64,000 nt of DNA from Streptomyces sp. NBC_01497 (lineage in GTDB: Bacteria > Actinomycetota > Actinomycetes > Streptomycetales > Streptomycetaceae), in contig NZ_CP109427.1 in assembly GCF_036250695.1 (NCBI RefSeq), forward strand, positions 8,308,001 through 8,372,000, given 5' to 3'. A program made the position numbers and the translations under genes. Below the pieces are notes generated by a model, which was not told where the DNA came from, did not search any database, and worked only from the letters and a program-made list of their open reading frames with translations. Below are positions 1 to 64,000 of the stretch, piece after piece (the stretch's first letter is position 1; each line of letters opens with the position of its first letter).

Positions 1-479
1 GGGGTGGCAGTCGCTGCGAGCAGCACGGCGGAGTCGGCCGCGTGCCCCGTGCCGGAGCGAGGGGACAGCCGCGTAGGCCGGCGCCATTGCGTCCCCCGAC
101 CGTGTGCGCGATCAGCGGCGCGCGCTCGGGACGCTGGAGCCGCCAGTCCAGGCAGCCGGGGCCGTAACCACGAGCTTCTGCCCACGCTGTAGCTCTCCGA
201 CCGTGGTCGACGAGCCGACAGCCGTCCCCTGTGCGGTTGGTGGTGAACCGTCAGGCCCCTCCGTTGCTAATTGACTGATCAATCAACTCTGAGCATAATC
301 ATCCCGGACCGGCCCCCGACATCGGCCACGGCTGCACACAGAGACCTCCAGGCGTGAGCGGCGCGTGAGCGATCGCGCCGGGTTCGTCATGTCGCGTGAG
401 CCGGACTCGGCTGCGTGAAAGCGGGCTCTGCCCATCTCCTTCTACGGCGACCTCGCCACAATGCGGAAGAGGCATGAAA
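1..479. other. Left-end spacer, no gene recognised
   Basis: No convincing coding region is visible on either strand. The frames that stay open have no recognisable domain. The only clear signals are the promoter and operator at 271-299 upstream of the FAD monooxygenase. The regulator that would bind this operator is not visible and may lie beyond the window. Confidence 0.5.
271..299 (+). promoter_or_regulatory. Sigma70-type promoter with overlapping TetR-type palindrome
   Basis: TTGACT (271-276), a 17-base spacer and CATAAT (294-299) form a near-consensus vegetative promoter pointing at the FAD monooxygenase. The -35 box sits inside an almost perfect palindrome, TTGACTGATCAATCAA (271-286), which matches 7 of 8 positions per half around TGATCA. 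That layout is typical of a TetR-family operator that blocks RNA polymerase. A start near 306 would leave a leader of about 170 bases. The binding protein is inferred. Confidence 0.7.
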
Positions 480-2270
480 GTGTCCCAGGAAATCGATGCA
501 CACGTTCCCGTCCTGATAGTTGGTGGCGGCGGAGCCGGCCTCACCTCGTCGATCCTGCTGTCGAGACTCGGCGTCCCTTCGCTCCTCGTCACCCGCCAGC
601 CGACCACGACACGGCTGCCACGCGGTCACATCCTCAATCAGCGTTCTATGGAAATCCTGACCGACACGGGCGTCTCTGCCGACATCAGGGCGAAGAGCAC
701 GCCTCCGCAGAACATGAGGGGTGTTGCCTGGTACTCGGGACTTTCCGGCGAAGGGCCCAAGGACGCGCACGGCCGCCGTCTGGGCTTCGTCGAGGGATGG
801 GGCGCGGGCTACACGGACCCGGACTACGTCGCGGCGAGCCCGGAGGCCGCCACCAATCTCTCGTTGCTGCGCTCGGAGCCGATTCTCAAGGCGCACGCCG
901 AGAGTCACCCCCTGGCGACGATCCGGTTCCATCACGAACTGGTCGATCTGGAACAGGACGCCGACGGGGTGACCTCCACCATCCTGGACCGCGGCACCGG
1001 AGAGACCTACCGGGTGCGGTCCTCCTACGTCCTGGGTGCTGACGCCGGACGCACGGTGGGCGACCTCGCCGGCGTGAAGGTGACCATGCATGACACTTTC
1101 CGAAAGCTGATAAGCCTTTACCTGTCTGCGGACCTGTCGCGCCAGCTGCCCAGCGACGATTCCATTCTTACCTGGGTGTTCAATCCCGACTTCCCGGAGC
1201 ACCTGGACTACGGTGCCGTGCTGGTGCCGCAGGGCCCGGATCACTGGGGTCGGAACTCAGAGGAGTGGCTGCTCGCCGTGTCCAGGCCCGACCTGGACGA
1301 GTCACAGCCCGAGAAGATGCTGCGCTGGGCCAGCGAGGCACTGGGCATTCCCGACCTCAAGGCGGACGTTCTCGGTGTGAGTGAGTGGTACCTGGAGCGC
1401 TTCCTGATCGACGATTTCCGGGCCGGGCGGGTATTCCTGTTGGGCGACGCCGCACATCGTCTCCCCCCGTCCGGAGGGCTGGGCCTCAACAGCGCGATCC
1501 AGGATGCCTACAACCTGTGCTGGAAGCTCGCCGCCGTGCTGGCGGGGCGAGCCGGAGACGCCCTGCTGGACACGTACAGCGCCGAGCGCCGACCGGTGAA
1601 CCTGAACAACATCGAATGCTCGATCAAGGCCGTCAGCGGCCAGGGGTCGATGGCCTCGGCGCTGGGACTGTCGACGGACAAGAGCGCCGAGGAGAACTGG
1701 ACGGAGCTGAGCCGGTTCTGGGAGGACTCTCTTCCAGGCGCCGCCGAGCGGCGGCACGAGTTCAACGAGTGGCTCGCCGCAAGCACGCTCGAGTACCACC
1801 AGCACAACGTCGACTTCGGCTACACCTACGACTCCACCGCGGTCGTCGGTGACGGATCCCCGGCGCCCGTCTCCCCTGACGAGATCCGCCTGTACCAGCC
1901 CAGCACCAGGCCCGGTCATCCGCTGCCGCACGCGTGGGTGGAACGCAGCAACGAGCGCCTGGCACTGCGCTCACTGGTTCACGACGGACACTTCGCGCTG
2001 ATCGCCGGTGAGAACGGTGCGCGGTGGGTCGAGGCAGCCGAGAAGCTCGCGCAGGCAGAAGGCATTCCGCTGCGCACCGCGCGGGTGGGACTCGGCGCGG
2101 TCGACCTCATCGACATCCGGCTGGCCTGGCAGCGCAACCGTGAAATCTCTGCGGAGGGAGTTGTCTTGGTGCGCCCTGACGGGTACATCGCCTTCCGCTC
2201 GGTCGACGCGGCCGACGATCCGCTGGCCACCCTCACCGCCGTCTTCCAGCAGGTGCTCGCCACCGGCTGA
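480..2270 (+). CDS. FAD-dependent aromatic monooxygenase (PheA/TfdB-type, class A)
   Basis: Predicted NAD(P)H-dependent flavoprotein hydroxylase of about 596 residues, the usual length of the phenol hydroxylase/polyketide hydroxylase family. The N-terminal Rossmann motif VLIVGGGGAGL binds FAD. The second FAD motif, GDAAHRLPPSGGLGLN, lies near residue 325. The C-terminal stretch resembles the thioredoxin-like tail of this family (VLVRPDGYIAFR). The GTG at 480 is preferred because AGAGG (468-472) lies seven bases upstream; an in-frame ATG at 474 has the same motif only one base away. It stands alone behind the promoter and operator at 271-299, so a TetR-type repressor probably controls it, perhaps in response to an aromatic ligand. 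The substrate cannot be told. Confidence 0.88.
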   Translation: MSQEIDAHVPVLIVGGGGAGLTSSILLSRLGVPSLLVTRQPTTTRLPRGHILNQRSMEILTDTGVSADIRAKSTPPQNMRGVAWYSGLSGEGPKDAHGRRLGFVEGWGAGYTDPDYVAASPEAATNLSLLRSEPILKAHAESHPLATIRFHHELVDLEQDADGVTSTILDRGTGETYRVRSSYVLGADAGRTVGDLAGVKVTMHDTFRKLISLYLSADLSRQLPSDDSILTWVFNPDFPEHLDYGAVLVPQGPDHWGRNSEEWLLAVSRPDLDESQPEKMLRWASEALGIPDLKADVLGVSEWYLERFLIDDFRAGRVFLLGDAAHRLPPSGGLGLNSAIQDAYNLCWKLAAVLAGRAGDALLDTYSAERRPVNLNNIECSIKAVSGQGSMASALGLSTDKSAEENWTELSRFWEDSLPGAAERRHEFNEWLAASTLEYHQHNVDFGYTYDSTAVVGDGSPAPVSPDEIRLYQPSTRPGHPLPHAWVERSNERLALRSLVHDGHFALIAGENGARWVEAAEKLAQAEGIPLRTARVGLGAVDLIDIRLAWQRNREISAEGVVLVRPDGYIAFRSVDAADDPLATLTAVFQQVLATG

Positions 2271-2355
2271 CCGGACTGGAAGGGCTCCGCCACCGACGTC
2301 GGCCGGAACACCGTGAAACCACTGTTGTACGTGGCGCTCGGGAGAGTCCGCACTG

Positions 2356-2425
2356 CCCGCAACCCGCAACCCGCAACCCGCAACCGGCAACCCGCAACCG
2401 GCAACCCGCAACCCGCAACCCGCAA
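2356..2425. repeat. Tandem 7-bp repeat (CCCGCAA)n
   Basis: Ten head-to-tail copies of CCCGCAA, eight exact and two with a G (CCGGCAA), lie in the spacer after the FAD monooxygenase. The seven-base unit would keep shifting the reading frame, and no gene spans it. It looks like a slippage minisatellite. Confidence 0.9.
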
Positions 2426-2619
2426 GCCGCACAGCAGCCCGCAGCTGCAGCCCCAGCCGCAGCGAAAGTAGCCCAAGCTGTCGCGATCGACCCGTCCATA
2501 GGGGCCGGATGATCCGGTGGCTACTTCCGCGGCGTCGCAGAGCCGCACGTTCGGGAGGCGTCGCACTGGCCTCAACGCTTCGTTGGTGATGGTGTGCGGA
2601 TCCTGAGCGGGGGCGTCGC

Positions 2620-2685
2620 AAGTGCCTTCTGGGCTGGGGTGATGAGGCTTTCCCGGGCTTCTGTCATCACAGCGAGAAGGCACTT
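2620..2685. repeat. 66-bp nested inverted repeat (hairpin or MITE-like)
   Basis: Perfect 11-base outer arms, AAGTGCCTTCT (2620-2630) and AGAAGGCACTT (2675-2685), enclose inner arms GTGATGA (2639-2645) and TCATCAC (2664-2670). The DNA or RNA could fold into a long two-stage hairpin. There is no following T-run, so it is not a classical terminator. A relic of paired transposon ends or a tiny non-autonomous element is possible. Confidence 0.6.
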
Positions 2686-2855
2686 TCTGCGTGGGGACCA
2701 GTGGGCCGCCTCCGCAGCTTGCGTCTCCGCCGGCCGGGGGTGGTGGCCCACGTCGGTTCCCGGCTACTGCTGTGACTGCGTGGTTCACGGTTTCGGGCGA
2801 AGACCGGACGTTATCCCGTTGCTGTTGCTTCCGTCAGTGCGGCAGGGTCTGCGTC

Positions 2856-3356
2856 ATGGTGGAACTACGTACTGTGGAATCGGACGACTGGCCGATCTGG
2901 CGGGAACTGCGGTTGGCAGCCCTGGCAGAGGCGCCCTACGCCTTCGGGTCGACACTTGCCCAGTGGCAAGGAGCCGGTGACAGCGAAGACCGCTGGCGTG
3001 CGCGTCTGGAGATTCCCGGCGCACACAACGTCGTTGCGGTGGTCGACGGTCGTCCTGCGGGGATGGCGAGCGGCGTTCCCGTTGAGCATGCGGAAGACAG
3101 CGCCGAGCTGATCTCGATGTGGGTCAGTCCCGCGGTCCGGGGCGGAGGGGTCGGCGACTGTCTGATCCGGGAAGTCGCACGGTGGGCCGTGGAGCGAGGC
3201 GCCACGTCCTTGAGTCTGTCCGTGATGCCGGACAACAAAAGGGCTGCCGCTCTCTACGAGCGCCACGGATTCATGGACACCGGTGTGCCGGGTGACCCGC
3301 TGCCGGATGGCATGGGCAACGAACAGGTCATGGCCAAGGATCTGACGAACGGCTAG
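2856..3356 (+). CDS. GNAT-family N-acetyltransferase
   Basis: Compact 166-residue protein with the Gcn5-related acetyltransferase fold. The N-terminus (VELRTVESDDWPIWRELRL) is the usual first strand and helix. The acetyl-CoA pyrophosphate-binding loop is VRGGGVGDCLIREV near residue 100, a variant of RxxGxG/A. The C-terminal motif B (NKRAAALYERHGF) is well preserved. The ATG at 2856 is chosen because the family N-terminus begins there; the frame stays open upstream, but that part shows no homology. It appears monocistronic. The acceptor is unknown; small amines, antibiotics or protein N-termini are all possible. Confidence 0.85.
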   Translation: MVELRTVESDDWPIWRELRLAALAEAPYAFGSTLAQWQGAGDSEDRWRARLEIPGAHNVVAVVDGRPAGMASGVPVEHAEDSAELISMWVSPAVRGGGVGDCLIREVARWAVERGATSLSLSVMPDNKRAAALYERHGFMDTGVPGDPLPDGMGNEQVMAKDLTNG

Positions 3357-4273
3357 GCAGGGCACCTTCTCGCTTGCTCACGCGCCCACGGCGAAGGGGC
3401 GCCCGCCTCGGATGCCCTTCTCGCCGCGGATGCGGATGCGGACGCGCTCGCGGCCTTCGGCGGCCGAGCGGCCGGGGTGACGGGCGTTGGCGTCACGCCA
3501 GGACAGGCAGGCAGGCGTGCGGGCCGGGCAGGGCAGGGCTTCGCACCGTAGGCTGTGCACCGGGAGATTCGGGTGGTCGGGGCGGTGATGCTGAACTGTC
3601 CCAATCACCTCGCCTGGGCCTCGATCGGGTTGCCCCAAGAGGCGTAGGCCGGCTGACGCACAGCTCGACCCGGACACACTGCGCGCAGGCGTGCGGGCAC
3701 GCGGCACCAGGCACGACTCGGCCAGGAACGTGGTCGAGGTGACGGTGAGGTTCCCCGACACTGGGAGGCCCTCTCCGCCCTGCCCCTGCCGCGCGAACGA
3801 CCGAGGGGGCTGTCTGCGGTTCCGTCGGCGGGCGGCAGCGCCGTGACGTCCGCGTCCAGTGCGGCGGTGGCGTGCGCCCGTGTCCGGGCACACGGCAGTG
3901 CAGGCTGTACGGCCTCCGGCAGGCCGCGTCACGAGGCGGTCGAAGCATCATGGTGAGCACCGGAGTCGGCAGTCGCGCCGGAGGCACCGCTCACCTGCCC
4001 TCGTGACCCGCACCGGTGTATGACGTTCAACCAACCCTTCAGGCGGTCAACGCCGTTCGTGGGTCGCGGCGATGAGGACGGCGATGTCGAGGCGGGCCGG
4101 GGGCTTTCCGAAAGCGGCAAGACCCCGGCTGTTTCCGCCTCATGTGATGGCACCGCGCTCCACTGCGTACCGTGCCTTGCGGACCTCACGGTCGACGCGG
4201 ACCTCACGGTCGACGGGGGAGGCCCCGGCCCGCCGTTCCCCGGTGCGCAGGATCGACGGGGTTTCGCAGTGGA
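3357..4273. other. Gene-free spacer of about 0.9 kb
   Basis: Overlapping open frames exist on both strands, but none has a recognisable motif, a plausible start with ribosome binding site, or a known family signature. The region contains one 18-bp tandem duplication (4179-4214). It may hold decayed genes. Confidence 0.4.
4179..4214. repeat. Perfect 18-bp tandem duplication
   Basis: The unit GCGGACCTCACGGTCGAC occurs twice back to back (4179-4196 and 4197-4214). It lies in a non-coding spacer just beyond the 3' end of the SDR gene. Confidence 0.9.
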
Positions 4274-5011
4274 TCAGAACATGCCTCCGCCGGCGCCGAT
4301 CGTCTGGCCGGTGATCCAGCGGCTCTGCTCGGAGACCAGGAAGCGGACGACATCGGCGATGTCGTCCGGCTGCCCGACCCGGCCGAGTGGTGTGTTCGCG
4401 ACCTCGGCGTCGATCACCGCCTGCCCGGCGTCGACCAGGGCCGACGTCAGGACCGCGCCGGGCAGCACGCTGTTGACCGTGATGCCGCGGGCACCCACCT
4501 CGTGGGCCAGTACCCGGACCAGGTGGTCGACGGCGGCCTTGCTCGCCGCGTAGACGCCGGTTCCGGTACGGGGCATCAGAGTCAGTCCGGCGGAGATGGC
4601 AACGATGCGCCCACCGTCGGGGAGCCGGATCGCGGCCTCACGCAACGCGATGAACGCCGACCGCACGTTCGTGGCGAAGATCGCGTCGAACTGCTCGTCG
4701 GACGTCTCGACGATCGTGCCGTGGTTCACGTTGGCGGCGTTGAGCACCAGGATGTCGAGGCGGCCGAACTCCTTCTCCGCGACATCGAACAACCCGCGCA
4801 GTTGCGTGGCGTCGGCGATGTCAGCGGGTGCGGCGACCGCGGTGCCACCGGCGCGCTGGATGCCGCGTACTACGTCCTCGGCCTGCTCGCGCTCCGGCGG
4901 GTAGTAGTTGACGACTACGCCGGCCCCGTCCTCGGCGAGGTGTTCTGCTATCGTCCTGCCAATTCCCCGCGACGCACCCGTCACCAGCGCGACCTTGCCC
5001 TGCAGTGCCAT
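4274..5011 (-). CDS. SDR-family oxidoreductase (FabG-like)
   Basis: Classical short-chain dehydrogenase/reductase of 245 residues, the normal family length. The cofactor motif TGASRGIG is at residues 11-18, NAAN at 91-94, and the catalytic set is N115, S140, Y154 and K158 (YAASK). The C-terminus ends with the usual WITGQTIGAGGGMF. The residues after strand beta2 (NYYPPE) have no acidic residue at the usual NAD-selecting spot, so NADPH is likely. The substrate cannot be read from sequence; ketoacyl-like or small carbonyl compounds are typical. It is flanked by gene-free spacers on both sides and is apparently monocistronic. Confidence 0.9.
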   Translation of the reverse strand: MALQGKVALVTGASRGIGRTIAEHLAEDGAGVVVNYYPPEREQAEDVVRGIQRAGGTAVAAPADIADATQLRGLFDVAEKEFGRLDILVLNAANVNHGTIVETSDEQFDAIFATNVRSAFIALREAAIRLPDGGRIVAISAGLTLMPRTGTGVYAASKAAVDHLVRVLAHEVGARGITVNSVLPGAVLTSALVDAGQAVIDAEVANTPLGRVGQPDDIADVVRFLVSEQSRWITGQTIGAGGGMF

Positions 5012-5534
5012 GGAATGACCTTCTTCAGTGGGACCGGATTCGCCCGGCGCAGAATGATGACGGTGGTCAGACTACGGTTTGCGGTGGGCCCCCCGCACCC
5101 ACGACCCCCACCCTCCGGACGACCTCTCCAAGCCGTTCGGGCAGCCGTCTTGACTGACCGTGGACCGCGGGGGCACCCACCGCGAGCAGGACGAGTGGGC
5201 GGGCTGGAGGCTCGACAAGCCATGCGGAGTGTGCTGCACCCTGGGCGGGGGAGGTACAGCACGTTGAGGTCAAGGGCGCCACGGGGTCCGGGACGGAGCG
5301 TCGGGCCGGCGGACAACGAGGATCTGTACGCCCGGGGACAGGCGCGACACAGGTCGACCGTGCATCGTCAGCCACACCGAGGTCGGCAACCGGACCGACC
5401 CGTATCCGGGAGTGGCGGCAAGGCCACGCTCTTCACCGGTCAAAGGGCCGCCGAGCAAGGCATGGGACTCCGTGGGGCGTTGATCCGGGCCGTCCCACTC
5501 ACGGCGGCCCACTCACGGCGGCTGTGAGAGCCGG
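5012..5534. other. Gene-free spacer
   Basis: Nothing recognisable was found on either strand. The upstream region of the SDR gene must carry its promoter, but no clear motif stands out. Confidence 0.4.
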
Positions 5535-6267
5535 TCAGGCGTCCGTGCCGGGAAGATGATCGGGGAGGTCGGTGAGCTGTTCGACGCGGATCACCGTCTG
5601 ATCCGCCGTCGGGGATGGTCCACCGGTGACGAAATCGATGCCGCGGTCCAGCCAGATGCCGGTGAGACCCGCACGCGCGGCCGCGTGTACATCGCTTTCC
5701 AGCATGTCGGCGACGTTGACCGCGTGCGCGGGGTCCGTCCCCATCCGCCGGCAGGCAGTGGCATAGGCGACGGGCTTGGCCGCACCGAGCTCAGTCGGGG
5801 TCAGGACCGCTTCGAGGTATTCGAGGAGGCCGAAGCGGTCCAGCTTGGCGCTCTGCTGCTCGGGGTCCCCATTGGTCAGAACAGCCAGACGCGGTCCTCG
5901 GGGAAGAGGTCTCAGGGTCTCCAGACACGGCTGGACATCGGGGTAGCACCGCCAGGACTGCTCGAACACGGTGAGGTAGCGCTCGGCGATCCAGGCGTCC
6001 AGAAGGTCCGGAGATTTAAGGAAGCGGCTCGCCGAGCATCGGCAGGAAGGAACGGAGCCTGCGTCGGTGGTGCTCTGCGAAGGAGCACTGACCGGCCAGG
6101 TACTCCCGCATGTCGCGCGCCTCCAGCATCCACCACAACGTCCCGAGCTCCTCCGGTGAAGCCGCCCGGTTCGGGGCGGCCTGGACGATGTGGCCGATTG
6201 TTTCCCAGACCGCGCTTCGATGATCAACCAGGGTGCCGTCCAGATCGAAGAAAACCACATCAGCCAT
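5535..6267 (-). pseudogene. HAD-family phosphatase split by a single-base frameshift
   Basis: The N-terminal part, starting at 6267, carries the nucleophile motif FFDLDGT (D8 and D10) but hits a stop at about 6016. The rest of the protein continues in another frame: cap domain LLDAWIAERYLTVFEQSW, then motif II VLTNGD, motif III GAAKPVAYATAC, and motif IV VADMLESDVHAAARAG. Removing one T from the CCTTAAA run near 6015-6020 restores a single frame of exactly 243 codons plus stop. The break is therefore a recent one-base insertion or a sequencing error. The intact protein would be a YjjG/phosphoglycolate-phosphatase-like subfamily IA hydrolase. All catalytic motifs are present across the two pieces. 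Confidence 0.85.
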
Positions 6268-6640
6268 GCGGCGATCGTCTCGTAGTGCCGGCCCCTTGCG
6301 CGAGTGCTTCTCGTCGCGTGCGCGGGTGAGCCGACTGAGCGCCGCCGTTCACCGCCCCGTTGCTGCCCGCTCTCCCGTCGGCCCGAACGTCCGCAGGGGA
6401 TCACGGTGAGGACCCGCTCGATTTCGAGGAGGCGCGCCAGGCGCTGCCGTCAGATCAGTGGCCCACACGCCGATGTGGAAAGACGCATCTCGTGACGACG
6501 CCGGCGCCGGCTCTCGCTTCGCCGAGGACCGGTGCTACGGCGACACGCCGCACTGTTCCGACGCACCCGCACCGCGTGGGTCGCCGATCGGCCGGGGCAA
6601 GGAGCCGGGGGAGTGGAGCCGGCGCCCGAACAGGTGGGAA
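6268..6640. other. Gene-free spacer
   Basis: No recognisable gene. The stretch lies between the upstream end of the HAD gene and the 3' end of the RBBP9-like hydrolase. Both neighbours are on the minus strand, so it may hold the promoter for the HAD gene. Confidence 0.4.
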
Positions 6641-7183
6641 TCAGTCGGCGGTCTCGGCGAGGAGGTCTCTGAGCAGCTCCTCACCCTGGGGCCATGGGCC
6701 GAAGCCTGCCTCGGGGTTGACATGGCCTGCGTCGCCGAGGACCACGAACCGTGCGCCCCACTGGTCGGCCAGCAGACGGGACGAGTCGATCGCTGCCCAG
6801 GGGTCGGTGCTGCTGGCCGCCAGGACAGTCGGGAACGGCAATGGATGCGCCGCGGGTGGGCCGAAGCCCGCGATCGGCGCGCCCCGGGACGCCGAGTAGC
6901 CGATATCGGGCGGCGCCACCAACAGGGCTGCACGGATCTGGCCGTTGTGTCGGTGAGCCCAGTGAGCGACGGCGTGACAGCCGAGGCTGTGTGCGACCAG
7001 CACGACCGGTCCTGTGGCCCGCTGGATGGTGTCATGCAATGCGGCAACCCACTCGTCCCGGTCCGGTCGTTCCCAGTCGCGCTGCTCGACCCGAACGGCG
7101 CCGGGCCGGTCCCGGATCCAGTGGGACTGCCAGTGACTGAGACCGGAACCACCCAAGCCCGGCACGACGATCATGTTCTCCAT
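6641..7183 (-). CDS. RBBP9/YdeN-family serine hydrolase
   Basis: Small (180-residue) alpha/beta hydrolase without a lid domain, typical of the RBBP9/YdeN family. The first strand begins MIVVPGLGGSGLSHWQSHW, a family hallmark. The nucleophile elbow is AHSLG (S66), the acid is D127 (SSTDPWA) and the catalytic histidine is H154 (GDAGHVNPEAGFGPWPQG, another hallmark). The physiological substrate is not known for most members. A second ATG nine bases downstream (7174) has GGAG a few bases before it and could be the true start. The divergent partner is the FAD oxidase at 7536. Confidence 0.88.
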   Translation of the reverse strand: MENMIVVPGLGGSGLSHWQSHWIRDRPGAVRVEQRDWERPDRDEWVAALHDTIQRATGPVVLVAHSLGCHAVAHWAHRHNGQIRAALLVAPPDIGYSASRGAPIAGFGPPAAHPLPFPTVLAASSTDPWAAIDSSRLLADQWGARFVVLGDAGHVNPEAGFGPWPQGEELLRDLLAETAD

Positions 7184-7535
7184 GACGGGGACGGTAGCGC
7201 GCCGCTCCCACTGTCATCGAGCACCCCCGGGCCGAACGCCGACTCGGACCGGTGGCGGCGCGATGGGCGGGGCGGAGTCTGACGGTCACGCAGGCGCTGT
7301 CGCCACACCCCACCGCCTCGCCCCGTACCGGCCTGTCGGTCCCGATCGACGGCTGGGTCGAACCGCCGAGTCGGCTGCGACATTTTTGTGGCCTATGTCC
7401 ATATTTAAGTGGTTATCGGCTAAATCTATGTGGCCGGCCGGGCCGGACGGTGTGAACGTGGAGAACGGGCACGGAGTTCCGGACCTGTCCGGCATACCGG
7501 CTCCGGAACATTCCCGTGCCCAGAGGATGTATGTG
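7184..7535. promoter_or_regulatory. Divergent intergenic region with an AT-rich island
   Basis: This 350-bp spacer separates the minus-strand RBBP9-like hydrolase from the plus-strand FAD oxidase. The stretch at about 7380-7432 is unusually AT-rich for this genome (CATATTTAAGTGGTTATC within it) and is the most likely promoter and operator area. No precise -10/-35 pair is claimed. Confidence 0.45.
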
Positions 7536-8939
7536 ATGACTTTTAGTGATTCATCCCTGACGTCGGTCCTGCCGGAGGACGCCATGGTCCTCGGGGCCGC
7601 TGTGGCGGGTTCGGTTCTGCTGCCGGGCGACGTGGGATACGACGACGAACGTGCCCTCTTCAACCAGAATCACGACCTGGCGCCCGCGGTGATCGTGGTG
7701 GCGGAGAGCGCGGCCGATGTCCAGGCCGCTGTCAATTTCGCGGCGAGGCAGCAGCGGCCGGCCCTGGTGAAGACCACCGGCCACCAGATGGTCGGCCCGG
7801 CGCACGGCGCCGTCGTGATCGCGACCCGTCGGATGGATGACGTCGCCATCGACACGGTCGGCCGCACGGCGCGGGTGGGCGCCGGAGTCCTGTGGGCCGA
7901 GGTCATCGAGAAGGCGGCCGCGGTCGGACTGGCTCCTCTGAACGGATCGAATTCAACGGTGGGAGTCTCCGGTTACACCCTGGGCGGGGGGCTCAGCCCG
8001 ACGCTCGGCCGTTCCCACGGCTACGCCGCGGACCACGTGCGCTCACTCGACGTGGTGACCGCGGACGGCGAACTGCGGCATGTCGACGCGCGGTGCGAAC
8101 CCGAACTGTTCTGGGCGCTGCGCGGCGGCAAGGGCAACTTCGGAGTGGTCACCGCGCTGGAGTTCGACCTGTTCCCTGTTCCCCGGCTCTACGGTGGCGG
8201 GATCTACTTCCCCGGCGAGCGGATGGACGACGTACTGCGAGCCTGGACCGCCTGGCACCCGCGCACCCCGGAGACCATGGTCTCGTCGTTCGCTGTGCTG
8301 CGGTTGCCACCGCTGCCCGAAGTCCCCGAACCGCTGCGCGGGGCATTCGTGGTCGCCCTGCGCTTCGCTTACACCGGCAGGGCCGAGGACGGCGAGCGGA
8401 TGACAGCGCCGCTGCGGGCCGTGGCCCCGGCGGTCCTGGACACCGTGAGGGACATGCCGTACACCGAAGTCGGGTCGATCCACAACGAGCCGACCCAGCC
8501 ACTGCCCTATTACGAACGAAGCATCACTCTGCGGGAGTTCCCCACAGAGGCGCAGGACAAGCTGGTCGAACTCGTCGGCCCGGACTCCGACACCACCATG
8601 TGGATCGCCGAACCACGCGCCCTGGGCGGCGCATGGGACCGGGAGCCGGCGGTGCCCAACGCGGTGGCGACCAGAGGTCTGCCGTACGTCCTGCTGGGCG
8701 TCGAGGTCGGTCCGCTGTCTCAGGAGCAGCAGCACAAGGAGTCGGTCGCCGCGCTGCTCACGGGTATGGAGACCTGGCGGGGTGACCGGCCGCTGGTGAA
8801 CAACCTCGCCCCGGAAGAGGCGGCCGACGCCGCCGCGATCTACGGCCCCGAGCGTTACGAGCGCCTGGCCGCCGTCAAGAAGCTCTACGACCCGGCCAAC
8901 ATGTTCCGGATCAACCACAATGTGGTGCCCGCTGCCTGA
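7536..8939 (+). CDS. FAD-linked oxidase, BBE (berberine bridge enzyme-like) family
   Basis: 467-residue member of the FAD_binding_4 + BBE family, which oxidises sugars, alcohols or natural-product intermediates using oxygen. The FAD domain starts near residue 50 (APAVIVVAESAADVQAAVNF). A histidine in TTGHQMVG sits where the 8-alpha-histidyl FAD link forms. The second linkage site, normally Cys, is Tyr in SGYTLGGGLSP, so FAD should be singly attached or non-covalent. The C-terminal BBE motif YDPANMFRINHNVVP is intact. The ATG at 7536 has AGAGG nine bases upstream; an alternative ATG lies at 7527. It lies about 370 bp from the clavam regulator gene, but nothing ties it to clavam chemistry. Confidence 0.88.
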   Translation: MTFSDSSLTSVLPEDAMVLGAAVAGSVLLPGDVGYDDERALFNQNHDLAPAVIVVAESAADVQAAVNFAARQQRPALVKTTGHQMVGPAHGAVVIATRRMDDVAIDTVGRTARVGAGVLWAEVIEKAAAVGLAPLNGSNSTVGVSGYTLGGGLSPTLGRSHGYAADHVRSLDVVTADGELRHVDARCEPELFWALRGGKGNFGVVTALEFDLFPVPRLYGGGIYFPGERMDDVLRAWTAWHPRTPETMVSSFAVLRLPPLPEVPEPLRGAFVVALRFAYTGRAEDGERMTAPLRAVAPAVLDTVRDMPYTEVGSIHNEPTQPLPYYERSITLREFPTEAQDKLVELVGPDSDTTMWIAEPRALGGAWDREPAVPNAVATRGLPYVLLGVEVGPLSQEQQHKESVAALLTGMETWRGDRPLVNNLAPEEAADAAAIYGPERYERLAAVKKLYDPANMFRINHNVVPAA

Positions 8940-9306
8940 CCGGACACCGGCCGACCGGGCAGCGCCGGACGGATGCGCTGCCGCATCGCAGATCCCGGCG
9001 CACCCGGCCCACCCCGGGTACCGGTGGGGACACCGTCTGTTTGGCGCTGTACGGACCGGGCCGTGGGCCAGGACGGACGACACACCGCTGATGTCCACGT
9101 GTCGGGGGCAGGGCGGAGAGGAAGGCCACGGTCTCCGCGATGTCGATGCCGCTCAGGTACGAGATGCCGTGGAGCAGACCGGCCCTCATGCCGCCGTTCC
9201 GTGGGGTTCGAGACGGGTGGTCAGGGCAGTCAGCACGGCTCCCGGCCGTCGACGGCACCCGACCTGACCCGGCCGCGGGCGGGCAGGGCGCCGACCAGAG
9301 TGCCGT
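8940..9306. other. Convergent spacer
   Basis: It separates the plus-strand FAD oxidase from the 3' end of the minus-strand regulator. No gene or clear terminator was found. Confidence 0.4.
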
Positions 9307-12300
9307 TCACCGGTCTTCTTCGTCTGCGTGCCGCACGGGGGATGCCCTGTGCGACCACGGGCCGCCGTCGGTGCCTTCGCGCCTCGCGGTGTGCTCCTTG
9401 AGCAGGCTCGCGAAAGGCCATTGAGGCCGCAAGTAGACGTATTCGCCCCGCTCCTCGATCTCCCGTGCGGCCAGAGCGATGGTCCGCCGTGCCTCGTCCT
9501 CGGCACCCGTGTACAGCTCGGCGTCCGCGAGCAGCCCCAGGTGCAGGGCCCGGCGGAGCAGTGTCCGGTGCTCCGCCGCCTCTCGCAACGCGCCGCGCAT
9601 GCGGGCCAGTCCTTTCTCGCGCAGGCCCTGATGCACCTCGGCCCAGCCGAGCGGGACGGCGAGCATCCTGTGCCAGTAGGTGAGCTGGCACCGGGCAGCC
9701 AGATCCAGCCCTGCCCGGCCGGCCCTCCAGGCGCCTTCGACGTCGCCTTCCACGACGGCGAGTACGGCGTCCACGTAGCGGGCGAAGGCGCGGTCCCACG
9801 GCCTGTCGTAGTGGTGGGACTTGGTCAGTCGCAGGAGGTCCGAGCGGTGGCGCAGAGCTTCGGCCTGATGGCCGCTCAGCCAGTGGGTGAGCGCCAGGTA
9901 GGCGCGGTAGTCGATGCGCTGGTCGTGCAGCAAGGAGTTCAGGCGGAGTTCCCCGTCGGGAGCGACCAGGAGCCGGTCGATGATCTCGACCCCCTGGTTG
10001 AGCACGGTGAGTGACTCCTCCAGACGGCCACTGACATGGAGTGTGACGCCTTCCGCGTAGCAGCCCGCTGACTTGGCCTGGTCTCCGCCACCGTATTCGG
10101 CCAGCTCGTGCAGCAGGCCGGCACTCTCGGCCGCCGTGGCGTACCGGCCCTCGGCGATGGCGACGATGGCCTGCGTGTGCAGCAGTTCGGTCGGCTGTGT
10201 GTTGTCGAGCAGATGCTCCAGGTGCAGGGCTCGTCCGAAGGCGCCCTTGACCCGCCGCGAGCCGTAGCCCTCCAGAACGGCCCCCAGCCACATCAGCCTC
10301 TTCCTCAGGAGTAGTTCGACGGCGAGCGCCTCCTCGTCCGCCGGCAGCTCCGCGAGGACGGAGGCCACGTCTTCCAGGCGGTGCTTGGCGTCGGTGTGGA
10401 AGAAGCGCTCCTGGGCCTGATCGGCCAAGTCCAGCAGAGGATGCACTCCTTTGCCCGCACCGAGGGCCCGGGCGGCCTCACGGCAGTGGTGGCGGATCTC
10501 CGCGGTGTCGTCCCCGGCCCGGTACCGCGCGGCCAGGGCTGTCGAGACGTCCTGGTGCCATCGGGCGCGGGCGACGGGCTGTGCGTCCTCCAGCAGGAAG
10601 TCGCGAACGAGGCCGTGGCGGAAGGACAGGAGGTTCCCGTCGGCGGCGTCAGGGCGCAGGAGCCCGGTGACAAGGATGTCGTCGACGAGGGTCTGAGGCA
10701 GTCCGCGTGAGGCGAGTACGTCGCACAACAGGTGCTGCCTGACACGCGTGCCGATCACGGCGCAGAGGGTGAGGACATCGTACGCCTCGGGGCTGCAGTC
10801 ACTCAGCCGCTCGTACAGCACCTCACGCACGTCGAAGGGGACCGGTCGCCGGTGCGTGGGATCGGCCGACGTCCGCGTCGCGCGCAGGCCCTGCAGCAGG
10901 AACGGGTTTCCGCCGGTGGCGGTGTGCAGTCGCCGCACCTCGTCCTGGGGCGGTGTCGAGCCGCTGACCGTGGCGATCAGCTCGCCGCTCTGCGCCTCGG
11001 TGAGGCCCCGTAATTGGACGGTACTGGCATTGCTCTCCTGCAGGATGCGTCCCACGGCCCGCCGCAAGCTCTGGTCCTTGAGCAGGTCGTGGTCGCGCAG
11101 GGAGGCGACGACCAGTACACGGGCCCTGTTGATCTGGCGGGTGAGCAGGTGGAGCAGATCCAGCACACGCGGATCCGCGTAGTGCAGATCCTCCAGGAGG
11201 CACACCAACGGGCCTCGTTCCGCGGCGGAGAGCACGGCCTGGCACACCCACATCTGACGCTCGAAGTGCTGCGCGGACGTCCACTCGCCCGGAGTCGGGA
11301 GATCGATCGGCGCGCGCTGCCCGTCCTCGCCCTGTAACTGCTGGACTGCCTGCTCCCAGACCCAGTAGGCCGGTGACGACGGTACGGCGCTGCATGCGGC
11401 GGAGACGACCCGCACCTCGGGACCGGCCATGCGGGCCACTTCCCGGAGCAGTTGTGTCTTGCCGATGCCCTGCTCCCCGATCACGAACAGCAGGTGACCG
11501 CCTTCGTGAGTGGAGTCCGCCAACAGGCCTTTGAGTCGGGCGAGTTCTTCCTGGCGGCCGATGTGTCGCCGGTTGGGTGGGGACGCGGGCGCGGCTGAGG
11601 CGGTCGTCGACACCGGCACCTGCGGGTGCGGCGTCCGGGTGTCGTGCGCGCAGGGGCCGGCGAGGGAGGACGCGCTGGCCTCCGGGGTGCTCGTGAGTTC
11701 CTGGCGAAGGATCTCCCCGTGCAGCGTCTGCAGTTCCCGGCTCAGATCGACCCCGAGTTCCTCCGCCACCGCGATGCGCATCCGTTCGTACGTGAGCAGT
11801 GCCTCGGCCGACTGGCCGGAGTGGTACTGGGCTCTCATCAACTGGCTGCCCAGCCGTTCTTGTCCGGGGTTGCGGCGCAGTTCTTCGCTGAGCTGGAGGG
11901 CCACCTCCTCGTAGGCGCCGAGCCGGAGGGATGCCTGGGCCCACAGATCCAGCGCGCGCAGACGGATCTGTTCGAGGCGGTCCGCTTCCGTCACGGCGAA
12001 TTCGTAGTCGCAGAGTTCTCCCAGAGGCCGGCCTTTCCACAGATCGAGGGCCGACCAGGCGACTGTGCGCGCCCCTTCCGTGTCGCCGGATTTGAGCAGT
12101 CTCCGACTGTCCTTCACCTTCGCCTCGAATATCACCGCATCGACAAGGCGGGCATCGGCGTCCAGCTGGTATCCGTGGAGATGGTGGGCGACCCGGATGG
12201 ATCGGTCATGATGCCCGAGTACTTTCCTGAGCCGGGACACGTAGGCCTGGAGTGTGCCGGTGACCTGGCGCGGGGGGTTGTGTCCCCAGATCGCCCCGAT

Positions 12301-12486
12301 GATCGAGGGCAGGGGGACCACCCTGCCCACGTGGGTGAGGAGGATGGCGAGGAGCGCGCGCTGTCTGGGCGGGCCGAGCTCGATGTACTTCCCGTCCGAG
12401 CTCAGACTCAGGGGACCGAGAATCTCGAATCGAAGGTGGGACGCAACCACGTCGTCTTGCGCAGTGCCGCTCCGGCTCACATGCAT
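9307..12486 (-). CDS. Large SARP-type transcriptional regulator with AAA ATPase (AfsR/Cvm7-like)
   Basis: 1059-residue regulator, probably pathway-specific for the clavam cluster. It starts with an OmpR-type winged helix (LRFEILGPLSL, residues about 18-110), then a bacterial transcriptional activation domain (about 115-265). After a Ser/Pro linker comes an AAA ATPase with Walker A GEQGIGKT near residue 337 and a Walker B-like CLLEDLHYADP, followed by a long helical, TPR-like C-terminus. Large SARP-ATPases of this type control clavam genes in S. clavuligerus (Cvm7-type); the equivalence is inferred. Two Leu residues (codons 384 and 492) use TTA (11335-11337 and 11011-11013), so translation should depend on the bldA tRNA. 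The ATG at 12486 is chosen because GAGGG lies just upstream and the frame before it looks non-coding. Confidence 0.85.
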   Translation of the reverse strand: MHVSRSGTAQDDVVASHLRFEILGPLSLSSDGKYIELGPPRQRALLAILLTHVGRVVPLPSIIGAIWGHNPPRQVTGTLQAYVSRLRKVLGHHDRSIRVAHHLHGYQLDADARLVDAVIFEAKVKDSRRLLKSGDTEGARTVAWSALDLWKGRPLGELCDYEFAVTEADRLEQIRLRALDLWAQASLRLGAYEEVALQLSEELRRNPGQERLGSQLMRAQYHSGQSAEALLTYERMRIAVAEELGVDLSRELQTLHGEILRQELTSTPEASASSLAGPCAHDTRTPHPQVPVSTTASAAPASPPNRRHIGRQEELARLKGLLADSTHEGGHLLFVIGEQGIGKTQLLREVARMAGPEVRVVSAACSAVPSSPAYWVWEQAVQQLQGEDGQRAPIDLPTPGEWTSAQHFERQMWVCQAVLSAAERGPLVCLLEDLHYADPRVLDLLHLLTRQINRARVLVVASLRDHDLLKDQSLRRAVGRILQESNASTVQLRGLTEAQSGELIATVSGSTPPQDEVRRLHTATGGNPFLLQGLRATRTSADPTHRRPVPFDVREVLYERLSDCSPEAYDVLTLCAVIGTRVRQHLLCDVLASRGLPQTLVDDILVTGLLRPDAADGNLLSFRHGLVRDFLLEDAQPVARARWHQDVSTALAARYRAGDDTAEIRHHCREAARALGAGKGVHPLLDLADQAQERFFHTDAKHRLEDVASVLAELPADEEALAVELLLRKRLMWLGAVLEGYGSRRVKGAFGRALHLEHLLDNTQPTELLHTQAIVAIAEGRYATAAESAGLLHELAEYGGGDQAKSAGCYAEGVTLHVSGRLEESLTVLNQGVEIIDRLLVAPDGELRLNSLLHDQRIDYRAYLALTHWLSGHQAEALRHRSDLLRLTKSHHYDRPWDRAFARYVDAVLAVVEGDVEGAWRAGRAGLDLAARCQLTYWHRMLAVPLGWAEVHQGLREKGLARMRGALREAAEHRTLLRRALHLGLLADAELYTGAEDEARRTIALAAREIEERGEYVYLRPQWPFASLLKEHTARREGTDGGPWSHRASPVRHADEEDR

Positions 12487-13324
12487 CGATCCCTCAGCTC
12501 GAAGTGTCGGTCCGACGGCCCATGGCCCCCCGCACCGCCGCTCTCCCTGTGCAGAGCCGGCGGAAAGGCTTGCCGCCGACGCCGGTGAATATGCAGCAGC
12601 AGGGTTCCGGTGCTGTCCCGGCCCACTACCTCTGCGGAACCCGGAAGCGGCCAAGGAGGTATCAGCTCACCTTTCGCCACCTCGCGGGCTGATAGGCACG
12701 TCAATGTTCTGTTCCTGGTGATTGGGCCCACGCCGCGGCCTCGGACCGGCTCCAACTACACGCCGTTCATCCCGCCGACGGCGGGCCGCCGGGCGGGACA
12801 GGCGGCGAAACCTGCCCGGAACGGCGGTTGTAGACGATCCGGAACGGAGGTTCGCGACGACGGAGGGCAGGGGAATCCGGGTGTCGCGCGCGCCCGGGAA
12901 GGGGCCGGTGCCGGCCGTCCGTAGCGGTACGCGAGTGGCGCCCGGCGGAGATCAAGCGCGGGCTCGCGTACGGGACCCGCTTGAAACCGTGCTCGTACAG
13001 CTGGACCTCATGGGGAGTCGGGTTCGGGTTCCCCGTACAGGAACCCCGTTGCGGCAGTTCCGTGCCACCGGTGTGTCCGCGAGGCCCGTCGTGGCGCGGG
13101 CATCCCGGGCTCTTGCGGGCTGTCGTGCGACGGGCGTCCACGGCCCGGCTGGGCCCGGGTCGTGGCGGGCGTCCCCTCCGGGTACCGACGCGGACTGCAG
13201 AAGACCGGACTGCAGAAGACCGGACTGCGGGAGGACGGACTGCGGGAGGACGGCGGCCCCGCAGCCGTCCCGCGGCTCGCCACGTGGTGGACGTAGAACC
13301 CTCAGCAGGGCTCTCTCCGTCCGG
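12487..13324. other. Gene-free spacer of about 0.84 kb
   Basis: It lies upstream of the large regulator and downstream of the MFS gene. The open frames here have no recognisable domain. It contains the 15-bp tandem repeat at 13191-13250 and presumably the regulator's promoter. Confidence 0.4.
13191..13250. repeat. Tandem 15-bp repeat, four copies
   Basis: Two copies of CGGACTGCAGAAGAC are followed directly by two copies of CGGACTGCGGGAGGA. The units share their first eight bases and arose by duplication in two steps. The array is non-coding and lies close to the 3' end of the MFS gene. Confidence 0.9.
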
Positions 13325-14611
13325 TCACGGCGCTACCGCGTCCGTGCCCTCGGACAGCGTCACGGGGGCGGACACCGCGCGTCTCAGCCGTCCGAGCAGC
13401 AGGTGGGCCGAGGCCGCCATCAGCGCCAGGATCAGGCACATCGTCCAGACGACCGCAGTGTTGAACGTCTGGATCAACTGCCCGCTGATGAGCGGCGCCA
13501 GGGCCACGGAGGCACTCCACACGGACAGGAACCAGCCCTGGTAGGTGCCATGGGCGTGGGGCGGCGCCAGGGCGGCGACGAGCGCCATACAGGTGGGCCA
13601 CACCACGATCTCTCCCAGACTCCAGATCACCACGGTCGCCGCGTATCCGGGCAGGGAGTGGACGAGAGCGGTCAGTGCCAGACCGACTCCGGTGGTGACC
13701 GTGGCGGCGGCGAGAGCGGACTCGGGACGCAGCCGCCCGGCCAGTCGGGTCAACGGCAGCTGAAGGACAGCGATGACGAGGCCGTTCATCATCATGGCCA
13801 GGCCGTAGTCGCCCGGGGTGAGATGATCGGCCGTCATGGTCAGGGGCAACGCGACGAGCGGTTGTTGGAACAGCACCCCCAACAGCAGGATCGAGCCGAG
13901 CAGGACCAGGAAAGGCCGGTCACGATGGACGGCGGGGGCCGGCCGGGCGTTCGTACCGGCCTGCGTGCCGCCGCTCTTCGCGGCCGGGGCGGGCCGGGTC
14001 TCGGGCACCCATCGGTAGACGACGGCTCCGGCGGCCAGGTTGGCCAGCGCGTTGACGACGAAAAGGATGACGAAGCCGTGTTCGGCAGCCGAGCCGGCGG
14101 TCACGGCAGCCACGGAGAAGCCCAGGTTGGTGGCCCAGTAGAGCAGCGAGTAGGCGCGCGGCCGATCGGTCGGGTCGACCAGGTCGGCGACGGCCGCCGC
14201 ACGGGCGGGCCGCGTGGCGTTCAGCCCCACCCCCACCACCAGCGTGCCGACGAGCACCAGCGCTTCGGAGCGCGCCGTGCCGAGTACCACCATGCCGGTG
14301 ACGGCCAGGGCCTCGCTGGCCAGGAGAACCGCGCGGCGGCCCAGGCGGTCGGCCAGAACCCCGCCCAGCAGTGACGCGATTCCGCTGCCGACGCCGAACA
14401 CGGCGAGTGTCAGGCCGGTGAACGAGGCCGAGTAGCCCCGTTCACCGGTCAGGTAGATCGCCAGGAACGGAAGGACGAACCCGCCGGCCGAGGTGATGAG
14501 CATCCCTGCCCAGAGCCACCAGAACGGGCGGGGGAGTCCGCTCACGGCGGTGCGCAGAGGACCCGCGAGGCGTTGTGCGCCACGGTGCACCGCGCCGTGG
14601 CGCGTGCTCAA
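13325..14611 (-). CDS. MFS-family exporter in the clavam cluster
   Basis: About 428 residues with roughly twelve hydrophobic segments. It has the MFS motif between helices 2 and 3 (GGVLADRLGRRAVLL) and a loop with R-P-A-R near helix 4 (NATRPARAAAVADLV), as in drug:H+ antiporters of the YfcJ/MdtH type. The preferred start is TTG at 14611, overlapping the ATP-grasp stop as TTGA and preceded by GGAGAGGAG. A GTG at 14590 is the alternative. The coupling to the ligase gene suggests export of the ligated clavam and a role in self-protection. The substrate assignment is inference from context. Confidence 0.85.
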   Translation of the reverse strand: MSTRHGAVHRGAQRLAGPLRTAVSGLPRPFWWLWAGMLITSAGGFVLPFLAIYLTGERGYSASFTGLTLAVFGVGSGIASLLGGVLADRLGRRAVLLASEALAVTGMVVLGTARSEALVLVGTLVVGVGLNATRPARAAAVADLVDPTDRPRAYSLLYWATNLGFSVAAVTAGSAAEHGFVILFVVNALANLAAGAVVYRWVPETRPAPAAKSGGTQAGTNARPAPAVHRDRPFLVLLGSILLLGVLFQQPLVALPLTMTADHLTPGDYGLAMMMNGLVIAVLQLPLTRLAGRLRPESALAAATVTTGVGLALTALVHSLPGYAATVVIWSLGEIVVWPTCMALVAALAPPHAHGTYQGWFLSVWSASVALAPLISGQLIQTFNTAVVWTMCLILALMAASAHLLLGRLRRAVSAPVTLSEGTDAVAP

Positions 14612-15879
14612 CTCCTCTCCTCCTCGTACGCGACGTGCAGCGTGCTCGCGAGGTGATCGCGGTAGGCCACCGCCTCCGCGTCCGACGTGTGCCGGGAGAG
14701 CACGATGGCCGGGTACCCGGACCAGTCCGGGTAGGGGCGGAGCAGCGCGCCGGGACCGACCGTCTCCACTACGTGGTCCACCCGGGGGTCCTCGCGCACT
14801 GCCTCCAGGCCGCGCACGCCGCTGATCCGGCCGCCGGTGCCGACCGGGACGAGGTACGCGGCAGCGACGCCTGTGGGTACGGGTTCCTCGCTCCAGCACA
14901 GTGGTTCCAGGCCGAGATGGACACGCAGGGCCTCCGCGGCCAGGTCGATGCCGCTGCTGACGTGGACGAGGTAGTGCATGAAGCCCCCGCCACCGATCCG
15001 CGCGCCCGTCTCCAGGAGAACCGGCCGTATCCCGCCGACCAGCCTCAGCTCGGTGTGGGTGGTGCCTTCTGTCAGGCCGAAGGCGTGGTGCGCGGCGATG
15101 ACCTCCGCCTCGACCGCCGCCAGTACCTCGGCCGGCAGCCGGGCGGGGGCCCGCAGGGTCGTCTCCTCGAAGTAGGGGCCCGTGAGCTCACCCTTCCAGC
15201 TGATGGCGCAGACACGGACCTTCCCGTGGTGGATCAGGGACTCGGCGGAGATCTCCGGACCGTCCAGATACTCCTCGACCAGCACGCCCGCTTCCTCGGC
15301 TGGCGCGTCGGCGCTGCGCAGGTGGGTCTCGACGAGTTCCCAGGTGCGGGCCACGGCTTGCTTCAGGTCGTCCTTGTCGTCGACGCGGATCACACCGAGG
15401 CTGGAGAAGCCGTTCGCCGGCTTGACCACGACGGGAAAGCGCAGGGCCAGCGCGTCGGTCCAGCCGTCCGGATCGTCGAGCACCGTGAAGCCGGGGGTGC
15501 CGAGCCCCGCCTCCCGCAGAAGGCGGCGCATACGGCGCTTGTCGCGTACCACCGCTGCCGCCTGATCGGTCAGGCCCGGCAGGCCCAACTCCCGTGCGGC
15601 GCGCGCCACGAAGGGCACGACCTTCTCGTTGCCCGCCATGATTCCGCCGAACGGTTCACGCCGGTAGCGGTCGGAAAGCACAGCCAGAGCGGCCTCCTGG
15701 TCGCCGTCGATGTCGAGCGGCAGCACTTCGACCACCGCGGCGGCTCGCGCGGCCGCCTCCGGGGTGTCGTCACCCCGGAGGACGAGGATCAGGTCGATTC
15801 CCGCGCGGTCGGCCGCGTCGAAGACCCAGGGAAGGGTGGACAACTGTCCGACGAGAAGGAGTTTCGGACGCTGTGGCAT
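14608..15879 (-). CDS. ATP-grasp ligase, probable amino acid/peptide ligase for clavam tailoring
   Basis: 423-residue ATP-grasp protein like the BacD/L-amino acid ligase group, which join a carboxylate to an amine through an acyl phosphate. An N-terminal Rossmann-like domain (LLLVGQLSTLPWVFDAADRAG) precedes the ATP-grasp lobes: Lys strand FPVVVKPANGFSSLGV, EEYLDGPEIS, and metal-binding LLETGARIGGGG near residue 295. It is translationally coupled to the MFS exporter. No such ligase is part of the core clavam pathway. With the SHMT-like enzyme at 28514, the simplest role is joining an amino acid to an alanyl-type clavam, as in valclavam or clavamycins. That role is inferred; the fold is secure. 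Confidence 0.85.
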   Translation of the reverse strand: MPQRPKLLLVGQLSTLPWVFDAADRAGIDLILVLRGDDTPEAAARAAAVVEVLPLDIDGDQEAALAVLSDRYRREPFGGIMAGNEKVVPFVARAARELGLPGLTDQAAAVVRDKRRMRRLLREAGLGTPGFTVLDDPDGWTDALALRFPVVVKPANGFSSLGVIRVDDKDDLKQAVARTWELVETHLRSADAPAEEAGVLVEEYLDGPEISAESLIHHGKVRVCAISWKGELTGPYFEETTLRAPARLPAEVLAAVEAEVIAAHHAFGLTEGTTHTELRLVGGIRPVLLETGARIGGGGFMHYLVHVSSGIDLAAEALRVHLGLEPLCWSEEPVPTGVAAAYLVPVGTGGRISGVRGLEAVREDPRVDHVVETVGPGALLRPYPDWSGYPAIVLSRHTSDAEAVAYRDHLASTLHVAYEEERS

Positions 15880-16010
15880 GGCGTTCTCCGATGGTCGATG
15901 CAGAACGAGGGGGGTGGCCGGCCGGGCCGGTACTGCCTCGTCCCGAAGTCTGCTCGGTCGACTTGAGGCAGACTTGCAAACCGCTGGACGTGGCGCTGGG
16001 CGGGGAGCTG

Positions 16011-17366
16011 TCAGCGCACGTGACCGTCGGGGTCCGTCCGGCTGAGCACCGACCGCAGCCCCTCGACGAGTTCGTCCGCCTCGTTGCGTGTGAACACCAG
16101 CGGCGGATTGATCACCAGGGCGTACGGGTTGGTGCGCAGGATGATGCCCGCCGTTTCCCGCAGGGCGTCCGACACCTCGCCGGTACCCTTCGGCAGCGAG
16201 GAGCGCGTCTCCTTGTCCGACGTCAGTTCCACGGCCATCTGCAGGCCCAGCCTGCGTACCTCTGCGACGACCGGCACATCGGTCAGTTCCTCAAGCCTGC
16301 GGCCCAGATAGTCACCGATCACCGAGGCGTTCGCCAGCAGTCCCTCACGTTCGATGATGTCGAGGTTGGCGAGCGCCACCGCGCACGCTGTGGGGTGCCC
16401 GGTGTACGTGTAGCCGACGGGGAAGCCGAGTTCGCCGGTCACCTGCGCGGCGACCTCCTCGGTCGTCAGGACCGCGCCGTGCGGAAGATACCCGGACGTG
16501 ATGCCCTTCGCGGTGACCATGATGTCGGGGGTCACCCCGTAGTGGTCGGCGGCGAACCAGTGGCCGGTGCGTCCGTAGGCCGTCACGACCTCGTCGGAGA
16601 TCAGCAGGATGCCGTAGGAGCGCAGGAGTTCCGCGACCCGCGGCCAGTAGTCCTCCGGCGGGACGATCGCGCCTCCGCCACCCATGACCGGCTCGCCGAT
16701 CATGGCGGCGATCCTCTCCGGGCCGATGCGCTCGATGCTCTCGCGCAGTTCCGCCAGGCAGAAGTCGCTGACGTCGGCGCCGTCGAACAGATCCCTGCGG
16801 TACGGGTGCGGAGGGGTCAGAAAGTGCACGTCCGGCAGGGAAGGCCCGAAACCCTGGTGGTAGACCGGGGATCCGGACACCCCGCCGCTGCCGTAGCCGA
16901 CACCGTGGTAGGCCATGCGGCGGGAGAGGACCCAGGTCCGCTGCGTCTCGCCGCGGCGGTGGTGGTAGAGCCGCGCCATGCGCAGGGCGATCTCGTTGCC
17001 CTCGGCCCCGCCGCTGGTGAAGTACACCTGGCTCAAGCCCTCGGGACTCAACTTCGTCAGCCGGGTGGCAAGTTCGATGGCGCGGTCGTTGGTGAGGGTT
17101 CCCCAGGTGTGGAAGTACTCCAGGCGGGTCATCTGGTCCGCCGCCGCCCGGGCGAGTTCCGCGCGCCCGTGTCCCACCTGGCACACACCGAGCACCGCCG
17201 AGGCGTCCAGGTACTCGCGGCCGGCGGCGTCGCGGACGCGGCTGCCGGAGCCGGACACCAGGACCGTCCGGTCGGTGCGGTGGGCGGGCAGTGTGGGATG
17301 GATGAGGGTGGCACGGTCCGCTGCGACGAGCCCTGTTTCGAGCACGGCGGGGGCTTCAGAGGTCAC
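16011..17366 (-). CDS. cvm6: Class III PLP-dependent aminotransferase (Cvm6-like)
   Basis: 451-residue fold-type I aminotransferase. It has the class III landmarks YFTSGGAEGNEIALRMAR (phosphate loop), ISDEVVTAYGRTG (the Asp that pairs with the pyridine nitrogen), and MVTAKGITSGYLPHGA with the Schiff-base Lys at about 287. The GTG at 17366 is chosen because AAGGAG lies seven bases upstream; a start 36 bases further up is possible but weaker. It is divergent from the LLM monooxygenase with 222 bp between, the same neighbourhood as cvm6-cvm5 in S. clavuligerus. Cvm6-type enzymes are proposed to remove the amino group from clavaminate on the way to 5S clavams; that function is known by proposal and genetics, not from this sequence. 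Confidence 0.88.
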   Translation of the reverse strand: MTSEAPAVLETGLVAADRATLIHPTLPAHRTDRTVLVSGSGSRVRDAAGREYLDASAVLGVCQVGHGRAELARAAADQMTRLEYFHTWGTLTNDRAIELATRLTKLSPEGLSQVYFTSGGAEGNEIALRMARLYHHRRGETQRTWVLSRRMAYHGVGYGSGGVSGSPVYHQGFGPSLPDVHFLTPPHPYRRDLFDGADVSDFCLAELRESIERIGPERIAAMIGEPVMGGGGAIVPPEDYWPRVAELLRSYGILLISDEVVTAYGRTGHWFAADHYGVTPDIMVTAKGITSGYLPHGAVLTTEEVAAQVTGELGFPVGYTYTGHPTACAVALANLDIIEREGLLANASVIGDYLGRRLEELTDVPVVAEVRRLGLQMAVELTSDKETRSSLPKGTGEVSDALRETAGIILRTNPYALVINPPLVFTRNEADELVEGLRSVLSRTDPDGHVR

Positions 17367-17588
17367 GGGGCGCTCCTTCGGAAGGCTGAGGCTGCTCCTC
17401 ACACTCGCGTCGCCCGCTTGATGAACGCTGGACGCCCCGCTGTGTGTTCGGCCGCCGCGCCGGTCCCCGCGAAGAGCCTTTTCAGCCTCGCGACAGACAC
17501 CACGTCAAGCGGACGCCAAGGGCCCACTGGGACGATCGGGTCTCCCCCCGCATCCCCTTCTCGGTGCTCAGACCCGAAAGGATCCCCG

Positions 17589-18773
17589 GTGAAATCGATC
17601 CTCTTCTACCTGCCGACCGTCGGCAGCCACGCACAGGTCCTGCGCGGCATGTCGGGCGTCAACCCGCAGAACTACCAGAACATGCTCAGGCAGCTCACCC
17701 AGCAGGCCCAGGCAGCCGACGAACTCGGCTACTGGGGACTGTCGTTCACCGAGCACCACTTCCATGTCGAGGGGTTCGAGGTCTCCAACAACCCCATCAT
17801 GCTCGGCCTGTACCTGGCCATGCAGACCAAGCACATCCGCGTCGGGCAGATGGCCAACATCCTGCCCTTCCACAACCCGGTGCGACTCGCCGAAGACCTG
17901 GCCATGCTCGACCACATGGCCCACGGGCGCACCTTCGTCGGCATCGCGCGCGGCTTCCAGAAGCGCTGGGCCGAGATCATGGGCCAGGTGTACGGAGTCG
18001 GGGGAACACTCTCCGACGCGGGGGAGAACGACCGTCGCAACCGCGCGCTCTTCGAGGAGCACTGGGAGATCCTCAAGAAGGCGTGGACGACGGAGACCTT
18101 CTCGCACTCCGGTGACCAGTGGACCATCCCCGTCAAGGACTTGGAGTTCGACTACGACGCCGTGCGCCGCTACGGCCGAGGCGTCGACGAGAGGGGGATC
18201 GTCCACGAGGTGGGCATCGCTCCCAAGCCCTATCAGCGTCCTCACCCGCCGGTGTTCCAGCCCTTCAGTTTCAGTGAGGACACCTTCCGCTTCTGCGCCC
18301 GTGAGGGCGTGGTGCCCATCATGATGAACACCGACGACCGGATCGTCCGGCGCCTGATGGACCTCTACCGTCAGGAGGCCGAGGCGGCGGGGCACGGCAC
18401 ACTGCGGCGGGGCGAGCGCATCGGCGTGATGAAGGACGTACTGGTGTCGAGGGACGCCGACGAGGCCCACCACTGGGCGGCGCGCGGCGGCGGTTTCATC
18501 TTCGAGAACTGGTTCGGCCCCATGGGTTTCACCGAGGCGCTGCGCAACGTCGGGGAGAAGGGGCCGATCGGCTCCGACTACGCGACGCTGGTCGACCGGG
18601 GCCTGGAGTGGGTCGGTACCCCGGACGACATCAACCGCAAGATCGAGAAGCTGGTGGAGCAGCACGACCCGGAGTACCTGCTGCAGTGCCAGTACTCCGG
18701 TCTGATCCCGTCGGATGTGCAGTTGCGCAGCCTTGAGCTGTGGGCCACCGAGATCGCGCCGAACTGGCTGTGA
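17589..18773 (+). CDS. cvm5: LLM-class flavin-dependent monooxygenase (Cvm5-like)
   Basis: 394-residue luciferase-like (LLM) FMNH2-dependent monooxygenase with a TIM-barrel core. Visible landmarks are the N-terminal strand ILFYLPTVGSHAQ, the barrel segment WGLSFTEHHFHVEGF, IRVGQMANILPFHNPVRLAEDLAMLDHMAHGR (given here as two joined motifs near residues 80-112) and GIARGFQKRW. The GTG at 17589 follows AAAGGA by about seven bases. The MetX-like hydrolase begins 13 bp downstream, so the two are co-transcribed. In S. clavuligerus, cvm5 is needed for 5S clavams but not for clavulanate. The flavin reductase gene at 29780 could supply reduced FMN. An oxidative, Baeyer-Villiger-like step on the clavam side chain is plausible but inferred. 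Confidence 0.88.
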   Translation: MKSILFYLPTVGSHAQVLRGMSGVNPQNYQNMLRQLTQQAQAADELGYWGLSFTEHHFHVEGFEVSNNPIMLGLYLAMQTKHIRVGQMANILPFHNPVRLAEDLAMLDHMAHGRTFVGIARGFQKRWAEIMGQVYGVGGTLSDAGENDRRNRALFEEHWEILKKAWTTETFSHSGDQWTIPVKDLEFDYDAVRRYGRGVDERGIVHEVGIAPKPYQRPHPPVFQPFSFSEDTFRFCAREGVVPIMMNTDDRIVRRLMDLYRQEAEAAGHGTLRRGERIGVMKDVLVSRDADEAHHWAARGGGFIFENWFGPMGFTEALRNVGEKGPIGSDYATLVDRGLEWVGTPDDINRKIEKLVEQHDPEYLLQCQYSGLIPSDVQLRSLELWATEIAPNWL

Positions 18774-18786
18774 ACAGGAGCACACA

Positions 18787-19791
18787 GTGGACCACGACGT
18801 CTTCGAAATCGACGAACTGCCGCTGCTCGGCGGCGGGACCCTCACCGACGCGCGGATCGGCTACGCCGTGCACGGGACACTCGACGCGGACGGCTCCAAC
18901 GCCGTCCTGTGCCCGTCCTTCTTCGGCGGCGACCACACCGGCTACGACTGGCTGATCGGCGCGGGCCGGCCGTTGGACACGCGCCGCTACTGCGTCATCA
19001 CCGCGGGCCTGTTCGGCAACGGTGTCTCCAGCTCGCCCAGCAACCATGCGACGGGGGCGGACTTCCCGCTGATCACCCCGCAGGACAACATCGCGGCCCA
19101 GCACCGGCTCCTTACCGAACACCTGGGCGTCCGGGAGCTGGCGCTGGTCGCCGGATGGTCGATGGGCGCGGCGCACACCTACCAGTGGGCGGTCTCCCAC
19201 CCGCGGATGGTGCGCCGGATCGCGCCGGTCTGCGGTGCCGCCGTGACCAGCGAGCACAACCGGGTCTTCCTGTCCGGCCTGGCGGCGGCACTGGCCGCGG
19301 ACGGGGGTGCGGAGCGGGGGCAGCGCGCGGCGGGCCGTGTCTTCGCGGGATGGGCGGCCTCGCATCCCTTCTGGGCGGAGGAACGCTACCGGGAACTCGG
19401 ATTCGCCGGCCGGGACGACTATCTCGCCGGCTTCTGGGAGCCGTTCTTCGTGGCCGGGCCACCCGCCGAGGACCTGCTGGCCATGGTCCGCACCTGGGAG
19501 CAGGCGGACGTGGGCGCGACCCCCGGCTTCCACGGCGACACCGCGGCGGCGCTGGCCTCGGTCACGGCCGAGGCGGTGCTGCTGCCCGGCGCCCTCGACC
19601 AGTGCTTCGCCGTCGCGGACGAGGAGCGGGCCGCCACCCTGCTGCCGCACGCGGCACTGGAGGTGATCCCGGGCGTGTGGGGCCACCTGGCGGGGGCGGG
19701 GGCGAACGGCGCCGACCGCGACTTCGTCGGCAGCGCGCTGACCCGGTTGCTGGCACGCCGGACGGCGGTGGCCGCGGCACCGGCCGGGTGA
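18787..19791 (+). CDS. MetX-like alpha/beta hydrolase/acyltransferase in the clavam cluster
   Basis: 334-residue alpha/beta hydrolase related to homoserine O-acetyltransferase (MetX). The oxyanion region (LCPSFFGGDHTGYDW) and the nucleophile elbow AGWSMGAAHTYQW (S125) are clear. The acid is in LPGALDQCFAVADEE and the catalytic His in GVWGHLAGAG. The GTG start at 18787 has an AGGAG six bases before it and lies 13 bp after the monooxygenase stop. In S. clavuligerus the gene in this position beside cas1 is cvm4; equivalence by position is likely but not proven here. It may hydrolyse the formate or acyl ester left after the Cvm5-type oxidation, or transfer an acyl group. Methionine synthesis is unlikely given its neighbours. 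Confidence 0.82.
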   Translation: MDHDVFEIDELPLLGGGTLTDARIGYAVHGTLDADGSNAVLCPSFFGGDHTGYDWLIGAGRPLDTRRYCVITAGLFGNGVSSSPSNHATGADFPLITPQDNIAAQHRLLTEHLGVRELALVAGWSMGAAHTYQWAVSHPRMVRRIAPVCGAAVTSEHNRVFLSGLAAALAADGGAERGQRAAGRVFAGWAASHPFWAEERYRELGFAGRDDYLAGFWEPFFVAGPPAEDLLAMVRTWEQADVGATPGFHGDTAAALASVTAEAVLLPGALDQCFAVADEERAATLLPHAALEVIPGVWGHLAGAGANGADRDFVGSALTRLLARRTAVAAAPAG

Positions 19792-19864
19792 CGACCGGCG
19801 CCGCGAGGAGAACAGGAGAGACCGGGAGGCGGAGAGCCCGGGAAGAGCGACACGGTCAACGAAC

Positions 19865-19895
19865 CAGCGGACGGCGCCTCCGGCGCCGTCCGCTG
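19865..19895. terminator. Bidirectional hairpin between convergent clavam genes
   Basis: A perfect 14-bp stem, CAGCGGACGGCGCC at 19865-19878 pairing with 19882-19895, encloses a three-base loop. It lies between the convergent MetX-like gene (ends 19791) and oat (ends 19915). It lacks a strong T-run, but GC-rich hairpins without U-tracts commonly terminate transcription in Streptomyces. Confidence 0.75.
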
Positions 19896-19914
19896 CCGTG
19901 CCGACGCCGACGGG

Positions 19915-21096
19915 TCACGTCGAATAGTCGGCGTTCAGCCGCACGTAGCCCTCGGTGAGGTCACAGCCGTACACGGTGAAGGCCCCGTCCCCGATGCCGA
20001 GATCGATGCCGATGACGACCTCGCTGCCGTTCATCTCCGCGGCGACGGCGGCCCGTACGCTCTCCTCGTCGTGCGCGCCGGCGCGGCCGGGCGGGTAGAC
20101 CCCCACCTCACCGAAGCGGATGGCCACCCGGTCCTGGTCGATGTCGGTGTCGGCGGAGCACTTGCCGATCGCCATGGCCACACGGCCCCAGTTGGGATCC
20201 CCGCCGTGCACCGCGGTCTTGACCAACGGGGAGTTCACCACGGCCTTGCCCACGCGCTTGGCCTGGGCGTCGTCACGGGCGCCGCCCACCCGTACCTCGA
20301 TCAGCTTGTCCGCGCCCTCGCCGTCGCTGGCGATGTCCTTCACCAGCGCCAACGCGACCTCGTACAGGGCCTCTTCGAAGTCATCCGCGTTGACTTCGCC
20401 CGCGAGGCCGTTGGCGAACAGGGCCGAGGTGTCGCTCGTCGAGGTGTCGGTGTCGATGCTGACGGCGTTGAAGGTGCGGTCCATGACACGACGGAAGAGG
20501 CGGTCCTGCTCCTCCGCGTCCAGCCGGGCGTCGGTGGCGAAGAAGGTGAGGAGAGTCGCCATGTCGGGCTCCATCATGCCGACGCCCTTGGCCATGCCGA
20601 CCAGGACCGCGTCGCCCACCCGGCGGCGGACCAGCTTGGGCCGCGTGTCGGTGGTCATGATGGCCCGGGCGGCGCGTTCGAAGCCTCCCTCTGGCAAGGG
20701 CGCCCCCAGCGTCTTGATGTGGTCGCGGATCGCGGGCATCGGGTACTGCCGGCCGATGACGCCGGTGGACGCGATCATGAGCTCGTCCTCGGGCACCCCG
20801 GCCGCCCGGGCCGTCAGCGCGCGCACCTCAAGCGCGTTGGCCATCCCCTCCTCTCCGGTTGCGACGTTGGCGTTGCGCGCCAGGACCACCACGCCCCGGG
20901 CGCTGCGGTCCGCGCAGGCCGCACGGCTCACCACAACGCTCGGGCCGGCGAAGCGGGAGCGGGTGAAGACCGCACTCACCGTGGCGGGTACGGCGGACAG
21001 GACGACGGTGAAGTCGTCGCGTCCGTCGTCCAGAAGGCCGACCGGCGCGGTGTGCACGCCGAAGCCCCGCGGTGCGAAGGCGTCGTCGTCTGTCAT
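19915..21096 (-). CDS. oat: Ornithine acetyltransferase of the ArgJ family (clavam Oat)
   Basis: 393-residue Ntn-type acetyltransferase that moves the acetyl group between N-acetylornithine and glutamate. ArgJ landmarks are present: GVIGRQYPM near residue 120, the self-cleavage site KGVGMMEPDMATLLTF (chain break before the Thr, which becomes the nucleophile), DTDTSTSDT, and VHGGDPNWGRV near residue 310. The ATG at 21096 has GGAG nine bases upstream. It sits directly behind ceaS-bls-pah-cas. Clavulanate and clavam clusters carry oat1/oat2 paralogues of argJ whose exact role is unclear; recycling of arginine/ornithine pools or an acetyl transfer in the pathway has been suggested. No argB, argC or argD is nearby, so a housekeeping arginine operon is unlikely. 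Confidence 0.93.
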   Translation of the reverse strand: MTDDDAFAPRGFGVHTAPVGLLDDGRDDFTVVLSAVPATVSAVFTRSRFAGPSVVVSRAACADRSARGVVVLARNANVATGEEGMANALEVRALTARAAGVPEDELMIASTGVIGRQYPMPAIRDHIKTLGAPLPEGGFERAARAIMTTDTRPKLVRRRVGDAVLVGMAKGVGMMEPDMATLLTFFATDARLDAEEQDRLFRRVMDRTFNAVSIDTDTSTSDTSALFANGLAGEVNADDFEEALYEVALALVKDIASDGEGADKLIEVRVGGARDDAQAKRVGKAVVNSPLVKTAVHGGDPNWGRVAMAIGKCSADTDIDQDRVAIRFGEVGVYPPGRAGAHDEESVRAAVAAEMNGSEVVIGIDLGIGDGAFTVYGCDLTEGYVRLNADYST

Positions 21097-21276
21097 GTTG
21101 ATTCGTCTCCTGATCGGGTGTGGCGGCTGTGGGCCGACGCTACAGGTCTCGATCCGTAGCATGCCGCCCGCGACGCGGTCCGAACCGTACTCGGCGCGCG
21201 CGGGCGCGGGGGAGCCGGGCGGCGCGGGAGCTCCGTTGCTCCCTCGCCACCCGGCTCCCGGTGCGGTGCCGCGGGT

Positions 21277-23198
<1,922 letters not shown>

Positions 23199-23237
23199 GC
23201 CGTCATGACTCCTTCGGGTCTGCGGTGCCACGATCCG

Positions 23238-24758
23238 TCACGAGCCGGCCCCCACGCGGTGCCGCAGCCGGTCGGTGACCGACTGGACGGCCTGCGCGGT
23301 GTCCACCTCGTCCGGGTGCCGTCCCGCCACCACCACCTCGTCGAACAGTTCCCGCACCACGAGGCGCTTGGCCTGGTGAACGCGGGACGGCTCGATTCCG
23401 GCGTCGCCGAGCAGCCGGCTGAATGACGACGTGGTACCGGAACCCTCGTGCACGCCGAGCTTGGGACGGGTGACGGTCTGCGCGGGCAGTAGGTCGGCCA
23501 TGGCGGCCCGCAGCACCCACTTGTCCTGCCCGTAGCGGCGCTTGAGCCCCGACTCCACGGCGACCAGGAGGTCGAGGACCTCGCGGTCCCAGTACGGATG
23601 GGTGGACCAGTGGCCGCCGATGCCGGAGAGCACCGGCGACATCTCGTTGAGCCCGTCGTACGTCGCCATGTCGTGGGCGAGCGCGCTGTCCAGGGCGGGC
23701 AGCCGGTCCTCGCGGTGCATACCGCCCAGCGGGATGTCGGCCCCGTACCCGGTCAGGATGCGCCGGCCCGGGCCCTCCAGCCGCAGATAGAGAGCGGTGA
23801 GCGGCAGCAGGTACTCGATGATGTCCGGATCGAGGGACTCCGCCGCCCAGACGGCGTGCGGCAGGCGGCGCAGCAACTCGGCCGTGGTGATGGTGACCTC
23901 GCGATGCACCGTGCCGAGGTGGTCGGCGACGACGCGGGACTGCGGGAACTCGTCGGCGACGTCGGTCCCCATCGACACGGTCCCGATGGGTCCGTCCGCC
24001 TCCAGGGCCGCCAGCGCGGCGACACTGGAGGAGTCGATCCCGCCTGAGAGGACCACGAGCGGCGCCGTCGGGCCCGAGCGCGCGCGGACCGCGCGCAGCA
24101 GGCTCCGACGGACGGCGTCCACCGCGTCCGCCTCCGGCAGGATCCGGCGGTGCAACGGCGGCGCCCACGTCCGGTGGGCCGTGCACGTGCCGCCGCCGAG
24201 GGCGATCTCCAGCACGGTCCCGGCCGGGACCTGGTGCACACCGGGCAGTCGGCGCACCGGGCGGGCAGCGCGCAGCGTACGACCCGCCGCCACGCCCCGC
24301 AGCGCCTTCGCCTCGGTCGCGGCCGCCACGCGGCCCGGCGCGACGCTCAGGTAGACAGGGACCGAGCCCGCGTGGTCCGTGGCGAGAAGGACCCGGCCCG
24401 CGGCGTGCACGAGGACCGCGAAGCGCCCGTTGAGAAGGCGGAACGCGTGCAGGTCGTAGTGCTCGAAGAGCGCGAGGACGAGCTCCGCGTCGTTGGTGGG
24501 GCCGGCGCCGGACGGCAGCAGCGAGCGCAGTGCCTCCTGGTTGTAGAGCTCCCCGGCCAGCACGAGCGAGGCGTTCCGTCCGCGCGCCCTGGCGCCGTCC
24601 GGGTCCCCCGTGTGCACCAGGCCGCTGAACACGGTACGTCCGTCCAGGTCCTCCCTGGTGTCGTCCCGGAGACCGGCCGTCGCCAGGGGCGCGAGCGGGA
24701 GCGGTCCTTCCCCCTCCCGCACGGCGGCGAGGAAGCCGGTCGCGGCAGGCAGCGTCAT
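23238..24758 (-). CDS. bls: Beta-lactam synthetase
   Basis: 506-residue asparagine-synthetase-B-like enzyme that adenylates N2-(2-carboxyethyl)arginine and closes the beta-lactam ring to deoxyguanidinoproclavaminate. The N-terminal Ntn-like domain is vestigial: it begins MTLPAATGF without the Cys needed for glutaminase activity, as in known BLS. The ATP pyrophosphatase loop is VLSGGIDSS near residue 255, followed by SMGTD. The C-terminal segment has LTGYGADIPLGGMHREDR, GLNEMSPVL (catalytic Glu of the Tyr-Glu dyad) and RPKLGVHEGSGTTSSF (catalytic Lys). Its ATG lies one base after the ceaS stop codon, so translation is coupled. Confidence 0.97.
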   Translation of the reverse strand: MTLPAATGFLAAVREGEGPLPLAPLATAGLRDDTREDLDGRTVFSGLVHTGDPDGARARGRNASLVLAGELYNQEALRSLLPSGAGPTNDAELVLALFEHYDLHAFRLLNGRFAVLVHAAGRVLLATDHAGSVPVYLSVAPGRVAAATEAKALRGVAAGRTLRAARPVRRLPGVHQVPAGTVLEIALGGGTCTAHRTWAPPLHRRILPEADAVDAVRRSLLRAVRARSGPTAPLVVLSGGIDSSSVAALAALEADGPIGTVSMGTDVADEFPQSRVVADHLGTVHREVTITTAELLRRLPHAVWAAESLDPDIIEYLLPLTALYLRLEGPGRRILTGYGADIPLGGMHREDRLPALDSALAHDMATYDGLNEMSPVLSGIGGHWSTHPYWDREVLDLLVAVESGLKRRYGQDKWVLRAAMADLLPAQTVTRPKLGVHEGSGTTSSFSRLLGDAGIEPSRVHQAKRLVVRELFDEVVVAGRHPDEVDTAQAVQSVTDRLRHRVGAGS

Positions 24759-24759
24759 C

Positions 24760-26872
<2,113 letters not shown>

Positions 26873-27865
26873 ATGCCCCCGTTCCACGCCCTGCCCCGGC
26901 GCACCCTGCGGGAACTCGAAGTCAGTGCACAAGGGCTGGGCTGCCTGCCCACCACGGAGTTCTACGGCCGTCCCGACCCGGGACGCTCACTCGCCACGAT
27001 CCGCGCCGCCCTGGAGGCCGGAGTGAACCTGCTGGACACCGCCGACGTACAGGGCCTGGGCGCCGGCGAGGAACTGCTCGGCCGGGCCGTCGCCGGACGA
27101 CGGGACGACGTGGTGATCGCCAGCAAGTTCGGCATGGTGCGCTCCGCCGAAGGCTTCCAGGGACTGTGCGGCGAACCCTCCTACGTACGTTCCGCCTGCG
27201 AGCGCTCGCTCCGGCGCCTGCGCACGGACCGCATCGACCTCTACTACCAGCACTGGATCGACCCGGCGGTTCCCGTCGAGGAGACCGCGGGCGCGGTGGC
27301 GGAACTGATCCGGGAAGGCAAAGTGCGCCACTTCGGACTCAGCGAGCCCTCCGTCGCCACACTGCGCCGGGCCGACGCGGAGTACCCGGTCACCGCGGTG
27401 CAGAGCGAGTGGAGCCTGTGGACGCGCGACATCGAGGCCGAGATCGTGCCGGTCTGCCGTGAACTGGGGATCGGCGTCGTCGCGTACGCGCCGCTGGGCC
27501 GGGGATTCCTGGCCGGCGGGATCACCACGCAGAGCGACCTGGCCGACGAGGACTTCCGCCGCGGCCAGCCGCGCTTCGCCCCCACCGCCCTGGCCCGCAA
27601 CCAGGAACTGCTGCGCCGCCTGCGTCCCCTCGCCGTCCGGCTCGGCCTGACCCTGGCGCAACTGGGCCTGGCCTGGCTCCACCACCAGGGCGCGGGCGTC
27701 GTCCCCATCCCGGGCACCAGCGACCCGGCCCACCTGACGGAGAACCTGTCCGCCGCCACCGTTCACCTGCACGAGGACGATCTCGCCGCGGTGGCCCGTG
27801 CCGCCGCCCTCCCCGTTTACGGCGAGCGCTACACGCCCGCGATGCTCGCCATGACCGGCAACTGA
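26873..27865 (+). CDS. cvm1: Aldo-keto reductase (Cvm1-like) with altered catalytic tetrad
   Basis: 330-residue (beta/alpha)8 aldo-keto reductase. The usual catalytic tetrad is Asp-Tyr-Lys-His. Asp55 (LLDTADVQG), Lys85 (VIASKFG) and His127 (YYQHWID) are present, but the Tyr position is Gln60, read clearly from a CAG codon. The NADPH-binding region near the C-terminus (VVPIPGTSDPAHLTENL) is intact. The ATG at 26873 follows GGAGG by seven bases. It heads the plus-strand operon that continues with the SnoaL-like, SHMT-like and flavin reductase genes. In S. clavuligerus, cvm1 is required for 5S clavams. The missing Tyr means that ordinary carbonyl reduction may be slow or replaced by another reaction. 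Confidence 0.9.
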   Translation: MPPFHALPRRTLRELEVSAQGLGCLPTTEFYGRPDPGRSLATIRAALEAGVNLLDTADVQGLGAGEELLGRAVAGRRDDVVIASKFGMVRSAEGFQGLCGEPSYVRSACERSLRRLRTDRIDLYYQHWIDPAVPVEETAGAVAELIREGKVRHFGLSEPSVATLRRADAEYPVTAVQSEWSLWTRDIEAEIVPVCRELGIGVVAYAPLGRGFLAGGITTQSDLADEDFRRGQPRFAPTALARNQELLRRLRPLAVRLGLTLAQLGLAWLHHQGAGVVPIPGTSDPAHLTENLSAATVHLHEDDLAAVARAAALPVYGERYTPAMLAMTGN

Positions 27866-28017
27866 GCCTTCCTGCAAGTCCGCAGGCAGAACGCCGTCAA
27901 GCCGCCGTCAAGCCGCCCCTGCCATCGTGGCGCCAGGCCGCCGGACGGCCGGGAGAACGACACCGTCCGCCGAGGCGCGCGCCATCCGGGACATCCCATC
28001 GGCTTTGGAGGTCGTTC

Positions 28018-28473
28018 ATGCCCGCGGCAACAGCCCCTATGACGGACGAACAGCGAAAAGCCGTCATCACCGCCTATCTCAAAGCCTTCGACAACGGCGG
28101 GACCAGTCACGACGGAATCCCCCTCATCGACTTCTTCTCCCAGGACGCGCTCTTCTTCTTCCCCAAATGGGGCCTCGCCCACGGGAAGAGCGAGATCAGC
28201 CGCATGTTCGGGAATCTCGGGGAGACCGTCAAGTCGGTCGAGCACCATTTCTCGTCGTTCAACTGGATCACCACCGCAACCGACGTGCTCGCGGTCGAGG
28301 GCACCACGCACGGTGAGCACCGCGACGGCCCCTGGCGCGTGGGCGTACCCGAATGGGGCGCGGGACGCTGGTGCGGAGTGTTCGAGGTACGCGGCTTCCT
28401 CATCGACCGCGCCTTCATCTACATGGACCCCGACTACGCGGGCAAAGACGTAGCGCGTTACCCGTGGCTCTGA
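28018..28473 (+). CDS. cvm2: SnoaL/NTF2-like protein (Cvm2-like)
   Basis: 151-residue protein of the SnoaL-like NTF2 fold, a cone-shaped alpha+beta barrel used for cyclisation, isomerisation or hydration chemistry. The opening helix (DEQRKAVITAYLKAFDNGG) and the following DFFSQDALFFFPKWG strand are typical. GGAGG lies about nine bases before the ATG at 28018. It is the second gene of the cvm1-type operon and matches the position of cvm2 in S. clavuligerus, annotated there as isomerase-like. A role in inverting the ring stereochemistry from 5R to 5S or in side-chain rearrangement has been considered for such genes; nothing here proves it. Confidence 0.82.
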   Translation: MPAATAPMTDEQRKAVITAYLKAFDNGGTSHDGIPLIDFFSQDALFFFPKWGLAHGKSEISRMFGNLGETVKSVEHHFSSFNWITTATDVLAVEGTTHGEHRDGPWRVGVPEWGAGRWCGVFEVRGFLIDRAFIYMDPDYAGKDVARYPWL

Positions 28474-28513
28474 CAAGAACGCCCCCGCCCACACCACCCG
28501 TACAGGAGCACTG

Positions 28514-29713
28514 ATGGACGTCCTGGCCGCACTCCAGCGCAAGCCCAGCCTCAACCTCTTCCCGATCGAGAACCGCCTCTCGCCGAGGGCCGCAGCGGCA
28601 CTCGCCACCGACGCGGTCAACCGCTACCCCTACTCCGAGACGCCCGTGGCCGTCTACGGCGACGTCACGGGACTCAACGCCGTCTACGACTACTGCGTCG
28701 ACCTCACCAAGGAGTTCTACGGCGCCCGCCACGCCTTCGTGCAGTTCCTCTCCGGACTGCACACGATGCACACCGTCCTCACCGCGGTGACCCCCCGCGC
28801 CGGCCGGGTCATGGTCCTCGCCCCCGAGAACGGCGGGCACTACGCCACGGTGACCATCTGCGAGAGCTTCGGCTACGAGGTCGGCTTCCTCCCCTTCGAC
28901 CGCGAACGGCTCCAGATCGACCACGCCGCACTGGCCGCCCACGTCGCCGAACACCCGGTCGACGTGATCTACCTGGACGCCTCCACCACCCTGCGTTTCC
29001 CCGACGCCCAGGCGCTGCGGTCGGCCGCCCCCGCCGCGACCATCTGCCTGGACGCCTCACACCTGCTCGGTCTGCTGGCCGCGGCACCCGGCACCCTTCT
29101 CCTCGACGGCGGCTTCGACAGCATCTCCGGCAGCACGCACAAGACACTGCCCGGACCGCAGAAGGGCCTCCTCGTCACCAACAGCGACGGCCTCGCCGAA
29201 AAGGTCGCTGCACGTATCCCCTTCACCGCGTCGAGTTCCCACTCCGCGACGGTCGCCAGCCTGGCGATCACGCTGGAGGAACTCCTGCCCCACCGGGCCG
29301 ACTACGCGCGTCAGGTCATCGCCAACGCACGGCGCCTGGGCGAGGAACTGGCCAGGCGGGGATTCGACCTGCCCGGCGAGAGCTTCGGCTACACCGACAC
29401 GCACCAGGTGTGGCTGCACATGCCGGAAAGCAGCGGTACGCACGCGTGGGGACGACTGCTCACCAGCGCCGACATCCGCACCACGACGGTGGTCCTGCCC
29501 AGCAACGCCAGGCCGGGACTGCGGCTGGGCACCCAGGAACTGACCCGCTGGGGCATGAAGGAAGACGACATGGCTGCGGTCGCCGAGCTGCTGGCGCGCC
29601 TCCTGCTCCGCTCCGAGGACTCCCGCAAGGTCGCCGCGGACGTCGGTGACCTCGCACGGGAGTTTCCCGGGGTGGCCTACGTCGGGCAACCCGTCCCGGT
29701 TGCCGCCGCCTGA
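28514..29713 (+). CDS. Serine hydroxymethyltransferase-like PLP enzyme (aldolase) in the clavam cluster
   Basis: 399-residue fold-type I PLP enzyme. The Schiff-base Lys210 lies in GSTHKTLPGPQKG, the diagnostic SHMT motif. YLDASTTLRF and ICLDASHLLGLL supply the cofactor contacts. Length and motif order resemble glycine hydroxymethyltransferases, shorter than housekeeping GlyA, with an N-terminus rebuilt around NLFPIENRLSP. The ATG has AGGAG six bases upstream and the gene lies in the cvm1-cvm2-cvm3 operon. The S. clavuligerus alanylclavam genes include an SHMT-like orfA. The expected reaction is aldol addition of glycine to a clavam-2-carbaldehyde, giving a beta-hydroxyalanyl clavam; this is inferred from family and context. 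Confidence 0.87.
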   Translation: MDVLAALQRKPSLNLFPIENRLSPRAAAALATDAVNRYPYSETPVAVYGDVTGLNAVYDYCVDLTKEFYGARHAFVQFLSGLHTMHTVLTAVTPRAGRVMVLAPENGGHYATVTICESFGYEVGFLPFDRERLQIDHAALAAHVAEHPVDVIYLDASTTLRFPDAQALRSAAPAATICLDASHLLGLLAAAPGTLLLDGGFDSISGSTHKTLPGPQKGLLVTNSDGLAEKVAARIPFTASSSHSATVASLAITLEELLPHRADYARQVIANARRLGEELARRGFDLPGESFGYTDTHQVWLHMPESSGTHAWGRLLTSADIRTTTVVLPSNARPGLRLGTQELTRWGMKEDDMAAVAELLARLLLRSEDSRKVAADVGDLAREFPGVAYVGQPVPVAAA

Positions 29714-29779
29714 GTCCCGGAGAGGCGTGCCGTCCCGCACCTGCGGCACGCCCCGGCCGGCAGCACCGGAGGAATGACG

Positions 29780-30355
29780 ATGAAGCCCTCCCCGCAGGAC
29801 CCGGGCCCCGCACGCATCGACGGTCCGCCGGTGGCCGGCGCGCTCCTGCGAAGGGTGGCAGCCCACCACCCGACCGGAGTGGTCCTGGTCACCGGCCCGC
29901 CCCCGGCCCCTCACCAGCTCCCGCCCGCGATGGTCATGGGGACATTCACCTCGGTCTCGCTCGACCCGGCGCTCATCGGCCTGCTCCCGGCCAAGTCCTC
30001 CACCACCTGGCCCCGCATCCGCACGGCCGGTCGCTTCTGCGTCAACGTGCTCGCGGCTGACCAGGAAGAGCTGTGCCGGAACTTCGCCGCCGCGGATCCG
30101 GGACGCTGGAAGGTCCCGTACCGACGTGGCGCCGGCGGTTCTCCCGTGCTGCTCGAAGCTCTGGCCTGGTTCGACTGCGAACTGGCCGGCGAAGTGGACG
30201 CTGGAGACCACTGGTTCGTCACCGGCGCCGTCCGCGACCTGGGGGTCCAGCGGGGCGACCCGCCCCTGGTCTTCTTCCAGGGGCGTTACAGCCACTGCCG
30301 CCCCCCTGCCGACTCACCCGTGCCTCAGCGCGGCACGGGCGCGACCTCCGCCTGA
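29780..30355 (+). CDS. cvm3: Flavin reductase-like protein (Cvm3-like)
   Basis: About 191 residues, a member of the FMN-binding split-barrel flavin reductase family that supplies reduced flavin to a partner monooxygenase. Landmarks are HHPTGVVLVTG, GTFTSVSLDPALIGLLPAKSS (FMN contacts, positions about 52-72), FCVNVLAADQEELC and the closing HWFVTGAVRDL followed by PLVFFQGRY. Two ATGs are six bases apart; the one at 29780 has GGAGG at a seven-base spacing, while 29774 is too close. It is the fourth gene of the cvm1-type operon. Its likely partner is the LLM monooxygenase at 17589. Confidence 0.88.
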   Translation: MKPSPQDPGPARIDGPPVAGALLRRVAAHHPTGVVLVTGPPPAPHQLPPAMVMGTFTSVSLDPALIGLLPAKSSTTWPRIRTAGRFCVNVLAADQEELCRNFAAADPGRWKVPYRRGAGGSPVLLEALAWFDCELAGEVDAGDHWFVTGAVRDLGVQRGDPPLVFFQGRYSHCRPPADSPVPQRGTGATSA

Positions 30356-30949
30356 CACCGGGGAGTGAGGCGTATCCGCGCGCCGGACGGACGCCGGGGC
30401 GGCCCCAGGAGCTGAGGAGGAAACACGAAGGAATCCGCGGACGCCTCGCCCCGCTCGTCGTTCACGCGGAGGACGGGCAACGTTTCGACTCCGACCGGCC
30501 GGCAGGGCGGTATCGGGCCTCGAAGGGCCGGGGACGCGGAAAGAACGCGGCACGGTTCGGGATTCACCGTCATCTTCCCGGCCGCGCCCGCCTCGCGGTC
30601 GCCGAAGCAGAGCCGCCGCGTGATCGGCGGCGCCGGTCGCCACTTCGAAAAGTCGCAGCGCTGCCCCATGGCCCCGGCGCCGCGAGAACAACGAGAAGAG
30701 GACGGGCCAGGCTTTCAGCGTGCGCCGGCCGTACGGGCGTCCAGAGAACAGGGACACGGATCGCGGACACGCCGGACAAGCAGGACGGAAGCAGAATTGG
30801 CACGGCACGCCACTGCCGTCAACAACTCTGCGTGACACCCTCGTTCGGCATTTCGCAAGGCTCAACTGCCAACGCGTCCCCGGCATGGCGAGGATGCTCC
30901 GGGGGCATGTACACGGTCACGGGGACCGACACGGGTTGGAGCACGAGCA
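30356..30949. other. Gene-free spacer of about 0.6 kb before the second SARP gene
   Basis: No coding region is supported. The stretch must hold the promoter of the SARP gene at 30950. No clear hairpin or repeat stands out. Confidence 0.4.
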
Positions 30950-32767
30950 TTGCAGTCGAACCCCCAGCTCAAGGACGTGCGTTTCCGGATCCTGGGTCCG
31001 TTGGAGGGCTGGGACGGCGACCGCCGCCTCAGGCTCGGCGGATTCGTCAACGAGCGCGTTCTGGTGATGCTGTTGCTGGAGGCGGGACAAGTGGTCCCGG
31101 CCTCTCGACTGATATGGGCGGTATGGGATCAGCGGCCGCCGGCCACAGCTCTCCAGCAGATACGCAAGGCCGTCGCCGATCTGCGCCAACGCGTTCCCGG
31201 TGGACGCCACATGATCGCCACTGAGCCACCTGGCTACCGTGCGATGGTGGCGGACGGTCAAGTGGACCTGAAACTCTTCGACACCCGGGTGCGTACCGCG
31301 AGGAGGGCACACGAGGAAGGCCGTGTCGATGAAGCCGTCACGCACTTGCGGGCCGGGCTCGACCTGTGGCGGGGGCCCATCCTCGCCGGGACCGGCGGAC
31401 CCGTGATCGAGGCCGCCGCCGCGGGCTGGGAGGAGCGCCGTATCGCCGCGACCGAGCGCAGCTTCGACCTCCGTCTCGCCCGAGGTGAGGCCGGCGAGCT
31501 CGTCAGCGAGTTGCGTGAGGTCATCTCCACGAATCCGCTCCGCGAGAACCTGCGCGGGCAGCTGATGCTCGCTCTTCACCGCTCGGGACGCCGTGGCGAG
31601 GCGGTGGAGGAGTACGCCCGGCTGCGCACCCTGCTGTCGGAGGAACTCGGCATAGAACCCAGCCCCCGCCTCTCGGAACTGCACACGGCGATCCTGCGTG
31701 GCTCCCTCGCGCTGGAGGCCCGGGTGCCGGTGGCGTCGGCCGAAAGGGCTCTTCCGCGCACGCTGCCGCACGACTTGGCGGACTTCACGGGGCGCCAGAA
31801 GGAAATCGAACAGCTCATCGCCGCCGTTTCGGCGGACACGGGACGCGCGGGACCGCACGTCCTCGTGATCGACGGCATGGGTGGAAGCGGCAAAACCGCT
31901 CTCGCGGTCCGGGTGGCCCATCTCCTCGCCGACGAGTACCCGGGCGGGCAGCTCTACCTCGACCTGCGGGGTTTCACACCGGGGGCGGAATCCCTTTCCA
32001 CCCAAGAGGCCCTCGGGACATTGCTCGAAGTGCTGGGCATACCGCAGGAGAACTCCGTCGCGCACGAGCCCCATGCCCGTATCCCTCTGTGGCGCGACGC
32101 GACAGCCGACCGCCCCTTCATCCTGATACTCGACAACGTTGCTGATGCCGCACAGATACGGCCCCTGCTCCTCAGCTGTGCGGGGAGTCTGGTGATCATC
32201 ACGAGCAGGACCCGGCTCGCCGAACTCGACGGAACCACCGGGCTGACCCTCGACCTGCTCGGAGACGAGGAAGCCATCGGGCTCCTCGGCCGCATCCTCG
32301 GCACCGAACGGGTCACCGCGGAACCCCGGGCGGCACTCGAACTCGTCGGGCTCTGCGGGAACCTGCCACTCGCGCTGCGCATAGCCGGCGCCCGTCTGCG
32401 CAAACGACCGCACTGGCCGCTGAGCCACCTGGCCGACCGGCTCCGGGACGGCACCCGCACGCTGGCCGAACTGCAGTGCGGCGACGTCAGTGTGGCAAGC
32501 GTCCTGCGTACCTCGTACGAAGCGATCCCGCCCGAGCACCAGAGTGGTTTCCGAACACTCAGTCATCACCCCGGAGACGACCTCGACATCACGGCCGCGG
32601 CGGCCTTCCTGGGCACCGAGCCGCACCGGGCCGAAGAAACGATGGAGCTCCTGCTGGACGTGCACCTGCTCCAGCAGCACACTTTCGGCCGGTACTCGTT
32701 CCACCACCTCATCCGCAGTCTCGCCCACACCCTTCCCGCTCTGCACCCGTCCCTCATCTCCTCGTAG
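30950..32767 (+). CDS. SARP-type regulator with NB-ARC ATPase domain
   Basis: 605-residue AfsR-like activator. The winged helix begins VRFRILGPLEGW (residues 10-100), followed by the BTAD helical domain (about 105-255). The NTPase has Walker A DGMGGSGKTAL near residue 308, Walker B FILILDNV and the sensor-like VIITSRTRLAEL. There is no TPR tail, so it is shorter than AfsR. The TTG at 30950 is the best start: GGAG lies eight bases before it, and it keeps the whole winged helix. It sits at the right end of the clavam cluster, opposite the large SARP at 9307. I saw no TTA codon in it. Control of clavam genes is likely but inferred. Confidence 0.87.
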   Translation: MQSNPQLKDVRFRILGPLEGWDGDRRLRLGGFVNERVLVMLLLEAGQVVPASRLIWAVWDQRPPATALQQIRKAVADLRQRVPGGRHMIATEPPGYRAMVADGQVDLKLFDTRVRTARRAHEEGRVDEAVTHLRAGLDLWRGPILAGTGGPVIEAAAAGWEERRIAATERSFDLRLARGEAGELVSELREVISTNPLRENLRGQLMLALHRSGRRGEAVEEYARLRTLLSEELGIEPSPRLSELHTAILRGSLALEARVPVASAERALPRTLPHDLADFTGRQKEIEQLIAAVSADTGRAGPHVLVIDGMGGSGKTALAVRVAHLLADEYPGGQLYLDLRGFTPGAESLSTQEALGTLLEVLGIPQENSVAHEPHARIPLWRDATADRPFILILDNVADAAQIRPLLLSCAGSLVIITSRTRLAELDGTTGLTLDLLGDEEAIGLLGRILGTERVTAEPRAALELVGLCGNLPLALRIAGARLRKRPHWPLSHLADRLRDGTRTLAELQCGDVSVASVLRTSYEAIPPEHQSGFRTLSHHPGDDLDITAAAAFLGTEPHRAEETMELLLDVHLLQQHTFGRYSFHHLIRSLAHTLPALHPSLISS

Positions 32768-32844
32768 GGCTGTGGCGTGGCAGCGGGGGTGGCTGTGGGT
32801 ACGGGGGCAGCTCCGCCCGGGTGGCCGTGTCCTCCTCGTTGGAG

Positions 32845-33035
32845 GTGGGGGCAGGTGGGCCCATTCTTCGGCCAGGGTGCGGTTGAGGCGTTCGACCGTG
32901 CCGTGGGTCCGTGGCCGGCAGGGCCGGGTTCGCCGCTGGGCGATCCCGGCCGCGCCAGGCTGTTGCGCCACAGGTGCGCGAGGCCGCAGCGGTCGTCGAC
33001 AGCGGAGTGGACGCAGCCGTAGCGAGGTCGTTCCC
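32845..33035 (-). pseudogene. IS481-type transposase remnant
   Basis: Two minus-strand pieces in different frames match the DDE integrase core of IS481-like transposases: YGCVHSAVDDRCGLAHL (second catalytic Asp region) at about 32971-33027, and RPRTHGTVERLNRTLAEEWA (region with the catalytic Glu) at about 32850-32935. The N-terminal helix-turn-helix and most of the core are missing. It lies directly after the second SARP gene, at the right boundary of the clavam cluster, and points to past transposition there. Confidence 0.75.
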
Positions 33036-33098
33036 TTCGACGCCGGGGCCCCGCTCCGCGACCTGTTCCGCCCTCGGCAGACATCACCATCCGCCCAC

Positions 33099-33695
33099 TC
33101 AGACGTTCTCCGGCGATGTCCGCAGGCGGGGGCCCCGGCTCACGTAGGCGGCGGTTCCCCCGGCAGCGAGTGCTGCTGCGACCATGGCCGCGGGTCGACT
33201 GTCGGGCAGCTGCGTCTGCCAGGTCAGCGCCTCACCCGCAGGGCCCGTGCCCACAAACGTCGCCGCGCCGAGCGTCCACCCGAGGGGCAGGAACCACGCC
33301 CGCGCGGTGCCGATCGTGACCGCGCCCAGGGCGGTCAGGCCCAGCAGGCCGGCGGTGTCGCGGACGACACATCCGAACGGGCCGAACCGCGTGCCGGTGA
33401 GCAGCGTGGCCGCCAGGAGTATGAGCATGCACCCCAAAGCCGTGCCCAGGTGGGACATCCGCAGCCACCCCCACGGCCTCGCCGCGGTGCGGTCCAGGGT
33501 GTCGTCCGGTCCGCCGAGCGTGGGGGTGAGGACGGCCACGAGGAGGAGCACCGTCAGAGCGAGCACGGTGCTGCTCACCTCGCCCGCGTCGCTGAAGACC
33601 GTCGCCGGTATCCACGCGAGGGCCGTGGCCGCGACGGCCGCGCCGAGCGCCGTCGCGACCCGTCGCGAACGGACGTAGAGCGTCAGCCCCCTCAT
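33099..33695 (-). CDS. Integral membrane protein, last gene of an ECF sigma/ABC operon
   Basis: 198 residues with about five hydrophobic segments. The ATG at 33695 overlaps the previous gene's stop as ATGA, so the two are translationally coupled. There is no ATPase or solute-binding motif. Such proteins often act as the second membrane subunit of ABC-2-type exporters encoded next to an ATPase and a permease, which is the arrangement here. The family was not recognised by name and the function is inferred only from the operon. Confidence 0.7.
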   Translation of the reverse strand: MRGLTLYVRSRRVATALGAAVAATALAWIPATVFSDAGEVSSTVLALTVLLLVAVLTPTLGGPDDTLDRTAARPWGWLRMSHLGTALGCMLILLAATLLTGTRFGPFGCVVRDTAGLLGLTALGAVTIGTARAWFLPLGWTLGAATFVGTGPAGEALTWQTQLPDSRPAAMVAAALAAGGTAAYVSRGPRLRTSPENV

Positions 33696-35002
33696 CGGGC
33701 GCTGCGGGTCAGGATGCCGGCGGTGTCCTGGCACTTTAGGGCGGCCTGTCGGACAGCGGTCACCCGGGCGTCGGCCTCGGCCCTCGGCAGCGCCTTGAGC
33801 CCCTTCCAGAGCTTGACGGCCTGCGGGTCGTCGGATTCGAGGCCGTCGGGACCGGCGGTCGGCTCTCGGTTGAGCAGCCAGTAGGCCGCAGCGGTGGCGA
33901 CGTGGAAGTTCTGGGTGTCGACGCAGCTGACAGGGCCGGTGAACACCGCGGTGAGCATGGTCGCTTCGAGCCTGCCTGGCTGGGCGAGGTGACCGTGCTT
34001 GTCGATCGTGATCGTCATCAGCGCGGTGTCAGCGCTCGACCGCGGTGAGGTGGGGGGAAAGAGCGTGGTGGTGTCCTCGTGCGCCGTGACGACCGAGGTT
34101 GTCGCCAGGAGTCGCAACGCGTGTCGGGCCTTGGGGGTCACCTGGGGCAGCAGTCCTTCGTGCGCCCGACTGACGCAGACCCGTGGGGCGTCCGCGGTGC
34201 ACACCAGTTCCTGGGCGACCGGGTCGAGCGTCCCCCGGGCGTAGGCGGCGCCGGTCGGCACGACCAGGGCCGTGGCTGTCGCACCGATGGCCAGTGGCAA
34301 GAGCGCGGCGAACGCGCGCTTACGGCTCCGGGCGGCGAAGAGCACGACGCCGGCCACCGCGACCGCGACCATCCAGAGCGCCTGGGCGACGCTGACTCCG
34401 CCGCTGACCGTGTCGTAGTCGCTGAACCTGCTCATCCCCATACTCGGGGAGAAGGCGGCCATGAGCCCGTCGTCCGAAAGGGCGTGGGGTGCGAGGATCA
34501 GCAGCACGAAGCCGGTCACGGCCAGCGCGGGTGCGGTGGCGAGCGCGGGCAACAGACGTCCGACGGCCAGCCCGAGCCACACCGAGGCGATCATCGCGAC
34601 CAGTCCGACGCCCACGACGGCAAACGCGGCCGGCGGCAGATAACGCGCCGTGCCCGCGATACGTGGTGCCGCCGCGAGGAGAGTCACCAGGTACGCGACG
34701 AGGACCGCCAGCCCGGTCGTGACCAGGATCGGCACGATCCGCCGCGGTCGCGGTCGCGGCACACTGGCGAACAGCTCGGCGACGTGTGCCCGGTGCTCGC
34801 GATAGGAGTGCCAGGCACCGGCGGCCATCGCGATAGGCGAGAGGACCGCGAGGTATTCGCGCTGCGTCATGACCAGCGCCATCCACCCTGTGGACCATCG
34901 CCCCGCGGTGGCCTGGAGTACGATCGCGCCGCCGACGACGATCAGGAGCGCGGTGCCGAGAGCGGCCGACCGCCGGAGCTGGATGGCGAGGACGCGGGTC
35001 AT
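33692..35002 (-). CDS. ABC-2-type membrane permease-like protein
   Basis: 436 residues. The first 270 or so contain six to seven hydrophobic segments, and the C-terminal 170 form a soluble domain (ELVCTADAPRVCVSRAHEG onward) with paired Cys residues that may lie outside the cell. The N-terminus (MTRVLAIQLRRSAALG) is typical of ABC-2-like membrane subunits. Its ATG overlaps the stop of the ATPase gene by four bases, and its own stop overlaps the next gene. It probably forms an exporter with the ATPase at 34999. The substrate is unknown. Confidence 0.75.
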   Translation of the reverse strand: MTRVLAIQLRRSAALGTALLIVVGGAIVLQATAGRWSTGWMALVMTQREYLAVLSPIAMAAGAWHSYREHRAHVAELFASVPRPRPRRIVPILVTTGLAVLVAYLVTLLAAAPRIAGTARYLPPAAFAVVGVGLVAMIASVWLGLAVGRLLPALATAPALAVTGFVLLILAPHALSDDGLMAAFSPSMGMSRFSDYDTVSGGVSVAQALWMVAVAVAGVVLFAARSRKRAFAALLPLAIGATATALVVPTGAAYARGTLDPVAQELVCTADAPRVCVSRAHEGLLPQVTPKARHALRLLATTSVVTAHEDTTTLFPPTSPRSSADTALMTITIDKHGHLAQPGRLEATMLTAVFTGPVSCVDTQNFHVATAAAYWLLNREPTAGPDGLESDDPQAVKLWKGLKALPRAEADARVTAVRQAALKCQDTAGILTRSAR

Positions 35003-35793
35003 GCGTTGCTCCGGTGCCGCCGCAGGAGTGCGGAGTAACCGCGCTCCGCTGGGCTGTCGCCCGCGTCGCCCCGCCCGCCGTGGGCGATCAGGTCGGCGGG
35101 GGTGCTCTGGAAGATGAGTCGGCCTTCGTTCATGAGGAGAACCTCGGTGCAGGCGGCGACGACGTCCTCGACGAGGTGGGTGGAGACCAGCACACAGCTG
35201 TCGGCGCCGAGGTCACGCAGCAGATCGCGCAAGTCGAAACGCTGCTCGGGATCGAGTCCGGCGGTGGGCTCGTCGAGCAGCAGCAGTTCGGGATCGTTCA
35301 CGATGGCCTGAGCGATGCCGGCCCGGCGCAGCATGCCGCCGGACAGCGCCTTCATCCTGGTGTCTGCCTTACTGGTGAGACCCACCCGATCGACCGCACG
35401 TTGCACGGCGTCGGGTATCGAGGTTCTGGGCATCTCCTTGAGCCAGGCCATGTACTCGACGAACTCGCGGACGGTGAACCGTGGGTAAAAGCCGGACCGC
35501 TGCGGCAGATAGCCCAGTTCGCGACGCACCTCGCGCAGGTCGGTGCGGCCGTCGACCTGCGCGCCGAGCAGCGTCAACGACCCGCCGTCAGGCTTGACGA
35601 CGGTGGACAGCGCGCGCATCAGCGTGGTCTTGCCGGCACCGTTCGGGCCCAGCAAACCGTGCACGCCTGCCTTCAGAGCCAGGTCGAGGCCATCGACGGC
35701 CAGGTGCCGGCCGGCCCGGACACGCAGTTCTCTCGCATGGACGAGCCAGGGGTGAAGGGTGGGGGCCGTTTCGGCAGCACGTACCGATCGCAC
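34999..35793 (-). CDS. ABC transporter ATP-binding protein
   Basis: 264-residue ATPase of the ABC-2 (drug/lipid/lantibiotic) exporter class. Walker A is LLGPNGAGKTTLMRAL (near residue 48), the Q-loop region is GYLPQRSGFYPRF, the signature is LSGGMLRRAGIA, Walker B is LLLLDEPTAGLDP, and the switch His is in VLVSTHLVED. The GTG at 35793 follows GAGGAG by eight bases. It lies 22 bp after the anti-sigma gene and overlaps the permease gene, forming one operon with the ECF sigma factor. It powers transport through the membrane proteins encoded downstream. Confidence 0.92.
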   Translation of the reverse strand: MRSVRAAETAPTLHPWLVHARELRVRAGRHLAVDGLDLALKAGVHGLLGPNGAGKTTLMRALSTVVKPDGGSLTLLGAQVDGRTDLREVRRELGYLPQRSGFYPRFTVREFVEYMAWLKEMPRTSIPDAVQRAVDRVGLTSKADTRMKALSGGMLRRAGIAQAIVNDPELLLLDEPTAGLDPEQRFDLRDLLRDLGADSCVLVSTHLVEDVVAACTEVLLMNEGRLIFQSTPADLIAHGGRGDAGDSPAERGYSALLRRHRSNA

Positions 35794-35815
35794 AGTGTCT
35801 CTCCTCGTTACGGGG

Positions 35816-36616
35816 TCAGTTGCCGCTGGTCAGGCGGCGGAAGTGGGTGGAGGCGAACGGAATGATCGCGGCCAGCGCCACGGTGGTCACCAGCCAGACG
35901 CCGCTGCTGCCCGGCTGCAGGACCGGGGACAGGGATCCGGTGGCCAGGCTCGGCAACAGGACGGCCGCGGACCAGGCCGCTCCGAGTCCGATCGCCGCGC
36001 GCCGCACGCCGATGAAGGCGCCGAGTGCGAGGGTGGCCGCGGTGAAGGCCAGGCAGGGCAGCAGGACGAGGGCCAGGGAGATTCCGGTGCTCACACCCGC
36101 CGCCAGCAGCGCCGGAAGCACGACGACGAGCACCGCGAGTGCGCGCCGCAACACCATGGCCAGACCGGCTGCGGGCGTGGTGGCGATCAGTTCCCAGACC
36201 GGGTCGATCCGTCGGCTCCAGGCCACCGCGACCCCGGGCAGCGGAGCCACCGGGGCCAGCAGCAGCACGAGCGACGGCAGCCTCGGCTCGGCGGAGTCGA
36301 GGAGCACACCGCAACCCACGACCGCTACGGTCACCGCGAGCCAGGGCAGCAGCGTCCAAGCAAACCGGCGTCGGCGCACGGCCCCTGCCCGTGTGCGTTG
36401 CCGGGCAGGAAGCGGGCTCGTATGGATCGCCTGGTCGAGCGAGACGGCGACACGGTCGAGCAGATCCGTCATGGCGGGAGGGGCGTTTGCGGCCAGATGC
36501 CCACGGCAGGCAGCGCACGCGTCGAGATGGACCTCGATGGACCAGAGCACGGCATCGTCGAGCCCGCGCCCGCCGTCCGCGTAACGGGCCAGAACCATGG
36601 TGGTGGGATGAGTCAT
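35816..36616 (-). CDS. Zinc-finger anti-sigma factor with transmembrane domain
   Basis: 266 residues. The cytoplasmic N-terminus has the ZAS zinc motif HLDACAACRGHL (His-x3-Cys-x2-Cys) near residues 29-40, characteristic of anti-sigma factors that hold an ECF sigma factor. About six hydrophobic segments follow from residue 85, more than the single helix of most anti-sigma factors, making the C-terminal half look like an ABC-2 membrane protein. The ATG overlaps the sigma stop codon, so the pair is made in balance. It probably senses an envelope signal and releases the sigma factor to drive this operon. Confidence 0.83.
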   Translation of the reverse strand: MTHPTTMVLARYADGGRGLDDAVLWSIEVHLDACAACRGHLAANAPPAMTDLLDRVAVSLDQAIHTSPLPARQRTRAGAVRRRRFAWTLLPWLAVTVAVVGCGVLLDSAEPRLPSLVLLLAPVAPLPGVAVAWSRRIDPVWELIATTPAAGLAMVLRRALAVLVVVLPALLAAGVSTGISLALVLLPCLAFTAATLALGAFIGVRRAAIGLGAAWSAAVLLPSLATGSLSPVLQPGSSGVWLVTTVALAAIIPFASTHFRRLTSGN

Positions 36617-37161
36617 GAGAGCGCCTCCCGCAGCGCGATCCGGGCCCGCCTCGCGCGGGTCTTCACCGTGCCTTCCGGCATGCTGAGCAGCACCGCCGTC
36701 TGCCGGACCGACAAGTCGTCGAGCACCATCGCCTGCAGTACCTGCCGCAACTCCGGTGGCAGCCGCAGCAACGCCTGTTCGAGGTTCTGATCGACGCGGT
36801 TCGCCATCACCTCGTCCTCGGCGGCCGGCACGGTCGTCTCCGCCACCGCAAGGGTCGGCAGCCGCTCCTGCCGAGCGCGCCGGCGGAACGCGTCGACCAG
36901 ACGGTTCGCGGCGATCGTCCAGAGCCAGCCGACGGCACTGCCCCCGGTCACGGAGCCCGCGTAGCTGCCCGCTGCCCGCCACACCGCCAGGTAGGTCTCC
37001 TGAAGCACGTCGGCGACGACGTCGTCGTCAGCGCAACGGCGGCGGAGCCGCACCGCCAACCAGGGCGAGGTGCGCCGGTACAACGCGTCGAAAGCCGCCC
37101 GGTCACCGCCGGCGATGCGACGCACGAGTTCTGCCTCGTCGAGTTCTGCCATGCCTTTCAC
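36613..37161 (-). CDS. ECF-family RNA polymerase sigma factor
   Basis: 182-residue group 4 sigma factor. Region 2 contains DDDVVADVLQETYLAVWRAAGSY (conserved core about residues 45-67) and GWLWTIAANRLVDAFRR. Region 4 has LRQVLQAMVLDDLSVRQTA followed by MPEGTVKTRARRARIALREAL. It heads a five-gene minus-strand operon with its anti-sigma factor and an ABC exporter. The start is GTG at 37161 or ATG at 37152; neither has an ideal ribosome binding site. Self-activation of this operon is usual for the family. Confidence 0.92.
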   Translation of the reverse strand: MKGMAELDEAELVRRIAGGDRAAFDALYRRTSPWLAVRLRRRCADDDVVADVLQETYLAVWRAAGSYAGSVTGGSAVGWLWTIAANRLVDAFRRRARQERLPTLAVAETTVPAAEDEVMANRVDQNLEQALLRLPPELRQVLQAMVLDDLSVRQTAVLLSMPEGTVKTRARRARIALREALS

Positions 37162-37879
37162 GCCCAGGGAGACGACACGAGGGTCGATTCAGGTTCTCGG
37201 ACGGCTCGGCGCGGACCGAGAGCAACTTCGCCGCACGCGGAGGGCCACCGGTGGGGGTGCCTCGTCGAGCACGGGATCGCCGGTTCGGGTTGCGTGCGCC
37301 GACCGGGCGGCCCCGCACGGTGAGCGACGAGAAGGTGGCGGGCCCGGTGGCCAGGATGCTGGAGCGCACTCGGCAGGACCCCACCTATGGGTGGGCACGG
37401 TCGACGGCCAGCGGACGGGCATGCCACAGTCGACGGTCCCGGGTCTCCAGGGCTTCCGTCTCCAGCCGCACCGAGGCGAGACATCTCTGCTGCCGACCGG
37501 CCCGTACGTCGATTTCACGTTGTCGCCGGTCTCCGCCTGGACCTCCGGAGCGTGCCCTGGTCTTCTGTGCTGACGGGTGCACGGGTGCACGGGTGCACGG
37601 GTGCACGGGTGGACGAGTGCACGGGTGCACGGGTGGACGAGAAGGCGCAGACCAGGCCCTGAACCGACGCCCGCCGGCTTTGCCGAGGATGCCCGGTGTC
37701 CCCGAAGGCCAGACCATGGACCACTTCCGGCACGACATCGTCGAACGCTTCGCCGTATATCCGCGGCGAATTCCCGACTCGGAGAACCAGGCCAGTGTGG
37801 TCGGGAGTGGGAGCGGAGCCTCGCCTTCGGACCGGCGACGTGTGATGGAGCCGGCGGTGGCGTGTCGTAGGTGTCAGTC
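37162..37879. other. Gene-free spacer of about 0.7 kb
   Basis: It lies upstream of the ECF sigma operon, so it should contain that promoter. It holds an 8-bp tandem repeat at 37573-37640. No gene is supported. Confidence 0.4.
37573..37640. repeat. Tandem 8-bp repeat (ACGGGTGC)n
   Basis: Eight consecutive octamers: five exact ACGGGTGC, two ACGGGTGG and one ACGAGTGC, plus a partial ninth. Each junction creates the palindrome GTGCAC. The array is non-coding and is placed between the sigma operon promoter area and the 3' end of an alpha/beta hydrolase gene. Confidence 0.9.
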
Positions 37880-38572
37880 TCAGCCGGCGGTGAGTCCGAG
37901 GATGTGCCGAGCGGTGCCACCGGGGTCGACGATCTGGTGCAGATGCGCGCCGGGCAGGTGTGCGGTCCGCCAGCCGCGTTCGTGCGCTTCCGTGGCCATG
38001 TCGTCGTAAGGGGGGCCGAACAGCAGGTAGGAACAGGGGTGGTCGTCCCAGCCGTCGGGGACTGGGACGCGCTGTTCGTAGTAGGAAAGAGGCAGCGTGG
38101 GCTGCTCGGAGACGACCTTCTGCCGCATCTCCGGTTCAGAGAACATGGGCGCGATGTCGGCCTCGTCCCACCAGTCGGTCCAGCGCGGCAGCGTGCCGTC
38201 CACGGCCATGGGCCGCAGGAACTCCAGGAGTTCGGGTGGGGCGACGGGGGTAGACCCGTTGCGGGCGGGTAGCGCGGCATCGACGAAGACCGAGCCGGTC
38301 ACCGGATGATCGAGCCCCGAGCGGATCGACGGGAGGAACAGACCCGCGTTGCTGTGTGCCACGAGCACGAGTGGGCGATCTGTCGGGATGGTCGCGAGGT
38401 CGTCACGCACGGCGGCAGCGATCCGCGGCCAGAACGGCGGTTCGCCGGCGCCCACATGCAGGAGGGAAGGCACGCGGACCTGGTATCCCGCGGTGGTCAG
38501 CTGTTCGGCCACCGGCTTCCACGTGGAGGGGCCCACTGACGGACTGTGTACGAGAACGAAGATCGGTTGCAT
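37880..38572 (-). CDS. Alpha/beta hydrolase (YdeN/EstC-like)
   Basis: 230-residue alpha/beta hydrolase. The first strand is IFVLVHSPSVGPSTW; the nucleophile elbow is VAHSNAGLFLP (Ser near residue 77); the catalytic His lies in LPGAHLHQIVDP near the C-terminus. Length and pattern fit the salicylate-esterase/EstC-like family common in Streptomyces. The ATG at 38572 is chosen because the fold starts at once; the frame upstream is open but non-homologous and overlaps the divergent SUMF1-like gene. The substrate is unknown. Confidence 0.85.
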   Translation of the reverse strand: MQPIFVLVHSPSVGPSTWKPVAEQLTTAGYQVRVPSLLHVGAGEPPFWPRIAAAVRDDLATIPTDRPLVLVAHSNAGLFLPSIRSGLDHPVTGSVFVDAALPARNGSTPVAPPELLEFLRPMAVDGTLPRWTDWWDEADIAPMFSEPEMRQKVVSEQPTLPLSYYEQRVPVPDGWDDHPCSYLLFGPPYDDMATEAHERGWRTAHLPGAHLHQIVDPGGTARHILGLTAG

Positions 38573-38743
38573 GCGAGCATCCTGCCGCTGCTCCGTCTGC
38601 GGTCGCGACCGCCTCGGCTGACGGCGAACACCGGGTATGCGGTGGAGCGGGCTTGCACGGCGTTCCACCAGCAGGCGGCAGGCCTCGGGCAGCACCCGAA
38701 GCCGGACGCTGACTTCGCGGGTCTCCACTAGGATCAGCTGCCC

Positions 38744-39433
38744 ATGGGTACGGATGCGGGAAACAAGATGATCTCGGTCCCGCCGGGACAGGTGACGCTG
38801 TCGGATCGGCGGACACAGCGCAGTTGGCTGGTCGAGCTCGCGCCGTACCAGTTGGCCGCGTTCCCGGTCACCCAGGCGCTGTACGCACGGATCTCCGGCC
38901 GGCGGCCGGGCGCCGTCTGTGGGGATCGGCTGCCTGTTGACGGGGTTTCCTGGTGGGACGCGGTCCGGTTCTGCAATGCCCTGTCGAAACGTGAGGGGTT
39001 CGCGCCTGCCTACAACCTCCGCGCTGACGGCGAAGCCGTCGAGTGGGATGCCTCTGCCGACGGGTACCGGCTGCCGACCGAGGCCGAGTGGGAACACGCC
39101 TGCCGTGCCGGGACTGCAGGACCGCGTTACGGGCCACTCGACGAGATCGCTTGGTACCGCGGCAACTCGCAAGGACGGGTACACGAGGTGGGCGCCAAGC
39201 GGGCCAACCTGTGGGGTCTGTCCGACATGCTCGGCGATGTCTGGGAATGGTGCTGGGACATCTACGATGCCGAGGTCTACGGGGACTACCGCGTGCTTCG
39301 CGGCGGTGGTTGGTTCGACGAACATTGGAGCTGCCGGGCCTCCGTGCGGCGCCGCAGCCATCCGACGTTCCAGGTCGACGACGTGGGATTCCGCATCGCG
39401 CGGTCCAACTGGGCTGAGTCTGACCATGCGTGA
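38744..39433 (+). CDS. SUMF1/FGE-sulfatase-domain protein
   Basis: 229 residues with the formylglycine-generating-enzyme (C-type-lectin-like) fold. VDGVSWWDAVRFCNALS, YRLPTEAEWEHACRAGT, NLWGLSDMLGDVWEWCWD and VLRGGGWFDEHWSCRAS are hallmark blocks. The pair of copper-binding active-site cysteines of true FGE is not present in the last block: only one Cys is there and it is not aligned with that site. It is therefore probably not a sulfatase-activating enzyme but one of the many SUMF1-domain proteins with other or structural roles. No sulfatase gene is nearby. Confidence 0.82.
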   Translation: MGTDAGNKMISVPPGQVTLSDRRTQRSWLVELAPYQLAAFPVTQALYARISGRRPGAVCGDRLPVDGVSWWDAVRFCNALSKREGFAPAYNLRADGEAVEWDASADGYRLPTEAEWEHACRAGTAGPRYGPLDEIAWYRGNSQGRVHEVGAKRANLWGLSDMLGDVWEWCWDIYDAEVYGDYRVLRGGGWFDEHWSCRASVRRRSHPTFQVDDVGFRIARSNWAESDHA

Positions 39434-39712
39434 TCACCATGGGCGTAGCCGCTCCAGCCTCCGTCGGCTTCCGTGACCAGGCGGGGCGTCTTGTCGTGGC
39501 GTGGCAGCCGGCGCCGTTGCGAAGGCGGGTGCCCGGGGGCCTGGAGAACACGAGGGCGGATCGTGGAACCCTTCCGCACTACGGTGTGAGTCGATGCCTA
39601 TCGTGAAGTGCTCAGTCCCGTACAGACGCACGGACTCAGTAGCTGATGCGGAGGCCCGCCCTCGGTTGAACATCGGACCCTCTTCGTCAGCGCGCGCTGA
39701 AAGGCCGGCGGC

Positions 39713-40273
39713 TCAGCGCTCCGGTCCGGCCGGCCCCGACCGCTGGGCGGCGGACAACCGGGACTTGGCGATATTGCGGATACGGCGGGTGCGGCCACTT
39801 TCCGCCAGGACGTCCAGAACAGTCATGGCTGAGCAATGTTCGGCGCTGTGGAGCTGTAGCCAGTTGGAGGCCGCGAGCAGGTTCTCGGCGTCCCACGGCT
39901 CGCTCAAGGTCATCGCCCGCAGCAGGGTCCACTCCTTGAGGCGCCGTGCGGAGAACTCGTCCACTCCGACAGGGGAAGCCATCTCCAGGCGCCAGGCAGG
40001 ATAGCCGGGACCCGTGAGCAGTTCAGCGGCTCGTCTGTCGAGGTACTCGCAGACGGCACTGTTAGCCATCCTCTGATCCGGATCGGCGAGTACGTGGGCG
40101 ACGAGGGCAGCCGCATCCGCCGGGCCCACCTCGTCGAACGCCTGCTGGTAGCGGGCAAAGCGAACGTGCTCGTCCGGGTCCCAGTCGGGATCGTCCGCCG
40201 ACACCGCGCCGCTCGGCACCACCGTCACCCCTCTCAGCCGGTTCGGGAGGGAAGCCTGCCACAACCCTGGCAC
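39713..40273 (-). CDS. Conserved hypothetical protein
   Basis: Up to 186 residues, mostly helical and soluble, rich in Ala, Leu and acidic residues. It has no signal peptide, membrane segment or recognised catalytic motif. Codon usage (strong G/C third positions) supports a real gene. The N-terminus is uncertain: a GTG about 50 bases downstream, behind GAGAGGG, would give a product starting near residue 18. I do not recognise the family. Helical repeats such as HEAT-like units are possible. Confidence 0.6.
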   Translation of the reverse strand: MPGLWQASLPNRLRGVTVVPSGAVSADDPDWDPDEHVRFARYQQAFDEVGPADAAALVAHVLADPDQRMANSAVCEYLDRRAAELLTGPGYPAWRLEMASPVGVDEFSARRLKEWTLLRAMTLSEPWDAENLLAASNWLQLHSAEHCSAMTVLDVLAESGRTRRIRNIAKSRLSAAQRSGPAGPER

Positions 40274-40762
40274 TCCGATGCCTGGCGAAGCCTCGCGGGG
40301 ACCCGCACAGGGTTCTGGTCATACTCCGCGTCGCGGAGGCCGGATCGGTCAGCCGGTGGATGACCGTGCCGGGGGAGCTTGGGGTCGCCGGCCGTGGCCT
40401 CGGCCCTTGACCGGGACACGGAGCAGCGGGACGAGAGCGCTGATCGGGCGTTTCGAGTTGGTGACGGCCGCTTGGCGGAACCTGTAGGTGGAGTCGAGCA
40501 CCCGCAGGATGGTGGCGGGTGCGAGCAGTGGGTCGATTGCGGCGCCTTCTCTCCAGCGGGTAGGCGTGGTCCGGATGCGTCGTGTCCGCAAGCCCTCGCA
40601 TCTTTGGCGAGGCCATGGAAGGCGGTCGGCGCGCTCCGCATCACCGGCGTCACCAACGTCGCCGCCGCCAACCGCCACCGCGCCCGCGACAGGACCCGAC
40701 TACCGGCACTACTCGGCATCACCTGACGACTTTGCCGGGGCTCTGGGTGTCCGTCGCACTGT
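40274..40762. other. Spacer with transposase remnant
   Basis: It lies between the hypothetical gene and the TetR gene. Apart from the transposase fragment at 40590-40726, some minus-strand sequence (about 40400-40550) has coding-like composition but no recognised family and no intact gene. Confidence 0.4.
40590..40726 (+). pseudogene. Transposase C-terminal fragment (ISAs1-like)
   Basis: The plus-strand frame ending at 40726 reads GALRITGVTNVAAANRHRARD before the stop, preceded by DASCPQALASL. This closely follows the C-terminal ending of ISAs1-type transposases (DAS-x-RTG ... LRNLAIG-xLR-x-GxTNIAAA-xRHHARD). The catalytic part is not recognisable, and a short frame break is likely around 40600-40625. 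It is a leftover of an inactive element. Confidence 0.5.
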
Positions 40763-41350
40763 TCAAGGGAGTGGATGTGGCCTCCCGGGGATTCGGGCGG
40801 CGGCTGCGGCAACGGTCGCCAGGTCATCGCCCGAGAAGCCGGCGCGGCTCAGAACCGCCAGGGATTTGTTCGTCGCCAGCGTGCACAACGCCAGCTCTGC
40901 CGCCTCCTGCTCACCGGCCCCCGCCGCCAGCAACGCCTGCTCCAGCATCGTCCGCAAACCATCCATCACCGCGCGGACCATCGCCTGGCTCTCCGCGTCG
41001 AGCGCCGGGAACTGCGTCGCCGACACCGTGACCAGGCAGCCGTCCGGGACCGTCGGGTCGGCGATGCGGTTCAGGGTGACCTGCAGGAAGGCGGCCACGG
41101 CGGCGCTGGGGCTCGGGTGGGGGCCGGACAGTGCCTGGTCGAACAGCGGGTGGTAGGTCTGCACGTACCGTTCGAGGCTTTTGCGGAAGAGGGCGCTCTT
41201 GTCACCGAAGGTGCCGTAGAGCGAGCCCCGACCCAGGCCCGTGCCCTCGGTCAGGCGGTCGATCGACGCCTCCGAATAGCCCCAGCGCCAGAAGACGTGC
41301 ATCGCGCGTCGTAGTGCGTCATCCACGTCGAATTGCTTGCGGCCCGCCAT
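40763..41350 (-). CDS. TetR-family transcriptional regulator
   Basis: 195-residue repressor. The N-terminal helix-turn-helix (MHVFWRWGYSEASIDRLTEGTGLGRGSLYGTFGDKSALF, residues about 15-53) is of the YxAxxIxxI-x-TG-x-GKGSLY type seen in the NemR/AcuR-like subgroup. The helical C-terminus forms the ligand and dimer domain. The ATG at 41350 (MAGRKQFD) is the family-typical start; the frame upstream would run through the operator. It is divergent from the alpha/beta hydrolase at 41407, and the two share the palindrome at 41360-41397. It probably represses both genes until a substrate-like ligand binds. Confidence 0.9.
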   Translation of the reverse strand: MAGRKQFDVDDALRRAMHVFWRWGYSEASIDRLTEGTGLGRGSLYGTFGDKSALFRKSLERYVQTYHPLFDQALSGPHPSPSAAVAAFLQVTLNRIADPTVPDGCLVTVSATQFPALDAESQAMVRAVMDGLRTMLEQALLAAGAGEQEAAELALCTLATNKSLAVLSRAGFSGDDLATVAAAAARIPGRPHPLP

Positions 41351-41359
41351 GGTGCGTAG

Positions 41360-41397
41360 CCTACCCATCTTGTTCCGATCGTTCCAAGATGGGTAGG
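41360..41397. promoter_or_regulatory. Palindromic operator in a TetR/hydrolase divergon
   Basis: A 13-bp perfect inverted repeat, CCTACCCATCTTG (41360-41372) and CAAGATGGGTAGG (41385-41397), is separated by 12 bases that themselves contain CGATCG. It fills most of the 56-bp gap between the start codons of the TetR gene and the hydrolase. Position and symmetry make it the likely binding site of the TetR protein. Confidence 0.75.
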
Positions 41398-41406
41398 GTC
41401 GCCCGC

Positions 41407-42327
41407 ATGACAACCTTGAGTTCGCTGCGGCTGCCCGACGGGTTCACCGACGTCTTCACCAGTCGGCTCGTGGAGTTGAACGGGCTGCGGCTGCACGCCG
41501 TCACCGGCGGGGACGGCCCGCCGGTGCTGCTGGTCGGCGGGTGGCCACAGACCTGGTACGCCTGGCGCAAGGTGATGCCCGCGCTCGCCCGCGAGCACAC
41601 CGTCATCGCCGTCGACTCGCGCGGGGCCGGGCTGTCCGACAAGCCCGACGACGGTTACGACGCGGGCACACTGGCCGACGATCTGGTCGCGCTGATGGCT
41701 GAGCTCGGGCACGACCGGTTCGACCTGGTCGGCCACGACATCGGCATGTGGACGGCATACGCCCTCGCTGCCGATCACCCCGAGCGGGTGGGCCGGCTCG
41801 CCGTCGTCGACGCCATAATCCCCGGGCTCACGCCGGCCCCGTCGGTCTTCAGCCCGGCCGCGGTCAACCAGCGGCTCTGGCACTTCGGCTTCAACCGGCT
41901 CACCGACCTCAACGAGGAGATGGTCCGGGGGCGCGAGCGGCTTTATTTCGGCTACCAGTTCGCCAAGAAGGCCGCCACCCCGGCCTCGATCCCCGCGTAC
42001 GCCGTCGACGTCTACGTCGATGCGATCGTCGCGGACCCTCGGGGGCTGCGGGCGAGCTTCGCGTACTACCGGGCGCTGGACGAGACGATCGCGCAGAACG
42101 AGCAGCGCAAGAGGACCCGGCTGACGCTGCCCGTGCTCGCCATCGGCGGCGCGCTGTACAGCGGCGCGATGGTCGCCGAGACGATGCGACTGGCGGCCGA
42201 CGACGTCACCGAGGTGGTCCTCGACGACTGCGGCCATTACGCAGCCGAGGAACAGCCGGCGCGGTTTACCGAAGCCCTGGAGGACTTCCTCGGTCGCCAA
42301 CCGGTAGCGGGTGTGCCGCACGGCTGA
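41407..42327 (+). CDS. Alpha/beta hydrolase, epoxide hydrolase/haloalkane dehalogenase-like
   Basis: 306-residue alpha/beta hydrolase. The oxyanion strand is VLLVGGWPQTWYAWRKVMPAL; the nucleophile elbow is LVGHDIGMWTAYALA, where the Asp of GHDIG is the nucleophile as in epoxide hydrolases and dehalogenases. The distal catalytic His is in LDDCGHYAAEEQP. The cap domain contains FGYQFAKKA. The ATG at 41407 opens right after the shared operator. It is probably induced when its substrate or a related xenobiotic relieves the TetR repressor. Epoxide or ester hydrolysis is likely; the exact compound is unknown. Confidence 0.9.
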   Translation: MTTLSSLRLPDGFTDVFTSRLVELNGLRLHAVTGGDGPPVLLVGGWPQTWYAWRKVMPALAREHTVIAVDSRGAGLSDKPDDGYDAGTLADDLVALMAELGHDRFDLVGHDIGMWTAYALAADHPERVGRLAVVDAIIPGLTPAPSVFSPAAVNQRLWHFGFNRLTDLNEEMVRGRERLYFGYQFAKKAATPASIPAYAVDVYVDAIVADPRGLRASFAYYRALDETIAQNEQRKRTRLTLPVLAIGGALYSGAMVAETMRLAADDVTEVVLDDCGHYAAEEQPARFTEALEDFLGRQPVAGVPHG

Positions 42328-43656
42328 CACATGTGGCGAAGGTTCGCCATCTCTGCTGTGCTCCCCCACCCATTCACGTTATGGCGCCTCGCGCGCGCCA
42401 AGGATCGACGGCGACGCGTATGCCGTCGGTGCTGCGCGAAGATGGACGTGAACCGGCCCGCGAAGCCGAGCCGAGCGTGTGCCGCCGCTTCGGGCGGTCA
42501 AGGCCCGGTTCTCGTTGTCCAGAAGGACAACCGCTCCAACTGCGCGGTGGCTCCCCGTCCGTAACTCCGCCAGAGTCGGCAGAACAGGGTCGAGGCGGGC
42601 GAGGGCTTCGTCACGGACGTCGAAGTCGTCGCCGCGGGCCGGCTGACGGCTTCGACGTCCGTGTAACGGGTGTCGAGCAGCACCAGGAGAGCGTGGCGGC
42701 ACCCCTGGAGGTGGCGCCCGAACCTTGATGCGCCGCCCCATCCGTCGAGGGGGCACGGCCTTCCTCGGCGCTCAATTCAGCGTCAATTCCGGTCGCTGGG
42801 CGTGGTGGTGGGCGTCGGAGACGTCGACGACCGCACCCGCTTCACCCGCACTGCGGCGGGGCGTCGGTACCGCTTGGCCGCGCGGCCGAGCGGTACCCAC
42901 GCGGACGTGGCGCGGTCGGGGCGGCGGCCGGCCACGAGTACCGGGCCGCCGGGGACCGTGGGGATGTGGCGCAGGTCCTCGAACCCGAGGGCGCCCAGTG
43001 CCTCGGCCATCCGGTCCGAGGTCAGCGCGCTGCCACCGTTGCCGGGAACGACAGCGAGGCACTGACCCTCCTGGAGTACCGCGAGGGGCACACCACTCGA
43101 TGGGCCGCCGGCCGGGACCGTTCCGTACTCGCGGCCAGCCTGGCAGCCGTGACCCGCGCGGCCGGAACCGTCCCCGCGGCGGTCGCCGTTCCGTAAGGGC
43201 GAGGGGCGCCGCCTCCTACCACGTCATTGCGCGACGGTGGTGGGGGAGGGGCGGTCGTTCTGCCTCGCGGCCATTCGGCCCGGCGAGACGGGCAGGACGG
43301 TCATCGCCGGGCTGGGGGCTGGGGCTGGAGGTGCTGGGTTGGGCCCGGGCCGGCTACAGCCCGCGCCCCTCGGCAGGACCTGATGGCCGGGTGGAGGGGG
43401 GCGCGCCTGAGGAGGGCGGAGTGATCCGGCTGCGTGCCCGCAACGGCAGGTCCGGCCTCACCGGCTCGTACTGGGGTTTTCCGTCGACGTCCACACGGCG
43501 TCCATCAGGGGTGGCCGCGGGGACCGGGGCCGCCAGCCCCGACCGGCCAAGGGGACGACCGCGGCGAGGCGGGACCGGGCCCTCGCCCCGCACCCGGACA
43601 CCACTCGTCACCGTCCGGGTCGTTGCCCGCCACGAAGCCCGCGACCTGGAGCCCCG
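42328..43656. other. Long region of 1.3 kb without an intact recognised gene
   Basis: Several short minus-strand stretches have coding-like third-position bias (about 42500-42640 and 42783-43091), but none forms a recognisable full-length protein. The remainder gives only low-complexity Arg/Gly/Pro-rich frames. This is most likely decayed coding DNA. Confidence 0.4.
42783..43091 (-). CDS. Short hypothetical protein or gene fragment
   Basis: 102-codon frame starting GTG at 43091 with a strong G/C third-position bias through its first 80 codons, which suggests real coding origin. The sequence includes GGSALTSDRMAEALGALGFEDL and VPGGPVLVAGRRPDRATSAW-like segments (joined motifs near residues 19-65). 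I do not recognise a family. The basic C-terminus is less coding-like. It may be the remnant of a longer gene in a degraded region. Confidence 0.35.
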   Translation of the reverse strand: MPLAVLQEGQCLAVVPGNGGSALTSDRMAEALGALGFEDLRHIPTVPGGPVLVAGRRPDRATSAWVPLGRAAKRYRRPAAVRVKRVRSSTSPTPTTTPSDRN

Positions 43657-44991
43657 TCACGCGGAGGGCCTTACCAACTGATCCGGAGGGACCCGGTCCA
43701 GCCCGCGGCGGTCGTAGATGGCGGTGATACCGAAGCCGAGCACCAGCGCCACCACCAACCCGATGCACAGCCACAGCCAGGCACGCTCCAGGCCGGCGCC
43801 ACCGCGCGCGTCGAAGTAGATGATCGCCCGCACTCCGCCGGTGATCTGCCGCATCGGCTCGAACCAGGCCAGACCGCGGAAGAAACCGGAGACCGCTTCG
43901 AGGGGGATCGTGGCGCCCGCCGAAGGAAGCGCGAGAGCAACGAAGAAGAACATGCTGACGATCTGTCCGAGACCACCGAAGATCGCCATGATCGCCTGTA
44001 CGCCCAGCCCCACTACCGCGCCGGCACAGACGGCGAATACCCACAGCAGGAACAGGTGGGGCAGGTCCAGATCAATGATCACCGCTGTCGCCAGCACCAT
44101 CCCGCTCGCGGTCACCGTGGCGAGCACCGTGGACATCACCATCTTGACGGCCAGGGTGTGGGTGCGGGTGATGTGCAGGGGCGCCCGCTCCCGCCGTACC
44201 GGTCCGAATTCGCTGGGTGCGTAGCCGAGGGCCCCGTCCACCCCGTTGTTGATGATGGTGGCACCGAGGAAGCCGCCCAGCACGATCACCAGGGTGAGGT
44301 AGAACGCGCTCAGACCCAGACCCGTGCGCTGGCCGATGGCGTGACCGGGTGCGGTGACCGTGGCGACCGGATCAGCGAGCAGCATCTCCTGAGGGGCGGT
44401 CGGCCTGGCCCCGGTAGCGGTCAGTTGCTTGCGCAACTGGAGACCGGTCTGCCGGGCGGCAGCGGGCACCACCACCTGCTCGATGCCGGCGGCGAGCGAG
44501 GAGGCAAGGCTGCCGGCGGCCTGGTTGGTGAGGAGGGTGACGTGTGGTCGCACGGTGTTCACTGGAGCGCCGGGGCGGATGATCGCGGTGAGCGAGGCGG
44601 TGAAGTCCGCCGGGACGACGATCGCCCCGTACAGCCGTCCGATGTTGAAGCGGTCCTTGGCGGCCGCAGGGCTCAGGATCTTCCATGCGACACGGTGGTG
44701 CGGGTCCGGCGCATCGGCGATGCCCCGCACGAACTGCGCGCCGATCGGTCCCCTGTCCTGATTGACCAGGGCGACGGGCAGGTGGTGCGCCGAACCCTGC
44801 GGGTCGGCGATGCCGCCCGAGTACAGCAGCGCGAGCAGGAATGTCACCAGGGTCACCAGAACCGAAGGGAAGGCCCAGACGGGCCACTTTCCGAGGACCT
44901 GCCGCGCGGTGACCAGCGGCGGCAGGTAGGGCGGTTGGGAGGGCGAGGACGGCTCGGGCGGCTGGGGTGGCTGGGGCTTGTTGTTCGGCAC
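43657..44991 (-). CDS. YhgE/Pip-type ABC-2 membrane protein
   Basis: 444 residues. A Pro/Gln/Ser-rich cytoplasmic N-terminus (PNNKPQPPQPPEPSSPSQPP) precedes a first membrane helix (WAFPSVLVTLVTFLLALLYSG), then a large extracytoplasmic domain of about 180 residues and five to six further membrane helices. This is the layout of YhgE/Pip or ABC-2 permease-like proteins (DUF3533-like), linked elsewhere to phage receptors or secretion. No ATPase gene is adjacent. The GTG at 44991 is used because AAAGG lies about ten bases upstream and it gives the normal topology. Confidence 0.78.
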   Translation of the reverse strand: MPNNKPQPPQPPEPSSPSQPPYLPPLVTARQVLGKWPVWAFPSVLVTLVTFLLALLYSGGIADPQGSAHHLPVALVNQDRGPIGAQFVRGIADAPDPHHRVAWKILSPAAAKDRFNIGRLYGAIVVPADFTASLTAIIRPGAPVNTVRPHVTLLTNQAAGSLASSLAAGIEQVVVPAAARQTGLQLRKQLTATGARPTAPQEMLLADPVATVTAPGHAIGQRTGLGLSAFYLTLVIVLGGFLGATIINNGVDGALGYAPSEFGPVRRERAPLHITRTHTLAVKMVMSTVLATVTASGMVLATAVIIDLDLPHLFLLWVFAVCAGAVVGLGVQAIMAIFGGLGQIVSMFFFVALALPSAGATIPLEAVSGFFRGLAWFEPMRQITGGVRAIIYFDARGGAGLERAWLWLCIGLVVALVLGFGITAIYDRRGLDRVPPDQLVRPSA

Positions 44992-45730
44992 GGATGGGGC
45001 CCTTTGATCTCTACTCGATCTGCTTCTCGCAGGCGCCGCGGTCGGTGGGGAGCGCCGCCTGCAGGGGGCGTACCCGATTCGGCGTCCGAGAGCGCAGCCG
45101 TTGCGCCGATCGGGATCACCCGGGAACCCGGCAATCGGCCCAGGCCCAGGCCGGCTCCTGGAGCGGCCGGCTGTTGTGCGGGGACGGCGCACCGGGCGGT
45201 GCTCTTCGCGGTGAATCACTGCGTGCAGGCCCGGACGCCGCCTGGCGTACGGGGTCGAGGCACAGCGCGCGGTGGTTGCTCAGGCCGAAGGGCGCCGGGT
45301 CGCGGCGGCGCCGGTGGGGAGGAGTGTTCAGCGCAATTGGCGCCGGCGGTCTCTGCCGGTGTCGACAGCCGCATCGTCGCTCCTCCGCTCGGGACGACAT
45401 TTCCTCGGATGAAGCCACTGCCGAGACGGACACATCATCTCTGCGCCACGGCGAATATCTGTTGCCGTGACGGGAGAAATTGCGGTTTTCCCAGGCGAGT
45501 CTCGCGCACGTCGTGCCGCAAAATTCAATCCGCCGCCGGGGCGCAGGCCTGTGCTGTGCTAGGGTAAAGATCAGTTGCAGTAGTGGTTCCCAGAGTCTGA
45601 TTGCCTCCACTGTTTTTGCCAAGGTGGGAGCATTTTTATTTTTCCGGTGCTTTCCGGATGGGGTAATCATCACGGCGACGCTGAGCTCGCACAGTGCGGG
45701 CGCAGGGCACCGCCCCGAAGGAGATATGAC
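44992..45730. promoter_or_regulatory. Spacer with AT-rich cold-shock gene leader
   Basis: No gene was recognised. The last 180 bases before csp are markedly AT-richer than the surroundings, with T-runs at about 45608-45645. An extended -10-like TGCTAGGGT lies near 45555. This suggests a promoter and a long, structured, U-rich leader, as is usual for cold-shock genes whose mRNA leader controls translation. Exact boxes are not certain. Confidence 0.5.
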
Positions 45731-45934
45731 ATGGCTACTGGCACCGTGAAGTGGTTCAACGCGGAAAAGGGTTTCGGCTTCATCGAGCAGGATGGTGGCG
45801 GCGCTGACGTGTTCGCCCACTACTCGAACATCGCCGCCCAGGGCTTCCGCGAGCTGCAGGAGGGCCAGAAGGTGAACTTCGACGTCACCCAGGGTCAGAA
45901 GGGCCCGCAGGCCGAGAACATCGTTCCCGCCTGA
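45731..45934 (+). CDS. csp: Cold-shock protein (CspA family)
   Basis: 67-residue single CSD (OB-fold) protein that binds single-stranded RNA or DNA and melts RNA structure. RNP1 is KGFGFIEQ and RNP2 is VFAHYSNI, with the conserved start [23 protein letters not shown] lies eight bases before the ATG. A strong intrinsic terminator follows at 45947, so it is monocistronic. Streptomycetes carry several such paralogues; this one has the typical sequence GTVKWFN...ENIVPA. Confidence 0.97.
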
Positions 45935-45946
45935 CGCTGACGAATC

Positions 45947-45986
45947 GCTGGGGCCTGCGCCTAAGGGTGCAGGCCCCAGCTTTTTT
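45947..45986 (+). terminator. Rho-independent terminator after csp
   Basis: A perfect 12-bp stem, GCTGGGGCCTGC (45947-45958) pairing with GCAGGCCCCAGC (45969-45980), encloses a ten-base loop and is followed directly by six T residues (45981-45986). This is a textbook intrinsic terminator, rare in such GC-rich genomes. Confidence 0.95.
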
Positions 45987-46806
45987 GCTTCTCAGAGTTC
46001 GCCCTGTATGCCAACGGCCTCACGGGGCGGCGCAAAAGAGCCCGTTCGGGTGGCGTTTCGATCCGCATCACGGTAGGAAAAGGCCGCTCTGGTCTTTCGT
46101 GCGGTTGCTCGGATTTATCTCGGCGGGCTCCCGCGCCTCTCGGTGTCATGGGAAGGTGCATTCTTCCCGTCTTCGTTTTCAGGAACACGCCACTCGCACG
46201 AACGGCCGCCACTCCCGCACGGACGGCCCTGCGGGTTCCTCGGGCGGCACCGTCGGTTCTCAGTCCTCGCACCGACGAGCGCGTACCGTTCCGGTTTCTC
46301 CTCGCACCAGTTGGCCGGGACCGTGGTCCGGTCACCGGGTCCGGTCATCGCCGCGGACGTGGTGCCGGCGCGTGCGTGCGTTCCGCGTGAGTGATGTGCC
46401 GGCTGGTCCGTCACGGTCCAGCCCTGCTGAGTTCGCCAGCTCACTGATCGTTCACCAGCAGGCTCTCGTGACCGCCGGAGCCTGCTCACTGTCGAGCCGC
46501 TGAAGCACCTGGGACAGCTCATCGTTCTCGACCAAGTCGCCGAGCGACATTGGTAATTGTTGAGGGCCGCATCGCGGACGACGAGGCCGTCCGAGCCCCA
46601 GAAACAGCGGCCTCTCAGACGTTCCCGCTCGCCGCTCGCCGCTCGCCGCTCACGCCTGCGACACCGGCGGACCTCGCTGACGGCCGATGTATTCACGGGG
46701 ACAGGTTCAGCCGCTTCGTGGAGCACGTTGTCCAGCGTCGCCTTGTGGCTCGCCCGGCGCGCAAGCCGAGCACGCGGGACGAGGTGGCATTCATCCGGAA
46801 GACCAC
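45987..46806. other. Gene-free spacer of about 0.8 kb
   Basis: No recognised gene. It contains a short (GCTCGCC) three-copy repeat at 46627-46647 and a 32-codon minus-strand frame at 46452-46550, discussed in the findings. The right end runs into a transposase remnant. Confidence 0.4.
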
Positions 46807-47325
46807 GACCTGCCTGACGCCGCCTTCGTTCGCCCTGATCCGGCGACGTCCTGCCGCCTCGACGAGCTCGGCCTTCCCGTCGCCGGGCAACGGCTCGATC
46901 CTGACCGTGCCGCCTTGGCCTGCCGGGTCGTTGCAGCGGAGCGCTGGTACCGCCGTAGTGGATGTGAGGTTCGACCCGAGCCGCCGTCGTGAGCCGGCTC
47001 GCGCAGGAGCCGCTGGGCCGGCTCCGCCCTGGACGACACCGGGTTGAAGACTGTCACCGCCGAAGAGATGCCTCGGACGGTGGCGGTAATGGACCCGTTC
47101 CCCGTCGTGTGCCCGGTCGGTGACCCTCTGGACCGGTGCCGCCGCCGGGTACAGCGGAACCTGTACGGCCACCGAAGCCTCGCCGGCGACCCGCTCCACG
47201 CGGGCGTCGAGTCCTGCACACCGATGCGGATCTGCTCACCGACAAGCAGCACCAGCGGATCCAGGCCCTGTTCACCGCAGGCGATGGCGACCAGCAGGCC
47301 GAGGTCGGGACGACCCGGGGATCCT
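46807..47325 (+). pseudogene. ISL3-family transposase remnant
   Basis: Three plus-strand pieces in different frames follow the order of an ISL3 (IS204/IS1001/IS1096/IS1165) transposase. The N-terminal piece has LPVAGQRLDPDRAALACRVV and a degraded Cys pair (about 46860-46975). The central piece is TVTAEEMPRTVAVMDPFPVV with DRCRRRVQ (47044-47165). A later piece is HTDADLLTDKQHQRIQALF (about 47208-47270). Most of the zinc-finger and catalytic region is deleted. The element has clearly been dead for a long time. It abuts the truncated enoyl-CoA hydratase. Confidence 0.75.
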
Positions 47326-48001
47326 TTTTGAGAGCGCGGACCCTGATTACTTCCTCGCGCACTGGGACCTCGCCGACGACGGTTCGCTGCTCGCGGACCA
47401 CCCGCCGCAGGTGGAGGGCCAGGCGCCGTTCAGTGACCTGGTGATCCGGTTGAGCAAGCTCCCGGTGCTCACCGTGAGTGCGATCCGCGGGCGCGTCCGT
47501 GGTGCGGGAAGCGAGTTCGTGCTCGCCACCGACATCCGGTTCGCGAGTCGGGAGCGCGCCGTGCTGGGCCAGTTCGAGATCACGGCCGGCGTCATCCCGG
47601 GCGGTGGCGCCGTCGCGCGCTTGCCGCGTCTCGTCGGGCGGGCGCGGGCGCTTGAGATCATGGCGGGCGGGGAGGACTTCGACGGCGCGCTGGCGGAGCG
47701 TTACGGATACGTCAACAGGGCGGTCCCCGACGCCGAGTTCGACGCGTTCATCGACGCGTTCGTGACGCGCGTCTCCGGCTTCTCGGTCAGCGCGATCCGG
47801 GAACTGAAGGGCGAGGTCAACCCGCAGACGCTGCCGAAGGATGACGAACTCGCCGCGCAGTCGGACCTGTTCTTCGCCGCGCTGGCGACGCCCGAGGTGC
47901 AGGAGTGGGCGAAGCAGGCGTTCGAGAACGGCCTTCAGCAGGTGGGGCCGTTCGAGGAGGACCTCGCCGAGCACTCAGCGAAGTACGCCCCGAAGCGATG
48001 A
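47310..48001 (+). pseudogene. N-terminally truncated enoyl-CoA hydratase/isomerase
   Basis: About 225 codons of the crotonase superfamily: FESADPDYFLAHWDL, SAIRGRVRGAGSEFVLATDI (oxyanion-hole region), QFEITAGVIPGGGAVARLPRLVG, and the helical C-terminus. The usual first 50 or so residues, with the first oxyanion strand and substrate loop, are missing. The sequence changes abruptly to ISL3 transposase DNA just upstream, and no ribosome binding site or convincing start precedes the conserved part. An insertion or deletion event evidently removed the gene's 5' end. The rest is intact to its stop, so decay is recent or the fragment is still made from a secondary start. Confidence 0.75.
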
Positions 48002-48123
48002 GCTGGGCGAGGGGGGCTCGACGGCATTGACGGACGGCGCCCGCCATACGTGCAGGAGCGGTGGCCCCGATGGAGCGATCTGTCGGGCATGGGTCACTCG
48101 CGGCCGGCGGTTGAGGGAGTGCG

Positions 48124-48156
48124 CCACCCTGACTCTGGAAAACCGATTCAGGGTGG
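48124..48156. promoter_or_regulatory. Inverted repeat upstream of the hxlR-type gene
   Basis: CCACCCTGACTC (48124-48135) and GATTCAGGGTGG (48145-48156) are inverted repeats matching at 11 of 12 positions with a nine-base spacer. The repeat ends 12 bases before the regulator's start codon. HxlR/MarR-like regulators commonly bind such sites to control themselves. Confidence 0.65.
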
Positions 48157-48168
48157 TACCCTACGGTT

Positions 48169-48630
48169 ATGGGTAACGTGCCGAATGACCCCTGTGCCAT
48201 CGCTCGCAGTCTGGGAGTGCTGGGCGAACGGTGGACTTTCCTCATCCTTCGCGAGGCGGCGATGAACGGCGCGTCGCGGTTCTCCGAGTTCCGCAAGGCA
48301 CTGGGCGTGGCCTCGGACGTACTCAACGACCGCCTGGGCACAATGGTGAACCACGGGGTGTTCGAGAAGGTGCCCTACCAGGACCCGGGAGAGCGAGCCC
48401 GGTCCTCATATTCGCTCACGCCCGCCGGTCATGAACTGCTCCTGATACTCGCCGCGTTGCAGCAGTGGGGCGACAAGAACCTCCCGTGGGCGGAAGGCCC
48501 CAGTCTTCTGCGCCGGGTCAGGGGAACCGACCAGGCGGTTCGCGTGGGCTTTGTTGACGATCATGGACGCGAGGTCGGTCCGGACGACTTCACGCTGGTC
48601 CGCACCGCCAGCTACCCGACCGCCGACTGA
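48169..48630 (+). CDS. HxlR-family transcriptional regulator
   Basis: 153-residue winged-helix protein of the HxlR (DUF24) type. The start CAIARSLGVLGERWTFLILRE is diagnostic, including the single N-terminal Cys that senses redox or aldehydes in several members. The recognition helix is in FSEFRKALGVASDVLNDRL, and the wing in YSLTPAGHEL. The extra C-terminal 50 residues are less conserved. It lies behind the inverted repeat at 48124-48156. The truncated hydratase immediately upstream is on the same strand. The controlled gene is not evident; autoregulation is likely. Confidence 0.92.
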   Translation: MGNVPNDPCAIARSLGVLGERWTFLILREAAMNGASRFSEFRKALGVASDVLNDRLGTMVNHGVFEKVPYQDPGERARSSYSLTPAGHELLLILAALQQWGDKNLPWAEGPSLLRRVRGTDQAVRVGFVDDHGREVGPDDFTLVRTASYPTAD

Positions 48631-49371
48631 CCCGTCACCCCATCGACTTCTCCCTCCTCTGATCTGCGGAGGGAAGATCGCCTCAGCGGCCCTCGGCTCG
48701 CCGGTCATGTGACCGCGCAGCCGGCGGTCCATCGACGGTGTCGACTGCGAAGACCACCGCGACACGTCTTCTGAGTTCCGAGAATCTCCGCGCCGTTGTT
48801 TCTTTCGGCAGCCGCACCGCAAGCTGTGCCGGACCGCGCTGACCGATTGGCCAGGCCTGTCCCGCACGCGGGCCGCAACGCTCGCAGAAGCCCGACACGC
48901 CACAGGCCACGGTAAAAGACCCACCTCCTGAACAGCTGCGCCACACTCGGCGTCGGCGACCGCGCGGCGGGTGTGGCCGAGGACGTCGACCGGCCGCGAC
49001 CCGCACGCGCCCCGTGCCCAGGACCGCTCCCGCGCCCACCTGGGCCGTCCCGGAGCGCCGTTGACCCCCCGTCCGGTCGCCGCAATGTCCGCCTGACCGC
49101 AAGGTTCGCCTGACCGCCTGACCGCCTGACCGCCTGACCGCCTGACCGCCTGACCGCCACCGCCTGACCGCCCGTCCCGGCGCCGGCGCGGGCGGATCGG
49201 TCGGTTGGGTGGATCTCCACCGGGTAGCAGCTACCCCGACCTTGGCATGGGGCGTTCCGCTGACGCTTCTGTGACCCGGCGTCCGGCGGGTGGTGCGGGT
49301 GCGCGCGGTGATCGGGATATCGTCCGCGTGGTGCGCCGAACCGGGCCCCTGGAGCGCGGAGGAGGATCGTC
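48631..49371. other. Gene-free spacer of about 0.74 kb upstream of kup
   Basis: It carries the (CGCCTGAC)n array at 49107-49168. I looked for a c-di-AMP (ydaO-type) riboswitch, which is known in front of some actinobacterial potassium genes, and did not recognise one by eye. Confidence 0.4.
49107..49168. repeat. Tandem 8-bp repeat (CGCCTGAC)n
   Basis: Six exact head-to-tail copies of CGCCTGAC (49107-49154), a shortened unit CGCCAC, and one more exact copy (49161-49168). It is non-coding and lies about 200 bp upstream of kup. Confidence 0.9.
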
Positions 49372-51357
49372 ATGCCCCACGGCAGGCGGGGGAGGGTGCC
49401 GGACGGCCGTTCGGCGCTGCCGAGGCCGGAGGTGCGGCGCCCGGCTCCGGGCACGCACGACGCGGCGCGGCTGGGCATGGTGATCGGCGCCCTCGGCATC
49501 GTGTTCGGTGACCTCGGGACCAGCCCGCTCTACACGCTGCAGACCGTGTTCAGCCCGGACGACCCGCACCCCGTCCTGGTCTCCGCGCGCAACGTGTACG
49601 GCGTCCTGTCGCTGGTGTTCTGGTCGGTCACCATCATCGTCTCGATCACCTACGTGCTGCTCGCGATGCGTGCCGACAACGACGGCGAGGGCGGCATCAT
49701 GGCGCTGATCACCCTGCTGCGGCAGGGGAAGGCGAAGCGGGGCCGGCGCGCGGTGGCGGTGCTGGCGGGGCTGGGGATCTTCGGTGCCTCGCTGTTCTTC
49801 GGCGACAGCATGATCACGCCGGCGGTCTCGGTGCTGTCCGCGGTCGAAGGGCTCAAAGTCGTCGAACCGTCCCTCAACGACGCCATCGTGCCGATCACGG
49901 CGGCGATCATCGTCGTGCTGTTCCTGGTCCAGCGCCGGGGGACTGCGGCGGTGGGCCGCGTGTTCGGGCCGGTGATGATCCTGTGGTTCACGGTGATCGG
50001 CGCCTGCGGGATCGGCGGCGTTGTAGGCCACCCGGGCATCCTGCGGGCTCTGTCCCCCACGTACGCGGTCGGCTTCCTGTGCGGCCACTTCGGCACGGCC
50101 TTCTTCGCACTGGCTTCGGTCGTTCTCGCGGTCACCGGCGCCGAGGCGCTGTACGCCGACATGGGGCACTTCGGTCGCCGGTCGATCACGCGCGCGTGGC
50201 TGCTCCTGGTCTTTCCCGCCTGCATGCTGAACTACTTCGGCCAGGGGGCGCTGATCCTCCACAACCCGCACCACATCAGCAGCCCGTTCTTCCTGCTCGT
50301 GCCGGGCTGGGGGCGGTTGCCCATGGTGCTGCTGGCCACGGCGGCCACGGTGATCGCCTCGCAGGCGGTCATCACCGGCGCCTACTCGCTCGCCTCGCAG
50401 GCCGCCCAGCTCGGCTACCTGCCGCGGCTGCGCATCGCGCACACCTCCGAGTCCACCATCGGTCAGATCTACGTGCCCTTCATCAACTGGCTGCTGATGG
50501 CCTCGGTCCTCACTCTGATTTTTGCCTTCCGCAGCTCCACGGCACTGGCTTCCGCCTACGGCATGGCGGTCACCGGCACCATCACCATCACCACGCTGCT
50601 GTTCTTCTCGGTCGCCCGTGGGAGGTGGGGCACGCCGGTATGGGCGCTGGCCGCCGGCGGGGCCGCCCTGCTCCTGTTCGACCTGCTGCTCGTGGCCGCC
50701 AACCTGACCAAGTTCGTCCACGGCGGGTGGCTGCCGTTGCTGATCGGTGTCACCGCCTTCACCGTGATGACCACCTGGCAGCGGGGCCGCAGCATGGTCA
50801 CCGCGGAGCGGGCACAGCGCGAGGGCTCCCTGCGCGAGTTCGTCGACGACCTGTGGCACCAGAAGCATCAGAAGACACCCGTCCTCCAGGTCCCGGGCAC
50901 GGCTGTCTTCCTCAACCGGGACAAGCACACCACGCCGTTGGCGATGCGGGCGAACGTCGAGCACAATCACGTGCGCCACCGCCATGTGGTGATCCTGTCC
51001 ATCCAGACCGAACCCGTGCCCCGCATCCGGGACAGCGAACGGGTCGTCGTCGACGACCTCGGCTACACCGACGACGGGATCATCCACGTCACGGCCCGGT
51101 ACGGCTACATGGAAACCCCTGATGTGCCCGGCGCGCTCGCGCTGATCGATCCGGCCCGCACCGAGGGGCGTCTGGAGCTCGACGAGGCCTCGTACTTCCT
51201 GTCCAAGATCGAACTGCGGCGGGGGACGTCGCCCACGATGCGGGCGTGGCGGAAGCGGCTCTTCGTCGCCACCTCGTACATCACGGCCGACGCCGCCGAC
51301 CACTTCGGCCTCCCCCGCGACCGCACCGTCATCATGGGCTCGAACATCGATGTCTGA
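49372..51357 (+). CDS. kup: Kup-type low-affinity potassium transporter
   Basis: 661-residue KUP/HAK/KT potassium:proton symporter with about twelve membrane helices and a soluble C-terminal domain from about residue 480. The family hallmark GIVFGDLGTSPLYTLQTVF lies near residue 43. GIFGASLFFGDSMITPAVSVLSAVEGL (residues about 133-160), TGAEALYADMGHFG and ASQAVITGAYSLASQA are also diagnostic. The ATG at 49372 has GGAGGA seven bases upstream. It is monocistronic. It imports K+ at the cytoplasmic membrane, useful in acid or low-K+ conditions. Confidence 0.95.
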   Translation: MPHGRRGRVPDGRSALPRPEVRRPAPGTHDAARLGMVIGALGIVFGDLGTSPLYTLQTVFSPDDPHPVLVSARNVYGVLSLVFWSVTIIVSITYVLLAMRADNDGEGGIMALITLLRQGKAKRGRRAVAVLAGLGIFGASLFFGDSMITPAVSVLSAVEGLKVVEPSLNDAIVPITAAIIVVLFLVQRRGTAAVGRVFGPVMILWFTVIGACGIGGVVGHPGILRALSPTYAVGFLCGHFGTAFFALASVVLAVTGAEALYADMGHFGRRSITRAWLLLVFPACMLNYFGQGALILHNPHHISSPFFLLVPGWGRLPMVLLATAATVIASQAVITGAYSLASQAAQLGYLPRLRIAHTSESTIGQIYVPFINWLLMASVLTLIFAFRSSTALASAYGMAVTGTITITTLLFFSVARGRWGTPVWALAAGGAALLLFDLLLVAANLTKFVHGGWLPLLIGVTAFTVMTTWQRGRSMVTAERAQREGSLREFVDDLWHQKHQKTPVLQVPGTAVFLNRDKHTTPLAMRANVEHNHVRHRHVVILSIQTEPVPRIRDSERVVVDDLGYTDDGIIHVTARYGYMETPDVPGALALIDPARTEGRLELDEASYFLSKIELRRGTSPTMRAWRKRLFVATSYITADAADHFGLPRDRTVIMGSNIDV

Positions 51358-52119
51358 CCGGTCGCGGCCGGCAGGACGCGACCGCCCCAGGCGCGGAGGC
51401 GGATGTGACCCCGGCGGCAGTGTACGGGTGGAACCACCCGACGCGGTCGGTAGGCGTCACACATGCCCGCGCACGGCCTAGTTGAATTGCCCTGTGCGGT
51501 TGGGGACGCGGCTGGCGGGTGGTTGGCCACTCAGCGCGATAGGTCCGCCAGGGTCGCAGGTCCGCAGCCACCTCGGGAAGGTGTCGCGTCGTTCCTGCCC
51601 TGAGTATGACGTTTGACCTCGCGGGTCACCCGATCTGCCGGTCCGCAGTTCCGTGACGGCGGCGGCCGTTCTCCGGGCTTCGCGATGTCGGGTCACGAAG
51701 CACGAGAGTCGCCGCCGCGTAGGGGTCTCCCTGTCGGCACGTCCGCGGGCCACGCGTCGTGCACTGCGTCCCGCTTCGGGTTGAGTTGGTCATGGGGATG
51801 GGCTCCTCCGCTCGCGGCGCGGGCTCAGCGGCGCTCACCACCCCGCGGCCGGCAACGAGACCGCCGTCTTGATGCTGCGCCCCAAGGCGGACCTCGCCCG
51901 GCCGGCCGAGGACCCGGCCGACGCCCGTTCGGCCGCACCGGCCGCGCTCGAAACTCCGGACGGTATCGGGCGCCTCCTCCCTTACGGGGCCACGGTGCCG
52001 CTCCGGGCTGTCGGACGTGCCACGCGGCAGGCAAGGCCATCGCCGGCCGGCCCTGTCGGCGGGGGGACACCGCCTGCCACAGGCCGTGGAGCCATGGCCG
52101 GGCCCGTCCGGAGGACGGC
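51358..52119. other. Convergent gene-free spacer of about 0.76 kb
   Basis: It lies between the 3' ends of kup and the TetR gene. Open frames on both strands show no recognisable motif. No strong terminator was picked out. Confidence 0.4.
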
Positions 52120-52713
52120 TCAGCGGCCCGGGTGGGAGGCTGCCCAGCCGTGTTCGAGCAATGCGAAGGCCTCGTCGGCGGCTCGGCGCGGTTCGGCGTG
52201 CCGCAGGACGAGGCCGCGGGCCTCAAGGGCGAAACGGGCCAGGGCGGCGCAACTGATGTCGTTCTCGGGGGCGCCGACGGCCTCGGTAATGGCACGAGCG
52301 AGGGCCGCTTCGTGGCGCGTCCACATCCGGTGCGCGTAGTCGCGCAGTGCGGGGGTCTCCTGCACCATGCGCGTGAAGTCGGCGAACCGCGGGTCCGTGG
52401 CATGGACCGCGAACTGGGTCTGCTTCAGCAGGACGTGCTCGCGCAGCGCCTGCGGAATCGACTGGCCGGGGGCTCGGTCGTGCACGGCGGCCGTGAGCGC
52501 TGCTTCAAGGTCGTCGTCCTGGTCGAAGACCAGGGCTTCCTTGCCGGAGAAGTGCTTGAACAGGGTGGTCACCGAGACGTCGGCGGCGTCGGCGACGTCC
52601 TTGACGCCGACCTGGTCGTAGCCGCGGTCGAGGAAGAGTTCGAGTGCGGCGTCGGCCAGGGACTGGCGGGTCTGGGCCTTCTTGCGCTCGCGGCGCCCGG
52701 TTGCTTCAGTCAC
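52120..52713 (-). CDS. TetR-family regulator next to a TetX-like gene
   Basis: 197-residue regulator. The DNA-binding helix-turn-helix is in TRQSLADAALELFLDRGYDQ, then VKDVADAADVSVTTLFKHF (residues about 12-58), a standard TetR_N domain. The C-terminus is helical and resembles the MftR-like or AcrR C-terminal domains. The GTG at 52713 is chosen as the start; the upstream frame runs into the divergent promoter. It faces the FAD monooxygenase at 52837 across 123 bp, so it probably represses that gene and itself. Confidence 0.9.
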   Translation of the reverse strand: MTEATGRRERKKAQTRQSLADAALELFLDRGYDQVGVKDVADAADVSVTTLFKHFSGKEALVFDQDDDLEAALTAAVHDRAPGQSIPQALREHVLLKQTQFAVHATDPRFADFTRMVQETPALRDYAHRMWTRHEAALARAITEAVGAPENDISCAALARFALEARGLVLRHAEPRRAADEAFALLEHGWAASHPGR

Positions 52714-52836
52714 AGCCCCACCGTACCTCGAAGTGAATCGACTACGAAAGTGTACTCGTTGCACTTATTGGGTCGGTGTGCTTTCTTGGTCATGCCGGCC
52801 TCCCAGCGGCTCACCCACCTCCTGAGGGACACCCCC

Positions 52837-53946
52837 ATGAACATTGCTCGTGATCCCCGCATCGCGGTTGTCGGCGCCGGCCTCGGTGGCCTCGCCTGCG
52901 CCCGGGTTCTGCAGCGGCACGGCCGCTCCGTCACCGTTTTCGAACGAGAGGCCTCCGTCGACGCCCGCCCGCAGGGCGGCACCCTCGACCTGCATGCCGA
53001 CACCGGACAGGCCGCCCTGCGCGCGGCGGGGCTCCTCGACCGATTCCACGCCCTCGCCCGCCCGGAAGGAGAGGAGTGGCGGGTGCTCGACTTCGCCGAC
53101 GCCGCTCTCCTGGCGCATGAGGGGCCTTCCGCCGCCGGCGGCCGGCCGGAGATCGACCGAGGCCAACTGCGCGGACTGTTCCTGGACTCGATCGCCGAGG
53201 ACACGGTGCGGTGGGACCGAGCGGTCAGCGCAGTCGCACCGCTGACGGACGGCGCCTGCCGGCTGCTCTTCGGTGACGGCACCACCGAGGACTTCGACCT
53301 GGTGGTCGGTGCCGACGGTGCCTGGTCGCGTATTCGCCCGGCCCTGTCGCACGCCGTACCCGGATACACCGGTGTCACTTTCGTCGAGACCGGATTCGAC
53401 CACTGCGACACCCGCCATCCCGACCTCGCGAGGCTGGTCGGCAACGGATCGATGCTGGTGAAGGGCGCGGGCAGATCCCTGGTCGCCCAGCGCAACAGCA
53501 ACGGCCACATCCGCGCCTACATCGCGCTGCGCGCGCCGCAGGACTGGCACGTGTCTGCCGGTATCGACCTCGGCGACCAACGGGCCGTCCGGTCGCACCT
53601 GCTGACGATGTTCGACGGGTGGGACGAGGGCCTGCGCTACATCGTGCGCAACAGCGACAGCGGGTTCATCAACCGGTCCTTGTTCGTCCTGCCCGCTCCG
53701 CACACCTGGCAGCACGTTCCCGGCGTCACGCTGCTCGGCGATGCCGCGCACCTGATGCCACCGGTGGGGCTGGGCGCCAACCTCGCCATGCTCGACGGCT
53801 CCGACCTGGCCCACGCCCTCATCACGGAATCCAACGTGGACGCTGCCGTCCGCGCCTACGAGAGCATCATGCTGCCGCGCTCGATCGAGGCCGCGACGGG
53901 CAGTGCGCGGGGGCTCGACCACCTCGTTCCCGCGACCGCCCCCTGA
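52837..53946 (+). CDS. TetX-like FAD-dependent monooxygenase
   Basis: 369-residue flavoprotein monooxygenase. The FAD motif is AVVGAGLGGLACARVL. GGTLDLHADTGQAALRAAGL (residues about 48-67) mirrors the corresponding block of the tetracycline-inactivating enzyme TetX, as do PEIDRGQLRGLFLDSI and the second FAD motif LLGDAAHLMPPVGLGANLAM. The length is also like TetX. The ATG at 52837 has TGAGGGA seven bases upstream. With its divergent TetR regulator the pair looks like an inducible xenobiotic or antibiotic modification module. Tetracycline as substrate is possible but unproven; many actinobacterial relatives act on other aromatic compounds. Confidence 0.87.
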   Translation: MNIARDPRIAVVGAGLGGLACARVLQRHGRSVTVFEREASVDARPQGGTLDLHADTGQAALRAAGLLDRFHALARPEGEEWRVLDFADAALLAHEGPSAAGGRPEIDRGQLRGLFLDSIAEDTVRWDRAVSAVAPLTDGACRLLFGDGTTEDFDLVVGADGAWSRIRPALSHAVPGYTGVTFVETGFDHCDTRHPDLARLVGNGSMLVKGAGRSLVAQRNSNGHIRAYIALRAPQDWHVSAGIDLGDQRAVRSHLLTMFDGWDEGLRYIVRNSDSGFINRSLFVLPAPHTWQHVPGVTLLGDAAHLMPPVGLGANLAMLDGSDLAHALITESNVDAAVRAYESIMLPRSIEAATGSARGLDHLVPATAP

Positions 53947-54401
53947 GCCGGCCCACCACCCCCGGCCCAGCGGCCGTGCCCGCGTCGAATCATTCGCACT
54001 CTCCACGGCAGTCGCATCCGCTCCGGGGTGGCGTCATCACAGGAGCTCTCCGGTTCGATCACGTGATGCCGAGAGCGGCCGGCCCTCTGGAGGTGCCTCG
54101 GCCGTGTCCACGAAGTCCGGCGGCGATCTCTTCGCAGCCAGGGCGCAGCACTCGCCCCATCCCCGGCCCGTACGCCCTGCTGGGGTCACCCTTGCGATGC
54201 CGACCAGGCGCCACGGCGGCCGGTGGTGGCGGTGCGCGGCGGCGAGGCCCTGACCGTCGTCCGCCGCGCGGCACAGGATGACCTGCCGCACCTGCCCGTC
54301 TGAGGCCCCCGCGTCGGCCGTCGGTGGTCAGCCGGCAACAGCGAACGGCCGGCCGCTCCGGGTGATGTCCGGGGCAGCCGGCCGTTTCGGGCCGGGCGTG
54401 C
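53947..54401. other. Convergent gene-free spacer
   Basis: It separates the TetX-like gene from the 3' end of the LD-carboxypeptidase gene. No gene is supported. Only a moderate GC-rich inverted repeat (GGCCGGCC-type, near 54343-54386) is visible and could act as a terminator. Confidence 0.4.
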
Positions 54402-55346
54402 TCACTCCTCCGGGTCGGTGAGGACCTGATCAAGGAACGTCAGCCGGGCCCCGTCGACGTCCAGGCGGGCCCGCACGCCGACCGGGAACGTCTGCATCCG
54501 CGTGTTGTGCCCGATGTTGACGCCCGCCAGCACGGGCACGCCGAGGTCACCGAAGCGCTCGTCCAGCAGCCGGTCCACGTGCGCGGGATCGCCGCACTCG
54601 GTGAACGTGCCGAGGATGATGCCGGCCACCCCGTCGAGGTAGGACTTCGCCCGCCGGATCTGGGTGACGATCCGGTCGATGCGGAAGGGCAGTTCGTCGA
54701 CGTCCTCCAGGAAGAGGATGGCGTCCTTCGCAGGGTAGGAGGTGTCGGTGCCGAAGCTCGCCGCGATCAAGGACGCCGTGCCGCCGAGGGTCATGCCCTC
54801 GGCCACGCCGGGAACCAGCGTCCGCGCCCCGGGGAAGCTCAGCTCCTTGACGTCGCCCGGCGTGTACAGCAGCTTCATGAGCTCCGTGAAGTCGTATTCC
54901 TGCGGGCCCTCCCAGAAGCCGCCGCACGCCACCATCGGCCCGAACAGGGAGACCCAGCCCAGCTTCGTCGCGAGCGCCTCCAGCAGCGCGGTCACGTCGG
55001 AGTAGCCGACGACGACCTTCGGACGGCGCGGGTCGACACGGCTCCAGTCCACCAACTCCAGTGTCCGCTGGGCGCCGTAACCGCCACAGGCGAGGAAGAC
55101 GCCGGCGTAGGCAGGATCGGTCAGCGCGCGCGTCAGGTCCCCGGCGCGCAACGTGTCCTCGCCGGCCAGGTAGTCGTAGATGCTGCCGGCGTCGCGGGCC
55201 GACCCGAAGACCTCCGGCACGAGGCCCACCGACCGCATGGCGGCCAGGCCCGACTCCAGGTGCTCCTGGTTGTCCACCGGCGAGCTGGCGCAGATCACGG
55301 CGACGGTGTCACCGGGGCGCAGTGCGGGCGGGCGCAGCAGAGTCAT
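54402..55346 (-). CDS. S66-family LD-carboxypeptidase (MccF-like)
   Basis: 314-residue serine peptidase of family S66, which cleaves L,D-amide bonds in muropeptides or, in MccF, the amide of microcin C. The nucleophile Ser116 is in VVVGYSDVTALL; the Glu of the triad is in FLEDVDELPFRID and the His in GVNIGHNTRMQTFPVG. ACGGYGAQR is also typical. The ATG overlaps the stop of the upstream ATPase gene by four bases (ATGA). It is the last gene of a peptide-transporter operon, so it probably trims imported cell-wall peptides or inactivates a peptide antibiotic. Confidence 0.92.
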   Translation of the reverse strand: MTLLRPPALRPGDTVAVICASSPVDNQEHLESGLAAMRSVGLVPEVFGSARDAGSIYDYLAGEDTLRAGDLTRALTDPAYAGVFLACGGYGAQRTLELVDWSRVDPRRPKVVVGYSDVTALLEALATKLGWVSLFGPMVACGGFWEGPQEYDFTELMKLLYTPGDVKELSFPGARTLVPGVAEGMTLGGTASLIAASFGTDTSYPAKDAILFLEDVDELPFRIDRIVTQIRRAKSYLDGVAGIILGTFTECGDPAHVDRLLDERFGDLGVPVLAGVNIGHNTRMQTFPVGVRARLDVDGARLTFLDQVLTDPEE

Positions 55347-56350
55347 ACGTTCTCCAGCGTTGTCGAGTTCAGGAGGTGGCAGGAGGCAGCGGAGACGTCC
55401 GGTGCCAGCACCGGCAGTTCGCGTCGGTCGCACGCGCCCGAGGCGCGATCGGCGGCCGAGGCGCCGGCCCACCGGCCGCAGCGCGGATGGAAGCGGCAGC
55501 CGGCGGGAATCGCGGTCGGGTCCGGCGGCTCACCGGTCAGCAGCGTCGGGCGCCAGTCGTCGGCACCAGTCGGTACCACGGACAAGAGGGCCCGGGTGTA
55601 GGGGTGTTGGGGTTGCAGCAGCACCTCTTCCACGGTGCCCTGTTCGACCACCCGACCCAGGTACATCACCGCCACCCGGTCGGCGATGTTCCAGGCCAGT
55701 CCGAGGTCGTGGCTCACCACCAGTGCCGACAGGCCGAGTTGGTCGCGCAGCCCGAGGATGAGCTTGAGGATCTCTCCGCGCACCGAGGCGTCCAGTGACG
55801 CCACCGGCTCGTCAGCGACGATGACGGAGGGGTTGAGCGCCAGCACACCGGCGATGACGACGCGCTGCTGCTGGCCGCCGGACATCTCGTGCGGGTAGCG
55901 GTCGAAGTAGTCCTCCGGTGGCCGCAGTCCGGCCTGGGACAGCGCCTCGTGCACCCTGAGCGGCAGTCCCTCGGTGAGCCCGTGCAGGCGTGGCCCCAGG
56001 GCCACCGCGTCGTAGACGTTCTGCTTGGGGTTCAGGGCGCCGCCCGGGTCCTGCAGAACCAGTTGGGTGTGGCGCCGGTAGCGTTTGAGCCCCTTGGCGG
56101 AGTAGTCCAGCGCCGTGTCCTCGTAGAGCACCTCGCCGCTGGTCGGTTCGACCAGGCCGACGAGTGCCCGGGCCAGGGTGGACTTGCCGCACCCCGACTC
56201 ACCGATCAACGCGACGATCTCGCCCTTGCCGATGCGCAGATTGACGCCGTCGACGGCGCGGGCCGGGCCACGTCCGCGCGAGGCGGGGTAGACCACCGAC
56301 AGGTCGCGGACCTCCAACGCGGCCGACGACTGGCTGGGTTCGCTTCTCAC
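55343..56350 (-). CDS. Peptide ABC transporter ATPase (DppF/OppF-like)
   Basis: 335-residue ABC ATPase. Walker A is ALIGESGCGKSTLARAL, the Q-loop is QLVLQDPGGALNPKQ, the signature is EMSGGQQQRVVIAG, and Walker B is VIVADEPVASLDAS. The C-terminal oligopeptide-transporter extension has the Cys-containing FHPRCGRW block. The GTG start overlaps the stop of the preceding ATPase gene as GTGA. Together with that ATPase it powers the permeases encoded at 57372-59344. Substrate specificity comes from the binding protein at 59337. Confidence 0.94.
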   Translation of the reverse strand: MRSEPSQSSAALEVRDLSVVYPASRGRGPARAVDGVNLRIGKGEIVALIGESGCGKSTLARALVGLVEPTSGEVLYEDTALDYSAKGLKRYRRHTQLVLQDPGGALNPKQNVYDAVALGPRLHGLTEGLPLRVHEALSQAGLRPPEDYFDRYPHEMSGGQQQRVVIAGVLALNPSVIVADEPVASLDASVRGEILKLILGLRDQLGLSALVVSHDLGLAWNIADRVAVMYLGRVVEQGTVEEVLLQPQHPYTRALLSVVPTGADDWRPTLLTGEPPDPTAIPAGCRFHPRCGRWAGASAADRASGACDRRELPVLAPDVSAASCHLLNSTTLENV

Positions 56351-57375
56351 GCCTTACCTCCGTGGTCGGGCAGCACGCGCACACACGCGGCGTGCCGGTC
56401 GGGCCCGGCGGGCCACAGCCGCATCTCCTCGGTGCGGCAGACAGGAAGCACCCCGGGGCAGCGGGGCGCGAACTCGCAGCCCGTTCCGATCTCCGACGGA
56501 CGCGGCGGGTCGCCGGCCAGACCGGCCGGGGCGCGCCGCGAGGCCGGGTCGCCGATGGTGGGAAACGCCCGCGACAGAGCGCGGGTGTAGGGGTGCTCGG
56601 GCTGCTGCAGCACCTGCCGGGAGGGGCCGAGCTCGACGATCCGGCCCGCGTACATCACCGCGAGCCGGTCGCAGGTGTGGGCCAGGAGAGACAGGTCGTG
56701 GGTGATCATCATGACGGCGATCCGCGACTCCCGGACGGTCTCGGCCAGCAGCTCCAGGATCTGGGCCTGCACCATGACGTCCAGCGCGGTGGTGGGCTCG
56801 TCGGCGATGATCAGGTCGGGGCGGCAGGCCAGCGCCATGGCGATCATCACCCGCTGCCGCTGCCCGCCGGAGAACTCGTGCGGGTAGCCGCGCACCCGCC
56901 GGGCGGGGATGCCGACGCGGTCGAGGAGTTCGGTGGCGCGCCGCTCCGCGTCCTTCACCCGGACCTTGTCGTGCAGCACGATCGGCTCGGCGACCTGGTC
57001 CAGCACGGTGTGCACCGGGTTCAGCGCGCTCATCGCGCCCTGGAACACCACCGACGCGCCGGCCCAGCGCACCGCCCGCAACCGTACCCATCTGGCGGTC
57101 AGCAGGTTCTCGCCCTGGTACAGCACCTCGCCGGTGACCTTCGCCCTGCGGTCCTGGAGCCGCAGCAGGCTGAGGGCCATCGTGGATTTGCCGCAGCCGG
57201 ACTCCCCGGCGATGCCCAGTGTGTCGCCGGGCGCGAGGCTGAAGTCGACCCCTCGTACGGCGGGGACTTCGTGGTCGCCCTGGCGGTAGGTGACCCGCAG
57301 GTCGCGGACCTCCAGCAGCGGTGTGTCGTCGTGGTTCGTCGGGTTGGTGGCCGCGTCCGCGGTCTTCGTGGTCAA
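56347..57375 (-). CDS. Peptide ABC transporter ATPase (DppD/OppD-like)
   Basis: 342-residue ABC ATPase. Walker A is GIAGESGCGKSTMALSL, the Q-loop segment is SVVFQGAMSALNPVH, the signature is EFSGGQRQRVMIAMAL and Walker B is LIIADEPTTALDV. The C-terminus has the CEFAPRCPGVLPVC extension of the Opp/Dpp class. The start appears to be TTG at 57375, overlapping the permease stop as TTGA with GGAGGA about six bases upstream. Further-upstream in-frame codons lie inside the permease gene. It pairs with the ATPase at 55343. Confidence 0.92.
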   Translation of the reverse strand: MTTKTADAATNPTNHDDTPLLEVRDLRVTYRQGDHEVPAVRGVDFSLAPGDTLGIAGESGCGKSTMALSLLRLQDRRAKVTGEVLYQGENLLTARWVRLRAVRWAGASVVFQGAMSALNPVHTVLDQVAEPIVLHDKVRVKDAERRATELLDRVGIPARRVRGYPHEFSGGQRQRVMIAMALACRPDLIIADEPTTALDVMVQAQILELLAETVRESRIAVMMITHDLSLLAHTCDRLAVMYAGRIVELGPSRQVLQQPEHPYTRALSRAFPTIGDPASRRAPAGLAGDPPRPSEIGTGCEFAPRCPGVLPVCRTEEMRLWPAGPDRHAACVRVLPDHGGKA

Positions 57376-58286
57376 CGCTTGTCCTCCGTCCGCGGGTCGA
57401 GTACGTGTTCCACGGCGCGGCCGGTGAGCGTGAAGCCCAGGACCACCACGAGGATCGCCAGACCCGGCGGCAGCAGGCACCACCAGGCGTCGGCGGTGAA
57501 CGCGCCGTTGAAGAACGCGTTGTTCAGCAGCTCGCCCCAGGTGATGCTGGCGGGGTTGCCCAGACCGAGGAAGGTGAGGGTGGCCTCGGACAGCAGCGCC
57601 CCGGCCACCGTCAGGGTGCTGGACACCAGGATCAGCGGCATCACGTTGGGGAGCACCTGCCGCAGCATGATCTGCCGGTCGCCGGCGCCCAGCGCGCGGG
57701 CCCGCTCGACGAACGGGCGCGCCTCGACGGCCAGCGTCTGCGCCCGCACCAGACGGGCGGTCGCGGTCCAGGACGTGGCGGCGATCGCGATGGTGATCGA
57801 GGTCTCGCCCTGGCCGAGCACCGCCGCCAGCGAGATGGCCAGCGGCAGGCTGGGCAGCGCGATGAACCAGTCGGTCACGTGCATCAGCGCACGGCCGACG
57901 AAACCGCCGTAGTGGCCGGCCAGTATCCCGATCCCCGCGCCGATGACCACGGTCAGCACGGTGGCGATGACGCCGACCCGCAGTGATTCCCGTGAGCCCC
58001 AGACCATCAGGAGCAGTACGTTGCGGCCCGCCTGGTCGGTGCCCAGCGGGTAGTGCCCGCCGGGCGCGGCCAGCAGCGGTCCGTTCACCGTGGTGACGTC
58101 CAACTGGTCCTGGCTGATGAACAGCGGCGAGAGCAGGGCGAGCAGGGAGAACAGCAGCAGCACGGCCACCCCGGCCACGCCGGACCTGCGGTGCCAGAAG
58201 GCGCGGGCGAAGCGGCGCGCGCCGGCGAACCGGGCGGGGACGGCCGCCGCGACGTCCTGGGCGCGAAGGGCCTGCGCGGCGCTCAC
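57372..58286 (-). CDS. Peptide ABC transporter permease (DppC/OppC-like)
   Basis: 304 residues with an N-terminal membrane helix (GVAGVAVLLLFSLLALLSPLF), the OppC-type segment HYPLGTDQAGRNVL, and five further helices. The EAA-like cytoplasmic loop that contacts the ATPase is RARALGAGDRQIMLRQVLPN. The GTG start overlaps the preceding permease stop as GTGA. The C-terminus (LTGRAVEHVLDPR) is typical of the family. It forms the channel with the DppB-like protein. Confidence 0.93.
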   Translation of the reverse strand: MSAAQALRAQDVAAAVPARFAGARRFARAFWHRRSGVAGVAVLLLFSLLALLSPLFISQDQLDVTTVNGPLLAAPGGHYPLGTDQAGRNVLLLMVWGSRESLRVGVIATVLTVVIGAGIGILAGHYGGFVGRALMHVTDWFIALPSLPLAISLAAVLGQGETSITIAIAATSWTATARLVRAQTLAVEARPFVERARALGAGDRQIMLRQVLPNVMPLILVSSTLTVAGALLSEATLTFLGLGNPASITWGELLNNAFFNGAFTADAWWCLLPPGLAILVVVLGFTLTGRAVEHVLDPRTEDKR

Positions 58287-59344
58287 TGGGCGCGCACCCG
58301 CGGGTCGAGGAGCCGGTAGGCGAGATCCGCCAGGAGATTCATGATGATCACACTCGCGCTGAAGACGATGAAGGTGCCCTGAAGCAGGGGCAGGTCGGGG
58401 ATTTTGAGCGCCTCGTAGGTGAGGTCGCCGAGGCCGGGCCAGGAGTAGACCGCCTCGACGGTGACGGCGCCGCTGATCAGGGTGCCGAGGTGCATGAAGA
58501 TCATGGTCACCGAGGGCAGCAGGGCGTTGGGCAGGGCGTGGCGGCGGCGCACGTGGTCGTCCCTCAGCCCCTTGGCCCGAGCGGTCAGCAGGTAGGGACT
58601 GCCGGTCTCCTCGATGATCGAGGACCGCATGATGGTCACGTACTGGGCGTACACGACGAGGATCATGGTCAGCGCGGGCAGTACCAGATGCTGGGCCACG
58701 TCCACGTAGTGCCGCATGCCGCTCTGCGGCAGGGACGGGTCGCTCATGCCGCCGGTCGGCAGGAAGCCGTGGATCGGGCCGATGCCGACACTGCACACCA
58801 GCAGCAGGATCATGCCCAGCCAGAAGGTGGGCACCGACCACAGCGTCAGCGCGATGGACGACGTGATCCGGTCGAACCGGCTCCCGGCGCGCCAGCCGCT
58901 GCGCTGGCCGAGCCACAGCCCGAGCAGCACCGAGATCACGAAGGACGTGCCCATCAGCAGCAGCGTCGGGCCGATCCGGCCCATCACCAGGGAGGCCACC
59001 GACCGCTGGTACTCCCAGGAGTAGCCCAGACGGCCGTGCAGGGTGTCGTTGACGAAGCCCAGGAACCGCTGCCAGACCGGCTTGTCCAGGCCGAGTTGGG
59101 AGCGCAGCTGGATGAGTTGCGCCGGACTGACCGGCCGGCCGCGGGTCATGGTGCGGACCGGGTCGGACGGCATCATGTTGAACAGGACGAAGCCGATGAC
59201 CAGGGTGACGGCGAAACTGACGACGGCCGCGCCGAGTTTGGCGGCCAGATAGCGGGCCCAGGGCAGCCGCGGCGCGCGAGGGCTCCTCGTGGGCAGCTGG
59301 ACGACCTCGGCGGCCGGATCGGTGGCGGTGACGGGATTACTCAC
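58283..59344 (-). CDS. Peptide ABC transporter permease (DppB/OppB-like)
   Basis: 353 residues. After a short N-terminal tail there are six membrane helices with the family features LVIGFVLFNMMPSDPVRTM, QRFLGFVNDTLHGRLGYS, and the EAA loop TARAKGLRDDHVRRRHALPNAL (about residues 245-266). The GTG at 59344 overlaps the end of the binding-protein gene by eight bases, so the genes are translationally coupled. It pairs with the DppC-like permease. Confidence 0.93.
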   Translation of the reverse strand: MSNPVTATDPAAEVVQLPTRSPRAPRLPWARYLAAKLGAAVVSFAVTLVIGFVLFNMMPSDPVRTMTRGRPVSPAQLIQLRSQLGLDKPVWQRFLGFVNDTLHGRLGYSWEYQRSVASLVMGRIGPTLLLMGTSFVISVLLGLWLGQRSGWRAGSRFDRITSSIALTLWSVPTFWLGMILLLVCSVGIGPIHGFLPTGGMSDPSLPQSGMRHYVDVAQHLVLPALTMILVVYAQYVTIMRSSIIEETGSPYLLTARAKGLRDDHVRRRHALPNALLPSVTMIFMHLGTLISGAVTVEAVYSWPGLGDLTYEALKIPDLPLLQGTFIVFSASVIIMNLLADLAYRLLDPRVRAQ

Positions 59345-61175
59345 GGTCGTCCACCCCCGCCCTGCGCCGGACCACGGCGACGCCCGCGCCGACCACGATG
59401 ACAGCGAAGGCGATGCCCAGCCACAGGCCGACGTCGCCGGAAGACGAACCGCCGCCGGCCTTGGGGGTCGCGTCCAGCCAGCTCCAGAACGAGCTCTGCG
59501 CCGGGTAGGCACCCTGCGCGTCCGGCTTGCCGGTGTTCATGCCGGCGAGGTCGGAGGACAGCGCGATCTTCGTGGTGCTGTTGTACAGCATCAGGTCGAC
59601 ATCGGCGTTGTAGAGGATCTGCTGCATCTGGTCGACGGTCTTCGTCCGCTGCGCCGGGTCGAACTCGGTCTGCTGCTTCGCGAACAGCTTCTCGTAGGCG
59701 GGGTCGCAGAAGAACGAGTCCGTGTTGCCGCCGCTGCCCTGGTCGTCGGGGAGGGTGGTGCAGCTCTGGATCCCGAGGATGTACGTCGGGTCCGGGCCGT
59801 TCGTCCAGGCGTCCATCAGCATGTCCCAGTCGCCCTTGCCCAGGTCGCTGTTGAGTGCGCTCATGCTCATCGGGTCGATGACCACCTTGATGCCGAGGGC
59901 CTTGAGCCAGCCCGCCACGTACGGGGCTATCGCCGCGTCGGTGGAGTCGTCGGAGTGGATACCGAGTCTCAGGGCGAGCGCCTTGCCGGTCTTGGGGCTG
60001 ATCCGGATGCCGTTCGCCCCGCGCTTGTAACCGGCCTTGTCCAGAAGCTGGTTCGCTTTCGCGGGGTCATATCTCTGCTCCTGGCCGGGCGAGGGCTTCC
60101 ACACCCACTGCGACCAGGCCGGCGTCAGGTACCCCTCACCGACCGTGCCGTAGCCGTCGATGACCTTCTTGAGCAGGGTCTGCTTGTCCACACCGAGGGA
60201 TATCGCGCGGCGCACCCGCGGATCGGTGAGCGCGGGGTTGCCGGTGCCGAGCGGCTTGCCGCTGCGGGTCCTGGCGCCGGGGTTCAGTTCGAGCCCGGTC
60301 CAGCCGTTGCCCACGGACTCCGCGGTCGAGACGCCCGAGTCCCGCTTCAGTGCGGTGTACTCGGTGGCGTTGACCCCGTTGATGTAGTCCAACTGGCCGG
60401 AGCGCAGGGCCGCGACCGCGCTGTCGCTGTTCTTGTAGAGCTGGTCGACCATGTGGTCGTACGCGGGCGCGCCCAGGATGAACGACTTGTTGGCGTCCAG
60501 CGTCGCGTACTGGTCGGTCTTGTAGCCGGTGAGCTTCCAGGGACCGTAGCCGACGACCGGGAACGAGTCGTTCCTGTAGTCCTTGAGGCCCGCGACGTGC
60601 GCCTTCCAGATGTGCTCCGGCACGATCGGGATGCTGTAGATCGGGGTGCTGACGTAGGTGAGGTTGGACTGCGGGTGCTTCGTCCTGATCACCAGGGTGG
60701 TGGGGTCGGGCGCGGTGACGGACGTGAAGTTGGAGACCAGCGAGCCGTTGGCGGTGGCCGCGGTCTCGTTGGTCATGATCAGATTCAGCGTCCAGGCGGC
60801 GTCCGCCGCGGTCAGCGGACGGCCGTCACTCCACTTCAGCCCCTTGCGGATCTTGAAGGTCCAGGTGAGGTGGTCGGACGATATCGACCAGGACGTGGCC
60901 AGGTAGGGGCTGGGCCGCCCGTCCTTGTTGATCACGGTGAGCGTCGGGTAAATGCTGCCGAAGATGTCGAGGGAGCCGTTGAAGTAGGACGTGAACGGGT
61001 TGAGGGTGTCCACCCCCGAACTGTCCATCGCGACGCGGAGCGTTTTCCCGGGGGCGTTGTGCGGGGTGGCGGCCGCCGCCGGACTCACCAGCGCTGCCGG
61101 GGCGGCCAGGGACAGGGCACAGGCGGCTGTCGCGGCCAGAGCGGTGCGCGGCCTGTGGCGTTCGCGCAGAACCAT
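59337..61175 (-). CDS. Peptide ABC transporter substrate-binding protein with C-terminal membrane anchor
   Basis: 612-residue SBP_bac_5 (cluster C) extracytoplasmic binding protein. A Sec signal peptide (RTALAATAACALSLAAPAALV, residues about 10-30, cleaved near AAAA) has no lipobox Cys. The body shows LRVAMDSSGVDTLNPF, LKWSDGRPLTAADAAW and DPRVRRAISLGVDKQ, typical of the family. Unusually it ends in a Gly/Ser linker and a single membrane helix (VGLWLGIAFAVIVVGAGVAVV) followed by RRRAG, which would tether it instead of a lipid. GGAG lies seven bases before the ATG. It begins the transporter operon and selects the peptide. Confidence 0.93.
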   Translation of the reverse strand: MVLRERHRPRTALAATAACALSLAAPAALVSPAAAATPHNAPGKTLRVAMDSSGVDTLNPFTSYFNGSLDIFGSIYPTLTVINKDGRPSPYLATSWSISSDHLTWTFKIRKGLKWSDGRPLTAADAAWTLNLIMTNETAATANGSLVSNFTSVTAPDPTTLVIRTKHPQSNLTYVSTPIYSIPIVPEHIWKAHVAGLKDYRNDSFPVVGYGPWKLTGYKTDQYATLDANKSFILGAPAYDHMVDQLYKNSDSAVAALRSGQLDYINGVNATEYTALKRDSGVSTAESVGNGWTGLELNPGARTRSGKPLGTGNPALTDPRVRRAISLGVDKQTLLKKVIDGYGTVGEGYLTPAWSQWVWKPSPGQEQRYDPAKANQLLDKAGYKRGANGIRISPKTGKALALRLGIHSDDSTDAAIAPYVAGWLKALGIKVVIDPMSMSALNSDLGKGDWDMLMDAWTNGPDPTYILGIQSCTTLPDDQGSGGNTDSFFCDPAYEKLFAKQQTEFDPAQRTKTVDQMQQILYNADVDLMLYNSTTKIALSSDLAGMNTGKPDAQGAYPAQSSFWSWLDATPKAGGGSSSGDVGLWLGIAFAVIVVGAGVAVVRRRAGVDDRE

Positions 61176-61610
61176 AGAGGATCTCCGAAGTTGGGAAGGA
61201 GAGGGCTGTGCAGGCCCGGGCAGGTGCGTGTGGGGAAGGGGGTACGTACGGGGGGAGCCGGCCGGTCCATCAGTGGCGGGTACGCGCCCGCCGGCGCCTC
61301 GGGCAGGTGCGTAAACGGCGGGTGGGCCTGGGCATGAGGTGGGTACGCGCTGCTCCACGGTGAGTGCGCGCCGCTGCGAGGCGGGTGCGTGCGGGCGCCG
61401 GGGTATGCGCCGTGGTGTGTCCTGCCCGCGGGCCGGTGGCGCGCCGGTCGGGCGCGGGAACCGACGGGACCGGTGCCGACGTCATGGCATCCGGTGGCAT
61501 AACCGCACCTCACGATCGCCTGAAGCTCAGGTGGAGAGAATGACAACCCATGGGGGAACGGCGGCGTTCCATGAGCGGTTGCGTCTCTGAGCATCGAAGT
61601 CTTCGATGCC
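61176..61610. other. Spacer with imperfect GT/GC-rich repeats
   Basis: This gap of about 435 bp sits between the S9 peptidase and the binding-protein gene (both minus strand). It contains loosely repeated GGTGCGTGCG/GGTACGCGC-type units (about 61215-61400). The operon promoter for the transporter may lie here if the peptidase has its own transcript. No gene is supported. Confidence 0.45.
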
Positions 61611-63698
61611 TCAACTCGGGCCCATGACCTGGGCGTAGAGAGCGAGCTCGGCGCGCAGGCAGGCGAGTGTGGTGGCGCCGCGGCGGAATCCGTGGCCCTC
61701 GCCCGGGAACTCCAGGTGGCGAAAGCACAGACCCGGTCCATGGGCCGCGTCGACCGCTTCGACCATCCGCCGCGCCTGGTCCGGGCGGCAGATCGGGTCG
61801 TCGAGTCCCTGGAACATGACGAACGGCACGGTGATGCCTGCCGCGTTGGCCAGCGGCGACACCCGGCGGTGGTGCTCCTCGTCGTCGGGCAACCGGCCGA
61901 CCAGCGACTCGATGTAGCGGCTCTCGAAGTCATGAGTCGCACCGTGCGACCAGGTCAGCGAGTCGCTGATCGGATAGTAGACGGCGCCGCAGCTGAACAC
62001 GTCGCTGTGGGCGAGGGCGGCCAGGGCGGTCCAGCCCCCGGCCGAGCCGCCGCGGATGGCGGTACGCCGCGGGTCGGCCAGTCCCTCGGCGGCCAGCGAC
62101 CGTGCTACGGCGACGCTGTCCCGCACGTCCACCACGCCCCAGGCGTGCCGCAGCCGGTCGCGGTACGCCCGCCCGTATCCGGTCGATCCGCCGTGGTCCA
62201 CCGACGCCACCGCGAAACCGCGGCTGGTGAACAGCGAGAGCGCCAGGCTGCGCGTCGCGCCGGTGCGGTTGGTGGGCCCGCCGTGGACGTCGATCAGCAG
62301 CGGTGGGAGTGCGTCGACCGGCCCGGAGTGGTCGGGGTTGGTCGGCGGGTAGTAGACGTAGGGCACATCCCAGCCGTCCGAGACGGCGACCCGGCGCCGG
62401 GGGAGTGACAGCCAGCGGCGGTACGGCTCCTCGGCCGGGGCGACGCACCGGCGTACGACAGCGGGCGCGCCGGCGGCCGCGGCAGCCGGTGCGCCGGTGG
62501 CCGCCGCCGCGGGTGCGGTGGGGAGCGTCACCCGCAGTGGCGTGGCGCTCTCGGTCGGGCTCGCCGCCACCACGGCCACCGAGTGCGCGTCGCCGCACAA
62601 CCCGATCCCGAACTCGGTCCATTCCTCGGCGATCCGTGTGACGGAGCCGTCGGCCGGGTCCCACACCACCAGGGACTGCTCGTCGCCGCCCTTCGCGAAG
62701 ACCACGCCCGCCTCGGTGACCGCGAACGACGTGGCCCCCACCCGCCAGATCGGGTGCGAGCACTCGGTGTCGGTGCGCAGCACGCAGGCCGCGGCGGCCG
62801 GGCGGCCGGCCGCCAGTTCGACCCGGTGCAGGTTCCACCAGCCGTCCGGGTCCGCCATCGCGTAAAGGGTGTCCGGGCCGGCCCATTCGGCCTGCGGCAC
62901 GGAGACGCCCGGGCCGCCGAGGACCCGTACCGGATCGACCGCTCTGCCTTCGTGGAGCGGGGAGACCATCAGATCGCTGGTGTCCCACGGCATGTCCGGG
63001 TGGTTCCAGCCGATCCACGCGAGTCGCCGCCCGTCCGGGCTCACCCGGACCCCGGACAGGAAGTGGTGTGAGGACGCCACCACGCGGACGGCGTCCGGGT
63101 CGTCGCCCGCCGCGCCCGACAGCGGCACGGCCACGACCGCGCGTACGGTACGCGGCGCGGGGTCGTCGGGCGCGCCCCCCGTCGGCACGCGGGTCACCTC
63201 CCGTACGCACCAGACCTCGTCACCGTCTGGGCCCAGGACCGGGTCGGCGTACGTGACGCGGAACCCGGGCGGGTCGGCCGGGGTGAGGGGAGCCGGCGCG
63301 GTGCCGACGTCGGAGCCGGTCCCGGGGCCGGTGGCGCCCGCCGCCGGTACCCGAGCGGCGTACAGGCGCTGATCGGACGTCCGGCAGAAGACGAGGAGGT
63401 GCGTCCGTCCGCCCGGCACGACCAGGTACGGGCGTCCGCCGTAGCCGATCGCGCGGCTGCCGACGGGCCAGTCCGGTCCGAGAGCCTCCTCCGGCGCTCC
63501 CTCGGGCTCGGCGCGGCGCAGCAGCCGCACCGCGGCGGTCGCCGGGTCGGGTGCGAGCCACCAGGTCTCGGCGCCGGCCACGGCGGGCCAGGACGGCGCG
63601 CCGGGCTCCGCCGCCGCCAGTTCGGGGCTCAGGGGTGACGGCCAGTCGCCGTGGCGGCGGACCTCACGCGGGTCGGCGGTGTCCTCGGCCACGGTCAT
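61611..63698 (-). CDS. S9-family serine peptidase (acylaminoacyl/prolyl oligopeptidase-like)
   Basis: 695-residue two-domain peptidase. Residues up to about 440 form a beta-propeller-like gate (repeats such as VRVSPDGRRLAWIGWNHPDMPWD). The alpha/beta hydrolase domain follows: LLIDVHGGPTNRTG, nucleophile Ser552 in GGSAGG, acid in FQGLDDPIC and His in GEGHGFRRG. There is no signal peptide, so it is cytoplasmic. It lies upstream of the peptide transporter on the same strand and could degrade short peptides brought in by it. An Ala/Pro-rich low-complexity stretch near residues 400-420 is a linker. Confidence 0.92.
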   Translation of the reverse strand: MTVAEDTADPREVRRHGDWPSPLSPELAAAEPGAPSWPAVAGAETWWLAPDPATAAVRLLRRAEPEGAPEEALGPDWPVGSRAIGYGGRPYLVVPGGRTHLLVFCRTSDQRLYAARVPAAGATGPGTGSDVGTAPAPLTPADPPGFRVTYADPVLGPDGDEVWCVREVTRVPTGGAPDDPAPRTVRAVVAVPLSGAAGDDPDAVRVVASSHHFLSGVRVSPDGRRLAWIGWNHPDMPWDTSDLMVSPLHEGRAVDPVRVLGGPGVSVPQAEWAGPDTLYAMADPDGWWNLHRVELAAGRPAAAACVLRTDTECSHPIWRVGATSFAVTEAGVVFAKGGDEQSLVVWDPADGSVTRIAEEWTEFGIGLCGDAHSVAVVAASPTESATPLRVTLPTAPAAAATGAPAAAAAGAPAVVRRCVAPAEEPYRRWLSLPRRRVAVSDGWDVPYVYYPPTNPDHSGPVDALPPLLIDVHGGPTNRTGATRSLALSLFTSRGFAVASVDHGGSTGYGRAYRDRLRHAWGVVDVRDSVAVARSLAAEGLADPRRTAIRGGSAGGWTALAALAHSDVFSCGAVYYPISDSLTWSHGATHDFESRYIESLVGRLPDDEEHHRRVSPLANAAGITVPFVMFQGLDDPICRPDQARRMVEAVDAAHGPGLCFRHLEFPGEGHGFRRGATTLACLRAELALYAQVMGPS

Positions 63699-64000
63699 GG
63701 GTGCTCCTCGTCGTACGTCTCTGTCGGGTTCGTGCGGCTCGGTCAGCCCGGTCCTGCGGATCGGGCTTCGCGGGCCGGTTCGGCGTTCAGCGGATCGGTC
63801 ACCGACGGTTCGGGGGCCGCCGGTTCAGCGCGGCCTCTCGCACGGTCTCGCACCGGGTGGGGCGGAGCCGATGTGCCTGATGAGCCGACATCGTCGCCGT
63901 CGTGGAGGGCGCGATCGCCTGGGCCGGAGGGAACTCATCGGTGAGCGGCGAGGTTTTCGTGGGTGCGGCGCCGGAACGTCCGCCGCGCGGCACGCTGATC
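63699..64000. other. Right-end spacer
   Basis: No gene was recognised in the last 302 bases. It contains an imperfect short repeat of GGTTCGGCG-like units near 63775-63832. The promoter of the S9 peptidase gene should lie in its left part. Confidence 0.4.

What the first reader, a model, noticed from the sequence alone, without database searches (positions are those of the whole stretch)
9307..32767. A 5S-type clavam gene cluster with complete early pathway
The sequence shows, in order, oat, cas, pah, bls and ceaS on one strand with conserved active sites (CAS H144/E146/H279, BLS SGGIDSS, CEAS GDGG). Counterparts of cvm1, cvm2, cvm3, cvm5 and cvm6 flank them. Unlike S. clavuligerus, where early genes and cas1/cvm genes lie in separate paralogous clusters, everything is in one 23-kb block here. 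Clavulanate-specific late genes (clavaldehyde reductase, N-glycyl-clavaminate synthetase) were not recognised, so a non-clavulanate clavam is expected.
Basis: partly seen in the sequence, partly recalled or inferred. Interest (0 to 1): 0.9.

Follow-up and report, generated by a model that had tools for sequence, protein, structure and literature searches.

The report
Gene cluster for a dipeptide clavam
This Streptomyces region holds a full set of genes for making a clavam (a small beta-lactam relative of clavulanic acid), most likely one joined to an ordinary amino acid, and it belongs to an already known type of cluster that other actinomycetes carry too.

Summary
cvm1/2/3/5/6-type genes flank them. 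The order cvm6-cvm5-cvm4-[cas]-cvm1-cvm2-cvm3 equals that published for S. clavuligerus, with genes that S. clavuligerus keeps in its plasmid paralogue cluster inserted. No clear orthologue of clavulanate-specific Cpe, Cad or GcaS was found in the genome, so 'not clavulanate' stands. The ligase makes the expected product more specific: a beta-hydroxy clavam amino acid capped by an ordinary amino acid (valclavam/clavamycin type). A single block is not unusual: two other genomes are collinear. Verdict: real, but a new member of a known kind. Loose ends worth a test: a Baeyer-Villiger-like oxygenase (Cvm5) beside an esterase-like Cvm4 could explain late clavam steps, and the ligase lineage reappears in a conserved 7-deazaguanine-type cluster of genomes in which no clavaminate synthase was found.

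The parts
9307..12654 (-). SARP/AfsR-type regulator with BTAD and AAA domains, cvm7-like position (start probably nearer 12486)
   Evidence: Pfam BTAD E 2.5e-33, AAA_16; 68% and 62% identical copies next to the MFS gene in G001 and G002, but in the other orientation relative to it
13325..14545 (-). MFS transporter, presumed exporter
   Evidence: Pfam MFS_1 E 1.8e-47; adjacent to the ligase in G001, G002, G003, G004, G005, G008
14608..15879 (-).
   Evidence: ATP-grasp_4, ATPgrasp_N, LAL_C2; best PDB hit L-amino acid ligase BL00235 3vot, E 3.3e-75, aligned 6-420; 27% to GcaS
16011..17402 (-). class III PLP aminotransferase, cvm6-type
   Evidence: Pfam Aminotran_3 E 6e-88; 65-86% copies at the clavam loci of 8 of the 9 genomes in which the transaldolase was found at >=65% minus G003/G004, which have only 31-33% ones
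17589..18773 (+). luciferase-like flavin monooxygenase, cvm5-type
   Evidence: Pfam Bac_luciferase E 2.6e-34; best PDB hit 3,6-diketocamphane 1,6-monooxygenase 4uwm, 76.5 bits, with alkanal monooxygenase 8cbb close behind at 70.3
   Evidence: NCBIfam PRK07581 361.7 bits, cut-off 332, against 102 for MetX; best PDB hits 5e4y and 5d6o; 74% identical S. clavuligerus protein P0138; SCLAV_2924 = cvm4 at this place in the published order
19915..21096 (-). oat, ornithine acetyltransferase
   Evidence: Pfam ArgJ E 1.2e-123; 1vz6 643 bits
21277..22251 (-). cas, clavaminate synthase
   Evidence: NF043003 560.6 bits; 1drt 592 bits; H144/E146/H279
22248..23231 (-). pah, proclavaminate amidinohydrolase
   Evidence: 1gq6 584 bits
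23238..24758 (-). bls, beta-lactam synthetase
   Evidence: 1jgt 649 bits
24760..26475 (-). ceaS, carboxyethylarginine synthase
   Evidence: 1upa 1062 bits; next best CEAS-like protein in this genome 32%
26873..27865 (+). aldo/keto reductase, cvm1-type
   Evidence: Pfam Aldo_ket_red E 1.1e-68; start at an ATG
28018..28473 (+). NTF2-like protein of 151 aa, cvm2-type
   Evidence: AlphaFold2 mean pLDDT 75.7; Foldseek hits to ketosteroid-isomerase and limonene-epoxide-hydrolase folds, E 8.6e-08 and up
28514..29713 (+).
   Evidence: 77% identical to an S. clavuligerus protein on a 1.8-Mb contig (P0260); aligned to ObiH 7k34 with H, D, K, R catalytic/PLP residues kept
29774..30355 (+). flavin reductase, cvm3-type
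   Evidence: Pfam Flavin_Reduct E 8.9e-36
30950..32767 (+). second SARP/AfsR-type regulator
   Evidence: BTAD E 3.7e-43, NB-ARC; 70% copy at the end of the cluster in G001, in opposite orientation

Best explanation
A valclavam/clavamycin-type 5S-clavam cluster. CEAS, BLS, CAS and PAH (with OAT supplying arginine/ornithine metabolism) make clavaminic acid. The cvm6-type aminotransferase removes the side-chain amine to give an aldehyde; the cvm-encoded enzymes (NTF2-like Cvm2, flavin monooxygenase Cvm5 with reductase Cvm3, hydrolase Cvm4, aldo/keto reductase Cvm1) take off the carboxylate and trim the side chain to a clavam aldehyde; [quoted passage not shown] the ATP-grasp ligase joins an ordinary L-amino acid to it; the MFS protein exports the dipeptide. 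SHOWN here: gene content, enzyme families, conserved residues, single copy of ceaS and cas, absence of a Cpe hit and of close Cad/GcaS relatives, conservation of the set in other genomes. INFERRED: every reaction after clavaminic acid, the substrate order, the identity of the amino acid added, export, and expression.
For: Early enzymes. Order of the cvm genes equals SCLAV_2922-2928 (cvm6, cvm5, cvm4, cas1, cvm1, cvm2, cvm3), and pah1, oat1, cvm6P, cvm7P and an SHMT gene lie at SCLAV_p1072-p1079 (published table, passage). Transaldolase: 77% to the S. clavuligerus protein, ObiH residues kept; PMC5490192 proposes that OrfA is an L-threonine transaldolase (passage) and PMC10495429 found KaTTA, from a predicted valclavam cluster and grouped with OrfA, active with L-Thr but not Gly or Ser (passages). 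Ligase: closest to L-amino-acid ligase 3vot. Ligase and transaldolase go together: of 46 cas loci 9 carry the transaldolase at >=65% identity, and 8 of these 9 genomes have the ligase at >=60%. None of the 9 loci shows Cpe or Cad, and none of the 7 loci with Cpe shows the transaldolase (10-kb flanks).
Against: No chemistry was measured. One transaldolase genome (G012) lacks the ligase (best 33%); G089, collinear for the cvm part, has no linked ligase (best 53%, over 1 Mb away). Two cas loci have a 53% ligase and no transaldolase (L026, L043), so the pairing is not strict. The same ligase lineage works in a non-clavam cluster, so its presence does not by itself prove a clavam acceptor. orfB-D of alanylclavam synthesis (recalled) were not searched by sequence; they are only not among the genes annotated in the block.
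Confidence: 0.7

Rival explanations
1. The cluster makes only simple 5S clavams and alanylclavam, as S. clavuligerus does; the ligase and MFS pair is a passenger or acts on something else.
For: All S. clavuligerus cvm1-cvm6 counterparts and orfA are there; the ligase lineage also sits in five clusters without cas; G012 and G089 have the cvm genes without a linked ligase.
Against: Ligase in 8 of 9 transaldolase genomes, inside the block in G001 and G002 at the same place.
Confidence: 0.2
2. The cluster makes clavulanic acid.
For: All enzymes up to clavaminic acid are present, and one ATP-grasp ligase.
Against: Cpe/Orf12 of S. jumonjinensis has no hit in the genome (an empty answer without a positive control in that call, though the same query finds Cpe in 7 of 46 cas loci by tblastn). 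GcaS finds at best 33% proteins far away and the window ligase at 29%; Cad finds only SDRs of 43% or less.
Confidence: 0.02
3. The Cvm4-type protein is a homoserine O-acyltransferase serving self-resistance, because valclavam is said (recalled) to hit methionine biosynthesis.
For: MetX superfamily fold; the only protein in this genome that scores well with the MetX model (1.4e-25).
Against: Below the MetX cut-off (91.8 against 500 bits); far closer to the PRK07581 group and to 5e4y/5d6o than to MetX or CefG-type enzymes; strains without the gene or cluster exist widely (15 of 392 genomes have any relative at E<=1e-50).
Confidence: 0.05
4. The cluster is silent or broken.
For: No expression data.
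Against: All 16 listed genes are open reading frames with high third-position G+C and the checked residues are kept.
Confidence: 0.15

Closest known systems
S. clavuligerus clavam cluster (cvm6-cvm5-cvm4-cas1-cvm1-cvm2-cvm3) and plasmid paralogue cluster
   Same: Same cvm order around cas (published table); OrfA-type protein 77%, Cvm4-type 74% identical
   Different: There the early genes lie in other clusters; here they are inserted in one block with the transaldolase, plus a ligase and MFS gene
S. antibioticus Tu1718 clavam (valclavam) cluster
   Same: Recalled: early and cvm genes together, product valclavam; known to me here only by citation
   Different: Not compared: neither paper nor sequence was available
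Clusters of Streptomyces sp. SID10853 (L004/G001) and S. olivochromogenes A53 (L006/G002)
   Same: Collinear from MFS to flavin reductase, 68-92% identical proteins
   Different: Regulator genes differ in orientation or identity
Kitasatospora aureofaciens ATCC 10762 cluster (L019/G008)
   Same: All listed biosynthetic genes, 66-89% identical
   Different: Ligase and MFS lie beyond a regulator gene, in another order
S. clavuligerus/S. jumonjinensis clavulanic acid cluster
   Same: ceaS-bls-pah-cas-oat operon order
   Different: Lacks Cpe, Cad, P450, OppA and GcaS; has cvm genes, transaldolase and a different ligase

Membership tests
clavaminic acid (early clavam) pathway | CEAS, BLS, PAH, CAS and OAT, each closest to its solved clavam-pathway enzyme | tested here: met
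5S-clavam (cvm) cluster | cvm1-cvm6 counterparts in the order of SCLAV_2922-2928 | tested here: met
   by family and order, sequence identity checked only for the cvm4- and orfA-type proteins
clavulanic acid cluster | Cpe/Orf12, Cad, GcaS | tested here: not met
L-threonine transaldolase | ObiH H131, D204, K234, R366 kept | tested here: met
   (window H109, D180, K210, R337)
L-threonine transaldolase | activity with L-Thr and not Gly/Ser | not testable with these tools
   reported for KaTTA only (passage); whether KaTTA is an exact orthologue was not seen
ATP-grasp L-amino-acid ligase | ATP-grasp plus LAL C-terminal domain, closest solved relative a dipeptide ligase | tested here: met
GcaS (N-glycyl-clavaminate synthetase) | orthology to GcaS of a clavulanate producer | tested here: not met
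   27% identity; separate in the tree rooted on GcaS
MetX homoserine O-acetyltransferase | score above the TIGR01392 cut-off | tested here: not met
type II Baeyer-Villiger monooxygenase | oxygen insertion next to a carbonyl, FMNH2 from a separate reductase | tested here: inconclusive
   best solved relative is a diketocamphane monooxygenase but luciferase-type proteins score almost as well; a flavin reductase gene is in the cluster
valclavam cluster (S. antibioticus) | orthology to the S. antibioticus Tu1718 genes | not testable with these tools
   paper and sequence not held

The most novel reading that the evidence does not exclude
Cvm5 with Cvm3 is a two-component Baeyer-Villiger-type oxygenase that turns clavam-2-acetaldehyde into 2-formyloxymethylclavam, and the neighbouring Cvm4 is the esterase that frees 2-hydroxymethylclavam, so that Cvm1 can set the one-carbon-shorter aldehyde for the transaldolase. 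The final ligase is a portable amino-acid-capping module: its lineage has moved between clavam clusters and a conserved 7-deazaguanine-type cluster.
Probability: 0.3. Interest if true: 0.55.

Novelty: new member of a known kind. Interest (0 to 1): 0.3.

Why it matters
Late clavam steps are drawn as uncharacterised in recent reviews of the pathway (figure legend). A compact natural block with one copy of each gene, in a genome without clavulanate genes, is easier to dissect than S. clavuligerus with its three clusters, and it names a candidate enzyme for each missing step, including the ligase that would cap the clavam amino acid.

Tried and rejected
GcaS as identity of the ligase: rejected (27%; tree). 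Cvm4 as self-resistance MetX: kept only as a weak rival. Cvm4 as esterase: rests on my recollection that 5e4y/5d6o are acetylesterases of a MekB/CgHle group; depositors call them homoserine O-acetyltransferase, and three paper searches gave no text on this; PMC4038895 only names a mekA/mekB operon for ketone degradation (passage). Donor amino acid from ligase residues: not attempted by computation, no reliable code. Plasmid search with CAS: 81 records, all below 60% identity, not used further. Transaldolase-bearing clusters as one clade: not so; on a CEAS+CAS tree of 41 taxa the window groups with L004, L006 and L080 (bootstrap 100), while L036, L041 and L042 fall far away. L009 could not be searched as a genome. 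S. clavuligerus itself did not appear among the 46 genome-contig loci, so no direct alignment of its clusters was made. The ligase search scored only the 7997 best candidates, the cvm4-type and transaldolase searches 7994 each.
Full report
WHERE IT LIES. The window is bases 8308001-8372000 of contig C1 of a 9,081,801-base genome in two contigs, 99.75% complete. Sampled relatives labelled as the same genus include genomes reached by name as Streptomyces, so the host is a Streptomyces (for example G262 repeats the RP5T contig).

THE OBSERVATION. The five early genes are there, in the order and on the strand stated, and each has the matching clavam-pathway enzyme as its best solved-structure hit by a wide margin: CAS 1drt, BLS 1jgt, CEAS 1upa, PAH 1gq6, OAT 1vz6. 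CAS also passes the curated clavaminate synthase model. CEAS and CAS exist once: the next CEAS-like protein in the genome is 32% identical, and a PF02668 search gives three hits of which only the window one is CAS-like by the later CAS search.

WHAT WAS MISSED. First, an ATP-grasp protein at 14608-15879 with an L-amino-acid-ligase C-terminal domain, whose best solved relative is the dipeptide-forming L-amino acid ligase BL00235 (3vot, E 3.3e-75). It is not GcaS: 27% identity to the S. jumonjinensis protein. Second, a PLP enzyme of SHMT fold at 28514-29713 that keeps the residues named for the L-threonine transaldolase ObiH (H, D, K, R; residue list in a passage of PMC10495429; alignment) and is 77% identical to an S. 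clavuligerus protein on a 1.8-Mb contig. Third, a MetX-superfamily hydrolase at 18787-19791, the counterpart of cvm4: the published S. clavuligerus table lists cvm6, cvm5, cvm4, cas1, cvm1, cvm2, cvm3 as SCLAV_2922-2928 (PMC3992018, passage), which is the order here once the early genes are set aside. Fourth, an MFS transporter at 13325-14545.

COMPARISON. A scan of genome contigs with CAS gave 46 loci. Nine carry the transaldolase at 65% identity or more: L004, L006, L007, L013, L015, L019, L036, L041, L042. The ligase is found at 60% or more in 8 of these 9 genomes; G012 (L036) is the exception. The cvm4-type gene is in 5 of the 14 genomes searched, all five among the nine. Cpe is seen in 7 of 46 loci, none of them among the nine; the flanks reach only 10 kb, so these are lower bounds. 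G001 and G002 are collinear with the window from the MFS gene to the flavin reductase. G008 and the two contigs of G005 have the same biosynthetic genes in another arrangement; G012 lacks ligase and MFS; G013 and G014 lack the cvm4-type gene, MFS and flavin reductase hits; G003 and G004 lack the cvm5-, cvm4-, cvm2- and cvm3-type genes and have only a 31-33% aminotransferase. In 392 sampled genomes of the genus 28 have CAS at E<=1e-60, 18 the ligase at E<=1e-95 and 15 the cvm4-type protein at E<=1e-50; the four with that protein at 63% or more all have CAS, though in G292 the two lie over 1 Mb apart and the cluster copy there looks broken (partial ceaS and transaldolase hits).

NOT CLAVULANATE. 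Queries from the S. jumonjinensis cluster (L067) searched against the whole own genome: Cpe no hit (which by itself has no positive control), GcaS best 33% and the window ligase 29%, Cad at best 43%, one of 107 SDR-type matches.

HOW IT PROBABLY WORKS. Clavaminic acid is made as in other clavam producers (established pathway). The rest is inference. The aminotransferase would give an aldehyde. Cvm5 resembles FMN luciferase-like oxygenases; its best solved relative is 3,6-diketocamphane 1,6-monooxygenase (76.5 bits), but alkanal monooxygenase is close (70.3 bits). With a flavin reductase and a hydrolase in the cluster, a Baeyer-Villiger step followed by ester cleavage is a reasonable proposal and would explain 2-formyloxymethyl- and 2-hydroxymethylclavam, both listed for S. 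clavuligerus (passage). The transaldolase would then form a beta-hydroxy amino acid; PMC5490192 suggests this for OrfA (passage), and PMC10495429 found KaTTA of a predicted valclavam cluster active with L-Thr only (passages). The ligase would add an amino acid; ATP-grasp ligases that build such antibiotic peptides, even very promiscuous ones, are known from phosphonoalamides (PMC11867202, passages), where neither tested enzyme formed the simple dipeptide with the warhead, a warning against assuming substrate order. The structures and target of valclavam and clavamycins are recalled, not looked up.

THE LIGASE ELSEWHERE. Ligases 76-77% identical occur in five sampled genomes without a CAS hit (G157, G214, G285, G346, G392). 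In 5 of 5 the gene lies beside a SARP gene and genes for QueC, GTP cyclohydrolase I, QueE and a 2OG oxygenase. In a tree rooted on GcaS these proteins nest inside the clavam ligases, beside the window and SID10853 proteins (bootstrap 93-100 on the relevant nodes, 64 on one deeper node). The genomic setting of the other database proteins in that clade was not seen.

KNOWN OR NEW. The parts and their order are known from S. clavuligerus; a joint cluster is in print for S. antibioticus (citation only); 'valclavam' is a reference cluster in genome tables; KaTTA was assigned to a predicted valclavam cluster in 2023. In my ten paper searches I saw no text on the ATP-grasp ligase of such clusters, but the library lacks most subscription journals and the 2012 paper may well describe it.

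Noticed in passing
L073 10980-12248, L074 9815-11125, L075 9752-11014, L076 9045-10307, L077 765-2036: A ligase 76-77% identical to the window's sits in a conserved cluster with QueC, GTP cyclohydrolase I, QueE, 2OG oxygenases and a SARP gene (5 of 5 regions); these genomes gave no CAS hit, and the proteins nest inside the clavam ligase clade.
   Followed up: partly
window 54402-63698: Minus-strand set: LD-carboxypeptidase (S66), two oligopeptide-type ABC ATPases, a permease, a family-5 solute-binding protein and a prolyl oligopeptidase-family protein; looks like a dipeptide/oligopeptide uptake operon.
   Followed up: no
window 396-2270, 7173-8939, 51613-53946: FAD-binding aromatic hydroxylase-like, berberine-bridge-type oxidase and a second FAD_binding_3 protein near but outside the cluster.
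   Followed up: no
window 33692-37161: ABC transporter ATPase with a membrane partner gene and an ECF sigma-factor gene just right of the cluster.
   Followed up: no
G000 whole genome: No protein passes the MetX homoserine acetyltransferase cut-off; the window's cvm4-type protein is the best match.
   Followed up: no
L026 and L043: cas loci with a 53% ligase and a 63% cvm6-type aminotransferase but no transaldolase: perhaps another amino-acyl clavam.
   Followed up: no
L078 and L080: Partial transaldolase hits (71% and 43% of the length) and in L078 a partial ceaS: possibly decaying clavam clusters in G292 and G089.
   Followed up: no
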